This document shows positions 1 to 64,000 of a DNA stretch of 64,000 bases, piece after piece. The translations under genes were made by a program, and so were the position numbers. The stretch spans positions 1,488,001-1,552,000 of the forward strand of contig OZ017752.1 in the NCBI GenBank assembly GCA_963969365.1, given 5' to 3'. The notes under the pieces are model-generated. The model was not told where the DNA came from and ran no database searches. It worked only from the letters and a program-made list of their open reading frames with translations. Each line of letters starts with the position of its first letter. Positions within the stretch are counted from its first letter, which is position 1. The DNA comes from Asterochloris sp. CNOR1 (lineage: Eukaryota; Chlorophyta; Trebouxiophyceae; Trebouxiales; Trebouxiaceae).

Positions 1-199
1 GCAGAGTCTGGCAGCCCTTTTGGCCTGCTGGCAGCGCATCTTGGCTGGCTGCATTCACAGATGGAGCCAGCGCAGCTGCCGCCTGCATGATGGAACACTG
101 CCAGGTCCTGCTGACATGCCACTGTGTGACCCTGTGGCCGTGTCATTTGGAGGCCACTGGTCCCCTGAAGGGAGTCCTGCCAGCGGCCAGTGCGCATGA

Positions 200-3100
200 T
201 CAGGCAGGGTGCGCACCTTCAGCAACCTGCAGGGCATGGACTGCATGTGCCTTGGCTGGGCTGCTGCTGGCGCTGCCTGCAGGGCTGCCCGCTGCCAGCT
301 CCCCATCCCCAATCATGGGCTGCACGCTAGCAGCGTCCACAGGAGGCCGTGAGGCTGAGATGGCTTCATGGGCTGTGGGAGACTGGGGAGGGTCGCCGAT
401 GGCCAGGCTGGGGTGCCGCGCACTGAGCACCTGGGACTGCTGCACTGATATGTGGAGGGCGTCAAACAGCTGGCGCAGCAGGGTGCGCAGAGCGCCCTCC
501 ACAAAAGCGGGGCCCTGGTCGATGGTCTCTGTGTAGCCGTACCTGCAGGAGGGATTGGGCGGGGCTGCCCAACGTCACAGCCTGCTGCAAAAGCTGAGCA
601 GCAATGCGGGGCCAGCTGACTTGGCATGGTGTGCTCTCCTAAAGCCTGGCACTCCTGTTGCAGATTATCTATGCACATGCCAGCAGAGCATGCAACAGGT
701 TAAAGCTGACAAGTGCTGCACCATGAGCTCCCTGCAGGCCTTTCCTGAGCGCTGCCCTGGCCTCAAAGTCTGCCAGGCCAGGCACTTAGTGCCTGCCACT
801 CTGCAACACTCGTCATCAAGGCCCAGCACTGTCAAGCCGACTGAGTCCATTGGCCTGCAGATGGCGCAACAGGTTTCCTCCAGCTCCTCGATGATCGGCG
901 CCAACATGTGTCAAGCACTGAATGCCTGCCAACCTGCAGATGGCGTGGTAGAAGCCCGGAACCTCCAGCTGCTCAATCAGCAAGCGCTCCTTGTCTCCCA
1001 CAGTGGGCACAGGCACTGATCTGTTAGTCATCAGGATGTTGAGTTCGTGCAGGACGGGGAACTTCTGGAGGTGCTGTACCAGCACGGGTGGGACGCCGTA
1101 GATCGTCTCGGAGTAGTATAGGCAGATGCCCATGGTGATGCTGATCTGCAGGCACGTCAGCACAGCTACTCAGACCGCTGCCCGCTCAATGTTTTCAGGA
1201 CTGTAGCCGCAGCTTGCGTTCCCCAGGCAGAGGGCGGTGGCCACTGAGCTTGCTCTGCAGGCAGCAGGCTACAAGGGTCCTGAGCTCTGGGGTGCTGCTG
1301 TGGCCACTGCAGAGGATTTGAGCTTGGCATGCCTGCTGCAGGCTCCACAGCCTGGCCAAGGTGGAGACTGCAGAGTGTTGGAAAGGATCTGCACAGTGGT
1401 GGCCACCGGCGGGGCCTGGTCAACTCCCTTGAAATTATCCTCCGCAGAGGATTGGTTCAATGCAGAACCTCTGCACTGCTGGGGCCTTGCCGGCTCGTCC
1501 ATTGCTGAACGTAGCTGCTGTCTGCCAGGATGGGGGCCGGCACCTGGCGGGCCTCGGGACCTCGACCCTGATGATATGCGGGAATCTGAACGATGCCATG
1601 CGCAGGGTGTCTGAGCAGCTGAGGCGCTCACCGGTTCATCTGTGTCACCCAGTAGAAGCTGGTCCTTGCCGTCCCGGGTCTTGCTCTCCTTGACCAGGTC
1701 ACCCAGCTTCTTGATGGTGGGGTACCACTGCGTCTCAAAGAAGCGCAACTTCTGGGTGCTGCCCCAGAACCACAGCAGCATGATGGACCCATCTGCAGGT
1801 GCAAGGACCAGTTCAAAGAGCACAGCAGGATGCAGCAGCATCATGGAATCATCTGCAGTCCCAAGCAATTCTAAGTCATGCAGCAGTGCAGACATATGAG
1901 CATGCAGTTCTGGGTCTAGCCAGAGGTCACCCATCCCAGCAGAGAGGCAACCATCATGGTTAGCGAGGCTTGCAGGTCAGCAGCACAGCCGCATGGTGGA
2001 CGCATCTGCAGTTGTTATGTGCTGCACTTGCAGGGCAGGAAGCCAGCATGCAGAGAAGGGCCTGGAAGGAGGCTTGAGGGCATACTGACAGCATCAAGGT
2101 GGGACATTAGAAGGCACCAGGGGGATTGTGCAGCCATCCCACTCACATATCACAGCCATCATGATGGAAAACCAGCCACCTGCAGCAGACAGGTCAGTTT
2201 GGGAGTGCTGTTCCCTGTGCTGAATTCGTGCATCAACCAACGCAAGGCAGCATATAGCCTTTGGCACCGCTGGCTAGTGTGTGCAGGCCATCGCTGCCAG
2301 ACTGTGCAGCTCAGAAAGCGGGTCAACGCACTGTTAGCCCTTGTGGCAGTGTGCCGCCTCACCAGAGGGAACCTTCTCAACGCAGGCCGAGAAGTACAGG
2401 GCATCAATGGTGGCGAACACAAAGTAAAACAGCGCTGACAGGAAGATGTTGGTGTGCCAAACTGTAATCATGACCAGGGCCATGAAGTGAGCGGTGAGCA
2501 GCATGTCCCACACCACGGCCAGTCCTGTAGGCAGCAAGTACAGGGAAGGTGGAGCATGCGTGCAACTCCTGGCAGGGCCTTCTTCACCAACAAAGGTGAC
2601 TGCTGGACCTGTGCCATTGCAATCAGCAGCAGCTTGGCAGCTGCCTACAGACTAAGCAGCATGAAGGCCCCCAGCAGCACAGGTGAGCAACTATATGTAG
2701 CTCACATACGACTCATTTTGTTGAAGGCTATACTGCTGCTGCTATGACACCAACGTCACAGCCGTCACAGCTCACCATAGGCCTGCCCCATGTGTTCTGA
2801 GGACTGGAAGGTGCCTACCACCACCAGAGTCAATGCCATGACTACATAGTTGACCACTGGAATGTACACCTGCCCAAACACCTGCAGCAGCACATGCAAA
2901 AGTGGCTACCTGCTGCTCCTGACAGCTGTGATGCCTGTCAATCCCTTCCAGGGGAGGCTGTAGCAGCTGCCGCCATGCATGGTTCCTTGACTTGGAAGGG
3001 AGGATCTACAACTGAAAGGCCCAGGAGGGCCTTACTCACTGTGTTGGAGGTGTGGGTGATGTGGAAGCGTGGGAAGAAGCCCTGCGAGATGGCCTGGAAG

Positions 3101-6100
3101 ACGATGCTGAACACCGCCGATATGAGCGCCTGCAGTGGGCTGCACAGATGTAATCACATGGCAGCCCCGCATGGCTGGGAAAGCAGAATAAGAGACTATT
3201 GCAAGCAGCCTCAGCTCTACTCCCATGGCACTTGGCAATGCGTCCTGACTGGTTAACAACAAGCAGCACGAAGCGACACTCACTCCCAGCAAGTCCTGGC
3301 CACACCTGGCTTGTGACTCTATGGGTGACAGAACGGCGTGGAATCCAATCACAAAGGTATGCAAGCCTGCCCACCTGGCTGGCAATGACGGCTGACAGGC
3401 TGGCGATGACAAACATGGGCCAGAAGACGTCGTGGGGCAGCGATTGGAAATAGGTTTGTGAAACTTCATTGGGGTGTTTCGTCAGGAATGCAGCCTGCCC
3501 CAGGTAGGTCAAGATCAACGAAGGCCACACAATGGTGGTGCAGCTCAGCTGCAGGGCAGGGAAACAGAGTGATGGTTGGACAGGAGCAGGCATGGTGGAG
3601 ATGGAGCTGCAGGGCCCTTCAAGCGGTGATAGCACATCAAACATGCACCATCACTGAAAGACACACAGTCCGAAGTGAAGTGAACATCTGCCCTCCGCTG
3701 CAGGGCCAGATGTTGAGGGGTGAAAGGCATCACTCAGCAGTTAGGCGCGGGGAGGATGCTACAGCATGCCATGTCAGGGCCAGCTGCTGCAAGGCTGGCG
3801 CATGGCAGCTTCACCATGCAGCATGCATGGGCGTGGCCGACTCAGGGCGTGGTGCCACCCTGTGTGCTCTGTCAGGCAACCGCAGTAAGTGTGTCAGCAC
3901 GATCACAGCAGCCACCTGGGCAAGCAAGCCAAGCAAAGCTACACACCCTGATGGCGCTGATGCTGAAGTGGCCCATGTCTGCATACAGCGCCTCAGCACC
4001 TGCAGCCAGTAACCAGTGCCAATCATTCTCACAGAAGGGGGTGGGCAGATCTTTGCTGTCTCCAGGAACAGCAGCAGATTGGGGCTGAACGGGCACTATG
4101 TGAACTGGTGGCAAGCACAGCAGCAGCAGCAGCGCCCCCAACCTGTGATGCAGTACAGAACCTTGCAACATGAGTGCACACAATGCATACTGGCAGCAGC
4201 AGCGTTGCTCCCACCTATCCCCTCACACCCCCCTCACACGCATGTTGGGAGGTTGAAGCCGAAAGCAGCACAGGCCCCCACCTGTGACGCACAGCACCAC
4301 TCCGCCCAGTGCCTTCCACCCGCCCCGCCCATTCCTCAGGAAAAAGGAGAACCAGTGGGATGGGCTGATGGCGCGGAACACCCTAGGGTCAAACTTGGCG
4401 ATGTTGTACATTCCAATGATTGCGTTGAACAGGAACCACAGCAGGATGACGGGGGAGAAGGCATAGCCCACCCAGCGCGTGCCAAAGCGCTGAATGCTGA
4501 ACAGAACGATCAAGATGGCAATGGAGATGCCCACAATGGTGCCTGCAGGGGGCAGTGGCTTGCTCGTGAGTTGGAAGTGGCGTTTTGTTGGTCAGTGCTT
4601 GCAGCATGTTCTGGACGTCCAGACCCAGAGCTGAATGAACAGATCTCAACTTTTCATGTGCAGGAGGAAGGCGGGCGCCACTTGGAGTGCTCAGCTGCTG
4701 AAAACACAGTGGATGACTGCATCCAGCAGGTGTCAAGCGAATTCAGCAAGCAGTGTTACCTCTTGTCACTTCTGGGAACTTGACCTGCAGCCCCTCCATT
4801 GCTGACACAACAGAAATGGCTGGGGTCAACACGCCGTCCCCCATGATGGCTCCCACGCCAAACACCACCAGGATGCGGATAACCTGCAGGGTGCAGAAGG
4901 TTACAAGTGCAATGTGTCGCCCCAGTCAACAACGCAGATGCTGGCCAGGGCAGCCTGCAGGGAGCACAGCTCCTAAGGCTTTACAGCCGTGCTGAGCATG
5001 CACAAGCTGGGCCAGGGCAGCAGCTTAAGTAGTACATACCACCAAGGCAGATGAGCTGCAGTAGAAATGACCTCGCAGCTCTGGAGGCATCAGCAACCAG
5101 CCTGATGGTTGCTGCAGGAAATAGATGGGTGCAGGCAGTGATGGGGCAGAACAGCCAACCCCCTGCTGGGTTGTGGAGGGCGCAGCTGGCTTGGCCAGGC
5201 AGCGTGAATGGGCCAACCAGATGTGACCAGGGGTCTGGCCTACTAAAGACTCACCCCCTGGTACACCCTGCTGCGTGACATGCGCGTCTGCCAGGTGAGC
5301 TGGCTCTGCGTGTGGCTGCTCCTTTGGGGCACCTTTGTCAGGCTGTACCGGCTGAGCTCCTTGTCGGCCTCCATGGCCTGCCCAAATGTTCGGAAATTAC
5401 CCGCACGCTTGAGCAGGCTGTACAGGGCAAAGGCGCCACCTGGAGGCAGCAGGGCCTGGCTCAGCACATGCCCAGCAGCTGAGCCGGTCTGCCAACACTG
5501 ATTTGGCGGCAAGCAGACAGCAGCAGCACAGCGCACACTGCGTGTGTCCACTCTGCGCCGCAGGCTGTCCAGTCTATGGGCTCACCCTGGCCGCCGTCAT
5601 TGGCAGTGAGCACGATGAGCGAGTACTTCACAACCACAATGGCCGTCAGGGTCCAGATGATCAGTGACACGATGCCAATGACGTCTTCCTCAGAGGGTGG
5701 CCCGTCAAACACGCTGGAGAAGACGTACAGGGGGCTGGTGCCTATGTCGCCATATACCACACCAAGGGCTTGGAATGTCAGGATCAGCGTGGCGCCCCAG
5801 CCAGAGGCCTGCAGGAGCACGCCATGTCACTAGTGGCGCACAGAGTAGGCAAGCTCACAGGCAGCCTGTGCATGACCAGAAGCTTGCTGACAGACCAGAT
5901 GCTCAGCAGCAGCATGGCGTCCCAGCAAACACCTCTGCAGGGTATATCTCTCTGGGACCACAAGCGTAGGTTGCAGGCATGTGCAGGGGCCGAAAGTGAC
6001 CTGCGATGATTTGGGTGCTACTTCACTGCAGGGCCAGGCTCACAGACAGGCTTGAGTAGATTGGGTAGAACAGGCAGACCTTGTTGCCATGACCATGCTG

Positions 6101-6396
6101 CTCACTGGCCTCCAGATCTGCATCTGACTCCCATTGCTTGGTGGCCACCTTGTTCAGCCCGGCCCTGCGAGCCTGCAGACCAGCACCGCATCCAAGGCAA
6201 ACAAGGCGGGCCCTGATTGATGAAGTGCTCTGCACTCTGATTGCTGGACTAGGTTCATGAGGTAAAACCTGTTGAGGGTGCCTCTCGACGGCTGTGCACA
6301 TGGCAGGCATACCTCGGGGTCCAGCTGATTCACACCAGCACCTCTCTTGAATAAAGTGGAGACTCTCGGCACCTGGACAGGCACCTTGTCTCCCAT
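200..6396 (-). CDS. KUP: HAK/KUP-family potassium transporter, 16 exons, 752 aa
   Basis: This is a K+ uptake permease of a membrane, probably the plasma membrane. Exons on the minus strand are 6313-6396, 6080-6172, 5586-5808, 5333-5439, 5255-5287, 4760-4883, 4282-4542, 3947-3999, 3375-3548, 3040-3129, 2776-2881, 2363-2524, 2147-2179, 1632-1792, 934-1145 and 200-542. All phases agree and the sum is 2259 nt. The family signature [11 protein letters not shown] lies at residues 79-89 and [11 protein letters not shown] at about 195-205. They are followed by the expected membrane segments, the [12 protein letters not shown] loop and a cytosolic tail beginning RYGYTE. The length is normal for the family. 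The start was set at 6396 because the upstream reading is closed and the first two exons join in phase to the first membrane segment. Exon 5 is only 33 nt. The first two exons encode a poorly conserved N-terminus and are the least certain part. The intron before exon 14 holds copies of that exon's 5' edge. Confidence 0.93.
1771..2013. repeat. Three copies of the KUP exon 14 5' edge
   Basis: The 30 bp at 1771-1800 cover the acceptor and first bases of exon 14. Related 30-mers lie in the intron at 1831-1860 (23 of 30 identical) and at 1984-2013 (26 of 30 identical). All share the core ATCTGCAG preceded by a GCAT and TGGA spacing. They are in the same orientation. Confidence 0.75.
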
Positions 6397-6632
6397 TGCA
6401 CTGCAAGGCTTCCTCAGGGGTCGTCAGCTCATGACGCGAAAGCACAAAGTTGGTTTAGCCTTCATGCTGACCTAAATTTGCCCATTGTATGCCCGTGGCT
6501 ACAAAGTTCATGTACAGGAGGACCCTGCTTTCATGCACAACTACTGAGAACCGCGATTCGGATGCAACTGAGAGGCAGGCAGATGTCCTGTGTCCATGCC
6601 AGGCATGCCCTGCTATATGGGTCTCTGAGACA
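6397..6632. promoter_or_regulatory. Spacer between coiled-coil gene and KUP
   Basis: This 236-bp gap separates the stop of the upstream coiled-coil gene from the KUP start; both genes run on the minus strand. It must hold the terminator of one and the promoter or 5' UTR of the other. I see no clear TATA box or other named element. Confidence 0.4.
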
Positions 6633-9600
6633 TCAGAGGCCATGCAAGGCTGATATCTCCGCCTGCATCTGCCTCTTCTGCTCTGCCTTCCGTGCCAACA
6701 GATACTGCTCCTTGGGGTCCACAATTTCACTCACAGCAAAGGTCTTTGCCTGCAGACCATAACAACAGACTGTGCATCATATCCAGCAGCAACTGTGGGT
6801 GCCCGAGCTGCATGCTTGTGCTGACTGACCTTCCTTGGTGACTGTGCTGGGCTCTTGATGCCATTCTGCATTTGCGTGAAAGTCTCATCTTCACGTGGCT
6901 GCTCGGAGGCGTACTGTTGCACATGCCTCGTAGCTCCCTGGACTGCCTGCATGTGAAGCAGAGCCACACTGTGTGCATCTCAGTTGAGGCAAACATGCCG
7001 CTTTGTGTCCAAGCAGATCCAGTCCAGCTTGCCTGCGGCTTGCACAAGGCCTTCTTCTTGCCGCTACCGTTTCTGGGCTGAGCTCCAGCTGTTGCTGGCC
7101 TGACAGGGTGCTGCCTGGCTGAATGCTCTGGCTGTAGACGGGCACCTGCATCATCATCAGCAGCTCCCAATGCTGTTCACTCTTCACTCAGTGGCTCAGG
7201 ATGCCTTCATCAGTGCCAACCTTAAGTGCACGCTGAGGTTGATTGCTGCAGGCTGCTACTTGAGTGGGCTGCTCAGCGTGGATGCCAGTTTACTGGTTGC
7301 ATCATCTGCTGCATGGCTGGTCTGCACCACCCAAGGCTGTGCGGCTTCTTTCAACAGCTGGATCTGCGCACTACAAGCCCAGAGCCCCACATAAGCAACA
7401 GAGCGAACAAGACAGGGCCAACAAACTGCAAAGGGCACTTGGCCGGCTCACCATCCGAAGACCGGCGCCCTGGGTACCCACTCACACTGCGCATGCTGGG
7501 CAGGCTGCCCAGGCTGGCCTCAGTGATTGCCTGTATCCTGCGGCTGCGCGCTGCGTCCAGAGCTGCAGCCTGCTGCAGACCCGTCTGCTCCAGCTGTAAC
7601 AGCTCCGGCGGCAGCTCAAACTTGCCAGATTGCTGCACCTTCTCAAACCCCTCCTGCAGCACAGGGTGCTGGAGTGCGGCAGGCTGCACACTGTCAGGCA
7701 GGGTGGTTGACAGCAGCCCTAACTGCAGTGCAGAGCAGTGCAGGGAGACCAGCAGGCGCCAGCTGGGGACATCAGGTAGAGCTGTCAAGCTGTCTCATAT
7801 TGCGTGAGAGATCTCACAGCCAGGGCATTAGCTGCCCCAGCTGGGCCTGCCCTGATTGCTGCGTGAGCCTTGCCTTGAGCATGGCCTCCTGCTGCTGGAT
7901 GTCCTTCTTTATGCGCTGCATTTCTGCTAACAGAGCGCTGCGGGAGGCCTCAATGGCCTCCACCCGCCGCGCCTTCTCTTCTGTGCGGCGCCGCATGGCC
8001 GCCCGCTCCACCTCATCGTGCTGCGCCTGCAAGTGTGGAGAGGGACGGCACATGAGCATGTCTGCCCCTTGGCACAAATATAGGGTCGGCGACACAAAAT
8101 GTGGCACTCATGGCCGCAGCGGCACAACTGGCTGCACAGAACATGACATCACATGGCTGAGCAGATGACACGCTGCAATTAAAGGGCGCAGCCACTTCTG
8201 CAGGCAGGTGGGTCGTGCCCGTTTTGCCCCGCTGCAGCACACACTTCAGACCACCCTTTCAGGCTGGCGAGGTAGCAGCGACTCGCTGGATGACAGGTAG
8301 CTGGACGCTTGGTGCAGGCTCATTGCAGCCTCTCAGGCCAGTGGCTTTTACAACCGTGCAGGCAGGCAACCAAGCATCAGCACCTCGAAGCTGCTGCAGG
8401 GAGCCAGCACAGTGTTAAGACAAGCGGAGCTGCCACAAACAGCTTGAGGCCGCGGGCAACACTGCTACCTTGATCTCCATGCGTTTGTGGGTGTACTCAT
8501 GGCGCAGCTGTGCCTCTGCTGCCCGAGCCTGCCTGGCAGCCTCGTTCTCCTGGGCTACGCGCTGCAGCTTCAGGTCGGCCGCAGTGCTCTTCCTCTGCAG
8601 AAGCATGGGCAGCATGCTTTGTCTCGACCCCAGTCTAGACTGAAGGACTGCACAAGCTGAAGTCATTGCACGCCGAATGCAGAAGGACTTGCACGGTCTG
8701 AAGACGCTGGACATAGCCTGCGGCTTGGTCCAACACCCTCTGGCGCCCTGAAACAGCTGCGTCACAGTTGCTGCTATGTGTCAACATCAAGCATGACCAG
8801 GACTGCAGGCCAGGCACATTCAATGCCCACTGACAGTGTTGCCAGCCCACACCTGCACCACAATCGTCAGCATGCGGAAGTACAGCACTCGCTGCTGCGC
8901 TTTCTGAGGCAACAGCCCCATCTCATGCCCTGTTGCCGCCTGATGACCTCTGAAACTCCTCAGGGCACCTGAGCCAGTCGAATACTTGTGCTCCCATCCA
9001 GAAGTACTGCAGCAGGCCAGATCTGCAGCCCTGGCTGACCCTCCACCTCGAAGCAACATGATGTGCCCTACTCACTCCTGCCCAAGGATGCTGGAGCAGT
9101 ACTACCTCAGGGGATCTTTTGCAGCCAACCCTTTGCAGGTCCCCTGTCACTCAGAAGTCTGTGATGCGCTGCTGCTACCTCTGTCGCACCCACCTCACCT
9201 CCTGCACTGCTGCCACTGCATGGCACTCACAAACCCTTGAAACAGGAGGCAGGAGGCAGCAGTAAACTGCAATCTGGGCTGTAGCCCAAGTTTTCACCCC
9301 CTGGCTCGAGCCTCACCTATGAGGACACAATGCACTGCTGCGCCCATTGACTTTGTGAGCTGCTAACTACCGCTGCCTAAGACAACATGGTGCAATCCTT
9401 TGCAGCCATCCCTCTGCAGGCCCTTTCCCCTCACCTGGAAGTACATGATGCGCCGCTGCGCTTCCTGCTCCGCACGCCTCTGCGTGGCCCAAGCCTCCCG
9501 CATGCGCAGAGCACGCTCATCCGCCCGAGCAGCCTCGGCGGCTCGCCGCGCCTCGTCCACCTGCTGCAGGTGCTCTGCTGCCTGGCGCTCCTTGGCCTGC

Positions 9601-11709
9601 AGGGCCTGCTGCTTGCGCTGCATGTTCATATCCCTGTGGACACAGGCGACTCGTGTTGGGCAGTGGGAGCATGACATTCAGGATGATATGGTGCAATGGT
9701 GGCCCAGCAGCATACATGCTGAAACGTGAGCAGCTCCAGAACTTGGTGAAGTGCTGCTGCCAGATGCAAAGTAAGCACCCTGTCAGCGCCAGCTGCTTGG
9801 AGCTGAAAGCTGGCCAGAGTGCAGGCCTAGCCAGGGATGTGCATGGGACCTTGTCATTTGAAGCAGATTGTCAGCTGCATGAGGCTGGTTTTGCCTGGCT
9901 TTGATTGGCACTCGAACCTTACACTTCAACCATGCGCAGGAACCTGAATGGCACAATGCATGCATCTACAGGCTGTGACCTCTTGTACACCCCAACCACA
10001 GTAGCATCAGGACGCCAAACACCTCAGCTGAATGTGCTTGCTCACTGCCTGTCTGCATTGCATGGTGTATCCCCACGAGCACCCAGCCACACACCAGCCC
10101 TGCAGGCACCCAGCCACAACAGCCAGGCCTGCACGCCAACAGCCACACACAGCAGCCCCGCATGCACCCACTCAAGGGTTTGCCTGCGTGCACTCAGCCA
10201 CACACAGCAGCTGCGCACAGCAACCTCACGTGCCCATATGCCCTCACACACCAGCTTAAGCACTTAACCCTCAGCTGGATGTGCTCTTTACGCATCCAAA
10301 ACAAAGTCAAGGTGTGGCCCTGCGTGCAACCGGCTGCGCATACACCAGCACCCACCCTCTCAGGCGGATCTGCTCGTTGCGCATCTGGATCACGTGTGTT
10401 TTCTGGCGGGCGGCAGCTGCCTGCCCCACCTTGCGCTCTGTGGCCTCGGCAGCCTTCCTGTCGGCCTCCACAAGCTTGCGCTGGTGGGCGCGGCGCATGG
10501 CCTCTGTCCGCCGCTTCTCTGCCGAAGCGATGTCCTCACGGCGCCGCTGTACGCAGAGGTCAGGCAGGCAAGTTGGGGCGCAATGCGCATTTTCCTGCTG
10601 CGCAGCTCTTGTGCAACAACCCTGGAGGCAATTGTGCGGACAGGCAACACAAGGTGTGCAGCGCAGGACCTAGTGCTCAGCCTGCTGTGCCCTTGTCATC
10701 GGGACACCTTTGCAGGCAGGCCATTAGTGCTCAGCCTGATGTGCAGCACAGGTGTGACGTCCAGCAGAGCTCCTTTAGCGGAGAGCATGCAGAGCAGCAG
10801 GGTGGCCAGCCACCTGTGCACTTCGAGTACCTCTGTGCAGACCAGAAGGTCAGCATGGCAAGCAGCCAGGTTGAGTGCGGTCGTTTGTGGTCCTGTGATC
10901 TATAAAGTGGCAGTGCAAAGAGCTTCCTGCTCATGGGTCCGCAGTGCACTGGCTGATCCACATGTCTGGCTGCCCAGGCTTCAGCAGCTCTTGAGACTGG
11001 AGCCTGAGCAGCATGGACATCTCCTGCCACAGCGTGCAGGAGTGCGCCTGCATGTGCAGGCCGCAGCAGTGATCCCTGCACCCATGTGAAATTTGACCTG
11101 CAGAGAGTCCTCTTTTGCCAGCCTCTCCTGCGCCATGTGCTGCCTCTCGTCCTCAATCTTCTGCAAACGCTCAGCCTCCCGCCGCTGCTTCATCTGCCAG
11201 CTGTGGTGGTGGGCAGCCCCCACCTCGTTCTGCTTACGCAGCTGCTGGATCTTGCGTAGCTGGCGCACCCTCTGATTGCGAGCAGCAGTCAGCAGCTGGT
11301 CCAGACCCCTGCAGGCCACCGGGAGGAAGTGTGAACCACTGCCTCGGCAGCTTGGCTGTCGTGCACATCTTTTGGATGTCAGGCATCTGGCGCTTGGCAG
11401 CTGGCCGTCATGCACACCTCTGACACTTCCAGGCACCACCCAGGGGAGGTGGCACTGATGCATGTGACAAAGGGGGTTTTGGTTTCCGCTGAATTCAGCA
11501 TGAAAGCGGGCTTGTCTTCTACAATTGCACCATACGCTGAAGTGTCTCATCTATTTCCCATTTGTATCTCCTGGGCTCCTCTGGTGGTGCAATGAAGCCA
11601 CCATTGAGATGCACCTGACATGACCCAGTGTGCTTGACGCAGTGTAGCTGCCATCAATGGACCCTCCCCGGGCAGATGGCAGTGGTTGAAATGAGGCCTC
11701 CTCCTGCAT
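6633..11709 (-). CDS. Coiled-coil protein of unknown function, 10 exons, 499 aa
   Basis: Exons are 11663-11709, 11098-11308, 10356-10546, 9435-9633, 8469-8594, 7818-8026, 7486-7690, 7068-7145, 6830-6946 and 6633-6749. Phases agree and the sum is 1500 nt. Residues of about 20-300 are almost continuous charged helix rich in Arg, Glu, Gln and Ala, with long runs of the type RREAERLQKIEDER, as in axonemal and basal-body coiled-coil proteins. The last 200 residues are less charged. No catalytic motif is visible. I do not recognise the family. A ciliary role is only suggested by composition and by CC2D2A in the same window. The start at 11709 gives the right phase into exon 2, but an in-frame extension upstream cannot be excluded. 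Confidence 0.75.
8848..9490. repeat. Degenerate copies of a coiled-coil gene exon edge
   Basis: The 3' edge of the exon at 9435-9633 with its donor and intron start (about 9391-9490 on the plus strand) is matched by a decayed copy at about 9111-9180. A shorter match lies at about 8868-8910. Shared landmarks are TTTGCAGCCA, a CTGCAGG-like block and GATGCGC. The 8868-8990 copy can be read as an exon resembling the real one, but its phase does not fit the model. Confidence 0.65.
10080..10270. repeat. Low-complexity CAGCCACAC-type repeat tract
   Basis: About 190 bp inside an intron of the coiled-coil gene is made of irregular copies of a CAGCCACAC or GCACCCAGCC motif. It is a simple-sequence expansion with no coding potential that I can support. 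Confidence 0.55.
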
Positions 11710-12639
11710 CTGCCCAGCAATCGAGGCGTCCCTGCAGGGTTTGAGGACAGACAAGGTCAAGTGGGCTGCAAGATTGCAAGGAGCCTAGAGACTGTAAGCT
11801 CAGCAGCATGACTGAACTCAGGGGACATGTCCAGGGCGCTTATGGGCTCTCAAAGAGCAGCTGGCCCACCTCATGGCCATCTAGCCAGGTCAAGCTGTGT
11901 TCAATCGCAAGCACTTGGCGCCCGGCTGGCCGTGGAACCCCTTTGTGTAAAGGCACGCTCCCCGGCAATTCAGCTGGTTTTACACGGTACGTTGTAAAGG
12001 GACTCCCTTTGACATATCCACCAACGGGAGGAGCTAGTTTGACCTAAGCAACTTGTCTTCTTCGCACTTCATTTCATCAAGGCAAAGTCCGGCTCTAGAG
12101 CCTGTGCCCTCTCTGTTGACTAGTCTCACATCACCCCTGAATCCCCTGTAGACTGTCTGTAAGAAGGGCCAAGTAAGAGTGCCTTATGTTTGTGGTCAGA
12201 CTTGCAGAGGGCGTCCGTAGAGCGGCAGCTTGTCCAGTGGGATCACAGGACGCTTAGGTGGGTCCTCCTGGCATCCCGTCCCGACAATGTGGTCAGGTCT
12301 GTGGCGATCCCAGCAGAAGGGCTGCTCGGTCTAAATGGCCACTGGGCGAGCTGCCCCAGGCCATGCGAGGCAGCCACTGCCGGGGCTTATCGTTATGTCA
12401 AGTGTAGTGCCTATAAGGCCTGGCCTTGACGGTGGTTTTGCTGTGGCACAGGAGCTTACACTCTCCACGCGCAGCACCAGAGACAAGCAGGCATCCTTTC
12501 AAATTGGTAGGCCTGCTGAGCCTTCGTACAAGGCACTCAACTGCGTGGCCATGGTTGGGCACAGAGTTCTGTTGCCTTGGCCAGGTCATCACACCTGGTG
12601 CCCTTCTGCAGGCTTCCTAGTCTGGGTTCTCTTTTTACA
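11710..12639. promoter_or_regulatory. Divergent intergenic region
   Basis: This 930-bp gap lies between the divergent starts of the coiled-coil gene (-) and the GATA gene (+), so it should contain both promoters and 5' UTRs. It is more AT-rich than the genes. I see no gene and no unmistakable regulatory motif. Confidence 0.5.
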
Positions 12640-15613
12640 ATGGTCGGAGATGGAGCCCTCGGCGGCAGCAGTGAACATGCTGCCACAGCACCTGAGAAGG
12701 TGGACTTGCGCAGCTTGCTGGCCTCCTCAGTACCTTCCCTGTGCTGTACTGGCCCCGTGCAGCTTCATCCTGCTCAGACAATTTGCATCAGAGGTGCCAA
12801 GCCTGTACATGACATCATCATGTGCACTCGGAGGTTAGCTTGCAAGGACAGCTTCTTGGCCCTGCTAAGCATCAACAGATGTTCTCTTCGTCCCTGTGCA
12901 GGTGTGCATCCAGTGTGGCACCACGAAAACACCAATGTGGCGGAACTCGCCCCAGGGCCCAAAGACAATGTGCAATGCCTGCGGCGTGAAGCTGCAGCGT
13001 GCTCAGAACAAGCTGCGCGCCCAGGCTCTGGCGGCTGGAGAGCCCGAGCCAGTGTTTCCTGTGGCCATCGGCGCCCCACGGCACCGCAAGGCTGCCCCTG
13101 CGCCCCGTGTGGGGCACGGCGCTTCAGCCAACAGGGCAGCCGTGGGAACAGGTGCTGCCGGGCCTGTCACACGGCAGCGCCAGTCTGGCAAGGCTAGGGG
13201 CAGGACGCGAGCAGAAACAGCTGCCCCCCGGGAGGCTACACCTACGCCCGTGCCTGTGATGCAGTCAGTGGCCCCTGTTGGTGTGGCTGCTCATACAGCT
13301 GTGGCCCCTGCGCCGCTTGTGCCAGTCAGGGCGGAGCAGGCAGCGCCAGTCAAGGCCCCTGCAGTCATCTTTGCAGATGCCCCTGCCATCACGCGCACCT
13401 CCCTGGGGCCCCTGGCGGGCCTCAAGCGCAGCAGTTCGGCTGTGGGCTCTTCGGCCAGCGCTGCCAGTGTGGCTGTGGCTCTCAGCGAGGGCAACGCCCC
13501 CTCAGGCGCCGCCAGGCAGCGCCATGTCTCAACCAAACGCCCAAAGACCCAGGCCCAGCCTGCTCTGGAGACCTCAGAGGGGCCTCACCTGCAGCAGACG
13601 CGGCTGCACCACCACCAGCAGCAGGCGGCAGTCTGCCAGCTGCCGCAGCAGAAGCAGCAGCAGGGGTCTCTCATGCTATCCCCCTTTGCCGCTGCCACTG
13701 CACAGCGTCTCAGCAGCACCACCGTAACAAGGTTAGATCCCTCGCCGGCACCCACGCTGAGCCAGCTGGAGCTGCTTCTGCCCCGCGACGGCCAGCTGGC
13801 CCACAGTGGGCTGCCCCGGCGCACCTCAGGGGTGGCAGTGCGCGTGGTGTCGTCGGCAGGGGACTTGGGGCCCTACCAGGGCTCTGGTAAGGTGTTGGCC
13901 ATCTCCTCCAGCGAGGGGCAGGAGCTACTGAGCACAGCCTCGCCCAACGGGCGTTTCAGGTGGGGCATGTTGTGGAGCGGCTTGTTGGTGCGGCAGCATG
14001 CTTCTGCAGCTTGGCTCAATTGGTTCTAGTGGCTGTCTTCTGCTGGCCCTGCTCCAGTCTCTTAGCCTCTCCTGCTGGCTCGCACTGGATGCTTTGCTTT
14101 CTGTTTTCTTTTTCTGTTTATGCTTGGCCCCTGAACTGCTATGTGGTGACCGTGTACATCTTGTGCAGGTCGTCGCCCACGTCAGACATTGTCACCTGGA
14201 CACACGCTGAGGGCTGGACCCTGGTCTTCCCTTCTCAGGATGACTGGACTGTCTTTAAAGGTGAGTCGCCCCTGAGGCATAATCCAAACCTGCTGACAAT
14301 GGCTGCATCTCTGCTGGGTGCTGCACGATGCCGCCCAGCAGTGCCATGAGCTCTGCAGACACCTCACATGTTCTGCCTGCTGCTTGCCATCTGTGCGTCC
14401 TTATGTGGTCCACACTGGAATGCAGGCATTCTAGAGAGCCTGCTGCCCGAGGTTCAGCCTATGTTCAATTCCTGCCACAATCCCCATGCCAGCCTTTCTA
14501 GCAGCCTCAGCAGCAGCAATGTGCCTGGGACGCCATTTGGGGTGAGCCACCACTGTGGCTTGTTGGAACTTGGTGCTGATCTGTCCATTCTGCAGCTTGC
14601 TTCCTGCAAGGACTGGCGGCAGAGCAGCTCTGTAGTCTTAGTGTGGTGCCCCTGGCGCTTTGTCAGTATGACTCAATAGCTTGACATAAGGGTGTGGGCG
14701 TGTGGCTCAGATGTCGGCATGTTCGTGCAGGGCAGTGTAGCGGCTGGCGGCCCTGCCGGTGGCCTTGGGGACCTGCAGCCTGTGAAGGGGCGCTCGTCAC
14801 CTGACAGCCCACTGAGCAGCCTGAGAGTGGCTGCGCGCCATGGTGGAACTGCTCAGGCAGCCTCAAAACCCTGCGGCCCCTTAGCCAACCCACACAGCAA
14901 CACCTGGGGGCTGCCCCTCATGCCTAGCAGTAGCAGCCTGGGCATGCCCAGCACCCCGGGCGCGCACCCGGGCACAGTTCTGCGTGGGGCGTCCAGCGCA
15001 GCCCCTAGCCAGGCGCTTGGGCTGCAGCGGATTGCCCTGGGCATGGATGGCGATTTCGAGCTGGGCATGCAGCTGGGGCTGTTTGAGGCTGCCCCCGTGC
15101 CAGGCTGTGATCAGGTGAGATTGCTTGGGTGCATGCCATGAATCTTGGGCTCTGGTGGGCTGCATCTTTTGTGTCTCTGCCTTCACAGCGCACCTGAATG
15201 CCTGCTATCTTCCCTGCTGCCACGAGTGAGCTCTGTTCGCATGGTGTGCTGGCAGACACCTCATGGGCAGAGCACCCTTCAAAGCTGTCTGAACTCCGCC
15301 TGCTGTGCCATGTTGGCTGCATCCCATTGCTTGAGGTGCAGAGCAAGGTACCTGCACACCTGCTCCACTCTGTTTGGGCCTCCTGCAGGGTGATACGCTG
15401 GCAGGTGGGGCAATGCGCCAACGCAGCCCCAAGCTGGAGCCTGCTGCTGTGCTGCCAATGTTCAAGGCTGAGGAGAGCCTGATCTACAAGCACTCAGGCC
15501 TGCTCAACAGCAATGAGGCCCAGTTGATGCGCAGCGGGATAGGGCCAGCAGCATCCATGCTGGGGCCCCTTGATCAGGCCCACCCCCTGCAGGGATTACC
15601 TGTGGGGTGGTGA
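12640..15613 (+). CDS. GATA-type zinc-finger transcription factor, 6 exons, 644 aa
   Basis: Exons are 12640-12699, 12902-13959, 14169-14260, 14426-14541, 14731-15114 and 15389-15613; the sum is 1935 nt in frame. One GATA finger sits at the N-terminus: Cys22 and Cys25, then 18 residues, then Cys44 and Cys47, the CX2C-X18-CX2C spacing of plant GATA factors. It contains the TPMWR and [10 protein letters not shown] features that contact DNA, with a basic stretch after it. The remaining 590 residues are rich in Ala, Pro, Ser and Gln, with a His/Gln patch near residue 250, and are probably disordered. A short Trp-containing segment (residues of about 375-400) is the only other ordered-looking part. 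Target genes cannot be read from sequence. The start follows from phase and from a Met close to the finger; an extra 5' exon is possible. Confidence 0.9.
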
Positions 15614-16699
15614 CCCCTCAGTATTCATGCCATGATCTCTCAGTCAGGCCGGCCTGCACAGGGCTCTCTTAAGCATTGACATCCTCTAGACCACAGCAGC
15701 ACCTACACACCAAAGAGTATCTGCAAGACCTGCGTCAGATAGCGTCGCTCCCGCCGCCAGGCTAGTCCACTATATCCACCTGCACCAGCACCCGAGGAGG
15801 AGGGCCTCCTTACCAATCCACAATTGAGACAAGAGTGGCTGGCTTTCAGCCAGTGACACCAACTTTCTAATGCTGATCCCCAGGAACAGGATAGACCCTG
15901 ACCCAAGTAATTCCCTCTATTGCCTGTCTTTCCCCCATGTCTGCATTACGTCCCAGGCCCCTCACGCACCAGTCAGTCGTCTTTGGCAGCATGTGTGCCT
16001 CTTGTTGTACCACGTCAAGCACTGCAGATCCCCTTTGCTAAACAAATCGATAGATCAATGAGACCCATTTTTGTTTTTGAACGCCTCTGGAAGTGTGAGT
16101 GACCACATTGACTGCAGGTTTGCCTGTCCTGAAGAGGCGCCATCACCCTGCCTTGTGGTCAAAGGGATGGGTCACTGCAGCATGCAGGTTGGTAAGCGCC
16201 CTAAGCCCCTGCTGTAGAGCCTCTTTCAAGCACACCCAGGATGAAAGTTACACAACAGAAAATTTGCATTATCACAAGTGCAAAAATGATTTCACAGACA
16301 CGCTGAGATGGTGCTCCAGCAACATTTCAAGCTGTGGGCTGGCTGACCCCGTGGGAGCGTGAAATTGGTTGATTGGGCAGGCGCAGTCAGCACGGGGGAG
16401 CAGCCATTTTAAGCAGAGGTGAGACTTTCAAGCAGATGCAGCTGGAAGGGTTCATGAGCACAGTCAATCAACTTGTTTGCACAAGCTGTGTTGAGGTGCA
16501 TGTACATGACTAGGCAATACAGATACTTGTCCAATGCACTGAACATATGGTCTGCCCCTGGAATGCCAGCAGAAGACTGCTAGTCTGTAGGCAGGGCAAG
16601 CAGGGTTTGTTTGCGATCACTGCAGACAGCACAGCAAGACAACTCACGCAGCTGAGGCTGCCAGCCGCTGCCGTGCTTCTACATTACAGCCTCTGCTGC
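15614..16699. other. Intergenic region between GATA and kinase genes
   Basis: About 1.1 kb holding the GATA 3' UTR and the kinase promoter. It has AT-rich stretches near 16030-16110 and 16240-16310. I found no gene or repeat that I can support. Confidence 0.5.
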
Positions 16700-19600
16700 A
16701 TGCAGACGATGAACACCACAGACAAGGCGACATCGCCTCACGCGCACATCAGTACAGAGGACCAGGCAACCTCCCCTCATGCTGGCGGGACTCGGGCCAC
16801 CCCCAATCGCCAGCCACCAGGGCAGGCAGGTCCTCCGCGCTTCCAGGGGACGCCCTCCAACAACGGCATGATGCCGGCATCCCCTAAGAAGCACAACCTG
16901 AACGCCAATGCACTCAACAGCCTGCCCAAAAACGCCAAGGTTGACGGCGTGGAGCCCAGCAGCCTGCTGATCGTTGTGCCCAAGAACTTCTTCCCCAAGG
17001 TGAAGCCCACCTGCTGCCAGATGTGCATGCTGCCTGCTTGCGGATACGGCTTGCAAGGTGAAGCCTGCTGATAAGGTCAGACCTGCCTGCTGCCAGACAC
17101 TGCTTTGCAAGGCGCATCCAGCCTGTAAGCCTGGCCTGTGCCAGATTGTTAGGCTGTCTGCAGGGCATGGTGGCATCTGCGTGCACCTGCCTTGTCAACT
17201 CGCTTGCCAGTTTCAAGGGCTGGGATCAGCAGATACACGGCCTAAATGGCCAAGCACAAGCTGACTGCTGCTGCGTTGTGATCCCAGCTGGCATTATGTC
17301 ACCGTCATATGTGCGCCTACTTGGCGTAACAGGCTCACATAGAGTCTGAGCAGGCTGCGGTGGGCTGCTGTGGCTAACTTTGCATGGTGCCAGATGGTGC
17401 CAAACTGCTGGTTTGCGGACCCTGCAGGAGGGCAAGAAGCTCACAGATGACTTGGTTGTGGGCAAGAAGCTTGGGGCAGGACTGCAGGTGTGCCACAGTG
17501 TGTGCGCTGCCTCTGCACGTGTGATCCCTGACAACTGCTGCCTGCACAGAGCTTGCCTGCCCCTGCTGCAGAGCTGCGTAGAAGTTGCCTGTCTGGTCTG
17601 CAGACCTGTTGCTTGCCCGCTTGGCAGACCTGTGGCTGCAAACCTGCCTGCACAGAAGCTCTTGGCCTACTGTATGGACCTGCCAGGAAACAAAATGCAC
17701 GTGCTGCTCTGTGCTAGCAGCCCTGCGTGTGCATGCAGGCTGCTGTGTACGAGCTAAAGGATCGCGATGGCAATGTTGACAAGCTGCATGTCCTCAAGCA
17801 CAAGCACAAGGGTGAGCGCCTGCAGCAGCCCTGTGGGGGCTGCACAGATGCACCCATGACGCAAGTTCGGCTGCCCCATGGTGACGATGTGGAAGCGAGA
17901 GCTGCGTAGGGCTGCTCAGAACCTTCTCTCTGACTCTTGAGCTGTGTTCACTGCAGGTGCCCTGCTCACTAAGATGCAGCGCGAGTGGGAGGTGAGCTTT
18001 GCTGCGTTCGAACCTAGCCGCTTACCCAACTTTGCAACAGATGCAGCTGTGCGTGACCCCTGCTGCTCCCATGCCTTTGCTGCCTCCCTTCCTGCGCACG
18101 GTCTCAGCCATGCTCAGGGCGCTGCTCTTAGTCAGCTGACCGTGCTCCAGGTGGGCAGGCGCGTCAGCAGCCTGCTGGAGCAGGAGATTGCCCTCCCAGG
18201 CTTCATGGCAGTGGGGGCTGGCGTCTGCACAGACCATGGAAGTTTCAGAGGCGAGCCATGCCCATGATGCACTCAGCAAACACGTGCAAAGCATGTTGCC
18301 AGCAGGAGATGTTCTTCCGGGAGTCATCATGCAGATACAACAGCTGCTTGCATAGGACTAAGGACTATTCTCTGCTTGATAAAACATGAAGGGGTGCCAG
18401 ACGGTCTGCTCAGACTGGCATGCCTTCCCTTGACCTGCTGCTGTGATGCAGGATCCTGGAAAGCCCAGCCTGCATTGCAGTGCATGGTGGAGGGCACAGC
18501 TGGGTTGCATCTCTCCCACTCCCATAGGTGCTGCAGGATTGAGCGTGACCTAGCTGGCCTACACAGCAGTCCCCATGGAAAATGCTGCCACAGCCACTTT
18601 GCCTGCCACTGACCTGCCATTCACATATTGCATCCTGCTCTCGCTGTCCCTGCTCTGCTGATTTTTTCGAGACGATCCTGCGCGGCCTCTGCCTGTGCAG
18701 AGGCTATGAGGATGCCCCAAACCTGAAAGTTGCCTGTGTGCTGCAGGGATGATCCTGGAGCGCCTAGATGGCAAAGATTGCAGCAAGATCTGCATGAGAA
18801 AAACGTTCCACGACATCCACTATGTGCGCGAAATGCTGTTCTGCACCTTCTGCGCGCTGGACATCTCGCAGAAGCAGCTGGGCTTCCACCACTCCGACAT
18901 GCGCCTGTGCAATGTCATGGACATAGGTGTGCACAGTCACTGACTGATATGCATCCAGTGACGTGTGGGCAGTCACGTTGACAGCAAATCACAGCATTTT
19001 GTCTAATCAAAGTCATGGACACAGGTGGACGCAGCCAGGGACTGACATGCTTCCAGCCTTGTGGGGACTGCCGGTCATGATCTTGAGCATACCAGCAGCA
19101 TGCCCTTCTGCAATGGGGCACATCTGTTCATGAGCCATCAGTGCTGGGGCAATCCTTTGAGTACAGCGGGCTGGCAGCAATGCTCTGGGCACCCCAGCAG
19201 ATGCTGCTGTTGCGGTACAAGACTAGGGATGTGGCAGCAGTGCCATCAGTTAGGCTGCTGTTCTGACTGTCTTGTCAAAGGGTGGGACTTGCATCTGCGC
19301 CCCCCAAACCCAGGCCACAGTCCGCACATCCATGTCCCCACCTGCACCGTCATTGCAGCAGGGGCAGAGCGGCACTCCAATGAGCTAGTGTGGTGCAGCG
19401 AGCTGCATTCGCGCTCAAAATTGCCGACCCAGCTTCATGGCATGAAGATCCCGACCCATGGGATGTGCTTGCCTTGAGCGCACCTTCGCTACTAAGTTTA
19501 ATGCATGCAGCCCAGCTGTAGCTGCCTGCCCCAAGCTGGTCTTTCTCAGCCGGGACTGTGGCCTGCAGGGCCTGACCCGCAGGATGTGGCAGCGCTGAAT

Positions 19601-22600
19601 GCGGAGCGCAGCCAGCCTTTGGGGCAGCACGTGGTGGCTTCTTCAGGCCAGCATGCCGACACGCGCCTGCAGCAGGCCAGGGAGCTCCACACACAGCCCA
19701 GTGCACATGAGGTGCCCTTTGCTGCAGAGGAGCCAGAGGTGGGCCACCACTGTGCGCATGTTTGTCTTGAGGCATCGCTTCTGTGTGCAACACACCCCGA
19801 ACCCCCCACCCCGGGGCTGCTATGCGCTCAGCATAGCAGAGTCTGCATGCCTCTCAGAAAAGATGCTCTTGCTCAGGCGCTGGTGCCCTGCACAATCAAT
19901 CTGTCAAGGGCTCATCGCGCACCGTATGCCTGCCTCAGCAGTCAAGCTGGACATGCAGCTATGCCAGGCGCCGACGGGCATGAACCTGGCTGCACGGCAT
20001 GGCTGTGCATTGCAGGTGTTGCCAACAGTTGTTGTCTGGCTCTTGACTTGCAACACACCTTATCTGGCTGTGTGATCCCTTGCTACGCTGCCAGAGTCTT
20101 CACCTCAAGCTTGTCTGCAGGCCAGTCAAGGCACTGTTGGACAGATGCATGAGGCTGCACATGCTGCCTCGCGGAGGAACACGGGGTCAGGGGTGCTCAC
20201 AGAGGGCTTAGGGGCTGCGGCTGGTCAGCCAGGGCTGCAGGGCGAGGTGCAGATGTCCTCCATGCCGCAGAACGAGCCCCAAGTCAGCGCTTTTGCAGGT
20301 AGATAGCTGTGGTTTGCGGGCTTTCTTGTGCGCCGGCATGGACACCCTTCTCTCTGTTGCATGCTCTGGGCGGGGCAAGCAGGGTCCTGCACAAGCAGGG
20401 CACACAGACATCCATGGCCGCTAAAGGATGTGAGGATGTCTGCCATGCAGCTGGACGAGCCTCAAGTAAGCGCCTTTGCAGATGGGCAGCTTGTCTGCGG
20501 GTTGGCTTTTGCGCCCGGCAGAACCGGGGTGCCCTGCTTGACAGGGGTGCCTCAGGTTGATCTGAGGCATGGCTGTCAGACAGATGCACGGCAGCAGAGT
20601 GCATATTCTGACCAGTTGAAGGTGCCTTGACTGCACACAGTCTGCCCAAAAGGCATGGACATTCCTGCTGCCCTGCCCACCTCTGAGGCTTGGCATCAAG
20701 TTAAGGACCCATGCTTCCCTGCAGTCTATGCCTTTGGTCTGCTGTGAGCAATCTAGGTAGCCCAGGAGTCTACCTGTTGCCCCTGCAGGGCACTGACTGC
20801 TCCGTCTGCCTGACACTGGCTCGTTTCTGATGAGGAGGCAAAGTGCAAATGCACATTGATCCGCAGGGCACAGGCGACCCGCAGCCTGGCAGGCCCTGAC
20901 CCTGGCTGCTGTGACAGCATCCCTGACCTGCAGGGGGCGCCCTTCTTTGTTGACAGTGCAGGCAAGGTGGAGCTTGTTCCCCACCAATGACTGCAGGGCA
21001 TGGGCGTCCCAGCTTGGAGGAGCCCCCTGGGCGCAGGCACAGCGTCGGCCTGGACGCTCGCGGGAATCTGCAGGCGCCCGGGCAGACCAGCCGCGCAGTC
21101 AGCGTCCCCATGCGCGACAACCAGTCAGGGCTGCGCCTCCCACACAGGTGGGGGCTGGTCATCATGTTGCAATCGCACAGTGAGCAGGTCACAAGGGGAT
21201 GCCGCAATTGTTGAGGTGCCAGCTAGGCTGCTCAAGTGGCGCTATGTCGCCTGACATGGGTAGGTGCTGGCATACCAAATTTGCACTTCAGCCTGCCCAA
21301 GCTGCAGGCAGCGCTTCATTGTGTATGCTGTGGTTCAAGCATGTGACTTGAGCCTGCCTGCGGGCAACATGTAGGGCCTGCCAGATGGTCTGCTGCAACG
21401 GACGACAGCGGTATCCCTTATCTCCTTGAGTTCTGCAAGCCACCCCTGCCCACATCTTCTGAGATGTTACTTGCTTCCTGCTGCAGGTACAAGGTCATTG
21501 ACTATGGCCTGGCGGACTTTGGTGAGCACTTGGGTCTGCGCCTGAGGTCCTGACGGATCATGCTGCTGCCGCCTGTGCCTGTCAGATGCATGCTGCCTCC
21601 CAGCTGGCCTGCTGCACCGGAGCACAACTGCTCGTCTCCTGCTGCGCGATGGAATTGGTCAGACCACTGTCAGAGGACACGTGCAATGTTTGACTGCAGC
21701 ATGTGCTGTCTGCATGCTGCCCCCACCGACTCCTGTGCCGCTTGGCGCTCTTGCCCAGCCACACTCTCAGCCTGCATTTCTTGTGCCCTCTTCAGAGGAG
21801 CGCTATGCAGCAGGCATGATTGGCAAGGCAGCCACAGAGGGCACTGAGCGCGCCCCCAAGGAGGAGAGTTTCCGCCATCGCCACCGCCGCGGGGGGCGCA
21901 GAAACTTCCTGCCCGTCCCTCTGCAGTACTCCAGCCTGCACCTCATACCCAAGGTGGGACATTGTGTGGTCTGACCTTCTTTCCATGCTTGAGAAAGTCT
22001 CAACAGCCCGGGCCCAAGCTGCCTGTGCCACACACCAAAGATGAGTGGGATGGTCAGCCCTGCACCTCGCGGGTCAAATCTGGTTGGAGTGGCATGGCCT
22101 GCCCTGCCTTAAGCCTCAGTCTGGTATGGGCTGGGCCAAGGTCGGCAGAGTACTGTTCTGCTGTGACTGCCACCCGCGGCCCATGTGCTGCGAGAGTTGA
22201 CCATCTTGGGTGGCAGGAATGCTCGCACTCGATTGTAGGGAATGGGCTCAAAAATGCCAAGTTGTGCGGGGTAGCACACCGCAGCCACTGCCAGGCCCGC
22301 AGACTGCAGGCTGTGAGACTGCAGGTGTCCCCGCTGGAGCGCTGGTGGCGCTACCTGTGGCGCAGGAAAGGGGACGTCTATCACCTCATGTTTGACATGT
22401 GCCGCTTCCTGGATGGGCGCTTGTGGCCCAGCCAGGACAAGACTGACGTGCAGCTGTTCCTGCAGCTGATGAAGCATGTGACAGGTGAGGTCTCTGCTGC
22501 TGCTTGCTGCGTCCTGGCTCCTTCTGCAGCTCTACCTTCCTGGCCTGTAATGGCAGCTACAGCTGATGGCGGACGGGACAGGTGAGGCTGCCGCTGGTAC

Positions 22601-23352
22601 CTGCTGCATCACTGTGTGCATTTGTGTAGCGGGACAGCCTGGGGGGCTTGCCAGAGGGTGGACAAGCATCTGTTCCTGCAGCTGATGGGGTGTGGTCTGG
22701 GTGGACGTGTTGGTGCCCCCTGCCACCCGGTCTGTCAACGGCTCCTGTTTCCCACTTGTGTGTGTCCTTGCTTCCGTGACCTGCTTCACGTGCACTGGGA
22801 CACATTGAGGTGCTGTCTGCGGCTGGGATCAGAACAAAGTGTGCTCACCAGCAGATGGCTGTCCCTGCGGCTGTCTCTTCAATGAGTTGGTGTGCTCACA
22901 CCAGGCTCACTGTGACCCCTGCAGGTGTCCCCCTCAAGGCCTGGTTCTGTGACATTGAGGGCGACGATCAGGATGAAAAGGTGCTCAAGGCCAAGGATAG
23001 CAGAATCCCCTGTGGCATGTTTGAGCGTAGCGATGGAGCCCTGCACATCCTCAGGGTCAGGGGCGTCAGGTGGGCTGTTGCACAGTGATGTGGGTCAATA
23101 GTCTGACCAGGCATCAAGTGCTCTGGAGAACTTGCCTGTGTTTCCATAGAACCCTGTTTGGTGCTGCTGGACAGTGCTCTGGATGCTAGCAGTTGTGCCT
23201 GCTGCAGGGCACGGGCTTGGTTCAACCCTCACAATCCTGGCTTGACGGCTGCGGAGGTGCTCACAAGCCCCTTTTTTAAGCCCTGTTATGAGCAAGACTG
23301 GGCTGCTGGCCTTCGTGCCGGTCCCTCCAAGCTGCCGGATTGGAAGCCTTGA
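16700..23352 (+). CDS. Divergent protein kinase with a DYG motif and a long insert, 14 exons, 626 aa
   Basis: Exons are 16700-16999, 17428-17487, 17739-17811, 17957-17991, 18151-18241, 18747-18926, 19569-19738, 20121-20298, 20997-21147, 21487-21521, 21796-21953, 22325-22484, 22925-23069 and 23208-23352; phases agree. A disordered N-terminus of about 100 residues precedes a kinase fold. Visible landmarks are a glycine loop (LGAG, residues 115-118), a VAIK-like Lys at 140, a helix C Glu near 154, a catalytic loop HHSDMRLCNVM with Asp237 and Asn242, DYG at 418-420, and a closing LTAAEVLTSPFF segment. About 166 low-complexity residues lie between the catalytic loop and DYG, where most kinases have about 15. 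The key catalytic residues are present, so activity is plausible. I cannot name the subfamily; haspin-like or another atypical group is possible. A start at 16709 is equally possible. Confidence 0.82.
20258..20485 (+). repeat. Duplicated exon 3' edge in a kinase intron
   Basis: The end of exon 8 and its donor (about 20258-20300) recur about 170 bp downstream at about 20435-20480. Both copies encode a segment ending in PQVSAFA. In the second copy the GT of the donor is lost (GCAGAT instead of GCAGGT), so it cannot act as the same splice site. Confidence 0.75.
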
Positions 23353-24435
23353 ACAAAGTCTATTCCCAACTGACATCCACTCCTGAACGAACTCTCTGAC
23401 TCGAGTCTGTGCTCTCGTCTCTGATGCCTCACAATGGACAGGGCGCTTGCCAGTTGCCCCTCAGATAGATGACCTGCTAGAAATGCATGAACCCGCTGGG
23501 ATGGCTGTTTAACCTCTTTGAGAAGGTTCCTGGATTTCAGACATAAGGACAGGTGTGTAGTGAGCTCGATGGCGCCAGCCAGCTGATTTCTGAACATCCT
23601 AGATTGCTTGTCCCATAGTGGCCCCGAGTCAAGGATCAATGTCTATCCTAAGAGACCTCTCATTGCTAAGCCAGGATGCACTGGGAGTGACCTTCCCATA
23701 TACACGAATAAGTGCTGCCACAGGTGCACTGGCAGGATGGCAGCCAGGGGCCACAGCAAGTGGCAGGCGCTGTGCCCATTGTGGGTATCACAGAGTCTGC
23801 GTCAGACGAGGGGGGCATGTTGTATGGGTCAGTAGACTGGAAAGCACTGGTCAGTGCTGCAGGCTTTCCAGTCTGCAGCAAGAGAAGAGGCAGAAGCAGG
23901 CCAAGCCCAGTGTGATACATGCTGGCTGTCATCTAGCATATGCTGAAGTGATGGAGTCCACCCTTCAGAACGCACATGTTGACAAAGCTGAAGCTCAACA
24001 ATGTGTCTATCAAGCCGCTAGGGTCTGCAACCACCAGCATAACTAGTCAGAGCACGCATTTTCCAAAAAGCTTCATGAAGGATGCTGGACAAGCAGAAGT
24101 CTTGATGAAGTTCATATGCTAAATTTGGAACTTAAGAGGCAGTGAGAGAAGCATGTGGAGATTGACAGGGGAAACTCCCTGAGGTGTTGCAAGATATGAG
24201 AAGAGGCTTCGAACTTTGGGTGTGCGTCATGCTCGTCTTCATGGAGATGCTGAGCTGGAGGTTCCCTAATATGCCACCAGCTCCCAGGTGGGGCCCGGCC
24301 AAGTCTGTGCAGCTTAGCCAGGTGCCATTCCAATCTGTTAGCCATCCACATGGCGCAGGTGGCTGGCATGCACAGTCAACATGTTTACACTGATTTCCTT
24401 CACACATGATGTACACAGACGACATGATCGGTCAG
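23353..24435. other. Convergent intergenic region
   Basis: About 1.1 kb between the kinase stop (+) and the securin-candidate stop (-). It is less GC-rich than the genes and should hold two 3' UTRs. No reading frame here has splice sites or composition like the real genes. Confidence 0.5.
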
Positions 24436-26216
24436 TCAGGCGCTGATATCATCATCAGAGCTGACACCATTATTGCTGCAGAAGTCAGCCAGCAGGTCAT
24501 CCAGTCTGCTCTCCACATGGGGCAGTTCACTGTCTGGGTATGACACGCTCAGGTCCTGCAGCAGGTCCTCTGCAGCAGTGCATGGGAGACTCAGCACAAC
24601 AGACAAGTCTCAGCCGGCCAGGCAACACAGCTGCTGGCCAACTCGTCAGAGTCTCACCCAGCAAGTGCTCTGCAGGTGAAGGGGGCCTGGGGGGCACCTC
24701 CACGGTCCACCCAGCTGCCAACTGTGCCAGACTCTTCATCTGTGGCAGCAAAGCATAATGGATTAGCAGAGATGCTTCAGGCTCCCCCAAGGACAGGCTC
24801 CTCTGTTGCTGGTTTCATGTTGTGGAGCCACGACAGCAACATCAGTGCAGATGGTCAGATGTGCATATGGCCTTGGCTCAGTCAGCAGTGCTCAGCCTCA
24901 GCTGAACAGGCCTGCCGTTACACAGCGCCTCTGCTCTTTGTGTGGCGGCAGCCAGGCATGGCAGCACACCACCATCCATACACCAATTCCGAGTGCAGGT
25001 CACACCTGAGGCCTCCGCCAGTTGCCATTGCCCCCCGGGCCAGCCACCCAGGCATCTGCAAACGCTGCTGCCTCATCGGCCTCCCGCTGCGACCGCTCTG
25101 CTGCCAGACAGTCACCGCTCTTGCCCAGCAGGCCCTCCACACCATCCTCTGCAAGCATGCAGAACCTGAAACTTGCGAAATGACTCTGGGGGAGCACAAC
25201 TATGTTTACTATGCCAGGACCCAGCAGGGCCCCTGTGCTGTTTGCAACACTCAGCCCTGTGGCCCGGTCAGCATGAGGTGTCAGGCCCCCGCACCCCTCT
25301 CTCTGCCTGCTACCCCCATTTGGAGGCAGACAAAAGCCTCAATTCTAGAGTGCTGTCATGTATGGTCATGTGTATCATGTGGTGCCCAGCAGGTGTTTTG
25401 CGCTGTCCTCCAGAGGCACGCTTTGTCTCAGCACTTCAGTGCCATTGCCCCAGTGACAGGAGGTCTCTGGGACATGATCAAGACCAGCATGGCGTATAAA
25501 GGGTAGCTTCTGATGCTGCAGAGCCTGCAACTGGCAGCCAGAAACGGAGGTGCCATGTGCAGCACGATCTCAGCGCAAGGCTCTTTCTGCATGCCACAGG
25601 CCGGCCCAGTCAAGGTGTTGAGCAAGGCAAGGATCATCGCTGGCGCACCTGCATACAGCTCTGCCAGTGTCTGCAGATCAGCATCGACCTGAGGGGCTGC
25701 CTGTTGCACAGCCCCCTGCTGCACAGCTGAGGCTGCAGGCAGCTTCTCCTCCTGCTGCGTGAACAGCTGCGAAGGCCTTGGCAGGGCTGTGCTGGCAGCA
25801 GTCGCTGGCTTCTGCAGGCTAGGAGGGCGCTTCAAGGACTGCTGCGTTGGCCGCAGTGCTGCAGGGGTGTTTGTGATGTCCCCCAGAGCTCGCCTGCTGA
25901 TGTGTTGGATCTTGCCTGCGGCAGAAGTGAAGGCACTTGGTGCAGATGCATGCTGCTCCCATGCAGGATGCATTACGTCGCTTGCCCCACCTGCTGGCGT
26001 CTTGGCGGGCAGTGGTGTCCCCTGAGGCTGCTTGTTGGTGATGTTGCCCAGTGCCTTGCGTCCGGGCATCTTGCCACCGAAGGGGGTTTTGCTGCTGAGC
26101 TTACCACCTGAGAGCAGGGACTGGCCATTTTCGTCCACCATGTGGACATGCTTACTGGGCCGCACCAGGCCAGTTGGCTGCACCTTCTCATCCTGCTGTG
26201 GGCGCAGGCCGAGCAT
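24436..26216 (-). CDS. Candidate securin (separase inhibitor), 4 exons, 308 aa
   Basis: Exons are 25649-26216, 25006-25148, 24658-24739 and 24436-24569; the sum is 927 nt in frame. The N-terminus carries VDENG (residues 27-31), a KTPFGGK segment and two full destruction boxes of the form RxxLxxIxN: RKALGNITN at 53-61 and RRALGDITN at 108-116. These mark proteins destroyed by the anaphase-promoting complex. After a basic, Pro- and Gln-rich middle come a VPPRPPSP segment at about residue 255 and an acidic Leu/Asp-rich C-terminus. The order DEN/KEN box, TPxFGK-like patch, RKALG box, PxSP and acidic tail matches animal securin and is similar to plant PATRONUS proteins. There is no cyclin box, which argues against a B-type cyclin. 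Securins diverge so fast that motif order, not overall identity, is the evidence; the function is inferred. The start is the first Met, at 26216. Confidence 0.6.
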
Positions 26217-27773
26217 GCTGTCGATTTGAGGGAGGCCTGGTCACCAGGCCCTGGTGGCAGGAATGGTCAAACTGTTTCAGTCAACCTCACCGCTCGTTTC
26301 CTGTGCGTACGAAAAGCTGATTGCTTTGTCTGGAGTCCCCTGCACGCAGACTCGAAATTTAGAAGAAACTTCAGAGAGCTCAGCATGCCACCCCACTGCC
26401 TGGCGCCCGGCACAGTGCTGATGTGCTAGGCACTGTCAAGCAGCATGTCAACACCCCTCCTCTAGGTGAGTTGCACCCCATGCCAAGGTGTTGCTGCAAT
26501 GCCTCAGAAACAATCCTGCAGGGGCTGAGCAAGCAAACACAGAGAACAACGCTATGTAGGCCAAGCTGGCTTGCTGAGACGCGCTTGTGGCAAACAGGGA
26601 TGACGCCTGTCACACATGGCAGTGCATCAGCCTGCAAGGTCACGTGTGCTGCATAGCAGCAAGGCTCACATAGTTGCATGTCTAGGGATTCTGCTTGTGA
26701 GTCAGGCACTCAAGTTGCATTGACCTGCAGGCCCTGCATGATGTTTACCATCATCTTGTTGTGCAGAACCCAACACGATGCCACCTGCGCTGCAGTGAGG
26801 CCCTGGCCACGAGGCCCTGCAGCAGGCCACTAATGCCAAAGTTGCCGCAGAGGCCTGCACTCCTCATGGGGACAGGATGCCTCCGTCTGTGTGCAGCTGC
26901 ATGTCCCCTCTGCCTCGCAGCTGCAGCCAGAATTGACTGGCTTGCACACTGCAGTGTCCTGCACACCTCAGAGTAGTCAACCTCCTGGCCTGCTTGCCCT
27001 GCATACTGCGCGGCAAGTATTCTGTTCTCAGACAACAGCAGCGGCCTCCTGCACTAAATGCCCTGCAGTCAGCAGGACACCCCTGACAAGTACAGCAGGG
27101 AAGGTGGCCGCCATCCGCTACGCAACTGCAGTGGCAGCCAAGCTGCTGGCTGATGCTGCTGAGAGCTAGCCCTCGCTTTGGCAGCCACAGAGGAGCTCAG
27201 TGTCGAGGTGCCAGTTGATGCTGCCAATGATGCAGCCTCAGAGGGCCCGGCGTAAAACATCATCACAGCCACAGAGCTGGCAACCCCCGTGCTGGTGGGT
27301 GCGTGGTCAGCACCTCTTGGAACAGTGGCTGGGGGCTCAAGGCTGCAGTGGCCCCGGGCTGCTGACCCAAGACCTGCAGCGTCTTGCCAAGCTTGCTGCT
27401 CTCTCTGCTGGTCGCCATGGGAATGCCTGGGCCCATTTCCAAGCCACCCTGAGCATCAAATTGAATGGCATCCTGTTGACCTCTGGGATGCAGCCCGTCT
27501 ACAGCTTCTGAGCTTTCCTCTGCTGACGCTAAGAGTCACTTGTCAACATGTTCCTCAAATTGCAGATGTGACGCAGCGTGTAGACATGTTAAAATGCTCT
27601 GCCTGCAGGTGGAGGCCACCAACAAGCTGCAAAATGAGCAGGCTGAGGTGCTGGCAGCAATACAGGAGGTTGCCCCAGACCTGGAGGACGGTTCCTGGGA
27701 AGTTGTGGGCTGCCACCCTCCTGACAACCAATGGCTTGAATGCTATGACTGCCTAGCAGCGGACCACTGTTGA
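26217..27773 (+). other. Unresolved locus, possibly a small spliced gene
   Basis: The region lies head-to-head with the securin candidate. Its best coding signal is a final segment at 27609-27773, after a CTGCAG acceptor, encoding 54 helix-forming residues starting VEATNKLQNEQ and ending at a stop. Possible upstream coding pieces occur at about 26821-26890, 27099-27170 and 27377-27490, but I could not join them in phase, and the nearest upstream junction would need a 29-nt intron. I recognise no family. It may be a real gene of unknown function or exon fragments among repeats. Confidence 0.3.
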
Positions 27774-28205
27774 CCTATGTTGGCAGGATGTTCTCTTTTG
27801 TGTTCTCTGCTGCAGCAAGCAGGGTTGAGGAAGCCTGCACAGTACAGACCAGATGTGGAGCAGCATGCGCAGGCTCACCCTCTTTGGCTGGACACATATG
27901 CCACTTCTGCTGCTCTTCCAGCCTGCCCACTCTATTAGTCTGCCAAGCTGACCCTTGTCCGTCCGTCTGCCTCACATGTATTCATTTTTCCGAATTCAGC
28001 TCTGAGACCATGGTGTAACATGCATGACATGCCCACCTGACACATTATGGCCGCCTTTGAGGGGGTCGGGCGCATTGCAAGCTGTTCACATTGTTCAGGA
28101 ATCAAGCAACAGCATTGCCATGAAACAGCAAGGGCAGGAAATCAGCATGCGGTTGCAGTGTCTGGCAACTCACATGGTACAAGTAGGCAGGTATCATCCG
28201 GGCCA
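27774..28205. other. Convergent intergenic region before FolD
   Basis: About 430 bp between the unresolved plus-strand locus and the FolD stop. It should contain the 3' ends of both. No further gene or element is seen. Confidence 0.45.
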
Positions 28206-31200
28206 TCATGGTCTCTGGAAAACACGTGTCGCGCCCTCAACGGTATTTTTCAACAACATGGCAATTGTCATTGGACCAACGCCACCGGGCACGGGCGTGA
28301 TTTTCGAGGCCTTGTTCTTCACTTCCTCAAAGTTGACGTCACCGACGAGCCTGTAGCCGCGCTTGGCTAATGGGTCCTGCAGCAGACCCCAGCATCTCTG
28401 TGAACCAGCACCAGCCTGGTCTCTGAGCTGCATGACATGCATCCTCAGCTACCAGCAGCGTGGTGTGTGTGCAGGTGGAGGTAAGGCTCAGCACACGTCC
28501 ATCTCCACAAGATGCCGCAAGCAACCCCAACATCAAGGATCCCATATCAGCACAGATTGCCATAATGAATCACAGCGTAGGTCAACGGCAGCGATGGGGG
28601 CACCGTCCAGCAGGCACCACATATGTTGACAGCTGAGTCAGAGCTTGGAAGAGCCTCCCAGCGAGACAGGATGCAGCTTTTGTCAGCCCATGTGCAACAG
28701 ACAGCACTCACGTCGACAGAATTGATGCCCACATCAATGACCACTGCCCCCTCCTTGATCCAGTCCCCACTGACAAGCTCTGGCTTGCCAATGGCAGCCA
28801 CCACCACGTCTGCCTTTGAGCAGATGTCCCTGGCATTGGGGGTTTTGGAGTGCACCACTGTGACAGTGGCGTTGCGATTCTGGAGCAGCAGGGCGACTGG
28901 GATGCCCACAATGTTGCTGCGGCCCACCACACAGGCCAGCTTGCCCTCAAGCTCCACACCAGAGCGATCCAGCAGCTCCAGGCAGCCCTGCAGAAATCGC
29001 TTGTGTACACATCATGTGCAGCTGGTCAGGCACGGGGCAACTGGGCAAGAGGCGGCACGCAAGCATGCAAGGGGGCAGGGAAGCGGTCCAGGCAGCCGAG
29101 ATGCCAGACAGGGGAGCACGGAGGTGCCACTTCCACAGCACCCATGGTGCATATGCAGAGTGCAGAACCTTTGCTGGCCCCTGTGTCTCCTTAAGACAAG
29201 GGTTCTCAGCTTCAAAGGGCACATTGCCTGTCCAAGGTGCTTGGTGCCAGCTAAACACTGCTCTGCTGCTGATCGTCTACCACAGCACAGTCACCTTGGG
29301 AGACTTGGCAGGCACCCCGTGCAGGGCAGGTACAACAGATCCATAGCCAGACTCCTGCACTTGCATGATCTGGCAGCCAATCCGAAGTTGAGGGAGCGTT
29401 GTGCCCCAGATATGGTGCAGACACAACTCTTAGTCCTCTCCAGCCCCTGCACAGCAGCTGGACAGCAACACAAGACCACATGGTAAACGGGCAGCCACCT
29501 TGGGTGTGCATGACACAAAGCCGGGCTCCCTTCCTCGCATGGCCAGGCACCCAATGTTGAAGGGGTGGAAGCCATCGACGTCCTTATCCAGGCTGATGGC
29601 ATCCAGCACCTTCTTCTCACTGATGTGGTTGGGCAGGGGCAGCTGTACCAGGATGCCATGCACATCGGCATCTGCATTGTAGTCTGACACGATCTGCAGG
29701 CAGCGGTAGGCAGGGGTGGCGAGGGGAGCAGGTGCGGTGAGAGGGAGCGCAACCTGTGAGCGATACCTCAGGCTGAAGCTAGCCGTGCAGTCTGCCGTAG
29801 TCTGCAGGCAGATAGGATGAGATGCAGTACTTGAGGCTCAGTCAGGAAGCAAAGCAGAGCAAAAGCTGGGCTTAGCACCCTGTTCAGGCATGATGTGCAG
29901 AGGAGTCCCAAGTGGCTGCCATGCAGAAAAGGGACTCGAGGCTTGCATGGGACCAGATCTGGTGCCCTTGACAACTTGTGTGTGGGGGGAACGTGTCCCC
30001 TCAGTCCAAGCAAATGTTAAATCGGGGGGCTCATCTGTAGTGTGGTGCGAACTGCAGGCATCAGGGGCCCTGGTGGTTTGCATGGGGCAAGGGGCCAGAG
30101 GTCAATGGGCAAGGGCAGGGTGCACACATCAGCCGCGGGAGGTCATACCATGCCCCTCATGCATGTCTGACCGTGAGCTGCTGTTGCTGAAGGGTTGCAG
30201 GGCAAGGGAGGTTGGGCGCCAAGATGCAATTGGAGGTCCGGCCTAGCGGTGCTTGAAGCTCAAGTGTTGGCACATCACATGATGCAGCTCAGCTGGCAGC
30301 TGACAGAGGCACATTGCGAGAAGTGTCTGTTGCTCTGGCACGCCAGCATATTGACAACACCATGGATGGGAGGTGTGCCAGAAATATGGGGTGCAGTGCA
30401 GGCCAATCACGCCTTTCTCTCACAAGTGGAGCAGCCCAGGCAGCAAAGGGGACTGCCAGTGATGGCGGGCTGCTGGCTGTGACGTGTTCAGATGATTGAG
30501 GCTGTTGACTGTCCTGCAGTACACTGTCTTGTCATCCTGCTGACACAGCACAGGCAGCAAGTCACCTAGGGGCGGGGAGGGGCCAGTCTGCGTTGCTGCT
30601 GGCTGTGGCTGTGTCTGCTGGGTGACCTGCCATGCAGTGGTTCCCTGCACAAGCAGCAATGGCATCTACGAGAGGGCTACCTGGAATCAACTTTGTGGCA
30701 AACGGGTCTGCGTGCATGCTGACCTTCAGGACCTCTTCCTCAGACACATCCTCTGGCAGTTCCCGGCCAAAGGACCTGATCCCCACATCCTCGCACGCCT
30801 TCTTCTTGTTGCGCACATACGACTCTGAGTCCTTCCTGGTGCCGACCAGCACCACGGCCAGGCCAGGCACCTGCAGACAGCCAGCAGGAGACCTCAGAGC
30901 TGCTCTGGATGCAGGTCATTCTGCTGCTGGAACGTATCCCCAGCATCCTGGATCTGCCGTTGCTGAGCCCATGTAGTAATTCAAATCTGGAAGGTGATCT
31001 TCAGATGGTGAGCAGGTCTGCGTGTGCTCCAGCACTGCAGATGGCCATCCAGGCAGCACTGCAGGCAGGACCTGCCGCTCCAGCAGCTGGCACGCTTTGT
31101 GACAACTTTGGACACAGGGAGGTGCCCAGGCCGCACAGATGGTAGCTAGCACAAGCAGTCATGGCTCACCTTGTTGTGCTGTGCTTTGAGCTGCTGTACT

Positions 31201-31550
31201 TGCTCAGCAAGCTCCTCCCGGATAGTTTTGGCAATGCTTTTGCCATCAATGAGGTCTGCAGCAGATGGCAGAGTCAGCAGGGACTTCGACAAGAAGCTGA
31301 CTGGACATGAAACAATCTGTTCAGCACACTTGCCTGCCCTCATCGCACTGGCCGCCAGACACCTAGATGTGCTCTGAGCCTGACAGGCAGCTGTGTGGTG
31401 AAGAAGCCTGTGGTGTGGGGCCAATCTCGTGGCACAATTCAGAGCAGGGCTCAGAATTCTGTGCAGGATGGCGACCGGGGCGTTTGGACGGAACAGGCCC
31501 GGAGGACTCAGTGTTTTTCTACAACCAGCCTGCAGGCACATATAGATCAT
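28206..31550 (-). CDS. FOLD: Methylene-THF dehydrogenase/methenyl-THF cyclohydrolase (FolD)
   Basis: This bifunctional enzyme interconverts 5,10-methylene-, methenyl- and 10-formyl-tetrahydrofolate with NADP. Exons are 31170-31255 (possibly continuous with the reading frame up to 31550), 30724-30870, 29499-29693, 28712-28987 and 28206-28376. The conserved core of about 291 residues equals the bacterial enzyme in length. It starts [10 protein letters not shown] and contains [10 protein letters not shown] with the catalytic Tyr and Lys, [20 protein letters not shown], the GRSNIVGIP nucleotide-binding segment and PGGVGPMT near the C-terminus. Upstream the frame stays open for about 98 residues rich in Arg, Ser, His and Ala, like an organelle transit peptide. 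The start at 31550 is one of several in-frame Met codons and is uncertain. An intron ending at 31256 (CTGCAG) is possible instead of a continuous exon. Confidence 0.93.
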
Positions 31551-32194
31551 GCACCCGGTGGTTGCTGCATATCGTGAATACGCAGACGACTGGTAGGTCA
31601 GAAATTTCCATCGCACAATTTGCTGAGCATGGTGGATCGGCCTGTGCCGTTGGCCTGCATACACGGGTTAGGGGTACAGGATGAAGGTGCAAGGTGGCAA
31701 CTCCCTGAGCATGCATGCCAGGCGACTTCTGCAGAAGGACGCATGCCATGACGAATGCCACCAACAATGACATGTCCACCCTCGCCTGCTTTCAAAGGGT
31801 CACAGGGAGGTGGTACTGGCACCATAGGTGTTACTACAGGTGAAGCACCCGTCTGAACTATTCAGCCCTGCTCAGAAATGCCTGCTTGCACAGCCTCAGG
31901 CATTGAGGCAAGGCCATGCAATGCCTTCAGGCGGGGGCTGGGCTCTTCATGTGCAGACTGCCTGAACTGCTGGCCTGCAAGTTACATTGCCAGGAAGCGC
32001 TCTGCTTCTGCTGGGGATAAGGGGCCAGCTGGCCACATCGCATTCAAGCAGACCAGTCTCACTGGATACGTTGCATGGGACAGCCTTCAGCGGTGGATGC
32101 GGTGGTGATGAAGGAGCGGAGGAAAAGGGTCCAGCGCTGCACAGCTGCAGATATGCTGGTCTGCTGCCTGAATGTCAAGGGGCAGCTGCACGCC
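31551..32194. promoter_or_regulatory. FolD upstream region
   Basis: About 640 bp between the likely FolD start and the decayed FolD copy. The FolD reading frame remains open to 31664, so part may be transcribed. No other gene is supported. Confidence 0.4.
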
Positions 32195-32610
32195 GCATAG
32201 CATAGATGGTGGACAGCACAAAAGCACTCATGGCAAACTTTGTCATAGAGCCACTTGCTCAGCAAGCTCCTCCCCGGCCATGCTGGGCACTCATTTACAT
32301 GTGGTGTAGTCTCAGCTGCAGAGCTTACGCTGGCAAAGGCATGCAGCGAGCTCCTCCCCGCCAGGGTCATCCATCCAATGGCCATCAGAGACATTGGCTG
32401 GGAGGACAGCAGGCATTCCATAAGGAAGCGAGCCAAAAATGCAAAAGCCTGCACTGCCCCCAAAACACCTGTATGCGCTCTTTGCTGCCTGGCAGGCAGC
32501 CGAGGCCGAAAGCCTGTGGCCTGGGGCCAGTCTCATGATACTATTCAGAACAGAGCACAGACATCTTTGCAGGATGGAGACAGGGGCTTCTGGACTGCAG
32601 ACTCATCCTG
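32195..32610 (-). pseudogene. Decayed duplicate of the FolD 5' end
   Basis: This segment repeats the FolD region at about 31141-31500, about 1.05-1.1 kb away and in the same orientation. On the minus strand it shows a transit-peptide-like reading (APVSILQ, then RLAPGHR) that matches the FolD leader (APVAILH, then RLAPHHR). Farther along it encodes EELAEQV as in FolD, but a stop follows two codons later. Homology continues past the exon end into FolD intron 1, so this is a DNA duplication and not a retrocopy. The LIDGKSIAK part is not recognisable. None of the catalytic exons is present, so it cannot make an enzyme. Confidence 0.75.
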
Positions 32611-32765
32611 TTGCTGACTCATTGCCAGTGCACGGGGGTGTGGTTCATATCTGAAAGTCACTGCTTGAAGTCAGGTAGGGCTAGGTCCTATCCCTTTTTG
32701 CACGCAGGCCACGCAGGGTTCCTGCCTCTTAAGGTTCTCCAGGTGTTGAGAGCAGCGTTGGAGGC

Positions 32766-38153
<5,388 letters not shown>

Positions 38154-38608
38154 TCCCCTTTCATCATTCCAGAACTGATTCAGCCACTGAGAGACCCTGC
38201 AGCATCAAGTGTACTCAAATGTTGCCACTATGCGTATCTGCATGCCCAACATAGGTGCCAGCCCTTGGCAGACTCCCCATGTCTGCAATCACTGATTGTA
38301 GCTTATGCAAAGTTTCGACTTCATTTCAGAGTGGAATGGCCGTAACAGAGCAGACACTGCCAGACCTGACACTGAAAGGCTTGTGTGCCCCTCTCGCGGC
38401 CGTCAAGTTGGTGACAAGACCCATTCATACCTTGATTGACACTGTTACAGACCCGTTCAGTAGAGACTGGCATCTTCATGGCACATGCTCTTTTTATTGC
38501 ACACATCAGCAGCGATCACTTGAGACTTCAAGCTGTGAGGGTGTGCTGGCAGTTCTAAGCAGACTGTGGACATGGTTGAGGCACAGCAACATGAACTATG
38601 CCAGTCAG
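38154..38608. other. Convergent intergenic region between ALT and CC2D2A
   Basis: About 455 bp holding the 3' UTRs of two converging genes. No gene, repeat or clear polyadenylation element was identified. Confidence 0.5.
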
Positions 38609-41600
38609 TCATGGCTGCGGCTCGTTGCTTGGCTGTAGTCGCAGGCCCTCCCGGACCCTGCAGATGTAGATCCACCACCCGCAAACAAAGGCTGCTCCAG
38701 TCTGCTCCAGATGCGCTGCCATGGCAAATTTGCAACGCTCATCTGTGGTCATGTGGACGCCTGTGTTGAGGACTGCTGCCTGGATGGCATCGCTGAAGCC
38801 ATCTGAGAACGGCAGGTGGAGCACGTGCCCAGACAGCACGGTACAGCGCGCCTCCCTCTGAATTACCTGCAGCACAGGCATCAACAGTGCGCATGCTTGT
38901 ATTGTGATTCAGATGCTCTCATTTGTGCAGAGAGTCTGGCGGACATGAAGGTTTGTGCAAGCTCTACAGCTGAAGAGCAGGGTGGCCTCTCTCACTCCCA
39001 GCTCTTTTGCACGCAGCAGACAGCCCTTTGCTGATGCACCAGCCTGGCTGACCTCCTCGTGCTCCTCCTGCAGGTGCTGAACAGCCTGACGCCACAGCTC
39101 AGCATGGCCAGGGCCGGCATCAGCCTGCGCACTCGATGGCGCCTGCTGTGACCGCTGTGCGTGGGCACCCCAGCCCACTGCCTGCGCTGCATCTGTTTCC
39201 GCGACCTTCAGGAGGTCCAGGCTCTCCTGAGCAGCCGGTATGCCCTGCAGAGCTCTTGTTACAGAGTCAGCTGCAGACAGGTCCAACACAACAGGGCACA
39301 GGCGACGCATCAGCCCTCCGCGGGGTGACGCCTCACGAAGACCAGGCAGGCGCTGCAGGAGTTCAGCCATTCAACCACAAGGCCAGGCCCAGTGGATGCA
39401 GCAGCACATGAGATGACACACCGGTAGTCTGGGAATGGAAGTGCGTAGCATCCAGAAACTGGACTCCACACAGCTGCATTCGTACAAATGTTGAATGCAG
39501 GCTGAGGTCTTGAAAATGTCTCTGAGCAAAGCATGCACAGTGTACACGCGCAGATCCTCAGCCTTGCCGGCCTCAGCCTTTGCCTTGCATGCCTGTGCCC
39601 CAAGCTGCAGCCAGTGCCCAAGCAGGTGCTCCTAGCCCCCACCGACCCACCTCCAGAAGGCGGCGCAGCACGCTGCTGGTCCGCTTGCTGAGCCCTGTCA
39701 GCACGGTGCGTCGCGCGCGGGTGATGGCCTCGCGCACTGCCTCCTCCACCTGCGCCTCCATCTCCTCATACGCACCATCCTCCAGCTCAACCCACCTGCA
39801 CGTGGCACCAACAAGATGTTGCAGACAAGCCATCTCCTCATAGGTCCCAGCACCAGCTCAGCTTGCCTGCTTTGTGCACTGGTTGAGGGCTCACCTGGTG
39901 CCTCACAGCTGCTTCAGTGCCTCTAGCTGAGGCCACCTGCACTCTTTGTGCCGCGCTTGCGGAGCCACTACATATAGGGTGCCCTGCACTTGACACCAAA
40001 CAGCAGCCCGCCCATTCACAGAAGGCCGTTTGCATTGATCGCAGCATGCTGCATCCTAGGGGTCACGCCTGACCTGACTGGCAGCTGCAGCGTGGTGAGG
40101 GGCACGTCGGGAAAGGTGCGCCCGAAGAAGGGAGCCCACAGCCGGTCGTCAGCCAGGTGCCAGCTCATGCGCCAGGCCTGGCAGGTGTGCTGGGAGTTGG
40201 CCCACAGGTTGCTCCCATTGTACACCATGTGCACCTGCACATATCAGAACCTGGGACGGGGCTGACCAGCTGGCAGAGCACAGTACCTGGCGCCGGTGGG
40301 CAGTCCCACCACCGCAAGCACTTGAGGAGTGGCTTGTCAAGGGCTCGGGCTGCGCTGCCTACTCCTATGTTATGCACATCTCGACGCTGGAGGTGGCTGC
40401 AAACGTGAAGCTGCAGGAAGAGCTGATTTGTGCTTTACCTGGAAGGGGGGTGGACCCCGCGGGGGGGGGGGGGGGAGATGAAAGGGGGTGAGTAACAGAA
40501 GATATAAATCGAACAGACCTACCACACCGCAGTGCGCTGACCTCTCGCAGCTCGCAAGCGGCGTCGTGCACGCTGCTGCAGGCCCCGCTCAGGGGGTCCC
40601 ACAGGTGGGCTCCCACCAGGTGCACAGCCTGCTGCCCCAGGCCAGCCCTGTGCCGCAGGGTCTGCTGCCGCCGCATGCGGCCCCGGCTTGCGCTGCTGGC
40701 TCGCACCGTCGGCTGTAGGTCTGCAGGCAGCATGGGGGCCACCCCCAGCTGAATGAGAAACCATGCAGGCTGCAGGTATTGCGCTGCAGCAGCTGCATTT
40801 GCTGTGCTGTACATGACAAGCAGGGCCTTACCATCATTTTCACCTCTGCAGCTGCACATGCAGGTGCAAGCCCACCACACTGAGCAACGGTGCAGATGCT
40901 CACGCCAGTAATCGAGATGCTTGCTGTACAGCTGATGGCCCCTGTGCGCCAAGCAATGCTGCAGCTTGGCTTGCTCAGAGCTACAGTGAGGGGCAGAGCC
41001 CTGCCTCCAGTCAACGGCATAGGTAAAATGACGTCTACGGTAGAGGTAGCTGCAGATGCCAGGCTCCAACTGCCATACAGGGCTCTAAAAGGCTCAACCT
41101 GAAAGGCGGAGCTTCTTGCAGGCAGCTTAGTGGCCATGTGTCTGCAATGCAGTCATGCAGATGCAGCCAATGAATGGCTGAGCCCACCCTGGGAATCGCG
41201 CGTGCCAGTTGGGGAGTCACGGGACCTGAAACGGAGGCGCCCACCCTCTGTGCCTGAACGTTGCGTCACAGCTGCCTGGAACGCTGCCAGACCAACAGAC
41301 GCCGCCATGGGCCCCTGGGGTGAGCCAGGCTGCTGCTGGCCCCCAGCGCCATCTCCCATAGTGAGGACCCACGCGGCTGCTCCCCTGGACACCGATGTGC
41401 CCAGAACAACATACGCCTACACAGGCAGGCACACACTCAGGGCACCCGCACATCATACACACAGGAGATGCTGCCCTGCCATGGCACACTTGGAAGTTGG
41501 TGTCCTGAGCAGACTGCCCTGATGGTGAGGCTTGCGCCACCCCAGCCCCTGCCCTGAGGAATTATGCGACCAGCCACTCGCTTGCCTGGCGTCAAGGCCA

Positions 41601-44600
41601 GGCATCGGCCCAGCCCTGCCATGAGCACGATGCACCAAGGTCATATGCTGCAAGGTGAAGACTGTGCCTGCCAGCAGCTCCTCAGGGCCCATGCCGGCAA
41701 CAAGTTGGTGTGCTGTGTGCAGGCAATGGCAAGCTGAGCCTGCCACAGCTACCTGCTGCCTGGCGTTGAGGAAGAGGCCGGCCAGCAGCTGGGCATGCTC
41801 CTCGGGCGTGCCAGCCGCCAGGGTGACCACACCAGCTGCCGTGTTGCACACCGGGTGCTGAGACCGCCCCAGCAGGCTGCACAGGGGACAGCAATCAGAC
41901 ACCTGGCAGCAGGGGCCATCTGTGGCTGTGCCTGAGGTTGTGCTGGCAGATGGAGGAATCAGAGTGCCCAAGGATGCTGGCAGCCTGTTGCACAGGTGCC
42001 TACCAGCAGCGGCTTCTTCATGACTTCAGCATGGCTTGGCCTGAAAGCTATGGGTGCCAGCGCAAGCATCAAGGCACAGGCTGAATGTGAGACGTGCACA
42101 AGTCCCTTCTGCAGTGCAGTCCCGGCCGAGCAGCTTGCCCAGCGTCGGAGACGTCTCACCAGGCAGTGCAACCAAGTGCAGCACAGTCTGAGCAGTTTGC
42201 ACCACCCACCTGGAGTCCAGCACTGGCACCAGCGCCACCAAGCGAGCCAGGCGCAGCAGTGCCTGAGCATCAGACCCTTCAAAGCCTGGTGGCGGCTGCA
42301 GGGGCCCAACAAAGCGTTGCAACAGGGCCAGAGTGCCTGAGGGATCGCAGGCCATGGCCCTGATGCTGCTGCTCTTGCGCCTGCTGCAGCACGCCTGCAC
42401 CCACCTGCAGGCGAGCAGCCGAGTCTTGACGCCGAGTTGCAGCTCTGGTCGGTCTTGCGCAGCAGGGGGGTAAGGCGTCTTACCCTGCCATGATTGTCCG
42501 TACCAGATCCAAGCTGGAGTCAGCACGAGGCCAGATAGCTGGGCCAGCCTGACGAGTGCCTACCTGGCAGCATGCTGCGCAAGGCTGGCCTGCTCTCCGC
42601 TGCCTGCCTCTGGCAGAGGGGCCGGCAGCTTCAGCAGCGGCGGCCGCAGGCTGACGTGCACGCTCAGCATGGGGGTGGCTGCCCTGCTGCTGTCGTATCC
42701 GGGGGCCACTGTGGGGGCCTGCAGGTGCATGCTGCCCTGCAGGGACCCCAGCTGGTACAGGGCGGCCACGCTCAGCCGCAGGCACCCCAGAAAGTGGCGG
42801 CCTCTGCAGCAAGGATCATCGAGGTCAGGGAGCTGGCGGCACTGTGCTGGGGAGGGGTGTGAGGAGCATGCTCTCCCAGATCAGCCATCTGCTCTGAGAG
42901 GCTAATCCAGGCTGCCTGTGGCGCCCTGCATTGTCCCGGGATGTGGCGGGCCCTGCAGCAGCACACCAGTGGCCACGCCCTACAGGCTGCACATGCGGTG
43001 TTGGAACCGCAACAAGTGCCGCAGGGGAGTGGCGCCTGCAGCAGCAGTTGTCGATGTGAGCTGCCATCAGGCGCAAAGCCCTCCAGGCATTGCCTGTGGT
43101 GGGCAGTACTCAAGGGCATCACATACAGTGGCGGCCCCTGCAGCAGCACGCGCCTGCACCTCGGCCGCCTGTAGGCCGCCAATTCTTGGTGCTTTGGTGG
43201 GAAAGATGCCCAGGGCACTGCCACCGCCCATGCGACGATGGCACCTGGCCAGGGACGCACTGCAACAGGCTGGGAGGCCTGGGTAAAGCTACAACACCAT
43301 TATGGCAAACTGTGGCAGCCAGGTCCAGACGAGCAGAGGACTGCTCACCGGTACACCACCTGGGGCTCCTCCTCTTGCTCCCCTGGTGCCCCGCTGCCAG
43401 TCTGCCCCATGCGCAGGATTGCAGGGGGCAGGGAGAAGTGCGGCTTGCCCCAGCGCTGGGTGCCAGTACCAGCCTGCCTGGGTGAGGCCTCCACCAGCTC
43501 ATCAAAGACATTGAGCACCAGCTCATCCCGCGTCTGCAGACAACATTCTGACATGCTGTGGCCAGTAATGATGTGAGGCCTTCAGAGGCCTCTAGAGCAT
43601 ACCAGTCAAAGACTGCTGCAGCCTGCCTGTTAATCGCACACAGCAGCCTGGCTTGCTGCAGGGACTGGAACTTTGCTTTTTGGATGAGGTTCCTCCAGCT
43701 TTCAGCTTCATGGAGCACCATCTCTAATCATGTTCATATGAGGCATTAGATCTGCTGCAGGGAGCAATGACCTGATTTATGCCTCTGGATGAGGCCTGCA
43801 CCAGCTCATCCAACACACAAGCGAATTGAGCACCACCTCATCCTTTGTCCGCCTGAGAGGCACCAAACTTGCTGCCAGGCATGCTTCTTGAGCATGTCAA
43901 AAGGCTTGCCTCACAATAACATGCGCAAGTGCAAGGTTTGCATTCAGCAGCTGCCAGCGCAGGTGGCCAGTGCTGCAAGCACCAGCTGTTGGCATGGGGT
44001 CCTGACCTGATCATCTTGCTGGGTTTTGGCTTGCATGGAGACGCAGGCAGTTACCCACAGCAGTGTGACGCCATCCAGTTACATGCAGTCAGCAGCTGTG
44101 CCATCAGCTGCCCTGCACCACTGCCCACAGGTGTGCTGCACCCAGCGTCAGACACCAGCTGTGAACACTGCTGCCCCACTTTGCACCGCTGCTCACAGGT
44201 TTGCTGCCACTGACACCAGCTGTGATCATCCATGGTGCCCTCACCTCCTCCATCATGCTGGGCCCCAGTTCCCCTGAAGTGGGCTGGTAGGGCAGCACAA
44301 AGTGCTCGTTCCACAGGGGGGCACATCCCTCGGCGGTGTGCGTGCGCTGCACAGTTCCCTGGAAGCACAGCTCCACAAAAGGACCCAATGCCTCCGGCCT
44401 GCAAGCACATCTGTCTGTTTGTTAGTTGCAAAACAGACACAGTACAGCCTGAACTTGTGGGACGCAGCCCTCCATGAAGGGGAGTCAGTGCCTTGGCCCT
44501 GCACTCACACAGGCAGCAGCCCTGTGAGAAAGAGTACACCAGCACTGCACACATGGCAGCCGTTGCTGGAACATTGCATGTGACACAGCCTCAGCAATGT

Positions 44601-47600
44601 TTGTGACATGTTATCAAATTATAGCTGCTCGGCGCTGGTCCTCAGCACCTGCGTGAGCAGCACAAGGGCACCACAATATAGGCTGAGCTCAGCTTGGCAC
44701 TGAAGCTCAGATCGAGCCTGTGTGACAAGCTGCCAGGATTAATTGAGAAGCACGTCTACACCCACCCTACATCAGGCCAAAAAGGCTGTACCATGCTGGC
44801 CAGCACCTGGTCCAGCCTCAACAGCAGCAGGGCTGCCTGGCGCTAGTGGGTGGCAGGCAGGCCGGCTGCCAGATCACCTCAAGCACAGCAGCATTGACAC
44901 CCACCTTACATCAGGGCCAAAGGCCGCATCGTGCAGGCCAGCACCCGCTCCAGCTCCTGCCTCAGCATCAGCAGGGCTGCCTGATGCCTGAGCCTGGCGG
45001 GCAGGCAGATTGGCAGCCTTCTGGATGGTGACCAGAAGCTCACACATCGGCGGCACTGTGTGCAGTACCTGGACCTACAGCAAGGGCAGCACTAGGGGCT
45101 CTATCACTGATCCCTTAGCCACAGCAACAAGGCTTAAGCACTGTGTGCAGCACCTGCACCCTGCAGCAGCAACAGCACCACCTGGAGTCCTTTCTTGGCC
45201 CCCCGTCTGCCATGAGCTCACATCATGCCAGCTGAGCAGACATCAGCTGCCTCCAGTAGATCTTTGGCGGACACCAACATATGCCTTCAAGCCCTGTGAG
45301 GCACTGCTGGGTTTGCATCTGCAGTGGGCGCTGCTGGCTCACCTGCTTGCGGCGTGGCCTGAGCTTACGGCGGGGCGCCAGCAGGGCTGCCACAGCCTGG
45401 GCCGCTCCACCTGCATCCAGGTGCAGGGCAGGCATGGGTACATCCCGCACCACATCCTCTCGGCGCAGACGGCGCCTGGCCCCAGCAGCCCGATGGCCAG
45501 CCAAGCTGCGGATGTGCAGCGCGTACTCCTGCACAGCAGCGAACTTTGAGTCCACTCGTCTGCAGTGGATAGCAGGTGGCAATCGTTGTAAAACATGAGG
45601 CGGCTAGAGCAAATCATTGTTGCGGCCAGTGCAACCCCTAGGTAGGCAGGGAGGCGCCCTGGAATGGCAACAGCAAAGTCAAGGGCCCAGTCAAGCACCC
45701 TCCTTGTCGGCCACAGTAAGAGAAGAAGGACCCAGCCAAGTACCCACCTTTATTCGCTGCTCCCTGTCCCGAATGGCCTGTGCCACAGGTCCCTGCTGCC
45801 AGCGAAGGGCTCGCTCCTGTCGCTGCGCCCACTCACTGCCCAGCTTGCGCCTGCACCGGTGCAGTCCCACTGAAAGCAGCCTTGAGGGTTCCGGACGCAC
45901 AAGCGTCTCTTGCAGACAGGCTATGCACAACTCTGCTTGCACCTGCAGCATTGCAGGCACAGGGCGCAACCCTCGAGGGTCCTGGGGACACATGCAGGTT
46001 ATGTAGACACAAGAGTCTCACATGCAAGGCCTGTAGCATCCAGAATGCTAGCCAGCTGCAGCTGGGCCAAACATTGAGCACCTTGTCAGCAAGCTGCCTA
46101 CACTAGCCCTCTGGGCTGCTGATGGCAAGCACACATTGGTGCAATTGACCGGAGCAGACGGAGGGATTTAGTGCCCCTGTGCATTTGCAGGGCAGAAAGC
46201 ACATTGCTGCAGGAGGCAGGCTGCTCAGCCACATGGTGTCTAAAAGGCAGACTCACGAGGCAATTGTCTCATCAGAGAGGGAGTCTGTGAGGGTCAGGCT
46301 GTGCTGGGTGATGTCACGGGGGGCAAGGGGAACCACCAGGGGCGCCTCTTCCCCTGCAGAATCACAGATGTGGGCCTTAAGGAGAGACAGGGGTACCAAG
46401 CAGTGACCAGCAATGTCTTCATTTGAGGTGCCACGGCGAGGGGGCATGCCTACAAACGTCAGGCACCACAACAATGCTATGTGCCTTGGGCAGGCTTCAT
46501 GCAGCTTCAGTCACGTCTGAAATCGCAGCCAGCAGTGTTTGGCTTGGCTTGTGACAAGCGCCATGGGCGTGCTGCATGGCCTGACCAGGCTGTTTGCAGC
46601 AGCCATCAGGTGCCAGGCAGCAACGCTTGCCCCTGGTCTTGTGAGGAGCACTGCATGCCTCGGCTTGTGGACAGGGTGCTGCATGGCCTGAGCTTCTAGA
46701 AAAGTTGATAGTCACCTGTTTGGAGCCCACCCTCAGCAGGCCGATTGTCCCAGCGCTTGCGCACAAATGCAGCCCGCTTGCGGGCCAGTTGGTTGCCATG
46801 CAGGGCCAGCTCTGGTTTCACCATCAAAGACAGCCCACCTGCAGCACCGGCTGCAGTCATGTGGTGCTGCACTTGAAGGCTCTGTTGCCGCACACTTGTG
46901 GGCCCTGTCAGAGCATGCATTGCCAGCTGCAAATCCATCACCCACACATAGGTCCAGAGGTTTAGTATGGCGCAGAGTTCTCCTTTTAGCCTTGGATGAA
47001 ATGCACAAATGTGGCAGGCACCTCTTATCTATTGAAAATCTGGCTGCACCTGCTGTCCGTCCATGGCACTGCATGCCAGGCAGATAGTGGATTGGCCTCC
47101 GCTGCCAGAATTGCCGACAGTGCTCAAGACAGTCACACCTGCCGGGTTCCTCTCTGTGGCGAATCCAGCCGCTGCCTGTGCAGGTTGCAGCTTCAACAGG
47201 CTGATCAGAGAGGCATTGGAAGGGTCGTTCGGGTCAATTGCTGCACGCTGCAGCCACTTCTGAAGCGCCAGCGCAGACACCTGAACAGAAGGCTAAGGTC
47301 TGCATGATGACAGATGCCATACATGCGGCAGGTCTCAGATGTTTGATCTGAAGCAGTTTGACAGACGGGGGGGCATCAGGTCTTGTGACTTTCATCAACC
47401 CCCCGCATCGTGCGATGCGTCACAGGCGCCCTGGGCTACAGGGCCATATTGTACACGCTTCAGGACCTTCGCAGGCTGGAGTCTGACCGCAGCAAAATGG
47501 CAGGCAGCCCACCTGGCCAGCCTGGATGCCTGCCGCAGCCCTCAGGTGCTGCATCTTGCCGGCCGGCGGCTGCGGGGGCATCAGGACGCGCGCAGCCTGC

Positions 47601-50600
47601 TTTGAAGGACATCCCTGACCATCAATGATGCCTGTTTGAGAGGTCCCCGCCCCTGCCTGCTGGCGGTCGCTGGGCGCAGCTACGCCTGTCAATCCTGGCG
47701 GGGCATGGGCTGCACCGAGCTGCAGCAGGCTGTCCCCCTGGACGGCCCCCAGCCACCCGCTCTGCACATACAATGTCCCGCTGGTGTGCAGGACGCTGAC
47801 AGCTGGCTGCACCTCTTCTGGCCGTGCAGGGCCTGCAGGTGCAGGGCACGGCTCTGCATGCAGGTGAGACAAGGCTGGCATGGTACCAGTGCCAGCAGAG
47901 AAGCTGGGCTGGACAGCCTCTCGACCATTCATGTCCCTCGGGTATCAGCCCAGGCGCAGGCAGCTCTCGCAGGACCACTGTGTGCCCACCACTGGTGCAC
48001 CAACGTGCTCCCTGACAACACACAGGTGTGAGCAGACTTGAGCACCTTCTGCTGCCCAGCGGGGCGTGAAGCTGCCTGCAGATGTCCACTCACACGCCAC
48101 AGGGGCAGCATCTGCTGGAAGGCGGCCCGCATGGCCCGGCACCAGGAGCTGCAGCTGGGCAACAAGGGTGTCGCGCAGGGCTCCCCTTTCGTACAGCTTT
48201 AGCTGCAGGGACTGGGGCCACCTCACCACTGCCATGCTGCAGGGGGGAAAAGGGGCAAGCTGAGCGCTTGAGGCCTATCCGAGGTACTCTTGAATCCACA
48301 CAAGTCCACATCAAGCCAATGGTCCAGTCGCCACAGCAAAGCCCTTCTCACCTGCAGCCCACCATAAGCATGATGTCCAGCAAGAGCCCTATTTCCAAGT
48401 CAGGACTCTACAGTCCTGTGGACTCGGCCAAAGCAAGCCCAATGAGCATTGGGAGGCTTAAGAATGCAGTGCGCCCAACCTGAAGATGTCATCGAACTGG
48501 GCAGTGAAGTCATGGCGCAGGTGCGTGGCCCGGCTTGCGCCGACCTCATGCCCATTGATGAACAGCTTGACAACATACTGCAGCTTGCTGAGCTTCTGCA
48601 TGAAGGCAGCTTCTGCGGGGGGCAGGGCTGTCAGCAGGGCCTGGGCTGAGGGGGGAGGCTGCGATATCAGGACAGGTTCCAGCTGTGGCTGGGGCTGTGG
48701 CTCAGCCTGCACAGCAGCGCATGTGTCAGCATGCATGCCAGCTTGGGTCTGCAGTCCAGCCGCCTGCAAAAGCAATATGTCAGCCTGGGCTCCATCGAGT
48801 TCTGCAATTGCGGCTCAGCCTGAGAAAGGCACAGCATCAGGCCGTCCTGACAGGGAGGGGCTCGCAGAGTTGGTGCAGCCCTACCGGAAATGAGGGTGCA
48901 GATGCAGCCTTACAAGGCAGCAGTGTGCAGTGGCAATGGTGGCAGCCCTCCTGCTGGAGTGCGGCACATCGTGCGGGACAGACCTGCCTGGCCGCCAGTG
49001 CTGCCTGCCGAATGGGGCTGTTAGCAGGGATGTGGACCCTGGTAGGCCATGGCCCCAACTCCTCAAGCTGGTCCTGAACCTGCAGGATGGCCTGCAAACA
49101 AGCAGCAGACAAACATGACATGAAGCAGTCTTGAGGCTGTCAAGGGCAAGTAGAAGTCGAGCTACTTGCCGATGAGGCACTGACAGTCAAGCTCACAGAG
49201 CAGCAGACGCTGTCAGGCAAAAGGGCCAGATGACTTGCAAAGGTCAAGCATGTCCACAGAGTGGGACTTGACCAACAGCATGGACTACCTGGCAACAGCA
49301 CGCAGGAGGGGATGCACGGAGCACAAGTGGCACAAGGGCAGGCGGGTCCAATCTGACCTGCCCAACTGCAGCTTGTCTTGCAGTGCTGTGCTTGAGCACT
49401 TGCAATAGCAGACAGAAGGAGGCCAGAGCTGGGGCAGCAAACCTCGTCCTGCCTGTCTGCCGACAGCCCTACTCCCTGCCCCTGTGCATATGATGCAGCA
49501 AGGTGCCAGGGGTGGAACACCCATCATCTCACTCGCTGACAGCTTGTCCTGCACTGCATTCCCAGGCCATGGCCTCTGTTGCAGTGACATCAGAAGACAG
49601 ATGCCAAGGCTCGGATCGCATACCTCAGCCTGCTCATGTTCAGACAGCCCGTCCGGCTGCGCCTGCAAGGTGCCAGAGCCGAGACACCCACCTTGGCTGA
49701 TTCACTCACTCAGCAGTTATCCCCCACGGCACTTGCCTCTAGGGCAGTCACACCAGCAGGCCATGCCCAGTTCTGGGCTGCACACCTCGTCCTGCTCATC
49801 TGCCGTCAGCCTGTCCTGCAGGACCTGCAGGCGAGCCAGCAGCTGCCGCCTGAGGCTGGCGTGCGCCGCGCACGTGCACTCCACCCGCTGCAGCCTGAAG
49901 GCGCCCTGCTCTGGCAGCAGCTCCTGGAGGCTGACTGGGGGCGGTGGCATGCCGGCCACAGCCTCAGCCTCGGCAGCCTGCAGAGCACGCCTGACCTCTG
50001 CATCCTCCGCCTCAGCCTGCAGCACACACCGCACTAGGAGAGGAGTTGTTGGAAATGTGTATGAGGCCTGCCCAAAATGACCCTTGCCAGGGGCATGAAC
50101 CACACACAGCATGTGAGTCAACACATGACACAGCAGTGTGCGCAGCTCAGGTGAGCTCTGTCATCCTCTGGCTCGGCCTGCAGCATGTATGCAGCATCTG
50201 AGTGTAAGGGTCACACAGCTACAACCTGCAGAGCTCTGCCGAATAGGCCATGGCCTGCACAATGCCCTGACCTTGAGCTAAGCAGCGCTAGCAACTGAGC
50301 GGCGCTGCCGGCACAATCATGCCCGGTGGAAGGCCAATCCAAGCTAAGTGCACCGCCATCCACTGAATGCGTCAGCAAATTTGACAATTTGAAGTGGCAC
50401 AGCACAATTTGAAGTCGCACAGCTCTCACCAGCTGCCCATTTGGCGCCATGCTGGCCCCACACTGCTGCAGCCTCAGGTTGACTGAGGTCAGGCTGAAGC
50501 CCTGGTCCTGGCGCTGCTGCTGCAACTGCTGCGCGATGCCCTGCATGATCTGCAGCGCCTGCAGCCTGCCCATCTCCTCTTCTTTCAGCATCTGGCGGGT

Positions 50601-53403
50601 TGCAGCCACCTGCACAGCGCAAGTTGCAGGCAGACTGATGGACAATGGAATGTTGAGGCACATGTCTGTCAGTCTTGCCGTCTGGTATGCCACAGTGCAG
50701 TTGGGGGAGGAGGCAGATGTATGATACTATGCCAACGCCCTGATGGTCACGTGGCGGCTGATGCTCATGCGCCCGGAAGGTGATGGAGGAGCACCCTGCA
50801 TCTGCACTGTGCCAGCAGATTGGTGGCACAGCAGGCTGAGGCCAGCTCTGGAATGGAGCACAAGGCACCTGGGGCCGACCCAAGGCGGCTGCTGACCCAG
50901 GGAGAGGCACCTGGGTGCATGCAGGGTCACCCTGCCCCCGGCCAGCAAGACGGGGGAGAGCCCCGTGCTGAGTCTCTGGCGCAGACAGGCTTCAGCTAAC
51001 CTCCAGCTCCAGCTGGGTGCATCTCTCAACAACATGGGCAGCCTCAGCAGCTACAGCATCCTCTGGGATGGCAAAGACCTCCTCCCGCGCCGCAAGCAGG
51101 GCCCTCTGCTGCGCAGCCAGGCGCCCGGTGTACAGGGCCAGCAGGCCAGCCGCTCCCCGGCGCTTGAAGTCGCGAACACTCCTGAAGAGGCTAGCAGCCT
51201 GCAGGGGCATGGAAGATGGCATCAGCTCCTCTGGCATAGCTGACATGTAGCTCAAGTGCCTGACAGGTGTCTCATGTCTGTCCAACACTCCTCCATCACT
51301 CACCAGCCACTGCTCCTGCGGCATGAGGGGGTGCGCTGCAAACTCCAGCTGACCGACTGCGATGTCCAGGCGGAAAGCCTGCCGGATGCTACCCCCGAGG
51401 TTGCTGGCACTGGAGGGTACCAGCACCGTGTGCAGGTGCTGGGGCAGCGGCTGCAGAGGCCGATAGATGCGCTGTCGCAGGTCCTGCATCAAGCAGCTTG
51501 CTGGGAGGCACATGAGTGCATGCACATACTGCTTGCTGTAAGGCCTTTCTGCTGCACACAATGCAACGGACTGCTGCACTGACTCGTGCAGCAGGGCTTT
51601 CCGCTCAGGGTCTGCAGACTGCCAGATTGGACAGTGCATTTGCCACTGCTTGCCCTCATCTGCTCACCACTGTTGCATTAGTGGGAAGGCTAAGCAAGCC
51701 ATCAGCGTCCAGCCACTCAGCGCCTGCCTGACCTGCAGGGCGGCCAGCCAAGGGTTTAGGCTTGCATACGCGTTGCACAAAGGCCTCAAAGACTGACTGC
51801 TGGCTAGCCCAGAATAAGTAGCAACCTGCATGAGCCGAGGAACCTGTGCTGGACGCTGTGCATGTGAGCTGTGCATGTAGGGGGATCATGAAGATGAATT
51901 GGGTACACAGCAACAGCTCTGTGCATTGGTGGTCAGACCAACACAGTCCAAGAGGGCCCAAACCTGCTGACTGCCACAGGGTCCAGCTGCCAGGCAGGGC
52001 CATTTTGCTGATTGCCAAAAGCAGCAGCCGAACACCAGACCCTGTCTGCTTGCTGCCTTCACAAAGAAAAAGCGAGCAGGAGCGCCCATCTGCTTGCTGA
52101 TCGATAACCAGCAGTCAAGCAAGGCCCACACCTGCAGTCTGCTGAGGCAACCAGCAGCAAAGCGAGGCCCACACCTGCAGTCTGCTGAGGCAACCAGCAG
52201 CAAAGCAAGGCCCCTACCTGCTTGCTGCTCCTTGGAGGCTGCTGCCAGGCGCTGCTCCAGCTTGTTGAGCTGGCCTGCAGGGACTCCAGCTGGCTTCATG
52301 TCCACATACAGGCCCCATTGCTCTGCTGAATTCTGACCCTGGCTTTGAGCTGCCTGTCGGGCAGGCGTCGGGCGGGGGCAGCCTAGGGCTGTCGCCTCAA
52401 AGCGCAGCTGCTGCGCCAACTGGTCTGTTACAGAGGGGCCCTGCAAGCAAACATCAGCAGAGTCTTGCAGCTCCATTCCTGGCCTACAAGCTGGTCTTGA
52501 CACGGATCAAGGCTTCCATCAGCATCAGCTCCAGATCGTTTAAAAGGCGATTGCACACCACACAACATGGGTACGAGGCCAGGGCTCTGAGAAGGGCTTC
52601 ACCTGCTGTGGGCGACCTCTGACCAGCAGGGCAGCTGCTGGCGGGCAAGCCTCTCCTTCATCCAGCCTGCCTTTGCCGCCCTCGGCCCGGGGAGTTGCAT
52701 CTGTGCGCTCGTCTGCCTGCCTGGACTGCGGCGAGCCCCAGATCCGCTCAAAGACTGACTCGCCGCGGGAGAGGCCGCTGGGTGCAGGGCCAGCTGGGCT
52801 GGTCCTGCAGTGTGGCAGAGTCCGTACAGTTGGACCATGTGTGCATGGCTGATGTGTGCATGGCTGATGTGTGCATGTGCATGTGTCCTGCTTGGCCAAT
52901 GACTCTCAGTGGTCTGAACACCAGCTTCACTGATGTACGGGCGGGCCTGCATGCCAGCGTTCTTTGCCGGCATGCAGAAAATTGCCACGCTCTCTGGAAT
53001 GATCTCAAAGGCTGACCTTGTGTCCTCAAAACTACCGCGGGTGATGCCGGCACCTGAGGTGGCTGCCTGCTGGGATACTTGCAGAAGGCGGGCCTGGTCG
53101 TCAGATGGGCTGCCAGCAGTGTTGGCATCTGCAGCAGGGTCTGCATGATAACAGGGAGTCAGGCCTGCAATGTGGAATGTGAAAACGAGCCCAGATCTCA
53201 CCATGCAGGGCTTGGTAGCCCCACAGAGGCCTGAAGAATCGCTGAATGAAGGTGTCGCTTCGGAGGGGCTTTCCTGTTGTATTGGCCTGCTCGTTTTGCT
53301 GGTTGGCAGAGTCTGCAACCAAGGGAGCACCTGCCACAACAAAGGGTTGTTCAGGGGCATGCAGGCTTTCGGTCCTGAACCTCAGCTTCTTTGAAGTGCT
53401 CAT
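38609..53403 (-). CDS. CC2D2A: CC2D2A-type ciliary transition-zone protein, 31 exons, 1935 aa
   Basis: CC2D2A is a scaffold of the MKS module at the base of cilia. Exons are 53202-53403, 52939-53140, 52603-52804, 52218-52440, 51668-51825, 51304-51483, 51001-51198, 50430-50609, 49786-50016, 48984-49091, 48480-48763, 48046-48236, 47684-47832, 47139-47280, 46716-46838, 46257-46449, 46022-46055, 45748-45981, 45343-45603, 44905-45068, 44245-44398, 43349-43533, 42564-42803, 42210-42383, 41753-41876, 41245-41416, 40542-40720, 40074-40234, 39651-39795, 38996-39352 and 38609-38866 (5808 nt). Diagnostic segments are QDQGFSLT (about 490), a first C2-like domain from about 690 with RWPQSLQLKLYE, IDPNDPSN (about 850), LRPRRKQ, a second C2 domain from about 1170 with LWNEHFVLPY and LVLNVFDE, PEEHAQLL then YVVLGTS, the YNGSNLWAN transglutaminase-like region, and a C-terminal TGVH block. 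It is longer than the human protein (about 1620 aa). The N-terminal exons and the 34-nt exon are the least certain. Confidence 0.9.
40461..40475. repeat. 15-base G homopolymer
   Basis: Fifteen consecutive G residues lie on the plus strand in a CC2D2A intron, with shorter G runs on both sides. The region could form a G-quadruplex and is prone to sequencing error, so its length is unreliable. Confidence 0.9.
43349..43860. repeat. Copy of a CC2D2A exon 5' edge in the preceding intron
   Basis: The start of the exon at 43349-43533 (plus-strand segment about 43480-43540) recurs in the intron at about 43785-43850, about 300 bp away in the same orientation. Both share a GAGGCCT(C/G)CACCAGCTCATC block and GAGCACCA. 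The intron copy has lost the CTGCAG acceptor. Confidence 0.7.
44757..45015. repeat. Tandem duplication of a CC2D2A exon end
   Basis: About 110-120 bp at 44898-45010, covering the donor and 3' half of the exon at 44905-45068, is matched by 44757-44870, about 140 bp away. Both contain ACACCCACC(C/T)TACATCAGG next to the donor and a CAGCAGGGCTGCCTG block. The copy has an in-frame stop. Confidence 0.8.
49355..49830. repeat. Three decayed copies of a CC2D2A exon 3' edge
   Basis: The donor-side part of the exon at 49786-50016 encodes ADEQDE followed by GTGTGC. Related segments encode ADRQDE plus GTTTGC at about 49430-49475 and EHEQAE plus GTATGC at about 49610-49660. Each is flanked by matching CAGCTTGTC(C/T)TGCA-type sequence, giving a period of roughly 160-180 bp in one intron. 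Confidence 0.7.
52105..52235. repeat. Tandem 45-bp repeat of a CC2D2A splice-donor edge
   Basis: Directly beside the donor of the exon at 52218-52440 are near-identical units of about 45 bp, each containing CCACACCTGCAGTCTGCTGAGG on the plus strand or a variant. Read on the coding strand, each unit is an exon-like end in GCAG followed by GTGTGGGCCT or GTAGGGGCCT. A partial fourth unit lies near 52085-52110, and another donor-like match near 51940-51965. Confidence 0.85.
52835..52882. repeat. Short tandem repeat of about 15 bp
   Basis: About three copies of CATGGCTGATGTGTG lie in tandem in a CC2D2A intron. It is a minisatellite-like repeat with no coding role that I can support. Confidence 0.8.
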
Positions 53404-53723
53404 GGCTCCAGCATCCCTCTCGGAAGTTGCAGCTTGAGTTGACCATTGAGGTGATACTAGTCAAACAGCAACTGCAAGCCACAATGCAAGCCAGCTCGTC
53501 AAGTCTCCGGCTTTGATCTGCACTTTGATCAGCAGATTAACAACAGCCAGGCCACCATGGGTTTCGCCCTGCTCCAGCACATGGATCAGAGCCAGAAGCG
53601 AAAGCTGGCAGTGCGTCGCAGATGCTGGACATCTGTTGTTACAATTGTATTTGATGATGTACATTTCAGATGCTGACATGTCATCAGCTCTATCAGGGTG
53701 TTGATGCAAACTCTTCTGCAGAC
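53404..53723. promoter_or_regulatory. Bidirectional promoter region of CC2D2A and ABCD
   Basis: Only 320 bp separate the start codons of CC2D2A (-) and the ABCD transporter (+), so both 5' UTRs and promoters must fit here. The sequence is AT-richer than the flanks, with an ATTGTATTTGATGATG stretch near 53645-53660. I cannot identify an X-box or TATA element with confidence. Confidence 0.6.
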
Positions 53724-56700
53724 ATGTCAGCACCCCAAAGTCAGGGACTACTGCTGCCCGTCCAGGTGGCAATCCTGCTGGGAGGTGTTGCTGTTGGGGG
53801 AGGGAAGCATTTGCGGGCACAGATAGCGGCAGCTCAGAAGGAGCAACTCCGACTGTGCACGCAGACCCAGGAGAAGGGGCGCAAGGGGGCCCGCAAGCCC
53901 AAGGTTGCAGTGGACAAGGTCTTTGCGAAGCGCCTGCAGCGAATCCTGGCCATGTGAGTATGGCTTGCAGCCTCAAGAGCTGCCCCTCTTTCTTCGTGCT
54001 GGCTGTCCCGCCAACACAGACTGCCACTTCAGACGGCCTCTGTAATAGAAGGAGATGCCACCTTGCAATGTCTGAGCACTCAGCTGCAGCATACTCACTT
54101 CAAGCTGGCCTTCTTTGAGCGGCACATCCAGCACAACCTGCACTGCATCCTGGCCTGGTGCGTGGCCTTCGAAGTCTTCAAACTTTACAGCTGAAGAGGG
54201 TGTGCAAGCTCAGCTGGCAACTGACAACACATCTTGAACGCATCAAGCGCCCTGGCTCACGCTGTTCGGCTGAACTCTGCCTGTTGAACGGTCGCACATG
54301 GAGGCTGCCTCTGCCAGGGGCAGCAAATTCTCACTTTCGGCGGCGTAGCCTGCCTGAAGGGGAGGCGCTCCACTGCATGAATGGACGTGTGCGACATGTG
54401 CTGAAGCTGCCTATAGGACATGTGTCTTGCAGGTCTGGCCCTCAGCCTTCCGGAGCGGCCATGTGTTGCACTGCACAGCCTGACATGCAGCGTGTGTTTT
54501 GCTGCCTGCAGCATTGCTGCAGAGCTACTCTCCCCCAAGACTGCCCTTACATTGGAGGCAACGTACGTTGCTTGAACCGTGCACGCAACACATCTCACGC
54601 TGCTCGCAGCTGTGCATGCATCTGGGCCTCCCATGACCTTATCAGGAGAGACAGCCTGACCTGAGGATGTCTCTGACACTGTCCCTGGGCTCCTCTCATG
54701 AGAGGTCGTCCTGTGGCCTTCAAAGGCGTCACCATGCCTCGTTACTGGCAGGAACTTCTTCTGCACAACCTGACAAGCAAGTGCCCTGCTGCTTGCAGCT
54801 GCGTGCCCGGGCTCCTCTCACGTGAGGCTGGCCTCATAGCCATCCAGGGCGTCCTGCTGGTGTCCAGAACCTGGCTGACAGACCACATCTCCAAGATTGA
54901 GGCTCGGGCCGGCCGGCACCTCATTGCTCAGGTACAGGGGATGCTTGCACACATTCCAAGTACATCACCTGGTACATTTCTGCATGTCGGTCACTTAGCT
55001 GGGCTGATAGCAGCATTGATTTGGCAAGGCAACATCTGACGACTGCTGTAAGTCCCTGTCAACTTTGTGCACTTTTGTATTGCTCCAGCCGGTGGCCTGC
55101 TGCAGGCTTGCGGCGGTACCTCAGAGTGTCAGCTATGCATCTGCAGAACCATCAGAGCCCTTCATGCGCTAACCTGCTCCCATCCCCTGCTCATTTGTCC
55201 CTTTCTGCAGCTCCGGCAGGGCTGCTGAGACCTGCGCAGCTGAGTCCATCCTGCCCCTGCAGAACTTCGAGCGCTTTGCGCGTGGCTTGGCAGCCTTTGC
55301 AGGCGTGGCCATTCCAGCAGCCGTGGTGAATAGCGGCCTTAAGTACATGCAGAAGAGGATACAAATTGCCTTCCAGCGGCGGCTCACCCACCACTTGCAT
55401 GAGCAGTACTGCACCAACAGGTGCACTATGGGCACACTGGGGTGCACCTCGACTTTGTAGCATGTGGAGATACAAGCTGCATGATGCTCCATATGCCTGA
55501 GCTCCTCTGCGTTCACACCGGTGCAGCACAACATCCCCCTGCCACGCATCACATCAGCCCTGTCGCATCGTGTGAGGCATGATACAGAAGCAGGGCGGGG
55601 CAGCTGCACCTTGTTGCTCACAACTCCCTGTATTGCTGCCAGTCATGAGTCTGCTGGGCTCATGATTATGCACTGCTCATACAGGGCTTACTACGCAGCC
55701 AGCACCCTGGGAGGGCTGACCAATGCAGACCAGAGGTGCGGGATCCACCCTGTTTCTGGGAGGCTTTGTCGCCTGCATGCAGAAGTCTCAGGTGCCCCTG
55801 CTCCTGCCTCAGGGATGTACTGTATGTGTGCACAGACAGAAAGACTGCCTCCCTTCCCTGCCTAAGAGCCGCAATGCATGCATAGAGGCTCAAGCTGCCC
55901 CTGCCCCTGCCTCACACACCCCTTGCAACCGGCCCTGTGCTGCCCTGCCCATGCTTCCACAGGATCACAGAGGATGTGGAGAAGTTCAGCTTTGCCATCA
56001 GCGAGCTGTACAGCTACACCTTTAAGGTGAACAGGTATATGGTCTTGGTGACAGAGCTCATGCTGCTTTCCAATTAGTAGAGTTGGAGCTCCCTCTCCAG
56101 GTTGTCGCTGCATCTGTTAAAAGTTGTCTTGCAGCTGTCAACACATCCCTTCTAGACTCTGCAGCACCCACAGTGCCATCTCCACCCAGCATAATCAAGC
56201 CACTGCAGGGTCTCTGCTGCAACCACACTTCTGTTCACTGGTCGGCCACGAACTCATGCTGCCACTCCACTGCCACCTCCCTGCCCGCTCTCAGAGTTTG
56301 GGGTCTGGACCAGCAGTCCCAGGAACAAGCTGTGCAGGCAACAATGCAGTCGCCAGCAGACTTGCCTCGCTGTGTGCAGCCCCTGTTGGATGTGATTCTC
56401 TTCACGCGCAGCCTGGCTGCTGTCATGGGCTACCGCGGGCAGATGGGACTGTACTCATACTACCTGTTGGCGGCACTGGTGCTGCGGCGGCTGAGCCCAC
56501 CCCTGGCCCTCATGACTGCCCAGGAGGCAGGGCTGTCAGGCAACTTCCGCCAGGCGCACCAGGTGGGCCGTGTGGCTCACAGGCTTTCGGAAGGGCCATT
56601 GTCATGTGGGAGACGAGTCGTTCCTTGTGTATGATTGCAACATTGTGAAAGGTCCTTGGTCAGGGGCTGTCTGCTGCCTCGCATCTTTACTCTGCTGTAC

Positions 56701-59700
56701 TGTGGCCAGCCTGGTCCTTAAGGCACTGCAAGCACCGCATATGCACACAGGGTGACTAGCTGGAGTTGCTTTACCTGGGGCGTGGCATATGGTTGGGCCT
56801 GCCAAAACTGGTCCCAGCTGCCTCTGTGCAATGTGCACTGCAGAGGCTGGTCAGGCATGCCAAGACAGGATGCTTCTGCACTTCAAGCGGTGGAAGGCAC
56901 TGCATGGTCTGCCTGCCCAGAAGGCGTGTCATCCCTGCGCTGCAGAGGCTGGTCTGCCCCGCTGAGGAGGATCTCTGTGCATTTGCTGTGCAGATGGAAT
57001 TACAGATCTTGCTGTCCACCAAGTCTAGAGTTTCAGTCATTTTGTTGGGATTGTGCCGCAGAGGCTGGTGAGCCACGCAGAGGAGGTGGCCTACAACGAC
57101 CCCCCTTCGGGGGCTGCAGAGCAGCTTATTCTCAACTCCCACCTCTACCGTCTGCTGCGCCACAACAAGCTGTCGGCCTTCCAGCGATTTGTGCAGCAGG
57201 TGAGCCTGTGATGAGAGTGCCTGCCTTGTCGCTGCTGGTTGCTGGCACTACAACAGGTGAGCAGGTGCTGAGGGGCCATACCCTGTACTTGCTGGCCTGT
57301 ACTCATGATGGGGCTGTGCAAGAGGTGCATGTTCTGCTCCTGGCTGGCATTGTGGGTAGCAGGTGTTCCTGTGTGGGTAGCAGGTGTTCCTGTGTGGGTA
57401 GCAGGTGTTCCTGTGCTGGTGTCCCCCCTGCATTGCCAGAATTCAGTTCCTCCACAGACCTGACAGAGCTTGCGTGTCTGGCCACAGGTGGCAGATGGCT
57501 ACGCCACAAAATGTGAGTGTTCCAGCTGCATGTGCTGCCAGGCTCCTTGCAGAGTTGAGCTCTCGATCTGCTGCTGCATTGCTGCTTTGTGGGAGTGCGT
57601 CAAACACAGCCTCAAACACAGCCTTAAACACAGCCTGCTGGAGCATTGGCTGCTCACCTAAAACTGCCCCTGCTGTAGCGCTTGCTTCTCACTTACAAAT
57701 GCCCCTGTTGCAGACCTGGCATCGGTGGTGGCTCTTTTAGTATATGCTGTCCCCATCTACTTGAAGGACCCGTCCCAGCGGGGTTCACAGGCCGATATAA
57801 CCCAGGTAGGTTGCGCCATGGGGAGCTGCCTGGCGTCTGTCTGGAGGCTGTGGGCTGCCCAGGCCTGCTGTCTTCTGGCATGATTGCGTACCACAATTGC
57901 AGATCTGGGGCAAACACACTGCTCGTGCAAAGGAAACGCTGCGACATCGCGTCATTCACGCATCTGCATAGGCAGATTGCATTCAGGGTGCTGCCTACAC
58001 TGCAGGACTACATCAGATCCATGAGGTTGCTTCAGAACACCTCCAGGTGAGGAGTTTGCATGGCAATATGCTGTATCTGCCAAAACTGTAGCTGGGTATT
58101 CAGATCGCTGTGTTGGTAGTGACGCAGTGTGTGCCTGCAGGGGTGTTGGTGACTTGGTGCTGGTGTACAAGCGCGTGACAGGTGAGCACACTGCCAGCTG
58201 TAGGTCAGCAGCGGCGCCTGCTGCGGATGTGCTGGATGAGGCAGACCCCTGACCCAAAGCGCTGGCCTCTGCGCCTGATCTTGCCTGCCTCCTGCTGCCT
58301 GCCTGCTCCAAGCGTGGGTCCAGCATCTGCATCATCAAGCTGCAGGGCTTGTGGGCACCAATGTATGTCTCAACATCTGCTTTGCAATCATTAGCAAGTA
58401 CACTGCTGGCCCTCTGCAAGCTGGCAGGTGCCCCAGCCACATGGCTGAGCTGCTGGTGCGCACTGGAGGCACTACTGTTGTCGGCCCCTCCTCCTGGCCC
58501 TCAATAATACCTGTGCACGCCTAGGAGCGCCTGGCTCAGTGTCTTCATTTTGTGCTTGTCTGGCACAGGTCTGATCCTTTGTGCCTGCTTGCTGCAGGGC
58601 TGGAGACGCGCACCACTTGCGTAGCCAGTGGGGTGCACGATCAATACCCCTTGCCCGCCGACACCCTGTGCCTGCCTGCTACAGGGCTGGCAAGGCACGC
58701 CACCCACATGACTGAGACGCTAGAGCCAAAATGAAGGAGTATTATCATTCCTCTTTATGACGGCCCATTCAGACAGGCCTGCTCACCCCCAGCAGTCGCC
58801 TGGTTGCAGTGGACTGCTTGTTTTACTATTGGTACAGGCATGATCCCTCAGTGGCTGCCTGCTGCAGGTCTGGCAGGGCACACTAGCCGTGTGGCCGAGC
58901 TGCTGGAGCAGGTGCAGAAGCTGAGCGTGGGGGATATCATCGCCACCCACCGCGACCTGTACCTCCGCAATGTGAGCAGCTGCGAGCTGAGTGCAGACGC
59001 CGACATACCTGAGCCTGAGAGGCACGAGGGGGAGGTTGTCAAATTTGACAGGTGGGCAGTCACTAGAGACACAAGCTGTTGCAGGGCTTGACACAAAGCT
59101 GCTGAGCGGGCACCATGCAGACTTGCTCAAGCCTGTGCACCAGGAAGGCAGGTTGTCAACAGGTGGGCACTCAGCCTGGACGACTGTGTGAGTTACATTG
59201 GCATGCAGTGTCTGTTGGGACAGGTGCCTTCATACTACAGTTTGGACGTGTGCACTGCAGTTGGCCTGCCTGCGGTGCAGACTCAATACACTGTGCACTA
59301 TCCTGTCTTTGCTTATATGTTGCCCTGACTTGGACTGTGCAAGTGCAAGAGGCCATCAGGGCATGCTGTGCGTCCAGATCGAGCAGGCTGAGATGCAAAA
59401 GATGTGAACCAAGACTAGAGGATCCAGAGCACGTCATCCATGTGGACAGCTGCATGGCAGGGGCTGGACTGGCCTGACATGGCTGCTGGCCGCTGCATTG
59501 TGGCCCTCAATGTGCAGCTGCATGGCGCAGTGAAGCTGCCTGATGCACTTGTTGGCTGCTACAGGGTGGCGCTGAATGCTCCAGACGGCACACCCCTGGT
59601 TCGCGACCTGACCTTCCAGGTCAACCGTGGGGAGTCTGTGATGATCATGGGGCCCAACGGCAGCGGCAAGAGTTCCCTCTTTCGTGTGCTAGCAGGGCTG

Positions 59701-62328
59701 TGGCCGCTGCTGGTGAGGCGCCCTGTATCGGCTGCTGCTACCTTGCAGTTGCCTCATTTCTTGTGTGCTGGCGAGGCTGTAGCCGCTGCTGTTGAGGCGC
59801 CGTGTGTTAGCTGCTGCTGGCTGGCAGTTGCCTCCTTTCTTGGGTGCTGGCGGGCTGTGGGCGCTGCAGATAGGCAGTTGCAGACTCAACCCATGGCAGT
59901 GCTCCTGTTTACAGACAGATTGCAGCTGTCTATGCCTGAGGGAGACAGACAGCTGTGCAGGTGCTGCATGAGCACACAACTGCATGAGCACACAGCCACA
60001 TGGGGGGCGGAGAGGTCAATGTGCCGATGAGGCAGGTTCGCGATGCATGCGTTGGCGTGGCGCCAATGGCGGCTGCTTGGACGCATGTGAGCACCGCCCA
60101 GGTGCCAGCAGGGCCACAAACCCATCTGCAACTGCAGGGTGGTGAAGTGACGTACCCTGGCCAGGGGCGCATGTTCTACCTGTCGCAGAAGCCCTACCTG
60201 GTGGCGGGGTCACTACGGGACCAGCTACTGTACCCGCAGCCGCCACGGGCAGTGTGGGCGACCACTGGCAAGGCCACCCGTGAAAGGTGGGGCTTCATGC
60301 TGCTGAAGGTATGTGGCGCCTCCTTCGGCATGGTGGCTAAACCCTGCCCCGCTGCATCATCTGGCCTGCTGCCAGACCAGCTGCTGTACCCCCCGCAGTG
60401 TGGGCATCAATTGGCAGGCCACCTGGTTGGGCTTCCCACTGTCGTGCACTGCTATTTGCTTCTGTCCTGATGAGCATGAAGCAGCTAGGTGGTACCGAAA
60501 GCGCTGTCACATCAATTGGTACACACTCAGCCGCCGCAGGCAGTGTGGGCATGCACACACAAAGCGACTCCCCAGAAGTAAGCTTGCCAGGTGCTGCAGA
60601 CAGGCCTGGCAGTGCCAGCTGAGCTGCATGGTGGAGCTGAGCCACCTTGAACCCCAGCAGCTGCTGCACTGTCATGGAGTGCAGCAACACACTCTGAGTG
60701 TCCATGGCATTGCGCTCAACACGCGGCGCTTGCTGGTGCTGTTGCAGCTGCAGTACCTGTGTCGCTGTTGTTGTTGGAGCTGTGTTTGGCTTGACCATGG
60801 TCCGTGCCCTACACCTGTACAGCAAAAGGGGCCAGGATGGAAACTGATCAAATGGAAGACGTGGCTTCGGAAGTGACCCTGCCTCATCTGCATTGGCAGG
60901 CTGCCGTGAAGGTCCACACGGCATGGACAGGCAATCGCTAAAATTAGACGATGTCTCCATGCTGCTGGGTGCTGCTTTGGACCCCCACCCCAGGGGGGAT
61001 AGGCATGGTGGCCAGAACAGACCAGCCCTGCACTGCACTTGGTCCCCTGCCCCAGCAAGTTGGTCAATCTCGGGCCCATGCGCTGCAGGTTTGCGCACCT
61101 GCCTGGCGTTTGGATGAGCCGTGCTGTGATGGAGGAGCGGCTGGAAGAGTGCCTGTCAGCCGTGGAGCTGGACCACCTTCTGGGCAGGTAAGGGCAGGTG
61201 CCGAGCGCTTCATTCCTTGCCAACAGTCCTGCCTGTAAGATCTGGAGCTGCATCACTCTCTGCACCCTTCAAGCAGTTGCGGCTGGCAGTGGTCATGCGT
61301 TCTGCTGGGGCTTCCACAGCTGCCAGCTGGGGAGCTGCAATGCTGGGAGGCGCATTGAGCAGCAGTGTTCAATGTTTAGCCAGCAGTGGTCCTGCTCAGG
61401 AGGGCTTGTGCGGCCTGTGGGGCAGTAGGGTGCTGTCAGCAGTGCGAATTCTTTGTGTAGTGGCACTGCCTGTGGAGGCCATGGTGCTCACATGGGGGCA
61501 GCTACAGCCTGAGGGAGTGCTGCCTGCATCAGTTGGCTAGAGCATGGCCGGTAGACAGGCCAGCAGGACTCCTTCCTGTGCTGCGCAATCACAAGCTGGC
61601 AATTGCGCCAGGTGCCTGCATGCTCCTGCGGGCACTGCATCATGACGTGGCTGGTCTGGCGCCCAGCCTGTGTCGCTGCCTGGTGCAGGGGTAAGGGCTG
61701 GGACCAGGTGCAGAACTGGGAGGACACCCTCTCTGGAGGGGAGAAGCAGCGCCTGGCAATGGCGCGGCTGCTCTTCTTCTGCTCTCCCAACCCAGCGGAA
61801 CCCAACAGGTTCCACTACGCCATCCTGGACGAGTGCACCTCCGCGGTGGGTGCTGGCTTGCCTCTGCAACCAAAGATGGTGGCTGCTCATGTGTGCAGGG
61901 CCAGCATGCTGCATGTGTGCAAGTGGCTTGTGCACCTGAGCTCTGCCCTCTCCTGCAGAAGAATGACTGCACGATGGAGGCTGCATCAAGCTTGAGATGT
62001 TATGCCAAGGACTAGAGGCTCTTGTGCCATGCCAGAGTGCATTCCAGACAAGTTGACCAGAAAGTTGAGGATATGAATACCAGCAGGTTCCCTGCCATAC
62101 TGTCCCCCCAGCAGAACGTCAATGTATCCAGGATCTCATATAGGCTCAGCAACTGCACAAGTGCAGGTTAGCGTCGATGGCGAGGTCAAGCTGATGGAGG
62201 CCTGTGTGCAGCAGGGCATCACTCTGCTGTCCATTGCGCACCGGCCAGCTCTGAAGCGCTTCCATCAGAAAATCATCCACTTCGATGGCAGCCAAACAGG
62301 CAATGGATGGCACATGGAGCAGCTCTAG
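53724..62328 (+). CDS. ABCD: Peroxisomal ABC transporter, subfamily D half-transporter, 17 exons, 673 aa
   Basis: ABCD proteins import very-long-chain fatty acids or their CoA esters into peroxisomes. Exons are 53724-53953, 54799-54931, 55263-55420, 55685-55735, 55963-56026, 56380-56562, 57062-57199, 57488-57512, 57714-57805, 58006-58046, 58141-58181, 58868-59051, 59565-59712, 60138-60253, 61089-61187, 61689-61845 and 62167-62328; phases agree and the sum is 2022 nt. Hydrophobic segments fill residues of about 10-330. The family landmarks [15 protein letters not shown] and ITEDVEKF are present. The nucleotide-binding domain has Walker [10 protein letters not shown] (476-484), [17 protein letters not shown] (582-589), Walker [11 protein letters not shown] and the switch SIAHRP. 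It is half-size, so it must dimerise. An odd 10-residue insert rich in Pro and Asn (599-608) precedes Walker B. Exon 8 is 25 nt. The start is the Met at 53724; 53670 is an in-frame alternative. Confidence 0.94.
54689..54860 (+). repeat. Copy of ABCD exon 2 in the preceding intron
   Basis: The start of exon 2 (about 54805-54860) is matched by 54689-54745 upstream. Both share GGGCTCCTCTCA followed by TGAGAGG or CGTGAGG and then GGCGTC. The intron copy is diverged and lacks the acceptor. Confidence 0.6.
56839..57090 (+). repeat. Three copies of the ABCD exon 7 acceptor edge
   Basis: The acceptor and first codons of exon 7 (GCAG then AGGCTGGTGAGCC at about 57055-57075) recur at about 56840-56865 and 56940-56970, at about 100-bp spacing. 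All three keep GCAGAGGCTGGT; downstream similarity (GAGGAGGTGG against GAGGAGGATC) continues for about 20 bp. The unspliced copies still have intact AG dinucleotides. Confidence 0.8.
57354..57416 (+). repeat. 21-bp tandem repeat, three copies
   Basis: A 21-bp unit, GGGTAGCAGGTGTTCCTGTGT, is repeated three times with little divergence in the intron after ABCD exon 7. Each unit contains CAG followed by GTGTTC, resembling an exon end plus donor. Confidence 0.9.
58415..58930 (+). repeat. Several copies of the ABCD exon 12 acceptor edge
   Basis: The true edge lies at about 58855-58915 (CTGCAG then GTCTGGCAGGGCAC). Related segments occur at about 58415-58465, 58593-58625 and 58680-58725. The 58593 copy also shares about 35 bp of upstream intron (an ACAGG, TGATCC and TGCCTGC order), so the duplicated unit spans the junction. 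Confidence 0.75.
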
Positions 62329-63167
62329 AGGCTCCCAGCGGAGCGCATGCCGGTCCGTCACTCTATCTTGCGTCTGTGTGTGGCACTAGAACTCATGCTG
62401 TGGTTGTATGTGTGTGTGTGATGCACTGACAGTACTGCAATTTGTGTTGAAGCTGTGTTCAACACAGATCAAGGCTTTCAAGCTCAGGTCAATTCAGACA
62501 CTTCTTACATGTCAAACGCCCTCTCCGCCAGACACCTGACGCCATGCCCAGGAGGAGGACAGCTCAGCACCTAACAAGGACAGAGCATTGAATGGATGTG
62601 CAGTTTCTCCAGACCTGGCTCTGCTTGCAGACTGGGACTTTGCGTTGAACAGAGCTTCAACAGAACAGTGCAGTGAAAGTTCAGCAGAACTGAGAGTTGA
62701 CAGACGACCAGACTGACTGAGAGACCTGTCTACGGCTGGGCCGGCATGTTGGGACCCACAGACTTTGTTGGTGTCCATAGCAGCTAGACAGGGTCTGTAG
62801 AGCCTATTCAGAGCTGAGATTGCTGAAGCAAGTAAACCTTGCAGTCCAAATCTCAACATGCAATGTCCTGCAGGATTACCTGCACCTTGCTGACATCAGA
62901 CTTGCTAGCTAGCAAGTGCAGGTCTTCATTTGGCAAAGGCTAGATCCTGATGCTGAAATCGGTGGGTCAAGTCCTTATTTCGAAGACGTGGAGGCTCCTA
63001 AGAGAGCTGCTGTGCTGTGTTCCCTTGCTGGAGGGGCTGCAGCGTCCAGCAGAGCTATCTTGCTGCCCTCACGCATTGCCCAGGGGCCTGAGCCCTGCAT
63101 CAGGGAATGCAAGGATGGGTCGAGGCGGATGCATGAAGCACTCAGGCAGAACCATCCTAGCAGAAGG
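62329..63167. other. Convergent intergenic region
   Basis: About 840 bp between the ABCD stop (+) and the stop of the partial minus-strand gene. It contains a short TG repeat near 62405-62420. No gene is supported. Confidence 0.5.
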
Positions 63168-64000
63168 CTAGTGCTTGAGAATGTGCAGCATCAGCAGCCT
63201 GTCCATCACCAGACGCAAAAGTACCAGACACGCCAGGAACAGCTGGTGGATCTTGCGACATCAGGCTTCATGCTTTGATATACAAATGCCCAGTCAACAG
63301 GGCAGAAGCTCCAGCTCAGCCTAACCCTCTGTTGTGACGCCACGGGAGATGCTGGCACCACAATGGTGCCCACCTGGCCTTGCAGCAGGGCAGCCTGCGA
63401 GCTGGCGCTGCTGCCAGGGTTCCCCCGACCAATGCAGCTGTCATCAAAACTGCCGGGCTTGTAAGCTGATGCCAGCGGGTTGCGCCGCCATTGCAGGTCT
63501 GCCACATCATGGGTCAGGCGGCGCCGAAGGTGGCCGCCTGGCGGAAGACCGTTGCCTGTTGTGGACCCCAGTTCCAGCCCCTGCTGGCCTTGCTGGTGAG
63601 GCTGGCCCTGTACAGCAACTGGTCTGGGGTGGCAGCCTGCTTGGCACCAGGCACTCGGCAGCAAGCCACCAACTGGCAACAACCTGAGCTCAAGCACCCT
63701 GCCGGTCTGGCTGGTGAGACTCCTGACACAATCAGCAGGGCATCAAAGCCTGCACAAGCTGCATGCCAAGAGTGCATGCCAAGAGTGCTGACATATCTTG
63801 CCACTGCAGGGACAAGGCAGCGCCTTCACGCAGCTCACCCTGGAGCCCATGAGATTGAGGCTGTGCATGAAGCGCCCAGCTCTGTCCCCAACATTGCCCA
63901 GCATCTGCCCAGCCGCCGTGCCCAGAGCACCCAGGCTGGGGTGTGGCCTCAGTCGCATGTGCGTGGCTGCCTGCTCTGGTGGCGGTGGCTGTAGCCTAAA
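63168..64000 (-). CDS. Partial gene of unknown function with hydrophobic C-terminal tail
   Basis: The gene runs off the right edge, so its 5' end is missing. Likely exons are 63839-63935, 63567-63607, 63374-63498 and 63168-63251; the last three join in phase, while an exon or alternative boundary between the first two is unresolved. The readable protein includes an AGQMLGNVGDRAGRFMHSL segment, then DLQWRRNPLASAYKPGSFDD, a Ser/Ala-rich stretch, and a final 27 residues beginning IHQLFLACLVLLRLVMDR, which look like a tail-anchor or membrane helix ending close to the C-terminus. I recognise no family. Confidence 0.5.

Follow-up and report, generated by a model that had tools for sequence, protein, structure and literature searches.

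Decayed local copies of exon edges in the introns of a green-alga-like genome

Introduction

The introns of several predicted genes in a 64-kb window (the whole stretch of DNA that was analyzed) contain decayed copies of the adjacent exon edges, which raises the question of whether duplication is directed at splice junctions or whether ordinary local duplication, seen through selection on exons, leaves the same picture. The case is of interest as an intron-dense genome in which decayed exon-edge copies can be counted.

Sample, gene models and methods

The sample comprised 314 kb, namely the 64-kb window and stretches of two other contigs. The source genome is intron-rich and looks like that of a green alga. 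Its GC content is 58%, the median exon length is 79 bp (raw models), and introns are a few hundred bases long; in Asterochloris glomerata, 98% of the nuclear genome lies at 56-62% GC, with which the present value is compatible, and genes have a mean of 9 introns (PMC6652019). Gene models were self-trained predictions made without RNA-seq, and contain micro-exons and merged genes. Raw exon labels were used for junction crossing, tandem arrays, offset coverage, the null for the own-intron side and the pair counts of the window; cleaned labels were used for exon-edge tests, splice-site scoring of copies, pair classes and ages, and comparisons with simulations. Pair counts and ages were taken from contigs rather than from concatenated exon-intron units, because neighboring units share an exon, which creates false exon-exon pairs and possibly double-counted exon-intron pairs; edge and interior rates were computed per unit and are unaffected by concatenation. 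Two genes of the window were identified by Pfam domains, KUP by K_trans (E = 4.9e-159) and ABCD by ABC_membrane_2 (E = 1.9e-68). An Rfam search of the 64-kb window gave no match, and 8 kb of the window gave none when searched against plasmids.

Similarity is local and on the same strand

Gapped same-strand alignments at 20-420 bp numbered 277 in the 314 kb, versus 14-27 at control distances, from which about 5-10% of the 277, as single weak pairs, may be due to chance. The window alone held 50 ungapped local direct pairs and about 5 inverted ones; the direct counts were 2, 0, 0, 1 and 1 when five control distances were used instead. Pairs of 10-mers at 15-200 bp showed the same strand bias (1626 direct and 344 inverted, summed); inverted words in the 314-kb sample had no excess comparable to that of direct ones, and a 50-kb E. 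coli control had no comparable local excess. About 10% of predicted intron bases (raw labels) lie within a detectable local pair, which bears out the proposal that introns have been lengthened by such copies.

Similarity fell to background by 500-700 bp, and almost none was found over long range at the control distances tested within the sampled contigs. This confinement to neighboring sequence speaks against dispersed mobile introns (introners) as the supply of repeated edges, an explanation that we regard as very improbable. A survey reports such elements from 5% of species (PMC9860276).

At small offsets the duplications are plainly tandem. The alignment covered at least 80% of the offset in 100% of 27 pairs at 20-40 bp, in 87% of 30 pairs at 40-60 bp and in 90% of 20 pairs at 60-80 bp. 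Beyond 120 bp at least half of the offset was aligned in only 6-44% of pairs, depending on the bin, so that a tandem origin there is our inference. These larger offsets could instead reflect double-strand breaks whose repair copied sequence to a displaced position, through synthesis-dependent strand annealing or templated insertion by polymerase theta, rather than duplication head to tail. Several matches of 15-49 bp with at least 90% identity are bordered by sequence that is barely similar or not similar at all, as displaced copying would predict, and local repair duplications that include splice sites are described for vertebrates by Pace et al. (2009; PMC2671141). The strong same-strand bias, the nearly complete tandems among 20-80-bp units and a flank similarity above control nevertheless make displaced copying unlikely, if far from negligible, as the general explanation.

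Copies in individual genes of the window

At a gapped score of at least 17, the window contained 74 local pairs at 20-420 bp, and 57 of these span a predicted exon edge in at least one copy, a share that is inflated because the raw gene models include doubtful micro-exons. Junction-spanning pairs made up 4 of 5 in KUP, 8 of 10 in the coiled-coil gene, 7 of 10 in the GATA/kinase gene, 3 of 4 in ALT, 21 of 25 in CC2D2A, 14 of 19 in ABCD and 0 of 1 in FolD. Thus, the decayed same-orientation edge copies, with splice site and both flanks, that the original prediction described in the introns of the first six genes were recovered. The main features are as follows:

1765..2014, minus strand: KUP, acceptor edge (1792/1793) of exon 1632-1792, present twice more in decayed form in the intron upstream
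about 1833-1898 and 1978-2014, minus strand: the two intronic copies of the KUP acceptor, with CTGCAG in all
9022..9475, minus strand: coiled-coil gene, donor edge 9434/9435 and copies at 9114-9189 and 9022-9081
18910..19065, plus strand: GATA/kinase, donor edge 18926 and intronic copy at 19008-19065, donor GT retained
22445..22744, plus strand: GATA/kinase, donor edge 22484 and intronic copies at 22557-22614 (GT retained) and 22661-22744 (GT lost)
31198..32595, no strand assigned: larger FolD/ALT duplication, 31345-31489 versus 32451-32595, offset 1106
33134..33343, plus strand: ALT, donor edge 33154 and copy at 33296-33343
34176..34297, plus strand: ALT intron, 2.1 tandem copies of a 58-bp unit, wholly intronic
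36728..36840, plus strand: ALT, donor edge 36749 and copy at 36813-36840, donor motif retained
44729..45016, minus strand: CC2D2A-like gene, donor edge 44904/44905 and copy at 44729-44872
51908..52250, minus strand: CC2D2A-like gene, donor edge 52217/52218 inside a 43-bp tandem array that extends into the intron
57351..57419, plus strand: ABCD intron, near-identical 21-bp tandem array that spans no predicted junction
57622..57723, plus strand: ABCD, acceptor edge 57713/57714 and copy 35 bp upstream
58668..58909, plus strand: ABCD, acceptor edge 58867/58868 and upstream copy at 58668-58726, AG retained
59671..59875, plus strand: ABCD, donor edge 59712 within a tandem duplication (about 79 bp, 2.3 copies); neither of the two aligned copies has kept GT

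The KUP acceptor at 1792/1793 is the clearest case of intronic edge copies, and the 21-bp array of ABCD is among the few copies that are young. FolD, where the duplicates lie about 1.1 kb apart, is not an intron case: the larger duplication proposed for this gene exists, pairing the FolD upstream region with the predicted first ALT intron, and is accompanied by a weaker 22-bp match between 31198-31219, in a FolD exon, and 32253-32274, but the introns of FolD itself contained no junction copy at a gapped score of at least 17.

Exon edges match their own introns

Across the 567 introns of the 314-kb sample, self-alignment at a score of at least 16 paired 19 of 531 donor edges and 21 of 545 acceptor edges with the intron that flanks them, where swapped-exon and reverse-complement controls gave 0-0.5 (0.2-0.5 expected); both kinds of edge are affected, as had been claimed. 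The motif CTGCAG, the acceptor core, occurs 251 times in the 64 kb, about 12 times the expectation from base composition, and could in principle create chance or low-complexity similarity, a refutation that the original prediction itself had named. For the sample as a whole this source of the matches is refuted by the near-empty controls and by the inverted pairs, which a palindrome feeds equally but which show no comparable excess.

Copies of a single junction lay on the side of its own intron in 84 cases and on the other side in 13, the null being about 41:33 (raw models). Acceptors (41 versus 6, null about 20.7:16.6) and donors (43 versus 7, null about 20.6:16.7) behaved alike with these raw models, and the cleaned models gave observed counts of 44:12 and 50:10. 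Comparison of the far exon edge with the intron beyond the exon gave no match in 452 cases. Exon edges were matched at about 3.1-3.5 times the rate of intron interiors (3.1 being the value compared with simulations), and this rate falls off sharply over the first 40 bp or so from the edge, exon sequence 40-80 bp away being matched in 0.3% of cases.

Among the 277 pairs, 130 were exon-intron and 89 intron-intron (ratio 1.5), and both copies touched a predicted exon in 52. The last class consists either of long exon copies that the predictor called exons or of genuine exon duplications. Were the latter general, the copies would be used exons, alternative or mutually exclusive, rather than decayed decoys. 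This is very unlikely to account for the whole: in the 130 exon-intron pairs one copy includes no predicted exon sequence, exon sequence 40-80 bp from the edge is rarely matched, and the splice dinucleotide is lost in 19 of the 49 donor copies and in 9 of the 39 acceptor copies.

Splice sites in the copies and intron birth

Splice sites still look strong in 23 of the 49 donor copies and in 25 of the 39 acceptor copies. The interiors of the same 567 introns, however, hold 2228 donor-like (3.9 per intron) and 1496 acceptor-like sites (2.6 per intron) of equal strength, which leaves the proposal that the copies act as decoys in splicing choice a weak one. Acceptor decoys were also sought as a sense-strand excess, and this was rejected both for TTGCAG (206 sense versus 234 antisense, raw introns) and for strong acceptor-like sites (8.25 versus 9.15 per kb).

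When the donor context of each of 567 introns was compared with its own acceptor context, no in-register similarity emerged, with 2 upstream-arm matches of at least 12 versus 1.8 expected and 1 downstream-arm match versus 0.7 expected. The data thus provide no evidence for new introns from AGGT duplication, and this part of the proposal is not supported.

Age of the copies and junction crossing

The copies range from near identical to barely recognizable, as described earlier, but are skewed to old: an identity of at least 90% is reached by only 13 of the 89 intron-intron pairs and 11 of the 130 exon-intron pairs. Such scarcity of young copies, set against constant-rate simulations, does not fit a process continuing at the same pace.

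Pairs crossed junctions 1.2-1.5 times as often as random placement predicts, and acceptors 1.6-1.9 times in several ungapped cuts. With gapped pairs and raw labels, 158 of 277 crossed a junction (127.7 expected, sd 9.0). These figures bear on the possibility that breaks or polymerase slippage favor exon-intron edges, for instance when coupled to transcription or splicing. Such targeting would account for the raised edge rate, for a drop within about 40 bp that is steeper than in unbiased simulations, and for acceptor crossing (50 versus 31.1 expected, sd 6.5), which is pronounced among the 56 pairs of 80-90% identity (23 versus 9.5; any junction, 26 versus 15.7). The youngest sets, all small, show no such excess: 6 of 32 tandem arrays (match at least 85%) span one junction where 6.2 were expected, 13 of 35 ungapped pairs with a score of at least 25 cross one (13.8 expected), as do 3 of 12 gapped pairs with at least 90% identity (3.6 expected). 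None of these 32 arrays lies wholly in exons, versus 4.9 expected. We regard junction targeting as unlikely.

Simulations

Duplication was simulated at a constant rate and, alongside, with activity past its peak, under parameters set by hand and unfitted. Unbiased constant-rate runs gave edge/interior ratios of 1.0-1.35 and, by this ratio and the age spectrum, are ruled out. Past-peak unbiased runs gave 1.7-4.3 (three runs, peak before 0.15 substitutions per site) and 3.3-7.4 (three runs, peak before 0.20); in another set of simulations one past-peak setting gave only 1.5 and another 3.1. The ratio of exon-intron to intron-intron pairs was 1.3-2.3 in past-peak and 0.8-0.9 in constant-rate runs, the real value being 1.5. 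Boosting junctions at a constant rate made the pairs too young (27-45% of intron-intron and 33-43% of exon-intron pairs at least 90% identical), and this version of junction targeting was rejected.

In the model, then, unbiased and mostly old duplication with frozen exons can reproduce the exon-edge excess, but not the small exon content of the copies: four simulations matched 2.5-8.5% of exon sequence 40-80 bp from the edge versus 0.3% in reality. Each also yielded 2-6 pairs in which both copies touch an exon versus the 52 observed, and pairs with at least 90% identity made up 10-18% of exon-intron pairs in past-peak runs, more than in the real sample. Selection on exons can make unbiased duplication look as if it were directed at junctions, and the claim that junctions are singled out is not supported, either by this result or by the overall crossing of 1.2-1.5 times random placement, which is not raised in the small young sets.

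A proposed explanation

We think it probable that the edge copies are the product of ordinary local duplication seen through selection, with no demonstrable preference for splice junctions and mostly in the past. The genome carries a high density of short local duplications on the same strand, their offsets being about 20-350 bp and the small ones plainly tandem; most would date from some time back. Because exons are short and introns only a few hundred bases long, many would straddle one exon edge, and would persist only if splicing retained the exon-proximal site, so that the other edge copy would fall in the same intron and lengthen it. Selection would hold the exon copy while the intronic copy decayed, so that an exon-intron pair would remain recognizable for about twice the time of an intron-intron pair; if most duplications are old, edges would then look singled out.

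It should be noted that the low exon content, the 52 both-exon pairs, junction crossing above random and the few young exon-intron pairs all count against an unbiased reading. A past burst of short tandem duplication that hit edges, acceptors above all, for example through breaks coupled to transcription or splicing, and that made junction duplication a main route of intron lengthening in an intron-dense alga, seems to us rather improbable. If activity is indeed past its peak, these copies offer material for dating intron lengthening and for asking how splicing tolerates doubled sites.

Comparison with known systems

Searches among open-licence PubMed Central papers brought up none that, judged by title and opening lines, deals with pervasive junction duplication. 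Local "doublets" (Thomas et al., 2004, via PMC2671141) and vertebrate repair duplications (PMC2671141) are, as here, short, nearby and often intronic, and include splice sites. In primates the process is described as continuous with decreasing intensity (Pace et al., 2009; PMC2671141); that study excluded copies within 50 bp of each other, whereas the present case has a strong same-strand bias, small contiguous tandem units and a compact, intron-dense genome. In fly regulatory DNA, autocorrelation decays over about 70-100 bp and is likewise read as old local duplications (Nourmohammad and Lassig, 2011; PMC3188502), but there it concerns regulatory modules, with no comparable evidence reported from yeast, and here introns and exon edges of an apparent unicellular alga.

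The RdRp gene of potato (Ma et al., 2016; PMC4974935) underwent one tandem duplication over an acceptor junction, with splice signals inherited as here; it gained a new intron, whereas in many genes of our sample the copy has become part of the existing intron. In AGGT intron gain (Rogers, 1989; Gao and Lynch, 2009; Hellsten et al., 2011; via PMC3443670 and PMC4974935) tandem duplication also meets splice sites, but our 567 introns lack the in-register similarity between donor and acceptor. Finally, CST with polymerase alpha-primase at break ends is a demonstrated route to small tandem duplications, described from mammalian cells in which overhangs of 43-50 bp were induced (PMC8355091).

Sample and Gene Models

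The analysis covered 314 kb, about 0.6% of the genome, comprising the window (C7:1488001-1552000, from a 56.4 Mb genome in 21 contigs; GC 58.6%), 200 kb of contig C1, and 50 kb of contig C5. Gene models were predicted by a small HMM gene finder trained on this same sample, which yielded 33 genes with 813 introns, a donor consensus of CAG/GTGAG, and an acceptor core of TGCAG/G (T 88%, G 94%, and C 98% before AG). Removal of exons shorter than 25 bp left 610 introns, of which 567 were canonical and at least 50 bp long. Among the window models, Pfam identified the following domains:

K_trans domain (E = 4.9e-159)
FolD, both domains (E = 2.2e-50 and 3.2e-41)
Aminotransferase (E = 3.3e-37)
ABC_membrane_2 (E = 1.9e-68)
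GATA (E = 1.4e-12)
Window 38609-53403, CC2D2A-like gene: CEP76 peptidase-like (E = 1.1e-14) and C2 (E = 6.7e-05)

The names "kinase" and CC2D2A are labels from an earlier reading of the sequence alone. At window 12640-24269, the predictor merged a GATA zinc-finger gene with a downstream region that this reading had labelled kinase; as Pfam gave GATA alone for this model, it may represent two genes. The C2 and CEP76 peptidase-like domains of the CC2D2A-like gene suggest a flagellated stage.

Exon Edges Are Duplicated Into Their Own Introns

The original prediction held that introns are lengthened by tandem duplication of exon-intron junctions. Self-alignment of introns to their flanking exons across the 314 kb confirmed that exon edges are duplicated into the flanking intron, above both swapped-exon and reverse-complement controls. 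At a score of at least 16, the nearest 40 exon bases matched the adjoining intron in 19 of 531 cases on the donor side (0.5 expected from swapped exons; reverse complement, 0) and in 21 of 545 on the acceptor side (0.2 expected; reverse complement, 0). Exon stretches 70-110 bp from the edge matched in 1/466 cases (0.4 expected).

Copies carrying a single junction lay mostly on the side of their own intron, with own-to-other counts of 41:6 for acceptors and 43:7 for donors when all predicted exons were used (null, about 20.7:16.6), and of 44:12 and 50:10, respectively, once exons below 25 bp were removed (counts without a null). The far exon edge gave no match (0/452 at a score of at least 16) to the intron on the other side of the exon. 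Together, these two features are the pattern that tandem duplication across a junction must produce if splicing retains the exon-proximal site. The share of bases lying in local pairs (similar same-strand stretches at short offset; score of at least 15) peaked in the 20 exon bases beside the junction, at 7.4% on both sides (controls, 0.06-0.12%); within the intron, it was about 3% at 20-40 bp and returned to about 5-7% deeper. Among the youngest junction cases is a C1 stretch (joined positions 157787-158016) in which an exon end and its donor site lead into a 40-bp tandem array whose copies resemble one another (88-94% identity).

The sample's junction-spanning copies can be grouped with known short local or tandem duplications. 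Short local duplications that include splice sites are described in vertebrates (PMC2671141), and the regulatory DNA of flies contains old local duplications (PMC3188502). In potato, a tandem duplication spans an intron-exon boundary (PMC4974935), and for mammalian cells a biochemical route is described that produces small tandem duplications (PMC8355091).

Local Same-Strand Repetition

Independently of gene models, the 314 kb contained 211 ungapped direct pairs at 20-619 bp (score of at least 15); four control distances gave 8, 6, 5, and 4. Gapped pairs at 20-420 bp (score of at least 18) numbered 277, compared with 27 and 14 at the 1000-bp and 3000-bp controls. Direct recurrence of 10-base words was 3.1 to 8.5 times the inverted at 15-200 bp, and the two were about equal at 1-2, 3-4, and 6-7 kb. 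This local excess was absent from 50 kb of E. coli (0 pairs at a score of at least 18; 1 and 0 at controls). Per 100 offsets, pairs scoring at least 20 numbered 92 at 20-120 bp, 10 at 320-420 bp, 9 at 420-520 bp, and 2-3 past 520 bp. Gapped pairs offset by 20-80 bp formed nearly complete tandem units.

Inverted 12-mer pairs in the window, C1, and C5 exceeded background where the two words lay 250-350 bp apart (40 and 37 per bin; about 8 expected from longer distances), suggesting that a few inverted repeats are present. A larger duplication (window 31198-32595; offset about 1.1 kb, 145 bp, score 64) links the FolD upstream region with the predicted first ALT intron, and a FolD exon adds a weaker match of 22 bp.

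Age of the Copies and Preference for Junctions

Exon edges matched their own intron in 4.9% of cases (33/669), and intron-interior tiles in 1.6% (32/1986, 4.4 by chance; 1.4% net), a 3.5-fold ratio (approximate 95% range, 2.1-5.9). Unbiased simulations with a constant rate gave ratios of 1.0-1.35, and of about 0.85-1.35 in other constant runs with full acceptance. The former runs also placed 27-51% of intron-intron pairs at 90% identity or more, compared with 13 of 89 in the real data. Constant-rate unbiased duplication was rejected on both counts, and the scarcity of young intron pairs speaks against a process that continues at a steady pace. Unbiased simulations in which duplication peaked in the past and the exons were frozen gave ratios of 1.7-4.3 or 3.3-7.4, with 7-18% young intron pairs; two further such settings gave 3.1 and 1.5. 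Since such runs reproduce an edge excess of this kind, it can be explained without junction targeting, although targeting combined with a past peak may also have generated it.

Against a null of random annotation shifts, 72 of the 211 ungapped pairs crossed a junction (52.4 expected, sd 8.2; acceptors, 50 vs 31.1 expected; donors, 40 vs 30.6), as did 158 of the 277 gapped pairs (127.7 expected, sd 9.0). This excess was seen in older pairs: 129/209 crossed a junction below 80% identity (108.5 expected) and 26/56 at 80-90% (15.7 expected; acceptors, 23 vs 9.5). It was absent from small sets of young or strong copies, namely gapped pairs of at least 90% identity (3/12; 3.6 expected), the strongest ungapped pairs (13/35; 13.8 expected), and arrays of at least 85% match (6/32 spanning one junction; 6.2 expected), where a modest excess is possible. 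Junctions are thus not clearly singled out for duplication. An excess among old pairs would be expected if selection preserved the exon copy while only the other side decayed.

Three features fit unbiased duplication poorly. Real copies carry little exon: at 40-80 bp from the edge, exon segments matched in 0.3% of cases, compared with 2.5-8.5% in four simulations. Both copies touched a predicted exon in 52/277 pairs, compared with 2-6 per simulation; these may be long exon copies called exons by the predictor, or real exon duplications. Young exon-intron pairs (11/130) were somewhat rarer than in past-peak runs (10-18%).

Splice Decoys and Intron Birth

Copies within introns had been proposed to act as decoy splice sites. 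Many do keep a strong site, with GT retained in 28 of 49 donor copies (strong in 23) and AG in 29 of 39 acceptor copies (strong in 25), but intron interiors already contain equally strong sites (2228 donor-like and 1496 acceptor-like in sense; 2230 and 1659 in antisense). Across the 567 introns, the sequence around an intron's donor resembled that around its own acceptor no more than shuffled pairings did; therefore, duplication of AGGT segments, suggested as a way for new introns to arise, left no trace in this sample.

CTGCAG, which corresponds to the acceptor core, occurs 251 times in the 64-kb window, about 12 times the base-composition expectation, yet it is also frequent within introns (498 copies in predicted intron interiors totalling 187 kb).
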